A stretch of 64,000 bases of DNA, from contig KN817588.1 of NCBI GenBank assembly GCA_000827495.1, positions 24,354-88,353 of the forward strand. Direction: 5' to 3'. This stretch comes from Hypholoma sublateritium FD-334 SS-4. Lineage: Eukaryota; Basidiomycota; Agaricomycetes; Agaricales; Strophariaceae. Below the pieces are notes generated by a model, which searched no databases, was not told the origin of the DNA, and worked only from the letters and a program-made list of their open reading frames with translations. Every line of letters begins with the position of its first letter. Position 1 is the first letter of the stretch. The translations under genes were made by a program, and so were the position numbers. Below, one piece after another: positions 1 to 64,000 of this stretch.

Positions 1-268
1 CGTATCGTGAGGTGTCTTCGACGAAGTTCAGCATTTCCGTCCAGCGCGAGTCCTCCACGTCTGAATCGTCTGAATCGTAGTTCGAGGAGTCGCCATCTGA
101 AACTTCACCCTGGGCGTCATCGATTTTTTCTTGTCTACGAATTAATGCACGTGGGGGATAATGAAATTCGACGATGACGCGAGAGAGGATTAAGTTGAGG
201 ATCTCGTTTCTTTCAAGAAGTTGGATGTGTGATCCCGTTGGTTCAAAGGCTAGGAGACGGATAGGCAT
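1..268 (-). CDS. Probable HET-domain protein, N-terminal part (runs off the window)
   Basis: The minus strand is open from an ATG at 268 to the window edge. It encodes a start beginning MPIRLLAFEP, then a segment with QLLERNEI, then a Ser/Asp-rich stretch ending in TSRY. From family knowledge, many basidiomycete heterokaryon-incompatibility (HET) proteins start with MPIRLLAF and reach a YAILSHTW motif about 80-90 residues later. The window ends where that motif would begin, so the catalytic-like HET core itself is not visible. HET proteins trigger cell death after fusion of unlike hyphae. AT-rich sequence at 360-400 upstream could be a 5' leader. It could instead be another protein with a similar N-terminus. 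Confidence 0.55.
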   Translation of the reverse strand, partial: MPIRLLAFEPTGSHIQLLERNEILNLILSRVIVEFHYPPRALIRRQEKIDDAQGEVSDGDSSNYDSDDSDVEDSRWTEMLNFVEDTSRY

Positions 269-386
269 CTTATTGAAGACAATTCGACGAGCGCCCTCCA
301 GAACAAGCGGTGGTAATTCTTGGCTTCGGATATCTCAACATATACATACATATTAATAGGCAAAGTGAATTTGAATAGATATAAAT

Positions 387-801
387 TTAAATCACCCACA
401 TTTTGGAACGGAGGTCATTGACGTCGGCGATTTTTGTACTGTTGGATTTGTTCCAATCGAAGTCTCTGTCTATTTTAAGGATTTATATTCAATGGACGTA
501 GATGTACTCACCGATGGCTTCCTCGGAGGACGTATGAGATTGATTGGGCGTACTTGGTTTCGACGCTTTGACTATATAATTTTGCAGGGATAAAATAAGA
601 TCTTGGGCTTCTTTCCCATTTTCTAAATTCAATGGAGAGGAAGGAAGATCTGTATACGAAAGGTATTAATACGTAGTATAAATAAGGCACGCTCTTAAAA
701 AGAGATATCTCACCTGACGTAGGAATATACGCATGCAATATGGGTTGTATGAAGCCCGCCAATGCTACGAGCAACGCTCGCGCCGCTGGACTATCTATCA
801 A
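387..801 (-). CDS. Hypothetical protein, 3' exons only
   Basis: Three minus-strand exons join in frame. One runs from upstream of 801 to 714 and encodes a hydrophobic helix (VALAGFIQPILHAYIPT). The next is 649-512, encoding a Ser/Asn-rich segment that begins DLPSSPLNLENGKE. The last is 469-387, ending in SKMWVI and a TAA. Donors (GTGAGA, GTGAGT) and acceptors (CAG, TAG) are consensus. The intron at 470-511 is short at 42 nt. No ATG lies in the 801-714 frame, so 5' exons beyond 801 are missing from this model. The product is not recognised. It sits directly upstream of the HET-like gene on the same strand. Confidence 0.4.
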
Positions 802-1643
802 GCTTGGACTCTGTAAATGCGCAGCTTACAGGTTGTGGTCATCAATTTCAATACCAGATATGCATAGATCTATCTGGATCTGAGCTCACAAACGTCTGCA
901 CGCAATCCGCGACAATCTGGATAACATATGTGAGATACGTGAATTTGACGTTTCGGTTGAGCATGGTTTCTACCTGGAAGTGGAAACATTGACGAGCCGC
1001 CTTAAGGAATACCGCGTCAAATAACCAGACTGGCGTAGGCTCAAGTATTCACCAAGTAGTCACGAATTGTAGAAATTTTAGACAACGGTGACGGACAGCG
1101 GCAGGAGCAATTGCCAATCGTCGCTTGGCTGCGGCAACGGCTGACGTCATTCAAGCTGGATCACGTTCTCGACACCGTGCATCGTTGGTGCATAGCATAA
1201 AAATTTCGAACGTGATTCTGCCATTTTGTAAGTAGTAGAACCATAGCCTGTCTTTGCATCCTCCGAGTTGTTAGCAGAAATAGCCTTGCTTATTCCAAGC
1301 TTAAAGCTTAAACCCTAGAGTAGGAGTTGAATTTAAATGTAGATCGTAGACAAGGTAAGTTTGAGGTAAGTGGTCACTGGATTGGCAGCTCCGCCAGGAC
1401 TCAGGAACACCGTAGTACGTGCAGTGCAATGGTAAATGTTTGGTATCCTCTGGCCGCTAGCGCGTCAGAATATGTGGTAGGTTGATTATATTTTACAGCG
1501 GTCGGCACCGCCAGAAAGCGAGCATAGATAAATAGCGCCGCGAATACACAATACGATATAGCGTGATATTTTACTTCCAGTCCACGTCCCCAGAGCGTCA
1601 TATTTTGCTTGGTCCCGTCCAAGTTCCCGGCTCCCAACACACC
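802..1643. other. Gap between the left-end genes and ArgRS
   Basis: No confident gene. A plus-strand frame at about 895-1010 reads like a charged helix (ending LKEYRVK then a stop) but has no start. A minus-strand frame nearby could be a 5' exon of the gene at 387-801. Neither could be joined convincingly. 1020-1640 shows nothing recognisable. Confidence 0.4.
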
Positions 1644-3659
1644 TCACATGCGCTCGAGCGGCCGTATGCTGAGCAGGCGCATCGCCGCCGCAAGGACGTC
1701 GCGCGCACTCTCGTACAGGAACATCTTCGCGCGCGCCGTCTCCAGGTCCGCCTCGCCCTTCACGATGACGACGTCCCACGCGCTCGAGATCGCGTGCGCG
1801 AGCCGGAACGCGAACGTGACGACGCCGCTCGGCTCGTGCGTGCGCAGCGCGACGCGCACGACGTCCGGGTACGTCCCGAGCAGGAACGCAATCTCGCGCG
1901 CGTGCGCGTACTGCGCGAGGCGCGCGGTGTCGAGGTCCCTCGGCGCGGGCAGCGGGAGGAGGTGTGGGTTCTTGCGCCCGATCGAGGCGAGCCGCACGTG
2001 CGCGTATTGGAGGTATGGGCCGGTGTCGCCCTCGAAGGACTTCATGCGGTCCCAGTTGAACGTGTAGTTGTTGATCCTGCGAGGTGAGCGTTAATCAGCA
2101 GATACAGGAGCGGGGAGGGGCGGGGCGCACCGCTTCGCAGCCATGTCCTGGATCTTGACGCCGGTGATGCCGATCTCGAGCGCGGTCTCCTCGGGGTCGA
2201 TGACGGCGTTGTACTTCTCCTCGTTCTTCTGCATCTGCTCGTGCATGACGTTGCCCGCCTCCTTGATGATCTCGTTGAGGAAGACGACGGTGCCCTTGCG
2301 CGTGCTCATGCCCTGCACGAGCCCGTAGTTCACGTGCACGAGGTTCTTCGCCCATTCGAAGCCCATCAGTTCGAGTACCTTGAAGAACTGTGAAAGGTGC
2401 AGGTCCTGCTGCGAGGAGACGACGTAGACCATCTTGTCGAACTTGTACTGCTCGTACCGCTCGATGGCACCGCCGATGTCGCGCGTGAGGTAGATCGACG
2501 TCCCATCTGGCAGAAAACGGCGTTAGAATGGATACGGACGGGGATGGTGAACATGACGCGCACCCCGCTTGCGGACGACGGCCTTGCCGAGCTTCCACTT
2601 GTCGAGCTCGACGAGCTTCGCACCCTCCGAGTCGGAGATGAGGCCCAGGGTCTCGAGCTGCACGAGCGCGTCGTCCATCGCCTTCTTGCCGACCTTGCTC
2701 TCGCCCGTGTACACGTCGAAGTGCACGTTCAGGCGCTCGTACTCCTGCTCGTACTTCTTCACGCTCATCTCACGCCACACGCGCCAGTTCTTGAGCGCGG
2801 CCTCGTCGCCGTCCTCCATGCGCTTGAACCACTGCGCGGCCTCCACCTTGACGCCTGGGTCCGCCTCCGCATCCTTGCTCACTTTGACGTACACGTCGAA
2901 GAGGTGCTTAATCGCATCCTTCTCGAGCTCCTCCTGCGAGCCGTACTTCTCATAGCCCGTGGCTATCATGCCAAACTGCACGCCGTCAGGCTGTCAGCAA
3001 GCCGCGGCAACCGCACACGGGGAACGGGGCGACGTACCTGGGTGCCCCAGTCCCCGAGGTAGTTCATGGAGATCACCTCCCAGCCGCATGCCTTGTACAG
3101 GTTCGCGAGGAACGCGCCGATGATCGTGCTTCGTAGGTGGCCGACGTGGAACGACTTGGCGATGTTCGGCGACGAGTACTCGATGATGACGCGCTTGCCC
3201 TTGCCCGACTCGTTAGCGCCGTACTCGGGCACGCCGGACGCCGTCGCGTGGCTGAGATCGTGCACCTGCGTGAGCACTGCGCGGATCATGTTCGCAGTGT
3301 GCACGCGGAAGTGGAGGAAGGACTTGTCGAGCACGACGGCCTCGACCCACTCGTCGGACGTGAACTGCGGTGGGTCAGCAGGCCGTACGTGATTATTGGA
3401 ATTGGCGGCGGTGACTCACAGAAGCGATGACCTTCTCGCCAATCTCGTTAATCTTGCCCGGGAGGCGGAACCGCGGGATCGCGACGGTGAAGTCCTCGCC
3501 CTTCTTCCCGTAGTCGACGGCGGCAAACGCCTGCTCGAGCGTCACTGGGAGAGCGGCGGCGATGCGCTGGGCGATGGCGATGCGGAACGAATCGAGCACG
3601 GCCCGCGTAGGATCCGTATCCGGCACTGTGGGCAGTGGGGGCAGCGCTGTGGTCGACAT
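1644..3659 (-). CDS. Arginyl-tRNA synthetase, cytosolic type (class I)
   Basis: Charges tRNA-Arg with arginine at the expense of ATP. Five exons are visible, about 3659-3421, 3366-3040, 2979-2568, 2511-2132 and 2078-1644, giving roughly 620 aa. The first exon carries the N-terminal additional (Add-1-like) region. Next comes the class-I HIGH signature in the form [11 protein letters not shown], followed by NYLGDWGTQ, which is typical of ArgRS. The KMSKS-like loop reads MSTRKGT. The DALR anticodon-binding domain closes with [10 protein letters not shown], close to the usual eukaryotic ArgRS end. The ATG at 3659 begins [10 protein letters not shown]. An open arginine-rich extension lies upstream of it (see findings). 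The next gene is the BTB protein on the same strand. There is no sign of damage. Confidence 0.97.
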
Positions 3660-3854
3660 TCTGCGTGGGATGTGGGGCAGCGCAATGAGCGGGATTGCCG
3701 GCTTATAAGAAGTAAATCTACGAGGGTGGGATGCGCAGCAGAAAAGCCTCTTGGCTGTGGGAGGAAAGGAACGACGGAGCAAGGACAGGGTGGCCAGATT
3801 GACTAAACAGGCGGATCGATAACATTTTTTTTCCGTCGAGTCAGTCAAGCCTCG
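3660..3854 (-). promoter_or_regulatory. 5' leader of ArgRS with an open, presequence-like extension
   Basis: The frame stays open for 63-65 codons upstream of the ArgRS ATG, back to a TGA at 3857-3855. It has no ATG. After its first few codons it contains no Asp or Glu and many Arg, Ser and Leu residues, with LATLSLLRRSF near the middle, as in mitochondrial presequences. Near-cognate CTG and TTG codons are present. A TATA-like TTATAAG lies 40-47 nt before the ATG. Whether this is promoter, leader or translated extension cannot be told by eye. Confidence 0.35.
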
Positions 3855-3859
3855 TCACT

Positions 3860-4337
3860 GCACGTGATCCATTTCGCCTGTGCCACAGGTGGCTGTGCTT
3901 CGGCGCTTAATCTTCGCTTTAGTTTCCATACCTTCAAATAGCCGGATACTGTAACTTTATAGCCAGACTAGTAATCAAGTCTCGTAGGAGTTCTCCTTGG
4001 CTTCCGGCGTAGACGCCCGTTTCTCGGCATTTGAACTGTCGAGAAACGTCCACCACGAAACCAGTCTTGTAAGTTCTAATCATATACGCACGCGCACGAA
4101 TCTCGGGCTTCTGTACCTCAATATCAAATCTGAACACGGCATTCAGTCAAAAATTCACTCTTTTCGCAGAAACACATCGTGCAGGTACAAGTTATAAATT
4201 AGTCGCGAAAAAATCCTCGGAGCCAATTCAGAGGCCGTATTCAGCGGCCATCATTACTTGAGTTCTTAGTCGGGGGAAGAACGAGGTGGGCTTCGGTTTG
4301 CGTTGGGATTGGAGTATCAACGGCTGCTCAAGCCACA
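3860..4337. other. Intergenic between ArgRS and BTB genes
   Basis: A minus-strand frame at 4137-3934 (contains RAYMIRTYKTGFVVDVS) reads somewhat like coding sequence, but it starts with GTG and has no family match. It may be a terminal exon of an unrecognised gene. Nothing else was seen. Confidence 0.3.
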
Positions 4338-5940
4338 TTAATCAGGGAATTTATGTCTTCGAAAACAGAGGTAAAACATACGCCAGTTTTTGTCCGTGGG
4401 CGAGCTTGGCTCTTTATCAGTGATCACCGACTTCGATGGCAGGCATGCGTTGGCCTCTTTTATGCTTGTTGGCGGGAAATTCTTGATTCCGTCGGAAGGG
4501 TGAGCGCGGATGAACTCGCGCGCGGTGCTGAGGTGGATAGCAGCTTCCATCCCGAGAGTCTGCGCCTCGTCGAGGGTGAGTGGGTGATCGCATTCGGAGA
4601 GAAGCGTATAGAGTGGCTCAAGGAACTGTTTATGGACGTGGTATTTCTGGTACAGTGCAACCTTGGTGACGAGCTGGAGCTCCTGTTTCTTCCCAAGCTC
4701 AAGCGCAGCCAGGTTCTTGACCTCGTTGAGACCCCATCTGTCAGCCATACTTAGGATAGAGATCCAGTCGTCAACGCTGGCTTTATATTTTGAGTACTCT
4801 CTATATCGAGACTGTACGTTTAGTACTGCGGCGCGTACTGCATGAAAGCCAACTCACGAGTTGTAGAATATCCAGCATAGTTTCTCAAATTCTTCGGGGC
4901 TCACACCCTCTAATACGACGGGGTAGCTGTCACTAGACCCCGGCTTGGCGTCGTCCGGCGAACCAGAGTTCAATATTTTTTCAAAGAAGGGAGACTCTCT
5001 AGCGAAGAAATAACTATGTACGCGGAATAGAGTCGTCTCTACCTGCACAGTATAGATGTTAAAATGTAGCCACACTACACCGAACAAGAGCGCTTACCAG
5101 GATGCAAAAATCTGCGTGAACCATGTAATACTTCTTGTGTCGGTGCGATTCGCTTATGCGGCTGGCAGGCTGTTCACCGCCAACGATCATCGTTCTAGAG
5201 ACGAAGGCGCTTTTGTAGAGCACCATATCAGGGCTTCCTTCGGGACCGCTTCGCATCCAGATCCAGTCCAATCCAGGTGTTTGTAGAAGGTTTCTTTGTT
5301 GCGCGAGGACCATTCGTAGGCTTTCTAAATCCCCGCTGAGCCGAAGCAGCTGGTAGCGGAAAAATAGCGCCGTGCTGAGGTCCAGATAAATCTCCAAAGA
5401 CCGGTATTTGTGATTGGTATACGTTTCAATGGAAAATGATGCTTCAAGTGCATCGAAGAGCACCCATATTGCCTCGTGTAGGTCGTCTTCGTGGCAGAGA
5501 TTCCAAAACCGCCGGAGCAGTGCTTCCCCTAGCCTCTGGCCACAGAATACCACGCCGTTGGGATCGGACAATTTACCTTGGTTAAAGCTTTCCCTCAGAC
5601 ACGGGATCGTCCGCGAGCGTAATGGAGCTTTAAGTTTGTTATCAGAGTTCGCCACGAGTGATGCAACGTCGTCAAGTCCCAGAGCGCGTAACGGGTGCCC
5701 GTCGAGTAGCATTGGTCGCATATGGGAGGGTAGTGGAGGTGGGAGTCCGAATTTGCTTTCTAGAACCGTGGCAATACGAGAGAGTAGATTACAGCGCTCG
5801 ATTTTCGTTGTCTCGCATCCAAATAGATAGGTTGAAAGGGAGATAGTTCCACGTGCTAGTGCTTTGGAGAGACCTTTTTCCCGATTGGCCGACATAAAAT
5901 GCTCCTTAGGCTCGAAATATGCCACCCCTATGTAACACAT
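4338..5940 (-). CDS. BTB/POZ-domain protein with N-terminal helical extension
   Basis: Three exons: 5940-5098, 5042-4858 and 4800-4338, joined through GTAAGC/CAG and GTGAGT/TAG introns. The BTB fold runs from HADFCILVE through TLFRVHSYFFARESPFFEK to the typical Agaricomycete sequence LEGVSPEEFEKLCWIFYN. The family's ADRWGLNEVKNLA and LDEAQTLGMEAA helices follow. BTB proteins of this type form dimers, and some recruit cullin-3; the substrate is unknown. About 275 residues precede the BTB domain. They look mostly helical and I do not recognise them, which is longer than usual for this family. The ATG at 5940 gives the longest frame; an in-frame ATG at 5895 is an alternative start. The last exon may be spliced further near 4340. 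Confidence 0.85.
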
Positions 5941-6159
5941 TTCGAATAGTTGTCAGCTATAACGTGCGACAATAATTAGTGAGGTGTATAATTACCATTT
6001 CGCTCGCAAATATCATTGAATTCACATATGTCATTCAGCAGCTCATTTGCGTCTCGATTCAACGATTTGCACGAGCTCCAATCTCTATCACTAGAAATGG
6101 CGAGATTTGCTCCCGGTTTCTGTTAATATATTCTGATGAGTCTACGGCAGCAAGGTCGT

Positions 6160-7479
6160 CTAAGGGCCACAGACCTTATCGAGCAAGAAGTCCGTTACGA
6201 TATCGGACAAACGCTGTGTATCATCCTGCGCGTAGTTGATTCAGAATAATATGGGAGGGCCGCCAGTCCACTCACGACAGGAGAAAGCGGACGGTCGTTG
6301 TACTCCTCATCCCCACTGGTCCTGTCTGATATATTGCTGTCACCGTCGGTATCGCGCTGACTGAATGATGTCGGAGGGGATTCGCCGCCGCCCCAAAACA
6401 TGCCGGAGCCTGAGGATGAAGGAGATGGAGAAAAAGAGGCCGAAGTTGTTGCTGATGGAGAAACGTCGTCGACGAATGAGCTTATCGCTACGCTCTTAAC
6501 CGGAAATGTGCGCCTCCATACATCCTCTGAGAGCTTGAACTTCAGCGTGCGCACGAAGAGGCACTGGTTCCTGAGCGAGCTGATATCATCTCCGTCCACG
6601 CCGAGATCATTGTTTTCCTCCTCCGGGCCTACCTTGGCCTGCACAGATCCGCCACAGTTCCACTTATACCGCGATCCCGCTGAAGGTGATGCAGCCAGTT
6701 CTTTCTTCAGGAAATGCATCTGCGTGGTATCGGTGCTCCTCGGGGAGTTGTTTTGGAACGTAGCTATCCCCCATGCTGTGGTCTTTCGGCAGCTGAAGAC
6801 GACGGAAAGTTCTCCGTTTCTGAACTGGCGGCTCCGCGTGTTGTTCACATATGCGTACAGAGACGGAGCGTGTAGCGCGAGATACTCGTCCAGCCTGGCC
6901 CGGTTTGTGAGCTTCTCGTAGTAGGCACCTTCAGGCATCATCAGCAGGGCCCCTTCGTTGGCATCAGAAGCGAACTTCGCTATGGTCCTGCCGATTTTAA
7001 GAATGCAAACTTCAGCTGACGAGAGCGCAAAGTCGGGCCTCGAATACTTACCTCGGTGAGACATCTTCCTCAAGTAGTTTGCTCTGTATTCCAAATGTCG
7101 CGAGGTAGCTTCCTGAGCTAAACTCTCGGAACTCTCGGATGTCGGTATGGTCGCAGGCAAGTTGAATGGGCGTGAAATTGCTGGCTCGAAGGTCGGAAGA
7201 ATTTAAAGGATCCGATGCAGGATAGCATATGTTGAACATACAATCAAAGCTCCGCTCGGGGGTGACTTTTCCAACGCTTCCAATACAGACACCTTTTCTC
7301 CGCGCAGCTTGCGATAATCGGATGTTTGGTTGGGGTATATGGAGAGCCACGCCTAGATTCTCTTTATCAAGTAGTCGATAGAGCTGCACCCTGGACTTGT
7401 TCTTCCCCTTAGTTTCGTCGTTGAGGATCTGATCGTCTGGCAAAATGTTTACATTCTGCGCTGGGGGTAGCGTATCCAT
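6160..7479 (-). CDS. Uncharacterised Agaricomycete protein with conserved KTTAWGIATF segment
   Basis: Three exons: 7479-7052, 6987-6278 and about 6227-6160, the last ending in TAG. The first intron (6988-7051, GTAAGT to CAG) and second (GTGAGT to CAG) both preserve frame. The protein carries conserved text seen in many uncharacterised Agaricomycete proteins: ENLGVALHIPQPNI, KGVCIGSVGKVTPE, then TTAWGIATF and NQCLFVRTLKFKL. A Ser-rich low-complexity stretch and a short helix (LSDIVTDFLL) end it. No enzyme motif is visible, so no function is given. An upstream exon near 7530-7566 (RLLTVDALVTEMIL) may belong to it, in which case the true start lies further upstream than the ATG at 7479. Confidence 0.7.
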
Positions 7480-7499
7480 TTAATTTTATGATAAACATT

Positions 7500-8111
7500 A
7501 CGAATGAGGGGATGGGAACTCACGAGGATCATCTCTGTAACGAGTGCGTCGACGGTCAGAAGCCTCCTAAGAAGTGGAAAACCGAAGACAGTGAGTGATC
7601 ACGATACCTTGTTTGACGATGAACAATGCAAAACGTACATCATCGGCCACGGCTTGTTCCAAGCATGGATGATGCTGGCTCGAGTTTCCTCCATCTGTGA
7701 TATATGAGCCTTGCACGCTCCAAAAAACGGGTGTTCCGGTGAAGACTACATTTGCGCGAGCAAGTATCGATCTGTGCCATTCACGAGTGTTAATCCTACC
7801 TTCGGATGTTATTTGAAGCATTGGTGGCCTACCCAGAGCCTATTTCACTCCCGTTTCCGTTACTGACGACGATGTTTTCCGAGTGAATAGGAAGGGAAGT
7901 GGACGGTCCTGTTTCCTCTGTATTCATCCGTGAATAGAGTCGCGCTGTTGGAGGTGCAAGGTGAGGTTATCGAGTTTGCAGCGTAGGAAAAGTGCTGTTC
8001 TGAACGGCTTGTGCATGTCTGATCACAAGAAGAAGCACACTGCCTCGAGACAACCTCGAGATATCTCTGATCAAGTGCAAAAATACCGTGACCAATCATA
8101 GCATCAAGCAC
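7500..8111 (-). CDS. Weak hypothetical gene or 5' exons of the neighbouring gene
   Basis: Short open segments on the minus strand: about 8099-7860, with an ATG reading MIGHGIFALDQRYLEVV; 7821-7608; and 7566-7525, reading RLLTVDALVTEMIL before a GTGAGT donor. A TATAAATA box lies at 8158-8151, about 50 nt upstream of the first ATG. The joints between segments cannot be fixed in frame by eye, so this is either a separate small gene or extra 5' exons of the 6160-7479 gene. The product is not recognised. Confidence 0.3.
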
Positions 8112-8150
8112 AATAAGTACTTGGGTTTCCCACGTCGTGTTGTGTGTCTA

Positions 8151-8158
8151 TATTTATA
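8151..8158 (-). promoter_or_regulatory. TATA box
   Basis: A perfect TATAAATA on the minus strand, upstream of the open segments at 7500-8111. It is the clearest core-promoter element in this part of the window. Confidence 0.4.
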
Positions 8159-8317
8159 CAACGTAGAGGAACAGCCCCGCGCTCAGGCTTGTATGTCAGC
8201 AATACCACAGCTGTTTCTTGTGTAGTCTATCATGGGCCATAGCACTACATGTACTTTCTTTCTTTTAGGCTGTGTAATTCGTGCGTCCTCCAAGCGTCCT
8301 CTCCCTTTTTTCCGTCA

Positions 8318-8955
8318 TTAAATCTTATGTTGGACCAAAAAGGATGTAGTCATGTGCTCGACGACAGAGACAGGGATGCTACGAATGCCACCTGTATCGA
8401 AAACTGCTGACGTGCTGGTACTCAGACTATCAGGTAGGCAGTGTATGTCCCGGTTGGTTATCTGAAACGGTACAGCAGGCGCTACAGGTAGCACGTAAAA
8501 TGTAATCGCCAGTGATTTCCCGGAAGCATCCCCCATAGATCTTCACGTTCGCATTTGAAAACATAGCGTCGCCAACTTTGGGATGGGAAGTTGGGGGACT
8601 TCATGTCGACGTCAGTTATATGTGGTTTCACTATAGGTGCCGATAAATTTATCGGAGGCACTGTAGAACATGACAGCGGGCGGCCAAATACAGTCGCTAC
8701 ACTGGCTGGGCGGGGTATGCCAAATCGTACAAGGCATTGCAAGGGCACGGAGGCAGCGGCCACGTTCGCCACCACGAGGAAATTTGGCTCTTTCATCTCA
8801 AATTTGCTGTCGAGTAAAGGGTCAGAACCGCCTGGGTTGTTCAACAGTGTATCTATACTCACACAAAGGTATGTGTAAATTGGACGCCTGCGTCCGTTGT
8901 ACCCAAGCTGTGTCGGTGGCGGGGGATATTCCGGGATGTAAATCTTATCAGCCAT
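8318..8955 (-). pseudogene. Hypothetical Agaricomycete protein, frame broken at a G run
   Basis: The ATG at 8955 starts MADKIYIPEYPPPPTQLGY, and the frame stays open through WRRYVFKCEREDLWG. It resembles uncharacterised Agaricomycete proteins that continue with NLAITFF-like text. Here that continuation (SGKSLAITFYVLP) is present but in another frame, and the switch falls at a run of five G near 8529-8533. A one-base indel there would restore a single frame ending at the TAA at 8318. It may be a real frameshift or a sequencing error in the homopolymer. An unusual splice is less likely. Function unknown. Confidence 0.45.
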
Positions 8956-9444
8956 CTGTAATCTAATCTAGGCGCGTTAAGCACCACCGTGCAAGTGAGG
9001 GATCATCTTGACGTATAGGTACTTTCTCCATCCACGGGCGATGTCGGTTTCGGGGGGCTGTCATATACCAATGGTGCAAGTCGTGGCGGGCCTGATGAGA
9101 ACAGTGCGGCTCACAGGAGGTCGATGATTTCGCGGCTAGATGTACGTCAACGAGAAAACATGTATGTCAGACATCATCGTCAGTGTGAACAGAGACGTCT
9201 CGAGCTTTGGCATCCAAGGTCTAGTCTGATACCTATGGGTCATAGTCCTGAAATTGGCGAAAAATATGTACACAGATTGAGAAAGGGGCTGTAAGATGCT
9301 CCCTATGAAAGCTACACGCGTCGACGTTATCTGGTGCGGTAGATGTCAGTTGATTGTTGAGCGAGTCAAAACGTACACATACATTTATCAAGATTCGAGT
9401 GACATCTCTCGCCTTCACAGTGCGCAGGTTCGGCAGACAAATGG

Positions 9445-12025
9445 CTACTCCCCAAAATAGAAGAAATCATCCGCGTCAAACACCTCGTCGAACAGAGCCA
9501 GCGTGGACCAGTGCAGCCGATTTGTGACTGAAAATTGCAACGCCAACTGCGCAAGCAACGGAGGCAAGATGATTCTCACGATCCCCCAGCAGATAAGCGG
9601 GAACAGAAACACGAGCATGATCAGTGCAGGAAGCTGGACCAGGAAATACGCCTTGTTTGTGAAACGAAAAACGGAGACGATGAGCCCCGCAACTAGAGCG
9701 ACGAAGACGAGCGATAAGGAAATGTGGAGAGCGATGACGATGCTGTCAAGAAACACGACTTTCCAGTTCGATATCTGGTGGCGAAGAACTGGGAGAGACA
9801 CGTCGGCACCAGGACGACGAGAATTATATGAGGAGACGCACTTCGTTGTCCGTTGGGCACTGCCGAATTCACGACTAGCGTGGTAACGCCGCGTTCCGGG
9901 AGCCCTTCCCGCAGGGAATGGAAGGGCCACCAATCAAACATGTAGCCTTCCATCCAACCTCCCGCGAATAGGAACCAACTGGTAGCCAGCCAGAGAATGG
10001 CCATCGTGATCGTTAGAAGACGCATGGCTTTCGGCATGAGCTTGTCCTCGCTATCAAATATCATGATATACAATGCGTACCCGAAGATCGCGTTGTATAT
10101 CACAAAGAAGGATAGCTCGCCAATTAACCTTATCTTGGGGAGATGGAAAGTGAATGAAAGGCGCTTCCATCGAGTTTCTGATAAAGCTGTCAATTTGGCG
10201 ATACATGTCGTATCCCAAAGCGGACGCACTGCTCACCAATATGCGTCTTTGATTGGAAGGAGAGTAGCCGAAAAATGGGGCGCACGACCCCGCGAACAAG
10301 TCTGCGAATGAGCGTCCACCACTGGTAGATCGCGAGACCGATAACACCAAAAGAGAGCAGGAGAAGCGGTGGGTAAAAGAGTATTGGAGATATCGGTGGC
10401 CTGTACTCTTCCTTGCGGAACACGGGTGCAATCTGGACCGAAAGTATTATGATTGTACATAAAGCAGCAATCATAAGAGGGAAACCATTCGGACCTATGT
10501 GATCTCAGGAAAAAAAACAGGGTAAGATACAGCAGCCCACGTACGGAGAGTAACAAACTGGCCCCTATCCTCTACGAATAATGCCCGCAGCATACCAGCC
10601 GAGTTCGCCTCGTATAATCCAAGAAAATAGAGGCTATCATGAGTGTTGCCACTGTAAGTATAGCGTGGATAATGATAACTATGTAGATGACTCACACCGA
10701 AGTAACGATGACCCCGTAGGACCAATCCACCCAGTTTGTACCCCCAGTGTAGCCCGAGTAAGCAAGATTTGCCTTGGTCACCCCGAATGTCAGCGTCGCT
10801 CCTGTGACAAGCAGACGATACATGGTGACCACGTTTCCGGAATGCTCCATGTCACGCTCGGAAGACGTATAGGATGGGCGTTCGACTGCAAACAAGGTCT
10901 CGAGAGCCGCCCATAACCCATCCATGCAGTCGACTTTGAAGATCCACGAGACGTAACCTGGGAGGTGTTGATGAGATTCCGACTCGTATTCCCCAGCGAA
11001 GGTGAGCCTACGTGACATGCTCAGAATTGAGCGAACTGCCGTTTCATAGAGAGCCATTGCACTCACACTAGGAAGACAACGATGCCCGAGACCCACTCCA
11101 GCGTGATGGGCAGCGTCTGTGCACCTTGGGCCGTCACCACTGCCTTGGCTGTGTTGAGTATTGCAGGAATAAGCAAGTTGAATAATCGATATGGTGTAAT
11201 GCGCGGGAACCAGAAATGATCTTCAACCCACGGCGACAGGACGGACTCTCCGAGTTTTCCAGCGGTATCGATAGTGATGGGCTGGGGGGGATACTCCGGC
11301 TTGGAAAAAGGAAGATCTTCAGGCCCGGGGGTAACGGAAGTGGAAGATTCGAGCAGAGCCGCAGTGGGGGGATCAGATGCATTGACCGAGGGACGGATCC
11401 TACTAGGGCCCGCGATACCTTGGGCTTGTGAGGAGCATTGAACATCGGTGGGCATCATAATGCCCATGGTTGTGAGATTGGGGCGTTCAGATGGGTCAAC
11501 ACCTTTCCCTTTGAGATTGGGGACCGAGGGTGGAACGACATCTTCAGGGGGAGACGGACTGGATGGCTCTACCGCGTCGCTGGACGTCGACAGAATCTCC
11601 TCTGCCGTTGGGGAAATTTCGGCGGTGATACTGGAAATTGGTGTTGCATTCGCACTGCTGCCAGCTGAGCCATGTCCGCCATTGTGCGGGTGATCGCCGC
11701 CCTTCTTAGTAGGAAAACTTGGTCCACGGAGCACGAAATCGTCGGTGTTGCAGAGAGCTTCAGTTTCTTTTGAAGATATACGCGTCACAGATTGGTTCGT
11801 TCCTGGGGAAACAGCCGGAGAACCCTCTACAACAACATGGAGTGGCCTTGGGGGAGCGTGTTGCGGCAGAATAGTTTCTAGACGAACCGTAACTGTCGCA
11901 GCATCAATGTTTCCATGCGGACGGTGGTTATCTGGCATCGGAGAGACATAGAGTGTCGATGGGGCGGAACGCTGTATAGTGCGTGAGGATGGTGAGAGTC
12001 GAGACTGGTTAAGTTTGTTGATCAT
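9445..12025 (-). CDS. Multi-pass membrane protein of unknown function
   Basis: The ATG at 12025 starts MINKLNQSRL. About 250 Pro/Ser/Thr-rich, probably disordered residues follow. Several exons (about 12025-11066, 11060-10693, 10560-10200, 10230-9900 and 9800-9445) then carry hydrophobic helices, among them PILFYPPLLLLSFGVIGLAI, FFVIYNAIFGYALYIMIF, LLTITMAILWLATSWFLF, ALHISLSLVFVALVAGLIV and LPALIMLVFLFPLICWGIV. The product ends DDFFYFGE and a stop at 9445. At least six membrane spans are likely. No transporter or receptor signature is visible, and exact exon joints were not all resolved. The neighbouring RBR gene lies on the same strand. Confidence 0.7.
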
Positions 12026-12570
12026 GATTGTTCAACGTTGTTGTCAGTTGAATTTGATGGGAACGTCCCGTGATGAAGGAAGGGATGAAGACGGAGCACG
12101 TCTGGTGACTCTGGTCGTGTACTTAGGGCGGAAGCCAACCTGGATATGAGCAATGCTCAATATTCACTGGACGTGATGGTCTGGTCGTACGCCGACTAAA
12201 GTGATAATGGCATAATAATATTTGAGCGTATGATACTTCAAGTGGATCGTTTGATATTGATGATGTATGTCGATGAGCGGTTGTAGACATGGCTTGTACA
12301 GAACGGGATAAGTGCCACGGCAGCCACGCAGGGCCCCGTGTACGGTAAGGGAAAGCGAAATTGCTACAACCATACATGAAGAGCATACTTGAAAATGTAT
12401 CAATTAGCATACAATAAAAGTACAGGAAAGGCATTGAAGTGAACGAAAGGAGAGAAAAGCCATCAAAAACATACCACCCATATACAAACGGCAAGCGGCC
12501 TCTCAAGGGGCACGCTTTCTACAGTGAGTGGGTGCTGCACTGCCTGCGCTTCGTGCTGTACATGGAAATC

Positions 12571-15500
12571 CTAGCCGCGGCGGACGACCAGCGCGCGCTT
12601 CCTGGAGCGCTGCTGCTGCACGGTGGCATCGGCTCTCACACCTATACCTGCCGGGCCCGGGATCGCAGCAGCTGGCGGTTCAGGGAGTATGATCTGCCGG
12701 GGCTGAGAGCGTCGCAAAAGCGGCGGTACCCCTGCGCCCGCCATCGCCTGCGGTGTAGCGCGCGCCGGTAATCGGTCCTGTCGGCGTCGTACAATTGCAG
12801 GCGCCAGTGCTGGGGGTGCATGCACAGCCGCCGGGGCCGCCCCCGGATACAACCCCGCGAATAGGTTGAACCCAAAAGGGGGCGGTGGCGCAGCGGCGAC
12901 TTGTGCCTGCTGCTGCGCCACATAATCCTCGGCGCGTTGCCGCCGCTCTACCTGTAGACGCATCAGTTCCGCGTGTCCCCCAAGCGCTATGTCGAAGGGA
13001 TTCACAGGCAGTTGCACCTGCTGCGCCTGGGGAGGCGGCTGGAACGGCGGCAGCGGCGGGCCCGCTCCCCACATCCTAGCGTCCATCCCGTAGCCCATGG
13101 GTACGGGTTGTTGAAGCATGCGCAGGACGGGGAAGACGTTGTGCTGCGGGGCCGCTGCGCGCAAGGGCATGGCGGGGAGCACCCTCCCGAGCATACCCCC
13201 AAACCCGCGCCACATCCTGCCGCGAGCGCTCTGCACGGCAGGCGCGGCAACGACGGGCACTTCGACCGCGATCTCCGCCTCGACGGCGTCCGGGTGCGCC
13301 CGCTTGTACGCCGCCGTCGCCTCTGCGGCCGCGGCGCGCACCTCGTCCGCGTGGCGCTCCTCGACGTTGTCCCAGAGGCGACATTTTCCCACATTCATGC
13401 GAGACGTCGAAGCGTGCCCGCGGGGGGTCTACACAGTGAAGGAGGTCGGGACGCGCTGAGTGAGTGCTGAAGGTGGATGGGAAGGCCACGCACCTGGTCG
13501 AAGTGCTCGTAGCCGGTGATGACCGCGCGGCACACGTAGCACGAGAGTGTCCGACACGTCGGGCATGTCATTTTGTTGCACTGTACGGCATGGAGCGTCA
13601 CCGTCAGCGTTACATATATATGAAGAGGGCGCGGAAACGAGATGAGTTAGAGCGGGAAGCAGTGAGAAGGGCATGTGCATACGCCTTCGTCCTTGATGAA
13701 TGCCTTCTTGCACTTTGGGCAGTTGCGCATCAGCGCGGCCGCTGTGCTTGTCGTTAGTAGAGTTTCCCTTAAAATCTGTGATCCACTTACTCATAGCCTC
13801 CTCGATTGTATGTCGTCCATCGAGATGTTTGTCGGCCTCCGCTTCTATACACCAGCGATCGTCAGTACCAAAAATAAAGTACTTACAAACATACAACACT
13901 TCCGTCCTTCCCGCCGTGCCCTCACAACCACAGTCACAGCCGCCCATCACCACCTCAACAAACTAACGCGCCGAAAGAAATACCACGCACCGTCGCACGT
14001 CTTCGGCGCATGGTCGCTCTTCTTGCACTTCCTACAGCTGATCACCCCGCATTTCTCGCGGTTTCCGCACCAGAAGCGGTCCGCGGAGGCCCCTCCCTCC
14101 TCCTCCTCCTCGAGGACGCACTTCCACTCGCAGAACGGGCACTCTGCGAGGCCCGTAAGCCCTGCCTGGGCGATCTCATCCGCCTGCGTGAGGCGCTCCC
14201 ACAGTGCGAGCGACGCGGCGGGCAGCGCCCGTGCAAGCTGCGCGGCGGGAAACGGACGAGCGCAGCCCGACGCGTGCATGCACAGGAGAGCCGAGCGCTG
14301 CAGACCGAGTTGTGTGCCCGCATAGGCTTCGACGCACGGCGCGCAGAAGAGGTGCGCCTCAGGGCACTGCACCATCGTGTCCTAGAAGTAGGTCAGCAGT
14401 CGGAAAGGAACACGGAAAACGGCTGGGGCGTACAAATGAGTATTCGCCGAAGCAGCACTGGCACTCTATACCACAGCGGCCGCTGGCGTCGTCAGAATCG
14501 GGGAGAGCGCGTCCCTTCCCCTTGTCCTTAGAGGTGATCCGCCCTATATCTGAGTCTCCCCCGCCTAAATCGTAAGACGTGATCTTCTACACCGAGGAAA
14601 AGGATAATTAAGATAATCGTCAGGAAGATATAGATAGAGAATCCGAGAAAAAAGGGCGAAACTCACAGGTGAATGAGTAACTCCATGAGAATATCCTGCG
14701 GTGGAGCGGTCGGCACCTGCAGCATCGAAGTGCAAGCGTTTCGCGGGGCGCAGTTCATTTTCTAGGTCCTCATCGAAATCACGCGCACGGCGCTTTCCCT
14801 TGTTTTTGCGCCCCGTTCCGCTCCCGCCTGGGTGTCCAGCAAGCCATCCAACGATATCTCCTCGCTCCTCCAGTTGTACATCCGCACCGACATTTCCGCC
14901 GCCTTCGCGAGGCCACACCCCGCTGTCGAATAGCGCTGCGAGGACGTGCCTGGGGGTGTCTGCCCCGTGCTCGGGCAGCTGCGCCGCAACGAGCTGCGCA
15001 AGGTGCGCGCGGTCAATGTCCGGCACTACGTCGATGATCTGCGCCATCGCGGCGGCTGCGAGATCATCAGCAGGCTGTATATGCGGAGGCAGCAAGTCGA
15101 AAGGTAGTGGGGGGGAAGGCCGTGGGACGGGAGCCGGCGGTGTTATTTCAGCTTCTTTGGAAGCGGCGACAGGATCGAAGCGCATATAGGCGTTGGGTGC
15201 ATCCGGTTTGGCAGGCGGTGGGCTGGAATTTCTGAAGCGGCGTAGGGCATGATCTACCCAGGGAGGGTGGGCAGCGAGCGGGAGGTGCGGGGTTACGGAT
15301 GCAGGCTGGGGTATGGTGATAACTTGAATGCCGTTATCTGCTGCAGGACCGGGAGGAATGAGAGATTCAGCGAAAGTTTGCCGCAGGCGACCTGCAGGAG
15401 GGGGCGGAGGCAGACGCGAGGGACCTGCTACCCCGTTGGTGGCTCTCTGATCGAGGAAATCGAACGGGAACGGTTTGAGCGCGAAATGCGGGTCGTACCC

Positions 15501-16052
15501 CTCCAACTCTTCTTCTGTTTCCTCGTCGTATGCATCGGCGTGGATAACTTCGACGACATTTCCCCCCGAAGTACGCAGCACACGTTTCTGAGGGTGCTCT
15601 CCTGCTGGCGATGTTTCTCTGGCTCTTTTTATCGATGTCCGTATATTCGAGCCCAAACCTGACCCTGATGCGACAGCGTTCGCGCGCGGCGTTGTCTGCG
15701 CTTGCACGCGGGTACGCGGTTGTATGCTCTCGTCCGCGTCCGAGTCGTCCAACTCGATGACAATCCTCGGTGCCTGTGGTGAAGGCATTGAAACACGCAC
15801 CGCCCTGCCACGTTCTTCGTCGTCCGAGTCCGTGAGTTCAATCACGGGTCCCATGATCCTCTGGGATGCCTTGGCCCGTGTCGGCGACAGTTGAGCTTTT
15901 TGTCGTGCTTTTGGACGACGTTTGGCAGTGCCCTTAGCGGTGCTTTGCGCTGCGTTCCCTGGCTCACTCACGGCGGCAGGCCGCCGTGCCTCAACGTTAA
16001 CTTCCGGTTCGGGGGACGATGTGATCTCGATGATCGTGCTCGCGCGGAGCAT
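12571..16052 (-). CDS. RBR-type E3 ubiquitin ligase, RNF216/TRIAD3-like
   Basis: RING-IBR-RING ligase: ubiquitin passes from E2 to a RING2 cysteine and then to substrate. The ATG at 16052 starts MLRASTIIEIT. The N-terminal region of about 470 aa is mostly disordered, with three hydrophobic-acidic SUMO-interaction-like motifs near residues 7 (IIEI), 70 (VIELTDSDDEE) and 97 (IVIELDDSD). A helical stretch containing IIDVVPDIDRAHLAQLV resembles the corresponding RNF216 region. RING1 begins CQCCFGEY and continues in the next exon with CPEAHLFCAPC. The IBR has CPFCEW through CGVISCRKCKK. RING2 has CPKCKKAF, then CNKMTCPTCRTLSCYVCR, with the catalytic Cys in MTC, and GYEHF as in RNF216. A Pro/Ala-rich tail ends at 12571. 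Several introns (about 14640, 14390, 13980, 13860, 13620 and 13490) split the domains. Confidence 0.85.
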
Positions 16053-16723
16053 GATGCCAACAGAGCTTAAGAACAGACGAAAACGCGAGTGTTTCTATCC
16101 CTGGCGATTTCTACAAGCGCGTCGTAGCGCCCTGTCGATGGATAACGGCATCTTCAGCGCATGTTTCCATACAAACGATCCCGTAGCGCACCGGTTTTCC
16201 GTCCTTCGCCGTTTTACTCCTGCCGGGTGGCTGAAAGTTATATTTTTGGCTAAGATAGCGGGTACAACGAAAGCGTTATGAGGGGAAAATATTGTTCTTG
16301 GGAATTGGTGGGAAAGAAAGGAGCAAGCGGGCTGTATTTGGTTGGTATTTGGCTGAGGTCTCATCGCCAAATATTGAAAATATTAATCAGCAACTACGTC
16401 ATACATAAGTAATCCGAAAGAAATATGTTAGATCCCCGAGCCTCTACCAGCCTCTCAACCACAATTATAATACTTATCGCGAGCTTGGAGAATCACACCC
16501 TACTGAAGCTCATTCCTATACAAGCTCAAAATTCAACCAAATTTTTGATCATCGCTACCAAGTCGCTCAAGAATCGCTACGTATCAAATCTTGATCAAAT
16601 CCAAATCAAATCCAAATCAAATCACTGTATATTTCCTTCAACATCATAACGTTCCATTCACGCGATATCCATAGCACACAACGGCACTGTTCCGACGTCT
16701 AGACCGTATTGATGTAAAGAATT
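16053..16723. other. Intergenic between RBR and MYND genes
   Basis: AT-rich spacer with a short tandem run of AAATCCAAATC-like units at about 16590-16622. No supported gene. Confidence 0.6.
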
Positions 16724-17954
16724 TCACCTCATGCTCACGAATGAGACGGTCGCAGGCAACGTAGATAGGGCCGAAAGCCCGTCGACACCCACGTACTTTC
16801 TGAGCAATTCCTTGGGCATATGCGTCCTTAATTTGAGCTGATTTTTTTTCTTATCGTCGCGGATGTGAGAATTGATTGCTCTGAGACATACATGATTAGT
16901 TCAGAGATATAGGCATATGATTATTCGCACTGACTTCAAGCAACATTCTGGCGAGAGCGGAATTGTCTTACTTTGTTGAGTCAGTGCCGATACCATAGTA
17001 TATCCTTTTCCAGATTTGGCCTCTTGTACCGCTGCGTCGTGGATGTGCAGAGTGACAGAACTAACTTGGTCCGTGCCCTCCATATGAAAGTCCACAATTC
17101 CAACCGTGTTCCTGCTCGCACCTCCTTCGGATTGTCCGGTCACTGCGGCTTGCCACAACTTCATTCTGCCTTCGTCAATTGCACGGCTGGAGTCCAGAGG
17201 GGTGAAAGTCTTGATTTGAAGCATTCCTTCTGTCCCATCCGGGAAGTCGTCCAATGTGAGCTCGCCGGAGACCAGGCGGGAGATATTCACCATCTGCGCG
17301 GCATCGACGGCCAGGTCGCAGCGGACAATGAGGGGCCTGTCGACGATCATCCCCTTGTGGAGATCGTATGTAAGAACGAATGCCAACTGCATGAAGTACT
17401 GGATATAGTGATTGGCGGTAAATGTGTTGACAAGCTTCACCGTTGCAGCGCCAAACGACTCCGCACAGACTAGCTTGTGTAACGGCCTTCGCAGTATGTG
17501 TCAATAACCTGGAAGAAACTGAAAGCAAAATTGACTTACCATTGCTTCTTCTGGCACTGTCATAACGGTTAGCGAAATGAATACATAACTTGTAGGATAG
17601 ATGTGACACAATGTACAAACCTCTCTAGAGCAGTACGATGCAAGCTTACACTGCACCAGAAAATGAGTACAGAGTGTACATATGGGTAAGATATATTTGT
17701 CGGAAGCTCGCCTTTGCGCAAACGGACAAATCCTTCCCTGGTTCATGACAATACGAGCATAGAGTGGCCGTTTTCTCCCGTTCCTGCTTCATGATTTTTG
17801 TTGGAATCGCCAACTTGCGGAAAGTCGCCTGGTTGTCTGGGTGCACATACTGAATAGTGGGTAAAACTATGCCAGCTTCCTGGTTAGATGGCATGTTCAT
17901 ATGGTGGTAAGGACGTGGAATGTTGCTCGATGGTTGGTCGCTCGTGGGAGTCAT
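16724..17954 (-). CDS. MYND-type zinc-finger protein
   Basis: The ATG at 17954 starts MTPTSDQPSS. Across four introns the finger assembles as CSYCHEPGKDLSVCAK, CKLASYCSRE, CQKKQW and PLHKLVC, which supplies the eight-ligand MYND pattern with Cys and His in place. MYND fingers mediate protein-protein contact, often in transcriptional repressors. Behind it lies the usual Agaricomycete body (TVKLVNTFTANHYIQYFMQ and onward), with a final exon reading AINSHIRDDKKKNQLKLR and a stop at 16724. The first intron (17651-17711) needs a GC donor (AAG|GCGAGC), since no GT nearby keeps the finger cysteines. An earlier TTG at 18002 is in frame, but the ATG is preferred. The gene looks intact. Confidence 0.88.
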
Positions 17955-18699
17955 AGCTGTACTATTAGCGCCCAAGACCGGGCCGGCTGGGAGAATCCTC
18001 AAGCCCGCAGAAGTTGCGTAGTACTTATGTTGTTACTTTGATTGTAATGACAAAATGAAGTTTTTTGCTTCGGTAAGTCCGCTTTTTCCTGCTTGTGAGA
18101 AGGGACTTGCAACCATGACTCGTTTGTTGCTTCACGATCAACGGCAAATGAGTACATACTTGTTCTCAAGAATTGCACTAGCAGATGGAACGGTAGAGAC
18201 GTATAATAGGCGTTGGTATCATTCCTTAAGCGTTCGCTTTAGGTGGTTCCCCAACGGCGAATATTCATCAGATATTCTATCGGTTAGTACGGCTGTTTGC
18301 TTTCATGTATAATTTTTCGTACGTCAGAACTCAGGAAATCTATCAAATAAATACATAGCCGTTCAGAATCTCAACGGGAACAAATTTTCTGCCTGAGCGA
18401 TATGGGAGATACGTATGTATAATGCGTATCATTTATCTGAGAAATTATCTTAAAAGTCCACATAAGAGTGGCTAGCAATCAACTGTACGGGAATTAAATT
18501 GGAGAATTTCGTGATCTGCGGCGAACAGCCATTAGAATCATCACCCATATAAAATCAAGCAATGTTCTTCAAATAAAGTCAGCGCGAGGCGTAAAAATAC
18601 AGCGCGTAGAGCTAGCTGGATAGTGTAAACTCACCCTGAACTCCTGGATATACTTAGTGCGGGAGCGGTACTCCTTCCAGGAAATTCCGCGATCAGACT
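17955..18699. other. Spacer at the core-to-accessory transition
   Basis: A plus-strand open frame at 18055-18312 has no recognisable domain. The rest is AT-rich, with no gene seen. To the right, compact housekeeping-type genes give way to repeats and NACHT-like relics. Confidence 0.5.
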
Positions 18700-19190
18700 A
18701 CGTGTCTGTACTCTGAAGCCCACGCGTCCGCGGACTGCAAAGAGCTACAGGAAGGGAGAGTGAGACACACTGCGTCGCCTCGACAAGGCAGTCGATGATG
18801 CGCGCTGCAGAGCGCGCACCGAGTTTATTCAGTCCCTAGACAACGATTATAGTTATGGGAGAGTCGTGAGGGGAGCATGGTCCATGCTCTCCAGCTGTCA
18901 GAGTGCCGCAGGGCTGCACGATAAGAATATGCAGCTGATGCGTCACCATGCGTGCAAGAACGGCCGGATCTCCGTCGACCGGGCAGCCAACAATCTCGCG
19001 CGCGAGGGGGAAAATAATGTATAACTGGTACGCAGGCGACTGGCTACGTGCGGCGCGACTGTGTCGTGAACGAAGAACATCACCTGCGGCATCCGGGCGG
19101 CGATGCATGAATCAGCGATGCTTTTCACGGCGAGTGCGCTGCGCGTAGGGTTGCGCACCCGTACGCCATAAAGTGAAACAACGCATAGGA
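18700..19190 (-). pseudogene. NACHT-like relic, copy G
   Basis: Broken member of the family described under copies A-F. One minus frame carries NPTRSALAVKSIADSC followed by VMFFVHDTVAP, the stretch that spans the former Walker A and the following strand. A different frame continues with AYQLYIIFPLAREIVG, GDPAVLARMVTHQL and QPCG, matching the AYQLCLxFP, HDPVVLxRSV and LQPL blocks of intact copies. After SPITIIVV, where Walker B should be, there is a stop; further matching text (RIIDCLVEATQ) follows. So there is at least one frameshift and one nonsense change. SIADSC places it nearest copy B. No glycine-lysine P-loop is present here either. No N-terminal motif exon was found. Confidence 0.55.
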
Positions 19191-21931
19191 GTCCGTGGAC
19201 AGTGTCTGTGCGATTTCTGCGCTTAAGCGGCGCCGCAGCCAAAAAAAAGAGAATAGAGCCGCGAGCGGGAAGGAAAAAGGAAAAGGCAAGTGGCGCGCGC
19301 GATACGAGGCGCCTAGCCCTAGCAGCAGGGAAACCGCTCGGGAAGTCGCTTTCCAAGGCCGCGCGGAAGGCCGCACCCAACTTTGTGCGCACGAGCTTGC
19401 CGTCGACGGATGTGCACTGCGCTGCCCGGGCTTCCATGTAAATATGGCCAAAGCCAGACTCATAACTAGCGGGTGTAAGGAATCCTTGACTGTGAATCAC
19501 GTTTGAAACCGTTACGAATAGGTCTCCGTATGGAATATATTTGTCGTCATTGACGCCCGTTGTTAGTAAACTGGGGACGAGGAGGAAGATAAGTTGTACG
19601 CCAAGATGTGTCAGAATTATCGGTTCGACAGGCTGATATTAATCGACCTGATGTTTCTTCATACGCATCAAAGAATGAAATACGCTCTACGAATTAAAAT
19701 ATCCGCTCTGGATCAACGGGGGAGGCAATGAGGCCACTTACACTGTCGCAGTCGTCGCAGGCTTCGACGGCTTTACGATACATGTAGCATCGAAACAATG
19801 TTTTGCAGCCCAGGCACAGGCTAAGTTTGTCATGGAACTTAACATCCTTGCTAGCCAAATATTATCTCGTCGTGTGGCTATTTTAATTTGGTTTTAATGA
19901 CAAGAACTTGGAACTGAGGACACCTGCACACAAGCTATATGATCATTGAAAAAATAATTTGTGTGGTTGCAACTTGCGAGCAAATCTACGTCCTATCACG
20001 CTCAGGGCATCTTGAATCATTTGCTTGCACGTCGACATCCTAACTACTGATCTTATGATCATGGCTGATTATAGGCACGTCTTCAAATGTGTTCGCAAAC
20101 TTTGCACTGGTCTCCGCCAGTTCCGTGAGTCCCCGAAGGCCTCGTGTCGGTCTCCGTATGTCAATATGGACAGCATGTCATGTCAATGATATGCAGGTGT
20201 GAGTAGATGAAGAGATCCGCGGGATTGGGGAAGTAATGTCTAGATACACACTGGGGAATCGGGATCATGTAGAAGAAGATATTCTATGGTGTGCTGAGTC
20301 GTTGTATGGGAATGGGCACTTTTTGCCGAATGATGTTATCGGTCAAGGGTTTAATGCACTCTCACACTGATAGACGTATGATATAATCTTACTAGTTGAG
20401 GTTGGTTCTCTCACATGAATAACGTTCAAAAATATAGCAATAGACAGCTGAATGATTCAGTACTCCACCACTAACATTTTTCGTCGGCCGTCTAAGGCTT
20501 TCCTGACCAGTAGAGAAAAATGCAGACTCGGTGAGAGGTAGCCGAATTGAGTTGTACCTGTTGATGCTATAAAATTCTTCCCAAACGTTTGGATGAGAAA
20601 ACATATAATTACAATGAGATCTCTACCCAAATCATGGACAGGACTCGGGAGCAATACATTCAGCCTGCATGCTCAAATATAATTACCGCCAGTGGGATTC
20701 CGAGCCCATCGGCCTTGAATCCCGCTTCTGACCTTCGAAGCCAAAGTCGTTCAGCTACAGCTTATAATTATAGGCCATCAATGGCCACAAGTACTCTAGA
20801 GCGCAGTGAATACATATTCAATATGACGGGATATATAAACTATTATACAGAGAATTTCGTGGAGCATTCACCGCACTATGCGCACTGGATGCGCGATGGT
20901 TAATCTTAGTCTGATTCTTAGAGGTGTGCTCTGTAGACAGCATTTCATGGACTGATTGCTAGTAGCAAATTATCAGGGGCCTTGATTTAACCGCCAACCG
21001 AGATCATACAAGTACACATTGTAGCGTGTGTTCAGGCTTTGCCAACGTCCTTCCATTGTGGAACATTTGGATGGTATGGCCTTGAATAAACTTGAATACA
21101 AGGGTAGCCACACTTTGCTGCAGAAAATATTTGGGAAATCCATGCAAAACAAGCCGTAAATGCTTTAACTTCTGAAGGAGGAAAAGTTTGGCCCTCGAGC
21201 TTGAAAAGAATAGAGATATCATGGCAGACAAACTAAAGCGCGTCATAATTATAAGTATATTGTTGCGGTGAGACTCTACATAAATGCCCAATGCACTTGA
21301 GGGGTTGATGTTGGCATTTTTGATACATAGATGCTGCCAAATGCAAATACAATAGCTTGTACAGGAGCGAGAACGTCTACTTGTACATTTTCTGATAAGC
21401 ATCGAGTCACTGTTGACAATATTACGGTACATTGTCTGAACCTTATTGCGGATGCAAAGCGAGGAAAGTCCGTGCCACTGGCTGCTCCCTCGAGCGGTGA
21501 TTTGATTAACCCAGATCAATGGGCGTCGATGACGACGTCAGCCCGTCGTATCACGATGAGCGCTGACCCGGAGTGTTTAAATGGTAAATCAATGTGACCG
21601 TGGTGATATGGTAGCGATGGCGCCTATTCATAGGATTCCCGATAGGTACGTGGATGGACAAATAGTATGTGCTATGTATTTCGGTGTTTAATATGTACTC
21701 GTGTCATGTCTCAATAGCAAGGATATCCGCCGTTATGGGGTTGAACAGATATTCGAGGATGTTCGCCGAGTGCTATTTACGTTGTACGAACCTTCACCTA
21801 GCAGGAGTGATGTATCATGTGAACAGTCCTGCAGTTGTCCCAAATTTGAAGGATCGGCGGTTCAACATTCAGGCTGATTGAAATGATCATAGATGATATA
21901 TGATAGCTGACATATTCTAGAGAATCAAGTA
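19191..21931. other. Gene-poor stretch
   Basis: Minus and plus frames of 80-190 residues occur at 19125-19506, 20589-20903 and 21004-21597. None shows a domain, consistent splice pairs or family text. The stretch may hold decayed genes. Nothing can be called. Confidence 0.5.
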
Positions 21932-22621
21932 CTATCATCGACCCACACATCGGACAGCCCTACCTTTCGGACACAATGAATATCTCACCCATTTCTTACT
22001 CCCTCACTCCAATTCTTTTTGGTACGTGNTCTATAGAGTCCTAGTATCATANTCCAGGTGTTTTTACTACAGTAGCTAGCCTAGAAAAAAAGCTGAAAAT
22101 TGGCCTCTTTGTCACGTTTGCCGAGCTGCGCCGTGTCGGAGATTGATTAAACACAGCCACATTGATGCCATTCACACGCCCGGGACGCGTCTACTTTGCG
22201 TCTACTTACTCAACGTCTGCTCAACATCCTCCGAGTCCGAGTCCCTAACTATCATCTACACCAAGCACAAGCACCTCTAATATAAGGTCCACATGCTGTT
22301 CATACTCATGTTGAATACTATACTCACTTTCTTACTATGTAACTTCCATAAATTCTACCAAGTAATTAAATCAAAAATAAATATACATTGTATCTGTTCC
22401 AGTTGTATACATACTGGCTCTCTTAAATACCCATTCTTGAACCTTAGTATACATTGTGTCTATATGAGCTGATAGGTACGCTAATGCGCTCTCGCGCTCA
22501 ACTCCAGCCCAGCTTCTTGCGGCTCGCATGACGTCGGAGCTCGAAATATTCCATTTAAGGAGTGTGACTGATGTGTGACTGTCCGAAAGGTAGGGCTGTC
22601 CGATGTGTGGGTCGATGATAG
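21932..22621. mobile_element. 690-bp TIR element with TA target duplication (Tc1/mariner-like, non-autonomous)
   Basis: The ends are perfect 42-bp inverted repeats: 21932-21973 begins CTATCATCGACCCACACATC, and 22580-22621 is its exact reverse complement. A TA dinucleotide flanks each side (21930-21931 and 22622-22623), the duplication left by Tc1/mariner-type transposases. No transposase frame lies inside, so it would need one in trans. Identical ends suggest recent movement. Two N bases lie inside, at about 22029 and 22052. Confidence 0.8.
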
Positions 22622-22623
22622 TA

Positions 22624-23817
22624 CATAAATTACATCTGTTTGAATCCGCACGATGCGACAAGTATTCGACTGAAAGCGATTCGGAACTGGGCTTTGAATA
22701 AAGAACCAACAAAGCACCTGCAACACCTTACCTTAAATAAAAGACCACAGCCGCAGCCAGCAACTCAGCTGATTGTTCTTGGACATGTTGTCTCTATCAA
22801 CAACCCAGGTAGATGTTGCGATTTATAAGTGAACGAGATGAACTCCATTTGGTTCGATGCTGGCAATGGGGCAATGGTGTAAATTCCCTATTGTGGCACG
22901 CTCAGGGAGATTGACATACGTAACAGGCGCGTATCAATCAGTTGGAATTCAGGGGCGCGATTCAGAAAATTAGGTCCCTGGGAAGTAAGGTAGTGCGGGC
23001 ACCTGTCGTACGAGTCCATGGAGGTCTGAGGGGTGAGTACCCGAAAGCAAGCAAAGTCATTCAGGTCAAGGATTTGGGGTTGCCACTCACCCGTATGAAG
23101 GAGAGTATTGCATTATCGAAGGTCCAGTCTGGCACCTAAACATGTCGCAATATTGTCATAGACATCGTCGACCGTAACCGAAAGTCGGAGATGGCATTAT
23201 TGAATCCAGTCCGGCACTAGCGGCATGACTGCATTGGGGATACTCAGCGAAGTCGGGCAGCCAGGGCAATCATGAGGCGGTGCTGCCCCCCGCATCGAGA
23301 TCGTGATTTGAATCGGCGTCAAAGGATCATGGATGTATCGGCCTCTAGTGAACGTAGGGTTACCTGCACGTGCAGTGAGCACAATATGGATGAGAACGTT
23401 AAAAAAGCTAGGACACACCTTGCTTTTCCTTCCATCCTACCTCTACGACAAATTCCACACTTTGAAAGCAAGTGAAAGTCGTAAAGGCGCAGCCTCATTC
23501 CAGAACAAATACAGTACAGACGCAACAGCTGAACATCGACTCGATCGGGCGAACCAGTAAGACAACGGTATGTCCTTCACAGATATGCCAAATTGAATGC
23601 TCGTTGATGGTACGCTTGTACATTATAACCAGGAATGCCGCAGGAGAAAAATGACAGATTCTCTCCAAGCACCGGAAGCACTGGCATCCAAGTCGATGCA
23701 ATAACGGGTATTCTATGCATACAAAGGGGATCGGTAGCACCCGACACCACCGTCCGGGGTGTTTCCCACCAAGAAACTTTAGGAATCGAGCGAATTAGCA
23801 ATATCTCATCACAAGAG
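22624..23817. other. Spacer between TIR element and DUF6699-like gene
   Basis: A small repeated phrase (GGCATTATTGAATCCAGTCCGGCAC-like) occurs near 23105-23135 and 23190-23218. Otherwise no supported gene. Confidence 0.5.
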
Positions 23818-24506
23818 ATGAAGGCGCAGACATACACCAGGGTCTCCTCGACATCCTCGTCGTCACTCGAGTCTCCGCTAATAGGTCATCCCCGACGCTC
23901 ACCGCACTCTGCGCAACACCCCAGTCGCTCTCCAGAGACACACCTACGCGCGGGAAATATTGAGGTGAGAAAAGGGGTATACGCAGGTTAAACAAACTAA
24001 CACACCATACTGCAATCATTCAGGTTCGCCCTGTACAATCGCCGCCGTCTTCTCCACCTCCACTTCCCCGTATGGGGACGATACAGCTACCCCGACAGTA
24101 CCCAGAAGGGATTTCGCTGAATCCGATCTTGACACGCCGAGCTCTTGGCCAGAGTGCTATCATCAACTGGAACCTAAGTCAGTCTATAACGACAGCGACT
24201 GTGACATCATTCGGTACCGACAGAAGTTGGGCATATCAGCCTGCCACAATCCCCCCTACGCCAGCAGCGACACTTCGCATCGAAGGCCTCGAGAGAGCAA
24301 TTGTAGTGCACTGCTCGTCCGAGGCGCTTACAGTGGCAGATGTTTTGTTGGCTGTCGACCGAGCCACAGAGGGTTGGGCGGTGCGCTGCAGATCTTTTGA
24401 AGGTTTGCAATGGGGAGGCTTGTACGAGAGCCCAGAGGAGGTCGAAGTGTGGCTTGTCGATTTTCGTGGGCGATGGCGATCTTATCGGGGATCTGGATGG
24501 CCCTGA
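23818..24506 (+). CDS. DUF6699-like domain protein
   Basis: Two exons, 23818-23964 and 24024-24506, joined by a GTGAGA/CAG intron in frame. Exon 1 encodes a Ser-rich leader starting MKAQTYTRVSS. Exon 2 encodes a Pro-rich linker and then a compact domain: LNPILTRRALGQSAIINWNL, TPAATLRIEGLERAIVVHCS, LTVADVLLAVDRAT. From family knowledge, Agaricomycete DUF6699 proteins share this order of L-N-P-x-L, W-D/N-L and a beta strand before VxDVL. The function of the domain is unknown. The gene is intact. It is upstream of, and on the same strand as, the metacaspase, about 1.4 kb away. Confidence 0.65.
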
Positions 24507-25817
24507 GGTTCTTTACTCTTGAGCGAACAGGATGGAATCATGACATGTTGAATGAAATTGGAGGTAAAATAAACTCCGAGAATCTGAAAGGCTAGCCTAG
24601 GATTCAAAGTACAATTCAAAGGAATGAATAAACGGATGGTTTACATCACAGTTAAGTTATTGATTGGTTATTGAAGGGAGAAGTTTACCTTAGCGTTCGA
24701 TCCACAATGAATGTGAGATGTGGGATGAAGCTCCAGAACCTCAATGGAAAGCAGGAAGAGTGTTGGTTCGAGCAAGGGCGGTTGCTCCGTTGTTCCAGGA
24801 GAATATCGGGAACTGAGTTCGAAAAATCTTACGTAATGCAACCGGAAGCCCGAGCCGCCCCCGCCTGCCTCGATTCTCATTCAATTCTCTTTCACGCAAC
24901 ATTCACGGCAAAGTATATCGATATACCCAAGATAAACCCCACCCACGTTGTACCCACCTCATCATTTTTCCTACATAAGCAGTGACTTCAAAGTGACTTA
25001 TAGTACTTACTAGGTACATTTTTTTGACATTTTTCAAACATTTTTGTTTGATTTTTGTACTAGGTCTAGTACGTACGCGTGTCACTGGGCACGTCGACAA
25101 AAGTGGTTCTGCATAGATATTGGAAATGGCGATTCCAGCTATCTTTTATTGCATGGGAGTTCACGCAGAAGAAGCATATCACAGTTGCATATGCGGTGAC
25201 TATAAATGCCCTTCGTTACTTTTGACTTATTTGAATCACTTTTAGCTACTTAGTATATGACTGCACAGTACATACAACTTCACACGTCGGCCAAGTCAGG
25301 CCAATATTTCACTACGACAATCCACAGAGTACTTATTATATTCCCAGTAATATAGGGTTGAGCTTTCTCGACAAGAATTAGCTTTGTTCCTAAATATATA
25401 ACACTAGAAAGCGGGGGAATGAGAGATAGAAGGGGCCTGGCGCCCGGAGAACTGAAGGTGCCGAGGTGGCATGACCATGTCATATGGTTCTTTCCGCGAT
25501 TGAATGAGCGATTGAGCGCTTACATGGATAGATAGCCACACGGATTGTCTTCTACGCTCACAGTAAGCGCTTGCTGAGCAAGATGCCGCCTCGAAAGTTC
25601 GGCTAAGCTTCAATCTATCAACGGTACTCGAAGAAACTCGGGGCAAGGCAATGGTTAGTACCGCGACGCGGAAACACCTTCACCTGCGGAGAAAGATCCT
25701 GCCCGATCCAGGCTTGTTTTTGATCTGCAATCAAGGCACGGGCGCAACACGGGCGGCCGTATATATGTAAGTCACTGAAGACTGCGCCGTACGACGTCCG
25801 ACTCCCACCTCTTCCCC
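24507..25817. other. Spacer upstream of metacaspase
   Basis: Contains an imperfect palindromic AT-rich patch at about 24979-25085, with CAGTGAC and GTCACTG at its ends and TACTAGGTAC-type repeats inside. No gene with consistent splice signals was seen. Confidence 0.5.
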
Positions 25818-25955
25818 ATGTCCACTGGGCCTCTCATCATTGCCCTCGCACGAGTGAGCTGCAGGGGGGCAATCCCCGCTCGAATATCACTCGCAGCTTA
25901 CCTTCATCTAATCATAAAACCGCCCACCTTCGCTCCTCTGTGCAAGTTGCTCAAG

Positions 25956-28234
25956 ATGCATGCCCTGTGGCTTGCGAGACAGCCGAGTTCGCGTCTGCGA
26001 AAACTTCTGAAGATATTCAAGGAACTTCTGTATGGAAAGCGTAAGGCGCTCCTCATTGGCATCCAGAATCAACCAGAGGAACCCATTGAAGAATGTTCTC
26101 CGGCTGCGAGTGCCATCGTCAGCGTCATTGAGTCGCCGATCAAGAGCAAGCCTAGGGCCCCTCGGAGGAAGAATCGTAAGACAAAGAAGTCCAAAGGAGC
26201 TTCGAGATCACAAGAGACGGATGCGTTGAAGGGACCCCACCACGACGTGCAAGCTATGTACGATCTCTTGATAAGCACGTCAGCCTTTTGATAGTTCCGA
26301 GCTGTTATCTTATCTCTACCTACTGCAGACAAATATGGATATTACGCAGAAGACATCGTTGTTCTCATCGATGACGGTGACCCGCAGCATAGACAGCCAA
26401 CTCGAGAGAATATTGTGCGTTTCCAGCTTTATTCTGTCTGTGCAATTACTAACCGCGTCGTTGCTAAGATATACCACATGAAATATCTCGTGAGCGGTGC
26501 CCGAGAGGGAGATAGATTATTCTTCCATTGTCTGTTCGCCATATGGCATGCTCGCACTGTTCATGCTTATCAGTAATCTTCAGATGCTGGGCATGCGGAT
26601 CAGGAGGACACAACCGACATCGAGGAAGAAGACGGAAAAAATGAATGTGAATTCTTTCTTCTTAGCCCTGTGGCGTACGACTCTATCTGACGTTTGGTGA
26701 AATGATAATGATCAGTTATACTGACCTCTGATGGGTTCAAAATCATGGATAATGTGAGTACCGTTTTGTCCACAGTCATCTGGTGCCGACGTTCGTGCAT
26801 TGTAGGAGCTCAAGTTAGAGCTCGTCGAATCACTCTGCGATATCAAATGTACTTTGACGGTATGGCAGGTCGTGGATTACTCTAATTTGTCTCATTCTTT
26901 TGAGGCCAGGCTGTCCTTGACTGTTGTCATTCCGGCTCGCTACTCGGTAAGCATGCAACGACGGATCAGATATCTAGAATTTGATACAGATTCCGTCCAG
27001 ACCTCGAACATAGTCACTGCAATAATGTTTATGTACCATGGCTCAACAAGGGACGGAGGCGAACAAAAACATTACAGGCAAATGGTGCGTAATTTAGATA
27101 CCCGATATGGTCCTTTTCTTGATGTGTACCTATCAACAGCCCGTAGGGATGGCGGTACTCCATTTTCTTATTCGTTTAATGTCGTATCAGCCTCTGATGA
27201 AGGTATTCTGCTAGACATGATCCCGCCAATGGATAGTATTTTCGACACCGCGGGGCTGACTCCTGCCAATATGTCCCCGCCAAAACCCCCCACCCAAATT
27301 ATCAAGCAAAAGCCCGCATCGCTTATCATCAATACTGCAGTGTGCTACCCAACTCCGCCTCCATCGCACCAATCACGCAAGCCAAGCTACGAGGGGCCGG
27401 GTATCAATATCACCGACGCTACCCCTCCAGCGGAATTAATTGAATTCATGTCGCCACAGCATTTCACCATGTCACCGTCGGCAGTCTTTCCTTTCTGTAC
27501 GGGTGACTCTCGACAGGATATTCTGAAAAGTATTGCAAGAGACACGTTACGAACCGGAGTGAAAGTAGTGCGTGACCATGTTTATCAGATTCTCAAGATA
27601 TGATTAACCGTTGGTGTAGGTGTGCATCTCCGCCGCTAAAGATAGTGAGCTAGCTTGGGAGGACGGCGAGGGAAAATCGATGACTCAGGTATACATTTAA
27701 TTCTCTGATTATAGGATGAGTATAACACATCTTCTTCCTTTCATAAGTATTTCGTTCAGAACCTCAGTGAGTTTTATTTTTGGATATTGTCTCAAAGCGT
27801 ACTTACATAGATGTATCGTAGCCATCAACCCGAGGCCAACGCTTCATACCCTTCTCACTTCAATCAGGCGAGAAATCTTTTGATCTCCCACTCTTTTTGC
27901 ACTGAAGCCATTTTTCAGTCACGATATCCACGCGTACTATGTCAGTGAGCTGCACCAGCAAGCTCGATATTATAAAAAGAAATTGGAGAGTCTCGGTAAG
28001 CGAGAGGGAGACTTGACCGCATCCGTGGCAGAAATGCACAATTTTCAAAATCCGCAGGTGTGTACTGGCTTCGATTTGGTATGGCAGCTCAAATGGTCGT
28101 CTTTTTGATCGCGTCCCATTTTCCAGCTTTCCAGTCGTGTCCCGTTGGTAAGTATTCACGTACATATGATCCTGATCTACACTATCAAGTTTAATTACTT
28201 TTCGCAGGACATGGAACAGCTGTTTGAACCTTAA
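25956..28234 (+). CDS. Type-I metacaspase (peptidase C14 family)
   Basis: Caspase-fold cysteine protease cleaving after Arg/Lys. In fungi it is linked to protein quality control and cell death. About 13 small exons assemble: KRKALLIGIQ (first strand), LKGPHHDVQAMYDLL, YGYYAEDIVVLIDD, MKYLVSGAREGDRLFFHYAG with the catalytic His in HYAGHADQ across the 26530-26583 intron, EEDGKNE, then AVLDCCHSGSLLDLEH with the catalytic Cys after the 26860-26909 intron, and VYVPWLNKGRRR. Then come FCTG, VCISAAKDSELAWEDGEGKS, SISHDIHAYYVSELHQQARY and EMHNFQNPQLSSRVPL, and the stop at 28234. The family landmarks are in order, so it appears intact. Introns 26275-26328 and 27867-27918 need GC donors to keep frame. 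The start is the ATG at 25956; an in-frame ATG at 25818 would add 46 residues. No Pro/Gln-rich prodomain is obvious. Confidence 0.92.
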
Positions 28235-28563
28235 TTATACATTTCCCTGCTCGAACATGTACCTTCGATTGCGGTGCCTTGACCATATGTTCTCTTCAAT
28301 TGACATGGCCCGTTATAAATAATTTTACTTTTTCCGGTGTTTTCATCGCCTGATATACATAAATAACTTTTACACCATTTATGACCCTTGAATGAAAAGA
28401 AAATAGCCAAATCACACTCAAAAATATGAGGGCTGAATCGATGAATAGGCGCGCTGGAAAAAGAAGTGCCCTGGTGCGATATCAGCGCGCATACACATGC
28501 ACAGATCAAGCAAGTCTTTTGAACCAGTGACTTACTATGGCCGTTCGAATCAACCTTCACTAG

Positions 28564-29535
28564 TTAAGAAACGAAATTCCTGGCGATGGCCCAGAAGTCT
28601 TTCATCCGTAAACAGCATTGCAAAAACCGGAAAGATAATAATCCACCTGTTGGTTGGTTAGTGATAGAGTAATCTGACGAGGACGACCGTGTATCGCACT
28701 CAATTTCTATTGCAGCCCCTTGTCGTATTATGGGAGACAGGCTTTGTGTGACTCCAGTTGAAGATTTAGTAAACAGTAGGACGCGCACGTCTTGCGGAAA
28801 TTGTAGCGCGCATTTAACAAGCATCTCAATGACCAGTGTCTGCTCTTCATGTTCCAAGTAGTCACATCCGTCCACAATGAAGAGTATGTGGTGGGAATGA
28901 ACGGTGTATGTATCGGCAGAGAGGATCACTGCAATTGGTTGCAGAACGAGCGTTTCGAGTTGGTCGTATGGGGAGCGTGATAGGACAGCTGGATCGTAGG
29001 CGACACAATTTTAAATACAGTCCAGAGCCAGTTGGGACGCGACGCCGAGCTGATACGCAATAGTTGCAATAAATTCAGTGGGAATTTCGCTATTCCTGGA
29101 ATTTTCATCGAAAAAAAATGTGGCCAGGGATACACGCCGCCCATGAGCTTGACGATCGGCGACGATTTCTGCAATGGCGGATACACATGATGGTCCGTGC
29201 ACCCATAGTATATTCTCGGCTGCACTGGTATCTTGAATCCACTTTAGAACCTTGAAAATGATCTCCTCATGTTCCCTGGCTGTGTTCTCACGGCTCCTTC
29301 GACGGCTACTCGAGTTGTAGAGGGCGTTAAAATTGGCTTTCCGATATAGCAGTTGCCATCCTTCTGGCAATCAATACAGGCACGGAATAGTATGACCATC
29401 GGACGTGCCTTGATATTGTATCAAGAATTTGTGGCAGTTACAGGCTTGAATGTTGCCTTTGACGTCAACGAATGTTCCTCCAGAAATAAGTGTGTGATTG
29501 CTGCCCGCCAATATTCCAGTAACTGTGTGGTTCAT
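28564..29535 (-). pseudogene. NACHT-like protein without P-loop, copy A (one internal stop)
   Basis: Exon 1 is 29535-29409 and starts MNHTVTGILAGSN. It carries the LISGGTFVDV form of the N-terminal GG-x-F motif. Exon 2 is 29360-28564. The intron, 29361-29408, has a GC donor (AAG|GCACGT) where other copies have GT. The NACHT-like core reads WVHGPSCVSAIAEIVADR in place of Walker A, then FIATIAYQLG, DPAVLSRSPYDQLETLVLQP, Walker B ILFIVDGCDYLE and LLFTKSS in the sensor-1 place. A TAA at 29013-29011 interrupts the frame between AYQLG and the DPAVL block; the frame is otherwise whole at 308 codons. So it is either newly inactivated or carries a base error. It is convergent with the metacaspase, 330 bp apart. 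Confidence 0.85.
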
Positions 29536-31968
29536 TTGAATAGTGTAGCGGAGAAGTTTTGGCGACAGCGGGTTTTCAATAAAGGAAAATAAGGCCAAGT
29601 AGACGAAGGACTGAATCCGGCGGGTGGGACTTATATGTAGCAAGTGCTTAAGCGTTGATATATCCCTGACGTAGCACTTACGATTATTACAATTGGTCGA
29701 TCCCAACAAAGGTGTGTAGGTCAAGCATGTCATAGATATACCAATGTTGGGTCCGTCCAGGTATGACAGCCCAACGGTGTTAGAGTAGTACAGTAATGTA
29801 TTGAAATTAAGGTTTGCGGCGTTTTCCACCGGCGTTGCACGATTTCAGAGCAATATGTGTAATATCTGAGCGCTACACGCTGAGAGTGTATAGGTAACCC
29901 ACATAGCATAACGCTCCATCAGTTTTCCTTTTCAGTACTACTCTGCCCTGTCCTTGTACTATTTTATGTATTTTTACTGATCCACGGATATGTTGAATTC
30001 ATTATGTTGCTTGTGGGCATTATTTAATCTGGTCTATTGATATGCCCTTAGCTGAAAATAGCACCAGAATGACGGTGGATGAACCCATAATCTTCAGAGC
30101 TGCGTGATTTCCCTCCAACGATCAAATCTTATCGATGACGCTTGGGTGGGACTGTATGCAATTCGGGAATCCGCCGCCGACCTGGAGGAAGATAGCAAAT
30201 GCCCCACCGTCAGCGCCCACATCGCCCCCGTTTGCTGTGAGCTCCTCCTCGTGAAGTTCCTGCACGTCCGAATCTGCACTGACGCCGCTCTAGTGCGCAC
30301 CTCGCCTCGCTTTCCCACGCCACATCTGCTGCATGCGTGTATCGCCCCCTACGTTCCGGACGCACCTGCCGTCATCACCATCGTCATCTGCAGTTGCAGT
30401 GAGAAGTCGTTCCACCACAGCGGCTCCATATAATCGCATTCACAGTAAAACTCCAGAGTCATTGGCTCCCAAGGACATGCTCCACTCCCACAGAACATGC
30501 CCACCGCTCCACCTGCGCGCGCCCATCCGTTGAGCGCCCATGAGCGCTGAACAGATGCTTGTCGGTCATCCTGGCATAGCCGACACATACCTCGAACTAC
30601 TTCTTTTGAATCCTCTTCCCAGTTGATACCACGCGCGCGGTGGGGTGAGCGTGCTTCGTGTACTGCGTACGCCGACGACCGGGGCGCCGCCATGAACGGA
30701 CCGCGACCTGCGCCGGGCGCTAAAGATCTGAAGCACTGACTCTCACGCGCAAGCACCTATTCTCGTGCACGTACTTGAGCACTGCACACTGCCTTTCACC
30801 TGTGCATTCTGACACCACGGTTATCTATATCCGAACCAGGAGTCAGGACTCCCTGCCATAAATTGGAATCAGCTCTGTCGTTATGATCAGTACCTGGACC
30901 GTTCGAATATCGCGGTCTGTTTATTACGCCGCCTGAGGAGACTATCATTCGACGATCTTGGATGTACTATGCTCTAGAATATTAAGGAAGAAGCAAACTC
31001 GTAAATACAGTCTATATCCGTGGACTCTTTTCACAACAACGAGCCAGTAAAGTTCTTCACTGTCTTTAGACGCGTGTGCGCGCCGTCCACAGAGAAAAGG
31101 CCGCAGTGGCCGCGGAAGGCGTTGCGCGTGTACAGACAGCTCGGTGTGTGCAGAAAATAGCGCAATGGGGGAGCGTGATGTACCCGTTGGTGCTATACAT
31201 TGGGGCGCTGAAGCCGCGGAGGGAGGTGGGGATGGCATAGCGAGGTGCAGCGCATGCGGCAACAACAGCTGCGCGCTGGGTTTAGTTGGGGCTGGGGGAA
31301 TGGGCGAAGCGCGTTCCCGGCTTCGGGCGCAAGTACAGCGCATGGTGCGCTCAACGACCTTTCATGGCACGTATCGGTGGGGGTGGTGGGAGGGCCTATT
31401 TAACGATTATCGCGCGCCTTGTCACCGCCGGCCGGTAAGCGGCCAGGTCATGTGGGCGGGCTGTCCATGCCGGCTTCAGCCGATTTCACCGGTCGGGCCG
31501 GATTTTCTTGTTGATTTCTAATGGCTCGTGAGCATTCCATACGATTTTACCACTCAACGTTCTTCTAACGGGACCATTCTCTCTCGGCACAGCTTGAATT
31601 GCTCATGAATGGCACTCACCAGGCTTTCGGGGGTCAAGTTCAACGGCAGCACCAGTGAGACGCGTCTGGAAACGCGCCGGGCGGGTTGATGCAGATCGGG
31701 ATAGAACACGTAGGGGTACGAGGAGGCGGGCAGGGAGTGCGAGGAGTACAGGGGCGATGAATGTGACGGACGATGACGACAAATACGCACATACTACTGT
31801 CTACGGGCGGATTCGGACACATAAGCTCTGTATTCCACATCGTCTCCTCCCCAAATCGAAAGGAAACCATAACACTCCTGACCCGCTCGCCATATCCGAC
31901 GCGCTGCCGCCGAACCAGACAGCTGATGAGCATTTTATCCCCGAGGAGCGCGAGGGTCTGCGCTCAAA
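29536..31968. other. Gene-poor stretch with GC-rich islands
   Basis: GC-rich blocks at about 30100-30760 and 31100-31520 hold overlapping frames on both strands, with no recognisable domain or convincing splice pairs. The AT-rich sequence between shows nothing. Confidence 0.5.
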
Positions 31969-32250
31969 ATGTCCGACACAATCGACGAGGAGCTGATGCA
32001 GGAAAAGGCGCGACTGCAGGAGCAGAGGGTGATTAGGGCGATTGTGCTCCGCCAGAGCGAGATAGGTGAGTCGCACATGGCCTCAGCTTTGGCGGACGGC
32101 GCTGACGATCCTCTCAGGCAAAAGACTAACACTGACAAACGAGCTGTCCCAAGCCCTACCTATGAAGGCCGCCTGGCGTACCATCATCCAGCTCGGCGTT
32201 TTCTCTCTTGTCAAGCTGTTGGCCTTCGGCGAGCGCCTAGGCTGCCATGC
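31969..32250 (+). CDS. Weak hypothetical gene with helical N-terminus
   Basis: The ATG at 31969 starts MSDTIDEELMQEKARLQEQR, a charged heptad-like helix. A consensus intron at 32066-32117 (GTGAGT to CAG) joins it in frame to LTLTNELSQALP and a second helix. The 3' end is not resolved: the frame stays open to 32569, but the text becomes low-complexity after about 32250, so more exons or decay are likely. The product is not recognised. Confidence 0.35.
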
Positions 32251-33105
32251 TTTTCCTCTCGATGTTTGCGCCACCGTATTGATCGCCACTGTCCCCTCGC
32301 CACCCTGCACGGCATCGCCTGTGAATGTATATATCCCCCTACGTCCTGGTTATCGGGTGCTGCGTTCATCGGAGCGCGGAGCCTCCACATCTGTCACCAC
32401 GCAAGACGAAGCTGGACAGCGCCTCCGTCTACACGGGCCCGTCCCGCTCCTCCCTTGCGCCGCTGATTCACCTCACTTGTGCTCGCTCCGCCACTGCGAT
32501 CGCGTCGAACTTTCCCGGGTGCCGCCCTCCTGCTCCCCCGAGTGCCTTGTGCTCTTCCTCGCCGGCTAAGCGTATACCAGAGTCGGCGTCGGCGCGCATC
32601 TTACGTGGTCGTTACCCAGGAGGACGCGGCTTACGCGATGATACCGATGACCTCTGCGCACAAGCGCGAGGCACCTACGACCGCACTCATCGTCCGTCAA
32701 GCCGCGGGGCCAGTGAAACGCTTAGCTATTCTCGCTGCATCCGCTGATGCGGCCACGCAGCCCATGCAGCGGCGACGCTCATGCTCACGCATGTCAACCA
32801 CAACGCGCCGCAGTGGCGGACGCTGCTATTGACTTGCAGATGCCAGCCGTCCTCGCCCCCATCTACGCCGCCCGGCCCACATATACTCAAGCAGGCGAAG
32901 AAGCCGCACAGCGATCTGCGCCGCGTATCCCCCGTATTCAGGGTGCGCGCGCGGCGGCCATCATACCGATCCTCGTAGGATTCCCCTGCGAGGGACGCAC
33001 GAGCCTTGCATACATACGCTACTTCTTGGAGAAAATCGACGGTGACGACATCTTTTAATTAATATTAACAGTACATGCACGCCTCCTCCGATACGTAAGC
33101 TGTGT
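32251..33105. other. GC-rich island, no gene called
   Basis: Overlapping open frames on the plus strand up to 33058 (one ends LEKIDGDDIF) without a domain. They could be further exons of the 31969 gene, but no splice pattern was settled. Confidence 0.4.
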
Positions 33106-34125
33106 TTATTCTCTCTGTGTGTGATACAGAGGCCTTGCGATACTAAATATCAAGATCAGACAACCGCTCAATAGCCGGGCGAACATTCTGATATCGATAT
33201 GCCTCATAAAGGCGGATGCGACCTGCCGAATAGCAGATACTATGCTGGAAACAGAAAACCACAGCGCTGAGCCTTTTGCTGACGCAGACAAGATCTCGGG
33301 GACTGTGATTATGGTGACGGGTTTCTGGATTTGGGAAGTATTCAACAAATGCTCAATCTCCTGCGAAGGTGCGCTGAATAAAATGAGTGCTACTGGACGA
33401 GGAAGACATTCTATGATTTCGAGGAGGGCGTGAGTGATGACTCGCTGCTGTTCGGCGGGATACAGGTGAATGTAGTCGACGATAATAACCGCTGGATGCG
33501 ACAGGGTGAGGCGGTGTGATTGCTGGAGGGACGTGAATGGGACGAGAATCAGTTCGCGGAGCTGATCACATACTGAGCGTGAAAAGATGGCGGGATCGCG
33601 TTCGATGGCAGCAACGACTAGTGTACGCGCTCCCGGTACAAGAAGGCAGAGCTGGTATGCAATCGTTGGGATGAACGCTGTATAGTGTGGGTGGATGTCG
33701 TCCGCCGATTCGCGAAAGAAGAACGTGACGGGGGACAAGCAGGAGTCAGCGATGCTTTGCGCAATGCTGAATATTGCGGATGGGCCATTGACCCACACAA
33801 GTCTGGTTGACGGTGTGTCTTCATTCAAGTTGATAATGTCTGTAATTGCCTTTTGAATGGCTTCGTGTTCAGCGCATAGGTACCTTGACGCGCCGTGCTG
33901 CCCCGAGGAGTTATGGAAGGCGCTTGAAGCAATGCTCCGGGCGAGCAAGCTCCATCCTTGGTGTTTGATTAGCATACTGTAGATGGGTGAAGTGCATGTA
34001 CACATACCGTGCCATCCAATTCCACAGCGCTCAACAAGCTTGAACGTTCCGCCCACAACGACAACATTGCAATGAGAGAACACCCCACTTGAGCTGGTTA
34101 AGTGGTCCCGTTGCTCAGCTGGCAT
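33106..34125 (-). CDS. NACHT-like protein without P-loop, copy B
   Basis: Exon 1 is 34125-34008, starting MPAEQRDHLTSSSGVF and carrying CNVVVVGGTFKLV. Exon 2 is 33956-33106. The intron, 33957-34007, has GTATGT, a CTAAT branch site and an AAG acceptor. The frame is 322 aa without a stop. The Walker A place reads WVNGPSAIFSIAQSIADS, with no GxGK. The core continues VTFFF, FIPTIAYQLCLL, DPAIFSRSVCDQL. Walker B reads VIIVDYIHLYP, so the second acidic position is lost, and sensor 1 is LILFSAPS. A hydrophobic C-terminal segment (LLSGCLILIFSIA) may bind membrane. B groups with E and G by lacking the D-G-x-D signature. A 56-bp tandem repeat lies in its upstream region. Confidence 0.85.
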   Translation of the reverse strand: MPAEQRDHLTSSSGVFSHCNVVVVGGTFKLVERCGIGWHGMCTCTSPIYSMLIKHQGWSLLARSIASSAFHNSSGQHGASRYLCAEHEAIQKAITDIINLNEDTPSTRLVWVNGPSAIFSIAQSIADSCLSPVTFFFRESADDIHPHYTAFIPTIAYQLCLLVPGARTLVVAAIERDPAIFSRSVCDQLRELILVPFTSLQQSHRLTLSHPAVIIVDYIHLYPAEQQRVITHALLEIIECLPRPVALILFSAPSQEIEHLLNTSQIQKPVTIITVPEILSASAKGSALWFSVSSIVSAIRQVASAFMRHIDIRMFARLLSGCLILIFSIARPLYHTQRE

Positions 34126-34241
34126 CTGGTAAACGGGACGCGGGGAAAGCGCCGTGGGGGTACTTGAGCACCCGTAAGATTTTATAGTTCCTATCGACAA
34201 GAGAAATCAATAGACACGTGTACATATCCCCGCGAACTTCA

Positions 34242-34402
34242 TTAGAGGGAACTATATTTATCAATGAAATTGTTGCCGCCCGTCCGTCAGTCTCCAGTTA
34301 GAGGGAACCATGTTTATCAATGAAATTGTTGCCGCCCGTCCGTCAGTCTCCAGTTAGAGGGAACTATATTTATCAATGAAATTGTTGCCCGTCAGTCTCC
34401 AG
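34242..34402. repeat. 56-bp tandem repeat, 2.9 units
   Basis: Units start at 34242, 34298 and 34354, each with TTAGAGGGAACTATATTTAT (one CATG variant) and ending in GTCAGTCTCCAG. The third unit lacks 7 bp (GCCCGTC). The array is 117-277 bp upstream of the copy B ATG. Confidence 0.95.
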
Positions 34403-37400
34403 TAGGAGTTAAACACGCGCTGATATGCCAACTCCTTCCTATTTTTTCTGTTGTTGCGGTGTAGGCAGCTCATAAGCGAGGCGTTGAAGCTATAGTAAGG
34501 GGAGTATCTCTCTATCGTACCTCCCTCTTTAGGGGTCAAGGGTATGGCATCAAACAGTCCAAAATGGGGTGTGCATTGGTGATAAAGCAACGCCTTACAT
34601 TAATGAAAAATACACGCCTTACATTGCATCTATCTCCTTAACTACTGAACAGTGTAGATAGTTGAAGCGAAGAGATAAGATAACAGGTGTGATAAGCAAT
34701 GATATTTCAAGGACACGGCGCGCGAGCGCTACACACGCGAGCAAAATATGTGATCTACTTCCTGGAGACAGGCCAAGCGCTTCAAAAAATCTCTTAGCAT
34801 GCGCACAATACATACGAATGCAATAGAACACGTACCCTAGCTTTCGGAAACGGTCTTGCAACGACCACAGAGATGTTCCGCGTAGCTCGCCTGCTCGGCC
34901 GGAGCAGTCTTGGGCGGCGACGTATTCGGGAAGGCGTTCGTCCAGCGTAAATTTCATGAGACCAAGGAATAGGCCCGCGCTTTTCTCGTTCGCGTAAACA
35001 CGAGAGATGACCAAGCGACGGGGTCCATGGGGAATCGAACTGTTTCGACAGGTGTTTGACGCGCGTTAGTGTGATCCGTGAGCAAACGAATGGACCTACA
35101 CAATTGCCAGATGGCCTGTGGATGCCGGCAGCTGCCACCGCATCCTATCTAAGGCGATCACCCCGCCAGAGAGGAGTTTTTTCTCTAGTTTGGAGTTGCA
35201 TATTCCCTTGCGTACGAGGATGGCGATCATTCCGATTTCGGTGAACTGGGTAAGAATAGTGCAGGAAGATGGAAGTGGATGTACTGAGGTGAGCCTGTGT
35301 GGATGAGAAAGACAGTGTGTGGGTTGCAGGTTTATATGCATCTGACTGCGAGAAAGGGACAAAGTTTAGTGGTCACTCTGTACAATTCAGGAAAATATAT
35401 AGCAATATATTTAATAGCTGTGCGCGCTTATTGATTTTACAAGGTCCTGCTTTGCGAGCGCCTATTTGTCAGAGGCTTGTGATCAAATAGAGCATCCACT
35501 TTCTTTGATAAATAATTAGCTTGTATCTCCACCAAGTGTTACATGCAGTGTTAGTGAAGCGATAATGGGGCAGGCGAGGACACCGTTGGTGTGCGCTTGG
35601 AACAGGATGTTGGCACGAAATGTGCGCGCTTAATACGCGGGGTTATGCGCGCACTGTTGTTGCCGAAACAGGGATATAAGCTCCGTGCCAAAGCCCCTCT
35701 ACATGGGCTGGGGAAGCGCATTGCCTTTGCATAGCACGATGCGCCACTTGAGGCCTCTGTCAAGCGTCTGAGCAGACAGTTTCTCGCCATTCTGCGTATG
35801 CGCCCATGGACCACGCCAGCGCAATGACGATACTCACGGCCTGGTCGCCGTATGCTTGGGCGGTATTTATTAATAGAATATAGTATTTAAATACTAGATT
35901 CTATCATCCGGAGAATATGGTAAGGAATAACCATATGATTGACAGACGGAATATGGTATTTTGGAACCAAGTAAGTTCTTAATAGAACGTGGTAATTAGA
36001 AACCATATGATTATGATCTCCTCTCTGCCCAAGCGGCGGAGAGGCTCTATACAGGCTTGGGGTGTGCATGCCAGGGATTGCCTGATCGACCCCCCAGTGT
36101 GCTGGGTGTATGCAACTAGCGTCGGCGCAGGCGCCTGCGCGCTTCTCACTGTAAAATTGCGCTATATGCTGAGCATGCGGGATCCTTTCACGCTTCCAGA
36201 GGTGATGAGAGAACGGCGCCATCTACCTTATTTTGTACAAACTTACGGATACGAAAGAGAGAGCTGTGCCTCAGCTGTCTGTATCTACAAATCATGCAGT
36301 AGTCCTCTCGTTATTCCGCGCGCATATATCTGAACCACGCCAACGTGCCACCGACGTTCCTCACGGCCGTGTTGCGGTATTTCTGTACCACCACTATATT
36401 TATTAATAGGATTACTATATTTGTACACAATATTTATTAATAGAATTCGGTATTCGAAGACCATATACTATTATCAAGCGAGTATCGTCCAGTAGAACCG
36501 TACCAACCTCAAAGAAATATGATATCTTCGAGCCAGATTTGACGTATATTTTACCGTCGACTGAAGTGCCGGAGGAAATATATACGGTTCCACGTACCTT
36601 GCAATGCGTGGAAATGTGCATACCAGGCACACAGACATGCCGCGCTCCAGTATGCGTGCGTCTGTGTGCGTCCACCGTAGTGAGCGATATTACTATGTTT
36701 AATGAGGAATCTGGTGTTCTGAAACTGTACATACTCATCATGCGCCAGCATGGCTGTGCCCGATAATGCTGATATGGGATACTAGTACCATATGTTATCT
36801 ATAGCACAAGAGGGTACATATATACCGTATCCCATTGAGTATATATGTAGTCCAAAAAAACTATCAAACGGATACAGTATATCTCTTCCTCTGTCCTTTT
36901 CTTCCCTATGTGTCTAGGACAAGCTAGGCACGCACGGAAGGATATCATAGAAGTTCTATTAATTGTATGCGTAAGTGGCGCTATGAGTCGATGCACGCTC
37001 AATACAAAGACGCCATTGTCCAGACATTATGAATGATAAGTTAGTACCGTACGTCATTTATGGTATAAAAATACTGTCACCTCATTTCGCCGCTATGAAA
37101 TTGACCTTCCATCATATACGGTAAATTAGAATAACCAAAAAAGCGCGACGGGCCAGCATTATTGAGCGAGCGCGCGCGTCAGGATGTCATACCAAGTGCA
37201 CAACCCCTACTAGCACTGCCGTGTACAGTACTATGGTAATTAAATGAGCGTGGAGCACACAGTGGAACAAAACATTCCGAATGCGCGGACTTGAGTATGG
37301 TTAAATAAAACTGTATGAACTCGGGCGCATATTATGGTTGGATTAAACTATGCAGAGTACTGCACTCACGGATTTAAGCATGGTTAGATAAGACCGTAAT

Positions 37401-37920
37401 ACGTGGGTCGGATACCATGGTTCGATTAAACAATACACGGCTTTGCATGTATATAATCAACTCAATTGGTTCGGTAACTGGTCTAGTCTGTCGGAAACTT
37501 CTCTCTGGGTGGGGACGGTCCCGGGGTCACGTGAGTGCCCGCCGTCACGCCAAACCGGGCTGGGACCGCCCTCCCTTGTCTCGGATGACTCAACCCTGGA
37601 CTGTCTCACCCGCCCCCCCTCGGCTCACGCCCGCCGCGCGTGCCGCGCGTTGTTTGCTCCGCCCGCCGTCGCTCACCGGATCCGATCGCTGACAAATCGC
37701 CCTTTTCGCCCTCAGATGGCTCTGCAACCCGGGCGCGCCCCGGCGCCCTGACGGCGGCGACGACGGCATCATCCTTGGCGGCGTCGCTTGCCCCTTTTGG
37801 CTCGAGCGTGCCACCGACGTCGCGCGTCACTGCAGTTTCACACGACTGCTGCTGCTCGCCGCTCTCGCCCTCCTCACCCTCGCAGTCACACACACAGCCC
37901 GGCGCTGTTCCCACCCAAAC
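34403..37920. other. AT-rich, repeat-bearing spacer
   Basis: Contains recurring ATTTATTAATAG-like phrases (about 35865-35885, 36397-36450), CATATGATT phrases near 35930-36010, and TATGGTTxxATxAAAC phrases at 37296-37435. A minus frame at 34619-35014 is open but unrecognised. GC content rises sharply after 37490, just before the SAP gene. Confidence 0.5.
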
Positions 37921-39676
37921 ATGTCGGATATCAGCATGGCCGACCCCGCTCCCGAAAACTCGCAGGTGCAAGCGGACGACCAGTCGACGGAAGCGGACGG
38001 AATGGGCGATAGGGGCCTGCCGTTTCCGAAGGTGGCGTACGGGAAGGTCGAAGTCCAGCATCTGGACATGTACGTGAACCGCGCGGTCTATTTAATTTTA
38101 TTTCACGGTATGCGAGACTAATTTTAGCCGTCGCTATCACAGTGACAGCGTGGACAAACCGACGCTGCAAGAATGGTGTCGTGCGTACGGATTATTGTGC
38201 ACAGGAACAAAGGACGTCTTGAAGGGTCGTCTGCGGGAGTTCAGCGGCCGACGTGACGAGTGGGACCGGTGAGCGCCTCTGTCAAAATAATATATTTCCA
38301 ATTTCTCTAAACCGGCGCTTCACCGGCGCCTCTCTACAGATTTGTTCCCAAGGCACGTCGCACACACCGTGGCGCCCAGTTGACAGGTGATCATCACCTT
38401 GCCGTTCGCAAAGCGACAAAGCAATCTGCGCGTCGTGCAGCCGACGTATTCGAGAATCGAGACGCGCATCCGCTACCGCACACGCCACTGGCCTTGCCGA
38501 CTCAAACTCCCGTGCAGACGGCAGCTCAGCGCGCTGCAATTCTTGATTGGGTGAGTTCTATTTTTCCCATATTAAATTTTAAATTAAATATCGCGGTTCA
38601 ATAAACCGTGTAGGCCGAGAGCGCGGCTCTCAAACATCCGTACATTAATAAAGAGGCTCGCGAGGCAGCGGCCAAGGCGCGTCTCACTTCGCGCAATGCT
38701 ACGATGCAGGTGAGTGTATATATACACTAATCAATATTCTAATCAATTTTTAAACATTTTTGTTAGGCCAACAATACTTTGTTAGAGCTCGCAAACACAA
38801 AGCTCAGTAATATCGAGGCTGGGATGTCCCTGATCGCAGCCTCAGCCTCGATGCAGCCAGTGGGCACTGCTTCAACTCATCAAGAAGCACCCGTGTCAAT
38901 GACGCCCATTCCCGCGGCTCCCATCCCGTCAAACAACGTTGCTGTTGGCGCCGGCGCCGATTATGCTCAGTGCGAACTCGTGAGTTTGACTCTCGCCCGT
39001 TCATCTTCTGCTCCCCTTCCACTGCGCTCTCTCGTTCTTGCCAATGGAATCCAGGTTGAATTTACCGCGGCAGACGTTCCGCCGCCTCCCTCCATGTCGT
39101 TCGCGCATGACATTCCACTGCTCAACTCCATGTGGGATGACACCTCTCCGCATTGGGGAAATTACTCTGTTCTAAATATATGCGGCGTGTACATCCCAAT
39201 TATCTACTGGAAACAGGTATATTCTCACTCTCCAAACGGCGGTGGCTCTGCGTGGAAACCGAAGCAGTGGCAATCGATCAAGAACAATTATTCCAAGTGG
39301 AAGGTAAGTCTAATATTTTTACCGTATCATTCATCTTGCAAATAGACTCATTGTCCATTTTAAATTAAAGCTTCTGGTTGCGCAATTCCGCAAAGGAACC
39401 CCAGACGACTTCTGGAGTGAATTCAAGGACAAAGACGGTAACAACATGAAGTATACGGCCATAAACCAATGTCTTCGGGAAATTCAAGCACAGGAGGACT
39501 CTGCGCTAGCGACCCGCGCACGTTCTGAATATCACGACACCTTTGCGGATCACTTTAGCTACAAAAAGGGCGGGATTATGTACGTGAAGACTAAAGATAA
39601 GGATATCGCTAAGCAATATCGATGTCTCATCAGTATAGCTGACTGCGGGGATGACGGAGATGACTCTGATGATTAA
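37921..39676 (+). CDS. SAP-domain protein partnered with a tyrosine recombinase
   Basis: The ATG at 37921 starts MSDISMADPAPENS. Exons are 37921-38069, 38128-38268, from 38340, then about 38613-38709, 38767-39303 and 39371-39676. The SAP motif (a helix-turn-helix that binds AT-rich DNA) reads KPTLQEWCRAYGLLCTGTKD then LKGRLREFS. A basic linker, a Pro/Ala-rich stretch and a C-terminal domain follow (KNNYSKWKLLVAQFRKGT, DDFWSEF, MKYTAINQCLREI). From general knowledge, this SAP plus KWK/FW arrangement recurs in Agaricomycete proteins, and I recall it near recombinase genes. Here it is convergent with the recombinase, 48 bp apart, so both may be one mobile unit. The frame is intact and ends in an acidic tail. 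Confidence 0.82.
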
Positions 39677-39724
39677 ATTATTTTTGGTGTCCTTTGGTAT
39701 TTACAAAAAGAAATAGTCTATTTC

Positions 39725-41479
39725 CTAAGCACAATGGCACGACCTCCCACAATGGAAACACCGCGTGGATGGAGCTCGGTTTGGATCAAAAAAATCTTCT
39801 CGCTTCTCTGTCGGATTGTCATTCCATGAAATGAGGTACTTCACTATAGTCAAATTAGAAAACTCAGTGCTCCAACCTCCCCAGTCGCAGATGCGACGTA
39901 AAGGCCAACACCGGTCAGAAGCCAGGTACTGGCAGCCACCACGACGGAAGGAGTGAGTTCCATATGGAGCAGGATCAATGCCTATATCAATCAAATTGTT
40001 CCGAAATACTTCAAGAAATTGTTGTGACATCTTTAAAAATAAATTGGTTGAGAATATTGACAATGCATATGATATTGTGAGCATACCATTGGTGAATTTC
40101 TCGCAGATACACGGTCACCAGAGACCATTCTTCGGAAGAGATAGCCTGTTGTAATTTTACTCTCACGTATCCACTCTGACATCGCGTGAACAGGACACAA
40201 ATAGGCCTCTTCATTGCCAAGCGCATGTAGAACAAAAGGCTTGATCTCTAACATATAATTAGCCTCGTGTGAGAAGGAGCTATTGATAGTGCTCACCTCC
40301 GAATTGATGGGTTTTCCGAAATGGCAATGTGAGAACAAGTTGAAACTTGTCCCCATCACGGATGAACTCCACATGCTCAACTTGGATTTTCAAGACTTCG
40401 TCCACATGAAGAAGACATAGAAAAGCAATTATATAAATTGCTTGCACAGCGCGTCGGTGAAGTGGGCCACCCCATTGGTGGATATTGGGTTTCTCTTGTC
40501 GTGATCCTGGCTTATATTCATGTATATCATAATTCTCGGGCAAATGATTATAATCATATAGTGCCTCGAGAATTTTCTGTGTATTTCTGTTCAGACAACA
40601 CAGAAAGCACAACATACAAGATGGGCACTTGCCGGAGTGATTGCTCTCGCACTTGTGGGTGCCTCTCCGCTTTGCACCTAAAATAGAATAGCATTAATAC
40701 AAATGCATCAAAATACTCTAATTTGTGACGTTGCTCACCTTACGTCGCCGTAGGCTTACCATGTACATAGCAACATCACTTGATAAAGAAGGATTGCCAA
40801 CTGGGGTTCCCGTTCTTGGTACGTTCCATGGGATGCGGCCAGCTTGGCATTTTCTTCCGAAGATGTATGTCATGCTAGCACGCATTTTCTGTGCGTGAGT
40901 GTAGGATGAGCGGGTGCCTACTGCCGGCTTCCCATCAAGTCCAATTGTGTCGCATCTAACCGTACATTTATAAATAATCATAATAGATAAAAATAATGAC
41001 ATACTCATTCATAATCCAGACGACGATGAGAAAGGGGGTGCTAGGAAGAGGTGTGGTTGAAATAAATTCATTGCGGGTCTTGATCAGATTTTTAGAAATT
41101 AGAAATGCGACGCAAGCCTCAGCCAATCTGAAGAAATGAGCTTGTTAAATTCAATCAAGCTACACGAGTGGAAAAATTACCGCAAGTATCCCATCTCTGT
41201 GGTATCAGTCACTCCTTTCGAGACGCCAGCAACTGTCTGTTCCAATTGTGATCTCGACAAATCAGCAGGGGTGTTAGCAGTGGGAATCGGCTTGCCATCA
41301 TCCGGCTCAGGCGGTGGATTGATGTCATCGTCTAACAAATCAGGCAAGGTCTCCTGTTCACCTTCAATATCTGCTTCGACATCGTCTGGCGACGGCCGGT
41401 CGGCTCTGTTTAAAAATGCTGTGAGACCGGCGTATTCTTTCTGAAAGAATTGAGGGTGGTAAGCTGCAAGAGAAGGCAT
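39725..41479 (-). mobile_element. Crypton-like tyrosine recombinase gene
   Basis: Cut-and-join DNA enzyme of Crypton-type elements. The ATG at 41479 starts MPSLAAYHPQFF. Exons are 41479-41181, 41127-41005, 40955-40760, from 40677, about 40570-40303, then exons to 39725. The core-binding domain includes GTRSSYTHAQKMRASMTYIF. The catalytic domain has GGPLHRRAVQAIYIIAFLCL, the box II motif THSFRRGG (H-x-x-R) and IVKYLISWND with the nucleophile Tyr. It ends in a Cys/His tail, CFHCGRSCHC. The box I Arg, expected in a CLLRVDEVLK context, is His here (CLLHVDEVLK), which could abolish activity. No stop or frameshift was seen. No TIR was found, as expected for Cryptons. Confidence 0.88.
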
Positions 41480-44400
41480 GTTTGTTTGGTGGATGGTTTT
41501 TCTTCAAGTGTTCTTGCCTGTATTTATATTTCTTTCCAGTATTAAAGTCAGCCCCACTGCGGCCAACATATTCCTTTCTATGTCAGCATTCAGAGACGAG
41601 GTCAACCTCTTTAATTTAAGTTGACAGCCTCCAACATGGCTTTAGTGCAGTAAAGTGCGGGACATAATAATTGTGGCACGCGCTTGATGTGCGCAAAAGA
41701 TTGTGCGCGATGCGCATAGCCCATGCGTGAGATAAAAATATAAATGACCATAGTCAATCGGAGCGGTACCCGTGCTGACGGTCACTCCGTAGGACCGTCG
41801 CTGATGATGTGGACTGCCCATTTTTTGTTGTGGGACTGTATTTCTGACGACCCCATAAGGCTAACGGGCCGTTGGACTGTCTCTCTGAGAGCCAGCCAGT
41901 GCTTCGTACGACCACCCAGTGCTTGCGTGTCACATTATGGCACATTAATATAGCATTTTGCAGGGTCGCGGATCATAGCAGTTCCCAGTGTCCGAAAAAT
42001 GCCTCGATGAATTCATGAGGCAGAACATGCCCTGCCACACGCACAGCATGCATGCCATTACCGGATATAAGTAACTACAAAGTGTGTGGGATGACCTCCT
42101 GGTCATCCCACATCTTCTACATACTAACTGGTTCCAACTCATCGACATGCTATTTTTACGGTGAGCGTTGACTTTACATTCGAGATAACGTACCACCACC
42201 ATCGTCACCCATGTATCCTCTGTCTCGTTCATAGACGAATATACGCTGGTCCTATCAAGCTTGGACCGATGCTCAGTGAGGCTGCGCAAGACGGCAGCCT
42301 TCCAGTACCTGCTAATTATATAAGAGGTACAGTTGTTTAAATTTTTGGGCGCCCAAATCCATATACGGCTCCATCTATACAATGTAATTTGTACAACATT
42401 CATTTTGTTTGTGCGCAGCGCGTAGGCCGTGGTGGTTATGTCAAAATTTCAATCAACGTAATCAATAGTTGTCACTCAAGGATAGAAATTGAAAGGAAGG
42501 AGGCGGGGAGGAGCAGGAACACGTTGCACCTCGTAGAAGAGATCGAAGGAAATGAATCTACCTGTAATAATCCGTCGCTAGTCATCTGAAATGACAAGCA
42601 CTGATGAACTACGGTTTAACGCAACACAGCATGCTGCATTATATGTTCGTACAGCATTGAACACCATTGCCCAGCAGACTATCTTCAGTCCACATAATGA
42701 ATACCCACGTCGTACCCATCGTTATGTTCAACTGCGACACGGATACCATTACCGGAGATGGTGCTTCAAGTTCTTCAATGCGGCCGATGCCTACACTTTC
42801 TATGATCACCGCCACCACCACGGTAGTGGGTCAACTCGATTTTCAGACTGACTTGCGCGGGCTACAGTGGACCTTGGACAGAAAAAACCGCTGTTCAACC
42901 GCCGACCGGGGTAACAGGCGCGACATCAAAATGGAAACTTTCTGGAAGGATGCCAACCCATACGGGAAATGGGAAATGAGGCGGCGTGAGGCAGTGGGCG
43001 ATCAGTTTCGACAGTGCGGTATATTCTTGCGCAGAGCACTCTCTTAAAAATAGCTACGTCGGCGGCGAGACCGGCCGACACTAAGCACCACAGTGTTCGC
43101 CTTTCCCTGCGCTTCGCACCGCCACTTGAAGCCTCTGCAACAAACACATTCACTGCCCGTAAATTATTGAATCGCATATAAATGGCACGCAGCAAGTGAA
43201 CTCCAACGGTCGCGCGAGAAAGACGCGTCCGAGAACGCTCTCTGAGTCGGGTGGAAGGAGGCAGAGCAGAACTACGCGCGGCAATGTGTATTGGGACGCG
43301 GACAACACTGCGTGTCTGGCCTGCGGTGTCTGGCACGCAAGGCTGTTATGGCGACGACGGGATGCATCTATGGGTAAATACGACGATGAGGAGGAAGACG
43401 AAGGCAGGGAAGGGGGGGGGAGAGACGGAGAGACAGAGGGGGCTAGTGACGTGTCCCTCTCTAGGTACGACTCCACCTTCGCGCTGAAGCTACTTTTACC
43501 CATTCGATAGCGCCTTCCTAGCCACAGAGAAAGAAAACCGCATCGCTGGCCAAAACGAGACTGGCGCCTCTTGATTCCATACGAATGACGGCACCCCTGC
43601 ATCATCTCTGGTCCTCGACATACCCGCCATACTACTCCACCTGGTCGCCCCTCACCCTGGCCATTGACAGAGAGCACGTTCTGAAGCTCTTCACCACAGC
43701 CGACAAATCGATCAACGCACGGCGTCGCAGCGTTGAATCCCCTCACCCCGACACGCCCACGGACTCGCGCGTCGTCCCCTTCCTTCGCCGCGGACGTTTG
43801 TCGCTGGCCCGCCAGGCCAGTTGCACGGCGCTCATCCCGTGAGGATGTCCTATCGTGGAGCATAAACACTGCCTCGCGCGGACTCGTACGGGCACTGGGT
43901 GCCTTTTCATGGGGCGGAAGCGGTGGAGCTCGTCTGCGCAGTGGCGGTGAGCGTCCGCCCGCCTCTGTGCGCTGGCAGGACCGCGAAACATGTCACGCTC
44001 CCCGCCCTCGTCTGTTGCATTCGCTGTTCCGCCTCAGCCGACATCGCGATACCCCCTACCGTCTCCTACGTCCGCTTACCGCCTCCGTCTATGTCTGCGT
44101 GCTCCACGGCTCTGTCGGCGCCGTCTTCAGTCACAGCGCACACTCGCCGTCGTCAGCATTAGCATGTAAGCCGGCGCGGCAAGTCCACGTGTGTCGGCGC
44201 CGCCGCAGCTCGCTGACTAGGACGACCCGCCTCCCCATTCCTTGCCACATCCCATCCGTAACGCCTGTCCCATCACCACCATCTATAGCCGTCCCTTCCG
44301 TCCCGTCCATCCCGCCACCTACATCTGTCCCGTCCATCACGACCTCCATATCCCCCCGACGCCAACCCCGTGCACGTCCTCGCCTACCGCGCTAGCTTGC

Positions 44401-45628
44401 CGCATTCTGCGCGCCCGTCGCTTTGCGTGTGCGCTCGCTCGGGGCTGTGATACTGTGTACGGTACGTGCACGGGGAATGGGGGAAACGGGGACGGAGGCG
44501 GGAGCGCCACGGTGCTGCTGCTGTTCCATTTGGAACGCACTCGCCTACACGTGCGGTTGCAAACACGCAGCTTCCACCGTCATCGACCAAGGCCAAGCGA
44601 AGCGCGTGCGTAAGCGCTACATCGTGGCGCAGGCGCGTGCAGCGCCGAGTCGGACGCTACGTAGGGCCTGTGCGGGTAGGATGGGTATGCGCGCGTCACA
44701 TCGCTCCCAGCGTGGCATCGAATCGACTTTCGCCTTACATTTGAACGCAGGATCGCCTCATTGCCGATTTTATGGCACGCGTTCCTCGGCGAACATCGGC
44801 GCCGCGGGATTTCTCGAATATCAATATCTCGCGGTAACTGGCTGTAACATATCCGACCCTGCCCACTCCGACCCAGCGCCCGGTGGTCATCCCATCCTGG
44901 CGTTCTGGACTGGAGAAGTGCAGGTGGGAATTTCGAAGTATGGGAACGTCTTCGATATGGGACTCCCTATTCGCTCTTCCATATAGCATTTCGTTCTCAT
45001 TTAGTCACGATCTTGGGCATTTATTAATCCTGTAGTGAAATCCTGTACAAGCCTGTACACTGCGAAAATGTTGCCCTTTTGAATTGATGACGCATAATAA
45101 TATATCCGATTCAGATCGCTGCAATCTGATCATCACAGACGCCCAGGAACAGCCAGGAACGCTCTCGACCGCGTGCTCCGGTAAATAAATAATGTCTGCC
45201 TCTTGAGTTGCCGCGGGTGGCATGGTCATCTCGCCACGCTATAAACCAGTCATGCTGACTTGAACTCGGATATAATGTTTAAATAATGCGCATTATAAAT
45301 ATTGTAATTGTATCTTGTAGACAGAGTGCATATGTATCTTCAGAACGGGAAAAACAGGACGTGGGCATGGATTATGAACGAGGCAGTTGGAACGAATATG
45401 ACGGCCATCGAAAATATGTTAAAAGAGTTATTCTTGTCACAAAAAAGATTTAAATAAAAGAACTCATGATGGCATGTAACTCGGTTGGACAGCAAGGGAA
45501 GACTTTCGGAAATATCTAGAAGAAGGACTGAGACATTTCGTAGGAAATGAATCTCAGGAATCTGTAAATACATCGAAAAAATTATGCCCGTCTCACAGAT
45601 CCAAAAGGAGCTCACGTTAAATTCGTCG
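41480..45628. other. Gene-poor stretch with GC-rich island
   Basis: 41480-43050 has scattered frames (e.g. 42591-42851, 42667-43047) without domains. 43190-44990 is GC-rich with overlapping frames on both strands. It includes a nearly pure purine tract at about 43381-43442 (GAGGAGGAAGACGAAGG and onward). No gene is supported. Confidence 0.5.
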
Positions 45629-46598
45629 TCAGGTATGTCCATTCCTCCTGGTTACTTTCTTCACCATGTTCCAGATATGTTCGATAATTGCACGGAGGGC
45701 GAAGGGGAGGTAAGGGTTTGCCTGATCGTCTACTTGAAGTCGCTTATCGTCAAAGCTGATCTCCATCACTGATCCATTCTCTGCACCTGACGTGAGGGTC
45801 GTTGATATCCCAGTCGACGACTCGGTGAACAGTAGGATACGCACACGGAGGGGAAATTGTTGGGTAAGTTTGAAAAGTGCATTGAGAACGCAAGTCTGAG
45901 TGAAATCATCGAGGTAGTCGTAACCATCCATTATGATCACCACTGGATGATTTTGGACATTTCCCGCACCCTCTGAAACAGGAAGAAATGGTGCGAGAGG
46001 CTGTAAAATCAGGGAATCAAGCTGGCGGGAAACGGAGCGCAGTAAGACGACCGGATCGTGTGCCACGATTGTTCCAATTTCTTCGCGTAATTTTGGAAAA
46101 GAAAGGCAAAGTTGATATGCGATCGTCGGAACGAACCGCGTCCGGACATCCTCGTTGTCAGGAACTCTGCCAACAAAATAGGTAGCAAGGGGTGCATGAT
46201 CCTGCTCTTGAAGATTTGCGACAGCGTGGGCAATTGTGTGTGTGAATAATGGCCCATGAACCCATAGTATGTGCTCCGCCACTTGTGAATCCTTAGTCCA
46301 GTCCATGGTGATCCGAAGAATGTCTTCGCATCGCGTGGGGAGACTTTCGTGGGTTTCATTCTGTTTGATTGAATCATGGAAGGCGTTTGTGTCAATGCTA
46401 CGGAAGAGGCGCTCCAGTCCTTCGCAAACATTAAGTAAATCCGAGAACAAGATACATAGCTCACGACGGACCACGTTGGATGTCATAGCTTCGGTACCCA
46501 TCCGATCTTTGGATATAATTGAAGCTCCCTCCATTTATGTTCACATTTCTACTTCCTGGAAGTATTCCAAAACATCTAGTGTTAAATGGAGTAGACAT
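45629..46598 (-). CDS. NACHT-like protein without P-loop, copy C
   Basis: Exon 1 is 46598-46472, starting MSTPFNTRCFGILPG with RNVNINGGSFNYI. Exon 2 is 46419-45629. The intron, 46420-46471, has a GTCCGT donor, an AAG acceptor and phase 1. The product is 305 aa with no stop. Walker A is replaced by WVHGPLFTHTIAHAVAN. The core has YFVGR, FVPTIAYQLCLSFP, HDPVVLLRSVSRQLDSLILQ, Walker B VVIIMDGYDYLDD (second acid kept, following acid not), and LLFTESS at sensor 1 without Arg. It ends RRNGHT. It is nearest to copy D over the whole length. There is no C-terminal repeat domain, unlike complete NLRs. The likely role, by inference, is a catalytically dead NLR-related regulator or adaptor in the cytosol. 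Confidence 0.88.
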
Positions 46599-49500
46599 CT
46601 TCTGAGTATAGCTATGGGGAGATGTGTGTACAAGAGGAAAGAAACGGTGTCCCAACGTGTGACTCCGGCATTTGAGTATGTATAGTGTTGGTATAGTGTA
46701 ATAATAGATTTTTCATTGATGCAGAATCATCTAGATAAAATCAATCGTTAGGCCAAACATACCTTATACGGCAACTTTGTCAAAATTAGATTTGTCTTAT
46801 TTATATAGCAATTCCAGTGGGGTTCGATTGGAAGTCAGAAGGCTCATACATGCCTTACATGGCAATCTAAATGGTGCTCGATTGGACTGATGGCGAAAAC
46901 CTTTTCCCGGGTAGGAAATAAAGCCTCAAGACGATGAGAAGATATCGATATATGATATATTTTATTCCTACAGTCGCTGAAAGCGTGGAATATCAGGTTC
47001 CAGTACACAGGTGATAGCCAATGTACACCTAAGTTCATGGAATGTTCATTGAAAATCAGTGTCCTTTGTACCCAAGGGCATAATACTGTCGATTGGTGAA
47101 TCTGGGCACACGGTGCACGTGCAAACGTTATCTGCCAGTTCTTAAAAGGTACATAACTACATATATGTAGCGTCGCGCCCTCAGCGCACCTGTCCTTGCA
47201 TCCACTGCCATCTCTGCCTCGGCTCGTTGCCTCCGTCCGTTTGTAGCACCACTTTGGATAGCGTACAGATACGTGTGTGTGTCCAACGCGTCGCGGATGC
47301 CTACGTCTAGCCTATAGATGGAAGAACCACGGGCTGACCCGCAGCCGGTCGGCACTCTCCCGTCGGCTCATACACAGCCAAACAGGACCACCACTACTTG
47401 ACCACTACGGTCCCAAACACTAGATCCTCGCTCGCTGAGTTGTCGCGTCCCTATCCCATGCAAACGATGTCAATGGACCCCCTATCTCATCTCTGGAACC
47501 CACCACACCGTCGCCTCCCCCAGAATGGCTCCTCGCGCCGGAACGCTCTCCCTATGAGACCCCTCGTACTTGCCAGCGCACAGATTCTCCACCATTCTCT
47601 TACAACCGACCACGCAGCCGTCGCTCGCCGCCTGACTGACGAACGCGAAAACGTCCCCTCCGGATCATGCATGGGCTCGCGCTCCGTCCTGCCCTTCCTC
47701 ACCGACGGTGCGCGTCATCCTGGACTCGGTTATGGGGCTGAGCCGCCGCTTCGAGTGTTCGATTTTGGCCCGCATGGTCAGCTGCGCTCGGAGTTCCTGG
47801 GCGTGGTGGTGCCCGTAGGTGTGCTAACGGGTGACCGCGCCCACTGTGCGTTCGTCGTCCCGCATCCTCCGACCACTACTTTCCCGCTGCCCGCGTCTCG
47901 TTCCGCCTCTATCGATATTCCTAGCCACATACTCGCACCCACCATACCCGTCCGACCATCTGCGACCATCTCGTCCGTCCCATCATCTGCCTCCCTCCCT
48001 CCTTCCGTTGCCCCACCGCCGTTTCCTGCGTCCTATCTGAATCCCCCGCCGCGCCACCGCTCCCCACCGCACGTCCCCTGTCGCTCCTCGCCCGTCTGCT
48101 CCATCGTGGCGCATGCGCCTGGTTGCGGCGCTCTGTGCGGTGTGATGGGGGTGGGGGATGGATACGGTCATTGGAACGCGAATCGGGCACGCGCAAGCCC
48201 CTTGCTCTCTCGCCGCATCTACGCGCCGACGCCGGTGTGAATGTGGTGCAGCCAGCCGCTGAACGTCGCCTGCGCGTTATCGCGCGGCTGAAATCGATCG
48301 TGTAGATCGTAGTGATCGCACGGCCGTGTTTTCTCGCGCAGGCGAGGATCAGTAGCGCGCGCAGTCCCAGCTACAACCGCAGCAGCGCGAATACATAGAA
48401 ATGCGGATGCGCCTGTGCAGGCCGCGGCGTGTGCGAAAGTGAGGAGGGCGCTGCGCGGTGGCACAGCGACCCTGATCTATCCTGTATCCTCCGCCGAGGC
48501 GCGCACGCGGGCCGCGTGGAACCACTATACGTATAATTATACGTATTTGATCCTAGCCTCGGTTTGAAAAAGCGCCGCCAGATGCACCGTAATTGAGCAC
48601 GCAGAACTACATCAGTAATCTGCACAGCACTACTTCACAGCAGATCAACAGCAGATTATCTACAAGCCATAGCCTATAATGACGGTACCCGTGAGGATGC
48701 CCGCGTCCTGCACACATGATGCACGTTCATGAGCTTGCGAAGGACAACACGATCGCGGATAGTACGTTCCAGGAAGTCGCGGGAAACTAAAGTGTGTATG
48801 CACACCACCACCACCACCACCACCACCACCACCAGGCGCCCGGTGCACCCGCGCGTCGGGCGGCGCGCCGAAATTTCAGGCTCCAACGAAGATCAGAGGG
48901 AGGACTAAGCGGGACTGCAGCTGCGGTGTCAGCGACGCTGGTGAGAAGGGCTGTCGCCACACGCCGATTGTGTGGGTGCCCCGCTGGGCGGCGTGGATAC
49001 TCCTGAACATGTCGCCGGGCGCCCTTCTGCCACCGGCGGGACGCAGAGCGCAGGCCGGGGCTGTGGGGTGGAGAGGCGGTGTGCAGACGGCACCGCGAAT
49101 TCCAGCGCGGAGCAGCGCAAGGTCGCCTCTCGCGCTCTGCTGCGCTTATATGTTGCCGGCGGATTCGCTGCTCGGGGATATTGAAGACGCGCCCGCAGAC
49201 GACCGCAAAACGCGCTGTTCCCGCTCAACTCCTACATCGCAGCGTACTTCGGCGTGTACCAGGCGCGCTACCGCGATGCGGCCGTGCCATGGAGTGCGCC
49301 GTGCTCGTCGTGGCGGTATAAACGCGAAATCCTACACCGATATATCGCCCGAACTTTGATATAACGCATATGATTGGTGGTTGACTGGGTGCGCATTCTG
49401 ATATTAACGTACCCGTAAAGTCGAATGCAAGTGCTTTCTTTGTGCCAGATAATACAACAAAATAATAAAATATGGCGCGGCGGGTATTTCTGATGCAGCC

Positions 49501-50076
49501 TGATTTTCCGCAACGGCGATTCTGAGAGGCCCAAAGCGTTCGCCGTACTTCAGCACACGGTTGATCCGCACGAAGTTATATTCTGCAACCTAGGCTTGGT
49601 GATACGTCAGATACTACTTTTAAGTATACCTATCTGTGTGGGAATATAGACAGTCAATCCTCAGTCGATGCTGAGTTCCCATGAGCAATCGCGGGTATGG
49701 GGACTGCTCGACTTGAAGCCAGCCATACCGGATTGGACTGACGTCCCAACGGGTATGCTAGGGCCTGGGTGAGCGCAGCACTTCTTCAGCACAGCCAAGA
49801 GCTATGCGAGGCCGTTATTACACGCGCAGCCAACACGTTTTCTGGGTACTATGCATGTGCGAAGTACGGTGCGGTGGCGCCTTTCGTCAGGGCATTCGTT
49901 CTCGGCGTTTCGCACGGCGCAAGGAGTGGTGGCGGCGACGCGTCGGCCGGCCGAGGTAAAAATAAAATACAAGAGTTCGTAATAGCATCTGTAACAGCGG
50001 GACGAAAGGGGACAAATAATCGTCGGATTTCAGACAGGGGAGTTGAGCATGTTTGTCTTCATAAAAAAAATCAAAG
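46599..50076. other. Spacer between copies C and D, mostly GC-rich
   Basis: A plus-strand frame with an ATG at 47458 stays open to 48240 (about 260 codons), but its text is low-complexity Pro/Ser with no domain, and it is not called. 48300-49340 is GC-rich with overlapping frames. 46700-47100 and 49350-49770 are AT-rich and empty. Confidence 0.5.
48804..48833. repeat. (ACC)10 microsatellite
   Basis: Ten perfect ACC units. One frame would read as poly-His and the opposite strand as poly-Val or poly-Gly. No gene holds it. Confidence 0.95.
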
Positions 50077-51117
50077 TCAGCGAAGCAATAGGTGTAAATA
50101 CGTCAATAAATTTATCCTTCTCTCGAATACGAAAGTGCTCACGTTATTAATATGCCCATTCTTCCTAAATACATACTTCACTGTGTTCCAGACCTGTTCG
50201 ATAATTGCACCGAGGGTGAAAGGCAGGTACTGTCTCGCTTGATTGTCCACTTGAGGCCGTTCAGCGCCAAAGCTAATCTCTATCACTGATCCATCATCTA
50301 CACCTGACGTGAGGGGCGCTGATACCCCAGACGACGATTCGGTGAACAGTAGGATGCGCACGCGGAGCGGAAATTGTCGGGCAAGCTTGAAAAGGGCATT
50401 GATGACACAGGTCCGGGTAAAATCGTCGAGGGAGTCGCATCCATCCACAATTATTACGACCGGATGATGGCGGACGCCCCCCATACTATCGGAAACGGAC
50501 AGAAATGGTGCGAGGGGTTGGAGAATCAACGAATCGAGCTGGCGGGCGACGGAGCGCAACAATACGACCGGATCGTGTGCGACGGCTGCGCCGATTTCTT
50601 CGCGTAATTTTGGAAAGGAAAGGCAGAGTTGGTATGTGATCGTCGAAATGAAGCGCGCGCGGACATCCTCGTTGTCTGGAGTGCGGCCCACAAAATAGGT
50701 CACGAGGGTCGCGTGTTCTTGCTCTTGAAGATTTGCAACGGCGTGGGCAATTGTGTGTGTGAATGATGGCCCGTGAACCCAGAGCATGTGTTCGGCAACT
50801 CCTGAATCCTTAGTCCAGTCCATGGTGATCCGAAGAATGTCTTCGCATCGTTTGGGTAGACTCGCGGAGCTCTCGTTACGCTTAATTGTATCGTGGAAGG
50901 CGTTTGTGTCAATGTTACGGAAGAGGCGCTCCAGTCCTTCGCAAAATTGAGTAAACGTCCAGGACAAGATACATACTCGCGACGGACCACTTTGGATGGT
51001 GTGACTCTGGCACCCGGCATCCGATCTTTGGATACAAATGAAGTTCCCTCCATTTATATTCACATTTCTACTTCCTGGAAGTATTCCGAAACATCTTGAG
51101 TTAAATGGAGTAGACAT
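50077..51117 (-). CDS. NACHT-like protein without P-loop, copy D
   Basis: Exon 1 is 51117-50988, starting MSTPFNSRCFGILPG with RNVNINGGNFICI. Exon 2 is 50936-50077. The intron, 50937-50987, has a GTCCGT donor. It happens to be read through in frame, so a spliced 329-aa and an unspliced 346-aa form are both open. Splicing is favoured because copies C and F need it. The Walker A place reads WVHGPSFTHTIAHAVAN. The core has FISTITYQLCLSFP, HDPVVLLRSVARQLDSLILQ, Walker B VVIIVDGCDSLDD and LLFTESS. It is closest to C, but its C-terminus continues about 25 residues past RKNGH, where C stops. No repeats follow. Confidence 0.88.
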   Translation of the reverse strand: MSTPFNSRCFGILPGSRNVNINGGNFICIQRSDAGCQSHTIQSGPSRVCILSWTFTQFCEGLERLFRNIDTNAFHDTIKRNESSASLPKRCEDILRITMDWTKDSGVAEHMLWVHGPSFTHTIAHAVANLQEQEHATLVTYFVGRTPDNEDVRARFISTITYQLCLSFPKLREEIGAAVAHDPVVLLRSVARQLDSLILQPLAPFLSVSDSMGGVRHHPVVIIVDGCDSLDDFTRTCVINALFKLARQFPLRVRILLFTESSSGVSAPLTSGVDDGSVIEISFGAERPQVDNQARQYLPFTLGAIIEQVWNTVKYVFRKNGHINNVSTFVFERRINLLTYLHLLLR

Positions 51118-52828
51118 CGTGTGATTTCAATAACGCAGGGCCGTGTGTATGGGAGGAAAAGACCGATGTGTTGCGTACATTATATGATATTATATAGTGC
51201 ATGGTGCTGGCCTGAAGCGGACATCAAAGTTGTATGCAGTGCCACCGGCGTCTACTAGTACTATAGCGATATTTATAGCTACAATCTGGTATATCAACTA
51301 CGGCTAATTGTAAGATCGTCCACACCAGAGGCTATGGTGCAACAAACCTAAACACGGCTACTTTTGTACAACCAAAATAGGCAGACCAAATTTCCGCCTT
51401 TTTTTTATTTGTTACCAAGCAGAAATTCAATCCGATGAAAACTGAAGGTGTTATATATTTTCAATTTCCGTCATTTGGCCATATTACATCATATATACCA
51501 TATATAGCACGATTACATAATATACTAACATAATGAAGAGATGCCGGGAAAGGCCGAAAAGCGGCTAATGGCCTGTGCAGTCAACTTATTCTTTCCATCC
51601 GAGGATCAAGCTAGTGCATTATCTGCCAAAATCTAAACTTATCCGAAGAAAAATCTGAAGATTATCTGAAGGTTCTCTCAAAAAGATTTTTTGGCTTCGC
51701 CGATTTGGCCGCTGCACAAAAGTGTGAGATCATCCGGGAGTTGGAAAGTACGGCGATCACTCCGCCGTACAGTCCATATCGGCAGGCTGGTGTGCGCCAG
51801 GCGGCGGGCAGCAGGCTGGCAGGCTGGCACCGTCTATTTTCTGTGAAGGACGCTGCTAATATTCAGTAGTGGGATGGAACGGTAAGGGAGCGGGGGCCAG
51901 TGCGCGTACAGGACAAAACCCAATTTAGAATGTACGGCAGAATTTGCCGTCGTACTGAATTTACTGATTGCCGTACAGTTGGCGCCGTACTTTCTAAATC
52001 CCGGACTCACCGCGACAAAAGTAACGGTGTTCAGGCTTGTTGCCCCATAATCACAGTCTCTACGGTCCGGATTGTGATCGCGAGAGTTTGTACTTGCTGG
52101 CAACCACACGGCTGGGAGCATCTTCAGTACAGTCAAGAGCATTCAAAGTAATTTTTCATGAGCACAATGCCGCTATACGCGCATTCGTTCTCGGCATATT
52201 CCCACGCAGGCCTTATCGTGGCGGTGAAGCGTTGGTTATTTTCAACTTTGCAACCCGAGATCTCGGCTCGAATGCGTTTCCGCAGGTTCCCGCGCGCGGC
52301 GAGCGCACTCTCTGCCCAGCCCCCTCCACTTTCTTCTGAAAAGAACACGCCGAGGCACTGAGAGCTTACTGCAGCAGCAGCGAAAGTGAGATGTATCCGC
52401 AGAACGTGACGCGATGCGGCCACGACGACTGTGACTCCGTGGAGGCGGTGCGTGCCGGGGGCGGCTGAGGCTGCGCGTCGAGGCTGCGCGTCGAGGCTGC
52501 GTTTCTGGTGCGGGTGCGGCGCCTGCGCAGTGGTCTGCTAGTGCGGCGCATGCGCGGAGGGCCGCTAATCCCAGTTCGGCGCTGACGGCGCTCTCGTCCA
52601 ACAGCTCGCCATTCGGCGCGGCGCAGGCGAAGTGACGTCCCAGCCCACGCACGAGCTCGACGCCCTCCCTCACAGCGCCGCCTGCGCACGCTGGACCCTC
52701 CGCGGGCGCCGCCGCCGCTCCACGAAGGTATCGCCGCTCTCTCAACGCACCCGTCTATTAGCGCTGCTCCACTGCGTAACCGAGCACCCGCCCGTCCCAC
52801 AACCTGCGTCCGCCACGCCCCCACCCCA
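51118..52828. other. Spacer with GTACGGC palindromes and a GC-rich block
   Basis: 51740-51990 has six GTACGGC/GCCGTAC words arranged as inverted pairs (see findings). 52260-52820 is GC-rich with frames on both strands and no domain. The remainder is AT-rich with nothing recognised. Confidence 0.5.
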
Positions 52829-53789
52829 TGTCGCAAATTTGGAAAGTGCCTTATACTGTAGCAGAACAAATAGTTCGGCCGGGGGTGTGACGCGGGACAA
52901 GGTGGACGAATTTTGAAACCCGGCCAACTCAGATGTGACGCGGGACTTATCAAAAATTCGGCCAAACAAAATTCGGCCAGCCCATTGTTGCAGTGTATTC
53001 CTGCGCACTATGCTACTCAGCGGAACATAAATTGCCTGTAAAGTCATTTAGTCCCATTAGATTTCGCTTTTTCGCTTGAAAATAGCTGCAATTATGCAAA
53101 AAATGAGTTTGTTCACATAAGTATGTTTGTATGTTTCAAGCCTCTAGTCACTTCATGTTCAATTTTCGATACCATACAGGCTCTAAATAGGCTTATAAGC
53201 AGTGTATCCTTACAAATAACGTGAAAACTCTCGAAACAAGTAATTGAGGGGACAGGACAATGTTTTAAAAAAATTCGGCCATTCACCGTGTGACCTGGGA
53301 CACACAACGAAATTCGGCCACATCCACTTCGCGTGTGACGCGTGACGGCCGAACTATTTAAATTGCTACAGTAATCAACAACGCTTTGATTACGAACGTC
53401 ACGCTCAACCTTATAATTGCATATCTCCCATAATTTCTGCTCACCCTCCCTCGAACTTGCCCATGTGTGTATTATGATACTTATATAAGTATATATGAGT
53501 TTAGAATTGTTATAAAGCCCCAGTGAACTGAAGGACAAATTGTAATCAATTCCCGTGACATAGCATTTGCCTTATAATGTCACGGGATTCGCAGAGTGTC
53601 ATTCACAACTTCGCAGGTACTTTTCTGCAAAAATGACAATGCAGGAATATGATATGGTACTATTTTGATGTCTCCCGGACTTTTGGTGGTATAATAATGA
53701 GTAGAAGTGGACATATGAAATTATAAGGTGTGCGTGACGTTCATAATCAAAGCGTTGTTGATTATAAAGCACTTTCCAAATTTGCGACA
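52829..53789. mobile_element. TIR element (outer), interrupted by a second element
   Basis: Inverted ends of 77-78 bp. The left end starts TGTCGCAAATTTGGAAAGTG at 52829-52855 and resumes at 53374-53424. The right end, 53713-53789, is its reverse complement with a few changes. Removing the insert at 52856-53371 plus one TA rejoins the left end exactly. Without the insert the element would be about 443 bp, non-coding, MITE-like. A CA flanks both sides, but its meaning is uncertain. Confidence 0.75.
52856..53371. mobile_element. 516-bp TA-flanked MITE nested in the outer element
   Basis: Ends are CTGTAGCA-x4-AAATAGTTCGGCCG and its inverted copy: 26 bp with differences only in the 4-base x block. 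The flanks are TA (52854-52855 and 53372-53373), the Tc1/mariner-type duplication. The interior repeats AATTCGGCC and TGTGACGCGGGAC phrases in both orientations near the ends. No transposase is encoded. Confidence 0.8.
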
Positions 53790-56700
53790 CACTGCCCCGT
53801 CCAATTCATCACCTGCGTCCGTCCCGTCCCGTGCGCGACCTGCACGCGTCCCACGTCCAGCCACTTCGCACGCCCTCGTTCTCCTCGGCAGATTCCTTGC
53901 GCGCTTTCCACGTCCCGCACGCGCTGTACGAGGATGGGTCGGAGGTGTCGCGCGTTACAGGTAACAGGAGAAGAACATGTGTGCGCGGACGAGGATGAAG
54001 CCCGTGCGCAGCTGCAGCTCCGCATGATGCTGTCAAAATAAGGGCGCATCTAATCATATGGTGATACGCTGACAAGCGTCCTACGTGCAAAATGACGGCG
54101 GCGAGCAAATGAATAAAAACAAAATATGGCATCGAGAGGCAGTGGGAGCGCGGGAACTTGTCATGTGACCTAGTGCACTTTGTCGAATTTCGCGAGCGGC
54201 GTGAGCGCGGGCTCATCAATAGGAAAGAGATAGTCAGTCTGCAGTCGACGGCGATAGTTCGTGCCATTGATCTCCTGTGTGCAGATTCAACTCGACTCGG
54301 AAACTAGCTCAGCGGCAGACCGAGCCAGGTTGACGTCCCATTGACGAGGCGGATTGGGCTTGGGTGTGCAGCAGAGCTTCTTCAGTACAATCAGAAATCA
54401 GAAACTTTCGAAGGTATTCTTGGGATGCTATGGCTGTTCGAAGTGCGATGCGCGAGGCTCCGTGGACTTGCCATGGACCCTTTCTTTGCGAATAAGGGCA
54501 TTCGCTATGGTGGCGGTGCAGTGATGGGCGGGCCGGATGTGCCGTTTTTTCAACACGCTGACACCAGCCCACTCACTCCCTGCTTGCTCTCCGCATCCCC
54601 CTGCTCGAGCTCTCTCCAGCAGCGCAGACCCTCCGTCGCCGCCGCCGCCGGAATCTAGGGCGGTGTCGCTGCTCCCCGAGGCTCCTCTCGGCGCGTCCCG
54701 CCGCAGCGTCGACACCTGCCCCCCGGATCCGTCCCGCCGTCCCGCGCCCGTGTTTCCCCGCCTGCGCCGTACTCCACCAAGCGCCCCATCAGCTCCCTGC
54801 TGCCCACGTTCACCTCCCCGCCCGCGCACTCTCAGACCGTTCTCCGCGGCCCGCATTTGCGTCCGGTGTCTTAAATCTCAGCGCACGGACCCGCCGTCAC
54901 ACTTCCACCCACCTTCCTCGCTGGGCCCCCGCCGCCCGGGTGCGCGTTGTCCTCCGGCTCGCAGACGTTGTGTTAAGTCGGGGCGGAGGTGGGGCGGAGG
55001 TGGGGGTGGGGGTGGCGCGGAAGGGGTGGACGGGATGCAGGAGAAGGGTATTTACGCGCGTGGGGGGCGCAGCACGGCGATACCCCCCCCTCTGCCTGGC
55101 CATCTCTGCCTGCGCACGACTGCGCAGCGATGATACGGCCCGCGCGCAGCCGCAGCCTCAAATACGCCGTGGTGCCGGCGCCGGACATGGCGAAGGAGGT
55201 GCTGCGTTTATAGGTTGGCCGCAGGCACGCGCAGGCCCACGCGGTGGGTGCACGGAGGAGCGGGACTGCCACACCTGGGGCGCGTCCCGTCGCGCGCATG
55301 CTTATCTCATATTGGAGCCCCGCTCATCTCGCACGACCTGCGCGTTCCGCGCGGCCCCACCTACACCGCCAGCGCCCCGCCCGGCACCACGCGTGCGCCG
55401 CTCAATGAGTAGAGACTACTACCCGCCCGCACGCCAATGCACGGCGTGCGTCCCCATGCACATCCCCGTACGTAGCATGACGCCAGCGTCGGCGGTAGTG
55501 CGTTGGCGCACGGGCAGAGGCCGCGCCTAAACATACACCGGTAGATGGGCCGTCGGTTCTGTCCATGGCCCGCCGTGTCCCCTGCGGTGTTTATGCCGCG
55601 TCGTCCCGTGCTTTCGTGCTCTGCGCCGTGCGCACGGCGGGTGCGCGTCCCGTCGCGCCACGAATCCATGCTCGGCATCGATGCGTCTGCTGCGGGTGCC
55701 TCGATGTGTGTTGTAGCAAATGTGTTCGGGATAACCTGAGATCGCTGTCCCGGTGCGCCGTATTACTTGCGCTGTGCACACCTTCAGCAGCGCGGAGCGC
55801 ATTGGCGTTGCGTGATCTGCACCCTCCCCCGAATAAAGCTGTGTAAGCGCAGAAGGGCGGAGTTCGAACAGCATTGTTGAGAGGCGGATCACCGGCTCGG
55901 AGGGGCATGGGGGGTTGTATGCGCGATCACTGCTGTTGTACATAAGCGAATCTAGGCAGATATCGCCCAGTAATCAGGATCAGCATTTTCCCACACTATA
56001 AACAGCTGAATGCCTCGTCGTGCACACGCGCATCACTGCTGTTGCCCGCCCGTCCGAGGCGTAGACGTAAGCGAATCTAGTTCGATTTCGCCGAGAACGG
56101 AGGGGAGTGGTCAGGATCGGCGTTTTCGCAGACTGAACAGCTGCAGCACGCGTTGTGTTTTGGTGCTCATGCGCAGAAGACGGGCTGATGACAGCCTACA
56201 ACACAGTTCTACGGCTTCGATGTGCTGTGTTCCCAGCGGAACAGCGGGTACTATCCCGCGCGTCTGCGTACCTTGTAGCTGTATCTCCTTTACGTGTGTG
56301 ATGTTAAGCGGTCGTACTATATAAGATGGCCTTCTGTGGCCATCTACGCAACTATATGCTCCCTTCCAATACGACTGGACAGCCCGCAGACGCCAGGACG
56401 CAAGTGAAGAACGTATGATACTGCGGGTCCTTGGGGATTCAGGTACTCTGAAATCACCTAGTTAGAGATAGCACGTTCAGCCTACAAGTTTTCTAAACGA
56501 TCCTGCGATTCTATCGCGACGGGATTAAGATTCGATAACGCTGAACCCTAACCTACCGAGCGTGTTTTCGGCCATCGAAAGGGAGTTGAAATATTGATTT
56601 TATTGTCATTTGTGATTTCAGGCGATGTGAAGATATATACGCATGGGTTATTTAATCTGTGCCCAATTCGAGGGATATCTAGTCGCCATATACTCACCCC

Positions 56701-57246
56701 GTCATCTCTCGGTATTCTGGGATATACGTGTCCAGCTGCATTTGAAAATGTTCTTTGTTGTTCAGCGTCGAAATGCCGTACTATTTTATGTCATCATATA
56801 TGCACACCTTTCGCAAATGAACAACAGCTAAACAACAGCTAAACAACAGCAACATCCAAACAACAGCGGGGTGTTTTCCTACGGGATGATCATAAGCACA
56901 GCGTTCGGCATAACAGCAATGGTACCAGGTGCTGTCACCTGCGGTGGCGTGGGAGTGTAGCATGTGCGCCTTCCTTGCTGTTGTATGCCCGAGAAAAGCA
57001 TAGACACAAGCTGGTCTACTTAGATTACACGTCTGCGCCTGTCACCCGCATTTAATTCACAGGCTAAACAGCTGTAGCACAGTTCTTACCCACGCACAAC
57101 AGAGAGAAAAACAGCAAAATATACACAAATGCGTACCTCTGGTACCATCGCGCTGGCTTCTATGTGTTGTATTCTCATCTGGTCTAGGAACAGCAGTGGA
57201 ACTACAACCCGTGTTAGTCAAACAGCTGTACCGCTGCGTTTCGCGA
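53790..57246. other. GC-rich islands and diverged repeats, no gene called
   Basis: 53800-54030, 54530-55530 and 55540-55960 are GC-rich with overlapping frames and no domain. Phrases such as AAGCGAATCTAG and GAACAGCTGCAGCAC recur at 55920-56010, 56030-56240 and 57060-57230, suggesting diverged duplicates. An AACAACAGCT short tandem lies at 56820-56865. Confidence 0.45.
54980..55015 (+). other. G-quadruplex-type sequence
   Basis: Four or more runs of at least four G, separated by CGGAGGT or T, on the plus strand, fit the G3+N1-7 pattern. The surrounding island has no gene. Confidence 0.7.
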
Positions 57247-57255
57247 TGTATATAA
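57247..57255 (+). promoter_or_regulatory. TATA box of copy E
   Basis: TGTATATAA lies about 45-50 nt upstream of the ATG at 57299. Confidence 0.4.
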
Positions 57256-57298
57256 CATCGTGATACTTCCCCCATATAATGCAACACCCCTTTGTCCC

Positions 57299-58334
57299 AT
57301 GCACGACTCCATCCTTCACCAGGTTAGCGAGGAAAAAAGCTCCTCGTCTCATGGGAAGCCCGTATCGTCGCACCTCCGACGCCCTCACGGAAAGCATACT
57401 TCCAAAAAGATCTCCTTTAACTGTATACAGAACGATTGCTCCGATTCTTTATTCTCAAAAAGTAAAGTTGTCATTATGGGGGGTAACTTCGTTGCCCACA
57501 TAGGCTCCGAAAATGAAAGTGAGTAGGCCCATCAAAGTTCATGCATAGTGTGCGATACTTATACAATCAGGTCTCCATGGGTGGAATATGTTGGTCGAAA
57601 AGATCTCCAAAGACGTGTTCCACGACTCGGCAGCCCGATTTCCTCTTCCAGGAAGTTTAGATGGACAATACACAGACGTTTGCACACAAGTAATCAACTT
57701 GATCACGAAACAAACCACATCATCATGTATAATCCACATCCACGGCGCTTCCGGTACTTCCGAAATATCCCAGAATATTGCCGATTACTGCTTCAGATCA
57801 GATATTCGGCCCGTAACATTTTTCTTTGGCAAAACCAAAGAAGAATATTTCTCGTCCTTCATACCAACCATCGCATACCAGCTCTGTCTTATCTTCCCAG
57901 AATCGCGGAAACTCGTGTCGCAGGCCATCGACGACGATCCTGCAATTCTATCACGATCACCCCTTTCCCAGCTAGAAGCCCTAATAATCTCTCCGTTTGC
58001 CCAAATTCGCCGTTCATGCCATCCTGATAGCACCAATCCTACGCTTGTCGTCATCTTGGATGCCATTCACAGATGTAGCTCGACTCATCAGAAACTTCTC
58101 ATTCAAGCGATTTCATCTATGGCAAAGCGTTTTGCATTCCCCGCGACTTTCTTAATCTCCAACAAGCCCACGATATGTATCGAGCTTACATTCAAAGAAT
58201 GCGCACGTACCCTGCCAATTATCATCAAAATACAAAGCAACAAGACTTTCAAGAATCTGCTACGGAAATTTGTTCTGTTGTCTCGAACTATCTTCCTCAT
58301 CCATTGTTACGGTGCTCCTTTTCACTGTCTATGA
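57299..58334 (+). CDS. NACHT-like protein without P-loop, copy E
   Basis: The only plus-strand copy. Exon 1 is 57299-57518, starting MHDSILHQVSEE. It is longer than in the others and ends with VVIMGGNFVAHIG. The intron, 57519-57570 (GTGAGT/CAG), is at the family position and phase. Exon 2, 57571-58334, starts SLHGWNMLVEKISKDVFHDS. The Walker A place reads IHGASGTSEISQNIAD, with no GxGK. The core continues VTFFFGKT, FIPTIAYQLCLIFP, DPAILSRSPLSQLEALIISP, Walker B LVVILDAIHRC (signature lost) and FLISNKP at sensor 1. The product is about 327 aa and intact. It pairs with copy B in lost Walker B and in FIPTIAYQLCL wording. A hydrophobic tail (LLSRTIFLIHCYG) ends it. Confidence 0.85.
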
Positions 58335-58677
58335 TTACAAATTTATAATCGTTGGACTTTCTCTCTTATTCACCAGCAGACATTCGGCCCACTGCTCTGT
58401 GGTTAATGTAGTATTAGTAAGGTGCCTTATGTGGTAGCAGCTACTTTTGGATGTCCGCTTTCCCAGCAACTGGCGCGACTTGCTTGCGCGACCGTGGGAG
58501 ATATTTCTCCCTTGCCTGGCGCGTACCGTTAAGACGCAGTTTTAGCAAAGTTTTAGATGTGCTAGTTGTGGAATGAGCTCGTTAGAGGGGCATCGAGCGG
58601 CTGAACGACATGAAATCGCGCGGGGAGAGAAAAGCGGCCCGTCCCGGCTTAATGCATCCGCCGGCCTCGCCGACGCC

Positions 58678-59137
58678 AGGCCCCGGGAAGGTCACCTAAA
58701 GGTTTGTCCGTCAAAATCAGCCAAAATCGGCCTCAAATCCGCAATTTTTTCGCTATGAAATCCGCAATTTCGGACAAGGATGTCACGTTTGTCACATGTA
58801 TGTCGTTTTGTGACTAGCCCAAAAGCGTGACATGTTTTTCGACATAAAACTTTACACATTTCCTTGACATTTCCATATGTTCGAAATCTCAACAGCAATC
58901 GATCCTAGATGAACAGAGGGAAGTAATGCCGCCCAGGAAGGCAACCGGAAGCCTTTGCTTAATATTTACATAGATAAGCGTACTTGATGAAAAAAAAGTT
59001 GTCCCAACTACCATCTCAAATCCGCAAATCCGGACAGTATTTTCAAAAATTTCGCCCTTCGGGAGCCTCAAATCCGCAATTTTGGACAAGGAAATCGTCA
59101 TTTTCGGACAAACCTTTAGGTAAGCTTCCCGGGGCCT
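58678..59137. mobile_element. 460-bp hAT-like MITE with 8-bp target duplication
   Basis: Inverted ends of 33 bp with two mismatches, beginning AGGCCCCGGGAAG and reaching CCTAAAGGTTTGTCCG. They are flanked by CCGACGCC on both sides (58670-58677 and 59138-59145). An 8-bp duplication is the hAT superfamily hallmark. The interior repeats CAAATCCGCAATTT phrases and encodes no transposase. Confidence 0.8.
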
Positions 59138-59145
59138 CCGACGCC

Positions 59146-60039
59146 ACAACCCACTCTGAGCATGTATTTCTAGACATTTTCCCCACCCCGCATCTACCAC
59201 CACCACCTCGCCCCTCGTTCGTCCCACAAGTCCCGCTCATCCCGTTCTTGCGTCCATTGCGAACACCACAGAGCCTATCCGCGAAACGGCCTCCGCGCCT
59301 TCACACGCACCGCGACCTCCACCCGCGCTTCGACGGGCGCCTTTCGTACAGATGCGGCGTTGGTGGGAGGAGAAATGATAAGAAGCGGTCAGTGGGAAAA
59401 GGTCAGCACGCACGCTTTCCAAGGGACTCGGTCATATGCGCGGTGTCGGCGGCTGGTTTGGACCCGCGCTTGCGCGTGCCCCAGGCGGTATATTCACCTC
59501 CCCATCTCTACCGCCATCCTCAGCACTGCGCAGATCCCCAACGCCCCCTTCCCTCCGTTTACGCAGTGCGATCTGCCCCCTGCGTCGGCTGCGAGCGTGC
59601 CTGCTAGATGGAGAGCGAGGCACACACTGTCCGCGGGCGGAAGGCCGACGCGGAGGGCGACGGCGTGCGCGGTGGGTGCGGTGAAGCGGTCGAGACAGCC
59701 GCGGCGGTGTGTGTCGCGTGCGGAAAAGATGAAGCTTGATATATTCAGGGCGCGCCGTGTGGGACGGCGGTGTGCGGGACAGCGACGATGACGCGTATAG
59801 ATCAGTCGCGTAATTAGGATGGACATAGCGTCCTCGCACGCATCGCATGACATTAATGATAAAGATATATTTCTACAACGGCGTGTTTTTCAAAACAAGG
59901 GATCAGTGGTACATAAGAAAGGCATAGGGATGGAGGTTGTGAAAAGAATTTCGGGTGGACCAGACAGGCTATCAAAATGCGTTAACAAAATCATGGCCAT
60001 CTCAAAGGAAAAAAAGTAGAACTCACGCTAATATGTGCG
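59146..60039. other. GC-rich island downstream of copy F
   Basis: Overlapping frames on both strands at 59160-59850, without domain. It resumes right after the hAT-like element, which sits inside it. No gene is called. Confidence 0.5.
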
Positions 60040-61004
60040 TCACGTACGACCCCTCCTCCATGTTACACTCTTTAATCTGTTCCAGACATGTAATAAAATT
60101 TCAAAAAGACCTGCAGGGAAGTTATATCTTGTTTGATCATCAAAGTGGGTCCGTTCGCCAACAAAGCCGATCTCCGTCACTGAACCGTCCTCTACACCTA
60201 CGGTGAGGTGGGTTGATATCCCAATTGACGATTTCGTGAACATCAGGAGGCGTACGCGAAGCGGAAACAGCTGGGCGAACTTGAGCAGTGCATTGATAAT
60301 AGATGTCCGCGTGAGAACGTCGAGGTAGTCGCATCCGTCCACAATTATCACGATGACTGGATGATGTTGATCGTCGCTCGCATCCTCTCCACCGCACAGA
60401 AATGGCCCGAGGGGTTGTAGAATTAGCGAATCAAGTTGATGGGCGACAGAGCGCGATAATATGGAGGGATCGTGTGCGAGGATGTTCCCAAGTTCTTCGC
60501 GTACTTTTGGAAAAGAGAGGCCAAGTTGATATGCAATCGTCGAGATGAACCGAGCCCGTACATCCTTGTTTTCCGGATCTTCGATTATGAAATAGGTGGC
60601 GAGGAATACATCATCCTGTTCTTGAAGGTCTGCGACAGCTTGCGCAATGGAGGACGTACACGATGGTCCATGAACCCATAATGTGTGCTCCGCTACTTTC
60701 GAATCTCTGACCCAAGCTGTAGCCTTCTGAACGACATCTTTATGCTGCGCGAGGAAGTCTTCGAGGATCATTTCACGGTTAACTGAGTTATGAAAAGCAT
60801 TGGTGTCGACGCCATGGAAGAGGCGCTCCCATCCTGAGTATGAAGTGAATATCGGTGCAAAAATTGTACAGCTTGCCACGTACCACTTTGGATAATGTGA
60901 TTTCGGCAATCACATGCTTGGATATGATGGAAGTTCCCACCGTTGATCAGGTTGCTACTTCCCGCCAATAATCCGAAAGAATTTCCCTTTGACGAGGTGG
61001 ACAT
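60040..61004 (-). CDS. NACHT-like protein without P-loop, copy F
   Basis: Exon 1 is 61004-60884, starting MSTSSKGNSFGLLAG and then NLINGGNFHHI. Exon 2 is 60833-60040. The intron, 60834-60883, has GTACGT and a CAG acceptor, and is the clearest example of the family intron. The product is 304 aa. The region SGWERLFHGVDTNAFHNS links motif and core. Walker A is replaced by WVHGPSCTSSIAQAVAD. The core has YFIIED, FISTIAYQLGLSFP, HDPSILSRSVAHQLDSLILQ, Walker B VIVIIVDGCDYLD and LLMFTKSS at sensor 1. It ends WRRGRT, matching copy C. The core aligns block by block with ordinary Agaricomycete NACHT domains (FIATLAYQLA, DPSIFxRSLxxQLxxLIxxP, IIIDGLDEC), which shows what has been lost. Confidence 0.9.
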
Positions 61005-61070
61005 AACTTGCGGCTACCCGTGTGTATATGAGAGTAAAGGAGAGAAAACTAGAGCAATGAAATTTTGTCG
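61005..61070 (-). promoter_or_regulatory. Conserved pyrimidine-rich 5' leader shared by copies C, D and F
   Basis: Read on the minus strand, TTTCTCTCCTTTACTCTCAT then ATACACACG precedes the F ATG by about 15-50 nt. Similar TTTCCTCC-x-TACACAC text precedes D (about 51141-51162) and C (about 46624-46645). Confidence 0.4.
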
Positions 61071-61134
61071 CCCAAATCCCAGTCCACTCGCTTCAATCTG
61101 CCAGTGGTACACAGCCTATCTACATATACAAAGC

Positions 61135-61238
61135 GACATGGGTTTTAATCCCAACTGGGATAACTTTGTGAAGACAACTTTAAGATATGTCCGGGGCTCG
61201 GCTGGACATGGGTTTTAATCCCAACCGGGATAACTTTG
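61135..61238. repeat. 34-bp direct repeat pair
   Basis: GACATGGGTTTTAATCCCAA and the following 14 bases occur at 61135-61168 and 61205-61238, with one mismatch and a 70-bp period. The upstream side of copy F lies next to it. Confidence 0.9.
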
Positions 61239-61439
61239 AAACATAACTTGAACATAACTTTGAAATTTGGCTAAAATTGTCACGTGTGAAGGTGGGCCCG
61301 GGGCCCGGGCACCGTTGAAAGCGCGCTTCAGTGAGTTCCGTTCTAACCATCCATGAGAGTCGTCAGCCACGCTATCTCATGGAATATCGCATACCGCTAT
61401 AGCTCTGCACCTCTCTCTGACCTCTCGAGTCTCCGCATG

Positions 61440-63430
61440 CATACCACCGGCGCTGGACAGCATGGTGCACCGCCTGCNAGACGTGTGCGTGCTCGGGCTT
61501 GACGTAGACGTCGGATTCCACTGGCGGCCGCACACGGGCAGCCAGCACGACTGCTCCAGCCATGGAAGCCTGTTTATCGAAGGTGCTCGGTGTATTGCAC
61601 TTCCGGTNCGCGATCAGGCGTAGTACTGATCATTCTATCCTGGAATGTAGAGCCGCTGCTGCCCGGGTACACACAGGAGACGGAGGATCACCCAGGNGTT
61701 ACGTCGCCCACATGATTACGCCCGCGAGCGGCGAGAACCATACATGCTCGACGGACGCAACGTCTAACATGAATAGCGAGACCGCCCCTTGAGGGCGCGG
61801 TTGAATATGACGACGTGCGAGATGGACAGGTCACAGAAAACTGCTGCCCTGCGCCGCATATGACGACTCNGACGTGTGAGTCAAATTTCTGAAAATGAGA
61901 TATTGTTTACTTCTTCCAATTAGTAGGGGCAATGCATCATTTCTCCCAATGCTGATGATAAACGGACCGGTCACCCCACAGCGGATCTGACGCATACTCC
62001 CCTTCCACTCAGCGCACACTGGATATTTAACCATCCACTGACCACCTGCGCACTGGGAAACAGCGGCTCCGCNGTTGAAACTTGAAACCTGACATTGCCC
62101 CCATGATGACGTCCACGAGTGGCAAAGTCCACGCATGCCANGACAGACGAGACCGTGTCTGACGGGAACAGTAAGACCTTGACGACGGGGAAGTGTGAAC
62201 GCCAGCAATCATTAAGAGCGCGGTTGACGATGATGACGCGCAACATGATTCGCTGCCCTGCGTTGAGCGTGACGACGACGTCATTGCCCTTCTGCAAAAC
62301 GCGAAGAAGAACGGTCTATCCGATGGACATGCGCAGATGCGGTGGCGTGGATCAACTTGCTCGCAGCNGTGGACGGCGCGGTGCNGCGCTTGNGCGATGT
62401 GCGGGGGCTTGGGCTCGACGTTGGTTGTGACTTCCACGGGCAGATACACAAGGGCAGCCCACGCAACCGCTCGAGCCTCACTGGAAGCCACTTTTCATCG
62501 AAGGTACTATGTTCAAGTGTTTCCCGGCTGCAAGTAGGCATAGTGTTGATTGTCATCCCTCATCAATGACAATCATGTTGAAACACTACTGCCCCTGCGC
62601 GACGTGCGCGTGCTCGGGCTCTACGTTAACATCGACTTCCATGGACGACTGTACAAGTGCAGCCTGCGCGATTATCCCAGCCGCACCAGCTGCTGTTTAT
62701 TGTAGGTGTGTTGCGCTTTCGGTCTACGACGAGGCGGACTGCTGATAGTCATATCCCGGCATGTAGAGCCGCGGCTGCCCGGGCACGCACAGGAGATGGC
62801 GGACCACCAATGGGCCGGGGAAGTTGGAACGGCGGCTCCACAGTCAACGTCGCCCATATGGTGACGTCCGCGAGCGCCACACATACCTCGACGGATGAGA
62901 CGACTCTTGAACTGATTTGAGTCACTTGATGTATCACCAGCTGCTATCCCGGTGTGTGCATGGCCTGTGCTGACGCGGACTGCTGCTGCTGGCTGACATG
63001 CGTGCACAGATGCGGTGGGACGTGGCGAGGATCAACTCCCCGGCGATGCTGGACAGCGCGATGCAGCGCCTGCATGACGTGCNCGTGCTCGGGCTTGACG
63101 TCGACGTCAACTTCCACGGGCGACCGTACAAGGGCAGTCTGCGCGATTATCCCAGCCGCACCAGCTGTTGTTTATNGAAGGTGCGTTGCACTTCCGGTCT
63201 ACGAGCAGGCGTAGTGCTGATAGTCATATCCTGGCATGTAGAGCCGCTGCTGCCCAGGCAACCTCAGGAGACGACGGACCACCCATGCACCAGGGAACGG
63301 CAGCTCCACAGTCGACGTCGCTCATATGATGACGTCCGCAAGGGCCACGCATTCCTCAACGGATGAGACATCTGCCGTGAACGGCNACTCTTGAGCTTGA
63401 ACGCCAGCGCATGTTGGGATGTTTAGTACG
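61440..63430. repeat. Degenerate tandem array at the right end
   Basis: The phrase GTGCTCGGGCTTGACGT, then TTCCACGGG-like sequence, starts at about 61488, 62404, 62608 and 63085. Each copy is followed by similar text (AAGGGCAGCC, GCATGTAGAGCCGC, GACGTCCGCGAG). One frame in each copy reads like VLGLDVDVNFHGRPYKGSL, but stops and N bases break it. About a dozen N positions between 61479 and 63798 suggest collapsed near-identical copies. The encoded product, if any, is not recognised. Confidence 0.6.
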
Positions 63431-64000
63431 CGGTTGACAATGTCAATGTGCGAGATGGACGGGGAGTGGCAGATTTGGAGGACAGGGTGCAACATGATCT
63501 GCTGCCCTACGCCAAATGTAACGACAATGCGTGAGGGTAGTGGCAGTAAGTGTCTAAATTCCTAAAGATGAGATATTGTTCAATTCTTTCGATTAGGAGC
63601 AATACAGCATTTTTCCTGGTGACAGCAATTTCACATTGATCAACTTCATGTTGTATACCTCGGTGCCAGACAGCGTGCATTGCACCTGGAACGCACGCGN
63701 GGGCTGGCTCCAGCTCCCCTGCTTGCAGCGCTCTGCGCGCGAACTTTTTAATGAAATGTAGGCCCACGCGTCACGGTTGTTGATCGTGGAATTTGCCANC
63801 CGGGAACACTCTGCCTGGCACACTGCGGTCGGCGAAGCAGCCTAAAATAAGTTAAAACTGGGCCACGGAATGGCCACATGGAAATTCCAGAAACGACAGA
63901 AATCAATTCAGGGGTGATTCTGCAGGATGTATGTTGCTGAAGCAGTTATTTGGTGCTCTGCTATGGCTCAAGCGAGAGATGACCTTTGGCGTACCCAGTA
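63431..64000. other. Right edge, no gene called
   Basis: A phrase near 63545-63600 (AAATGAGATATTGTT-like, then TTAGGAGCAAT) also occurs at 61885-61935, so the repeat array may extend here. No domain was seen. Confidence 0.4.

What the first reader, a model, noticed from the sequence alone, without database searches (positions are those of the whole stretch)
18700..61004. A dispersed family of NACHT-like proteins that have all lost the P-loop
Seven loci (A-G) match the Agaricomycete NACHT core block by block (xFIATIAYQL, HDPxxLxRSVxxQLDxLILQP, VIIVDGxD). Yet each lacks the GxxGxGKS loop. In its place stand GPSCVSAIAE, GPSAIFSIAQ, GPLFTHTIAH, GPSFTHTIAH, GASGTSEISQ, GPSCTSSIAQ and NPTRSALAVK. 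The usual Arg of sensor 1 (ASRPE-like) is also replaced (FTKSS, FTESS, FSAPS). Five copies keep open frames of about 304-329 aa and consensus introns, so the loss looks ancestral and tolerated rather than decay. Short pseudo-NTPase NLR relatives without repeats could act as decoys, adaptors or inhibitors.
Basis: partly seen in the sequence, partly recalled or inferred. Interest (0 to 1): 0.9.

Follow-up and report, generated by a model that had tools for sequence, protein, structure and literature searches.

The report
Immune-receptor relatives that lost ATP-binding loop
A mushroom genome holds a cluster of seventeen short relatives of immune-receptor-like (NLR) proteins; every copy whose loop can be read lacks the ATP-gripping loop, yet twelve keep open reading frames and those tested show purifying selection, so they likely act as silent partners that would damp the full-length receptors.

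Summary
The window lies in Hypholoma sublateritium FD-334 SS-4, contig C71 (213,676 bp). Its seven loci belong to a 17-locus cluster on that contig: twelve open two-exon models, A with one in-frame stop, and G, H, J and Q as relics. All 13 modelled copies, and 23 of 24 relatives outside this assembly (one starts after the loop), lack the GK of GxxxxGKS through a gap at the same place. The Walker B Glu and the sensor-1 Arg are lost too, KCHxxTR is degraded, and the frames stop before the winged helix and repeats. Elsewhere in the genome 122 of 126 related NACHT loci examined keep the loop. With those columns masked the family is one clade (99.2/100). Pairwise dN/dS among eight open copies is 0.16-0.32 (mean 0.24). 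AlphaFold keeps a confident STAND fold with a shortened loop. Exon 1 carries a GGxF motif, also found in 11 of 18 canonical NLR loci in hand. So this is a conserved clade of NBD-only STAND pseudo-ATPases, not decay. The function I commit to, dominant-negative or titrating partners of intact NLRs, is inferred and untested.

The parts
18509..19160 (-). Copy G: frameshifted relic of the family (loop-like NPTRSALAVK near 19126-19155, position estimated)
   Evidence: tblastn cluster 18509-19111; frames change between motifs; no Pfam hit
28564..29535 (-). Copy A: exon 1 29409-29535, GC-AG intron of 48 nt, exon 2 28564-29360; in-frame TAA at 29011-29013; loop GPSCVSAIAE 29167-29196
   Evidence: open relative P0028 in another assembly
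33106..34125 (-). Copy B (sub-clade II): exon 1 34008-34125, intron 51 nt, exon 2 33106-33956; loop GPSAIFSIAQ 33757-33786
   Evidence: NCBI model P0020 uses the same junction
45629..46598 (-). Copy C (sub-clade I): exon 1 46472-46598, intron 52 nt, exon 2 45629-46419, 305 aa; loop GPLFTHTIAH 46226-46255
50077..51117 (-). Copy D (sub-clade I): exon 1 50988-51117, intron 51 nt, exon 2 50077-50936, 329 aa; loop GPSFTHTIAH 50743-50772
   Evidence: NCBI model HYPSUDRAFT_205320 (P0001) starts inside exon 2 and adds a downstream piece at window 49664-49759
57476..58334 (+). Copy E (sub-clade II): exon 1 ends 57518 (start uncertain), intron 52 nt, exon 2 57571-58334; loop GASGTSEISQ 57744-57773
60040..61004 (-). 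Copy F (sub-clade I): exon 1 60884-61004, intron 50 nt, exon 2 60040-60833, 304 aa; loop GPSCTSSIAQ 60640-60669
   Evidence: AlphaFold model
60043..60831 (-). Exon-2 body of F that was modelled: STAND/AAA+ alpha/beta core, four residues between strand 1 and helix 1
   Evidence: pLDDT 87.5, pTM 0.81; Foldseek and VIA-align hits

Best explanation
These genes encode a single clade of NBD-only NLR relatives that most likely lost the P-loop once in a common ancestor and is predicted to make signal-dead partners that would cap or titrate the genome's intact GGxF-NACHT receptors. Shown: a short GGxF exon upstream, a placeable phase-1 intron, and an exon 2 that covers the NACHT/NPHP3_N core and ends roughly 50-60 residues after sensor 1 in most sub-clade I copies; the GK of Walker A is deleted, and the Walker B Glu and sensor-1 Arg are replaced. 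Shown: purifying selection in the copies tested. Predicted: the STAND core still folds, with a four-residue turn where the phosphate-binding loop was. Inferred: it cannot bind ATP in the canonical way and so cannot switch. Inferred: it still offers the NBD surface and the N-terminal motif to canonical relatives that carry a like motif, so that mixed assemblies stall, which would raise the threshold for receptor-triggered cell death.
Against: No expression, interaction or phenotype evidence. No canonical PF24883 hit lies on contig C71, so no partner is next door. The GGxF comparison is partly circular, because both sets of exon 1 were found with a GG.[FY] pattern; the motif was not seen in 7 of 18 distinct canonical loci in hand. 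NCBI models of D and O omit exon 1. The former loop is now only averagely conserved (39% of 10-residue windows are less conserved), so nothing shows a new role for the loop itself. Isolated NWD2(1-30) assembles and is active without a NACHT domain, so a motif-bearing, ATP-independent protein could instead be an activator. The AlphaFold alignment contained 17 canonical rows of 42, which may carry the fold over. Five of 17 loci are broken.
Confidence: 0.42

Rival explanations
1. Adaptor or seed: the protein is an ATP-independent platform that presents the GGxF motif and promotes, rather than blocks, signalling by canonical NLRs or a downstream effector.
For: A GGxF-type motif (GGYY in M and O) lies upstream in all 13 modelled copies. 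In the NWD2 system, versions without the repeat region bypass the ligand and residues 1-30 fused to GFP assemble spontaneously (PMC4344463, passages). Truncated plant TN2, with GRS in place of GKT, is required for activated defence in exo70B1 (PMC4305288, passages).
Against: NWD2 Walker A, Walker B and sensor I mutants were inactive. No effector carrying the motif was found: one exon-1 peptide searched in the own genome returned 5 matches, all family copies on C71, a weak test that also missed canonical motifs.
Confidence: 0.25
2. Pathogen decoy: the NBD fold is bait for mycovirus, bacterial or fungal effectors that attack canonical NACHT domains.
For: Many clustered copies that keep the predicted fold and lose the switch motifs.
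Against: Purifying rather than diversifying selection on average (mean dN/dS 0.24); no site-wise test was run.
Confidence: 0.1
3. Housekeeping re-use: the fold was co-opted for a role unrelated to NLR signalling, such as a structural or protein-binding subunit.
For: Constraint on the protein; conserved DGCDxLD strand end and a predicted C-terminal helix in sub-clade I.
Against: NLR-type upstream motif and gene layout retained.
Confidence: 0.15
4. Decaying tandem duplicates without function.
For: Five of 17 loci (A, G, H, J, Q) are broken.
Against: Twelve open copies; pairwise dS of 0.54-1.47 with dN/dS 0.16-0.32 among the eight of sub-clade I; a placeable intron in 13 copies; open relatives elsewhere. 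Caveat: protein databases favour open frames.
Confidence: 0.05
5. Still a nucleotide-binding protein through a degenerate loop.
For: The first Walker B Asp is kept in 35 of 37 members (12 of 13 and 23 of 24).
Against: The Lys and a Gly are deleted, and the Walker B Glu and sensor-1 Arg are lost.
Confidence: 0.03

Closest known systems
Agaricomycete NACHT NLRs with Pfam NPHP3_N (PF24883) core, in the same genome
   Same: Block-by-block core; a GGxF-type upstream motif in 11 of 18 distinct loci in hand; 9 of those 11 need an intron between motif and core
   Different: 122 of 126 loci examined keep GxxxxGK[ST]; 17 of 17 aligned keep DxxDE and the sensor-1 Arg and 16 of 17 keep the C, T and R of KCHxxTR; most aligned frames run on through the lid
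Fungal NLRs with noncanonical P-loops (Dyrka et al. 2014, PMC4986451, passages read)
   Same: Variants of the P-loop in fungal NLRs are already reported
   Different: Those were single-residue changes at conserved positions; here a fixed deletion of GK with loss of other nucleotide motifs and of the rest of the NLR, across a whole clade
NWD2 of Podospora anserina (PMC4344463, passages read)
   Same: Short N-terminal signalling motif followed by a NACHT domain
   Different: NWD2 keeps the motifs and WD repeats, and activity is lost when the motifs are mutated
Arabidopsis TN2, a truncated TIR-NBS (PMC4305288, passages read)
   Same: Truncated NLR without repeats and with a noncanonical P-loop
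   Different: Plant TIR-NBS; GKT to GRS substitution, not deletion; its authors think some P-loop function may remain; no homology tested here
Pyrin-only and CARD-only proteins (PMC3775265, abstract read)
   Same: Short proteins that can compete with NLR assembly (functional analogy only)
   Different: They consist of a solitary Pyrin or CARD domain and have no NBD
NRCX, a modulator NLR of Nicotiana (PMC9851556, passages read)
   Same: Atypical NLR that modulates other NLRs

Membership tests
Pfam PF24883 NPHP3_N (NACHT-type core) | Score above the curated cut-off of 24.8 bits | tested here: met
   C, D, E, F at 33.7-39.5 bits; B 19.8 (below); G and A's C-terminal frame no hit to it; 11 C71 loci above the cut-off, A's among them; seven outside members 31.8-38.5 and P0011 (copy O) 29.5
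STAND/AAA+ fold | Five-strand alpha/beta core | tested here: met
P-loop NTPase / functional NACHT ATPase | Walker A GxxxxGK[ST] | tested here: not met
   0 of 36 members with a readable loop
P-loop NTPase / functional NACHT ATPase | Walker B D-x-x-D-E | tested here: not met
   First D kept in 35 of 37, second D in 28 of 37, Glu in 0 of 37
P-loop NTPase / functional NACHT ATPase | Sensor-1 Arg | tested here: not met
   0 of 36 with the column filled; 17 of 17 canonical loci keep it
NLR (tripartite STAND receptor) | Lid/winged helix and C-terminal repeats | tested here: not met
   Exon-2 frames stop roughly 50-60 residues after sensor 1 in most sub-clade I copies. Spliced downstream exons were not excluded; the NCBI model of D adds one short piece
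NLR (tripartite STAND receptor) | N-terminal signalling region | tested here: inconclusive
   GGxF exon 1 resembles that of canonical loci, but the comparison is partly circular and signalling is untested
Basidiomycete amyloid-like motifs NLR05/08/22/29/44 (PMC9815663) | Match to the published motif profiles | not testable with these tools
   The logos are in figures that are not held; the text says the NLR05/22 group usually lies at the very N-terminus
Pseudogene family | Relaxed selection and disrupted frames in most copies | tested here: not met
   Mean dN/dS 0.24 over eight copies; 12 of 17 loci open

The most novel reading that the evidence does not exclude
A conserved, multi-gene clade of dedicated STAND pseudo-ATPases in mushrooms: the NLR switch has been turned, by a fixed excision of the GK of the P-loop and loss of everything beyond the NBD, into a built-in negative regulator of the NLR network, the counterpart of pseudokinases for fungal immunity.
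Probability: 0.4. Interest if true: 0.85.

Novelty: new variant of a known kind. Interest (0 to 1): 0.64.

Why it matters
Fungal NLR repertoires are usually counted by their NACHT domain, so a clade that keeps the core, loses the catalytic motifs and stays under purifying selection is easily filed as junk or as truncated receptors. If the proteins regulate intact NLRs, they would show how a fungus with over a hundred NACHT-type loci keeps death signalling in check. They also offer a ready natural test of what the NBD does without nucleotide.

Tried and rejected
Pseudogene decay: rejected on dN/dS, open frames and relatives elsewhere. Hidden exon that restores a P-loop: the loop lies inside one open exon between strand 1 and helix 1; a sense-strand scan found none in 12 of 13 copies and one out-of-context match downstream of A. 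Convergent losses: disfavoured by monophyly with the motif columns masked. A linked second gene family: three of the repeat groups interspersed on C71 gave many overlapping GC-rich frames and no clear gene. An effector carrying the exon-1 motif: none found by one weak search. Sequence search of A2 against solved structures: two chance-level hits. tblastn of F against plasmids: no match. Pfam on ten neighbouring frames: one hit, DUF6699. Rfam on the window: none. Foldseek on F gave 25 matches at E <= 0.001, TMq 0.25-0.45 in the rows shown; the canonical control gave 182, again mostly ORC/AAA+. No Apaf-1 or NLRC4 row is among the rows shown for F; that absence shows nothing. Literature: seven searches listed no description of a loop-less NACHT clade in fungi; most subscription papers are not held. 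Of papers I saw passages (PMC4986451, PMC12258605, PMC9851556, PMC4344463, PMC4305288), an abstract and outline (PMC3775265), and two sections plus passages (PMC9815663).

Limits. Expression, orthologous DNA of named species and site-wise selection were not tested. The dN/dS uses paralogs of one genome, eight of the twelve open copies; in sub-clade II only E-R (0.30) is unsaturated. The codon-model omega of IQ-TREE was not printed, so the figure is Nei-Gojobori. Rows dropped: from the tree, L034 and P0008; from the alignment, L034 and duplicate loci L004 and L031 (L028, a duplicate of L002, was never in the set); from its tree also P0008, P0022, P0026 and P0034. Of 135 non-C71 hits, 9 were not examined for the loop (fragments, weak hits, and one full hit on C148).
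Full report
WHERE IT IS. P0001 (window copy D) and P0020 (window copy B) are named Hypholoma sublateritium FD-334 SS-4 and lie on a contig of 213,676 bp. That is the length of contig C71 of the window's own assembly, in which the window is C71:24354-88353. A search of this genome with copy D, followed by tblastn on the whole contig, finds 17 loci of the family, all on C71 between 42,862 and 193,329: G, A, B, C, D, E and F in the window, and H, I, J, K, M, N, O, P, Q and R beyond it (an 18th cluster is a downstream piece of D's NCBI model). The genome search scores only its best candidates, so 17 is a lower bound. Every PF24883 hit on C71 is a family copy (11 hits).

GENE STRUCTURE. Thirteen copies can be modelled with two exons. 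Exon 1 codes for a short peptide, typically ...GSxNVxIxGGxF... A phase-1 intron of 46-63 nt follows (GT-AG in 12, GC-AG in A). Exon 2 codes for 249-299 residues (265 codons with one stop in A). I placed the intron by homology; the automatic scan ranked other junctions as high or higher in several copies, and B, D and I are also open unspliced. Twelve models are open (B, C, D, E, F, I, K, M, N, O, P, R); A has one in-frame stop; G, H, J and Q are relics or fragments. NCBI models for R (P0016) and B (P0020) use the junction I had placed before seeing them. NCBI models for D and O (P0001, P0011) instead start inside exon 2. No transcript evidence was available.

WHAT IS LOST. In one alignment of 13 family copies, 24 relatives from outside this assembly and 17 canonical loci, every family member with a readable loop (13 and 23) has a gap exactly at the GK of GxxxxGKS; P0012 and P0021 lack one residue more, and P has a divergent loop with the same gap. 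The Walker B Glu is kept in 0 of 37. The sensor-1 Arg is kept in 0 of 36 with that column filled. Of KCHxxTR, the Cys is kept in 4 of 30, the Thr in 1 of 30 and the Arg in 1 of 30 with the column filled. Canonical loci keep Walker and sensor residues 17 of 17 and the C, T and R of KCHxxTR 16 of 17; the four canonical proteins from elsewhere keep the Lys 4 of 4, though two have other loop changes. Family frames end roughly 50-60 residues after sensor 1 in most sub-clade I copies, so winged helix and repeats are missing from the exon. The first Walker B Asp is kept in 35 of 37, the second in 28 of 37 (His in sub-clade II members).

GENOME-WIDE CONTROL. Of 135 non-C71 hits of PF24883 I looked at the loop of 126: 18 loci in hand and 108 stretches of 100 bases. 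GxxxxGK[ST] is present in 18 of 18 and 104 of 108. The four misses are scattered variants on four contigs (GPPGAGQS, GKPNTGTS, GAVSTMKAS, and GAVGAGNS with a stop). Nine hits were not examined.

ANCESTRY. With the P-loop, KCHxxTR and sensor-1 columns removed, the family separates from canonical NACHTs with SH-aLRT/UFBoot 98.9/100 and 99.2/100 with more outside members. Outside relatives fall in each sub-clade: A with P0028, B with P0024 and P0025, E and R with P0014, P0015 and P0017, K loosely with P0027, P0029 and P0030 (26.8/70), and many in sub-clade I. The simplest reading is one loss, then duplication, then passage to more than one strain or species. In the profile search 29 of 33 hits are family members (at least 191 bits, six of them from this strain); the next best is a canonical NACHT at 130 bits.

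SELECTION. Among eight open sub-clade I copies (28 pairs) dN/dS is 0.16-0.32, mean 0.24, bootstrap 95% 0.20-0.29. With assumed terminal branch lengths, neutral substitution leaves each copy without a stop in 0-1.1% of 1000 runs. The former loop is now no more conserved than the rest (39% of 10-residue windows are less conserved), while Asp, Gly and Asp of the Walker B strand score 0.89-1.0 in sub-clade I. This is what a switch turned into a fold-only domain would look like.

N-TERMINAL MOTIF. A GG.[FY] motif lies upstream in 11 of 18 distinct canonical loci in hand; L008 has a GGEF that I did not use, and in the others I saw none in the stretch scanned. A profile from those 11 ranks 12 of 13 family exon 1s above all 1000 shuffles; E fails. 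Both sets were first found through GG.[FY], so this is supportive, not independent. Nine of the 11 canonical loci also need an intron between motif and core. Wojciechowski et al. (PMC9815663, sections 19 and 28 read) describe a basidiomycete amyloid-like motif group usually at the very N-terminus of NLRs; whether GGxF is that motif I could not test.

MECHANISM. In NWD2, mutation of the Walker A Lys, the Walker B Asp or the sensor-I Arg abolished activity (PMC4344463, passages). The family lacks two of these three by descent, plus the Glu. I therefore infer that it cannot switch. Because the predicted fold, the upstream motif and purifying selection remain, I favour a partner role: it would join or titrate canonical relatives and stall them. 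The main rival is an ATP-independent adaptor or seed, for which NWD2(1-30) and plant TN2 are precedents. Nothing here decides between them.

NOVELTY. Noncanonical P-loops in fungal NLRs are known as single-residue variants (PMC4986451, passages), and truncated plant NLRs with altered loops are known. A monophyletic, selected, NBD-only clade with an excised loop I did not find in seven searches. I rate it a new variant of a known kind.

Noticed in passing
window 39725-40693 (-): Two frames read like pieces of a tyrosine recombinase (THSFRRGG), perhaps a Crypton-type element; no Pfam hit. The label is recalled, not from a call.
   Followed up: partly
window 23964-24506 (+): Frame with a DUF6699 (PF20415) match, 27.3 bits against a cut-off of 24.1.
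   Followed up: no
L140, L155, L157, L160 (G000 C79, C52, C87, C61): Four NACHT-type loci elsewhere have altered P-loops (GPPGAGQS, GKPNTGTS, GAVSTMKAS, GAVGAGNS with a stop), on other contigs than the C71 family.
   Followed up: partly
L003/L004 (C102) and L007/L031 (C42/C18): Pairs of canonical NLR loci with identical printed motif and pre-NBD segments, one pair in opposite orientation on contig C102; recent duplication or assembly repeat.
   Followed up: no
C71:101095-102068, 123543-124491, 135251-135782: GC-rich repeats of about 75-79% identity interspersed with the family, without a clear gene.
   Followed up: partly
P0028 (ncbi contig of 347,487 bp, no name): Open 265-aa relative of copy A in another assembly, showing that the A lineage is not broken everywhere.
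   Followed up: partly
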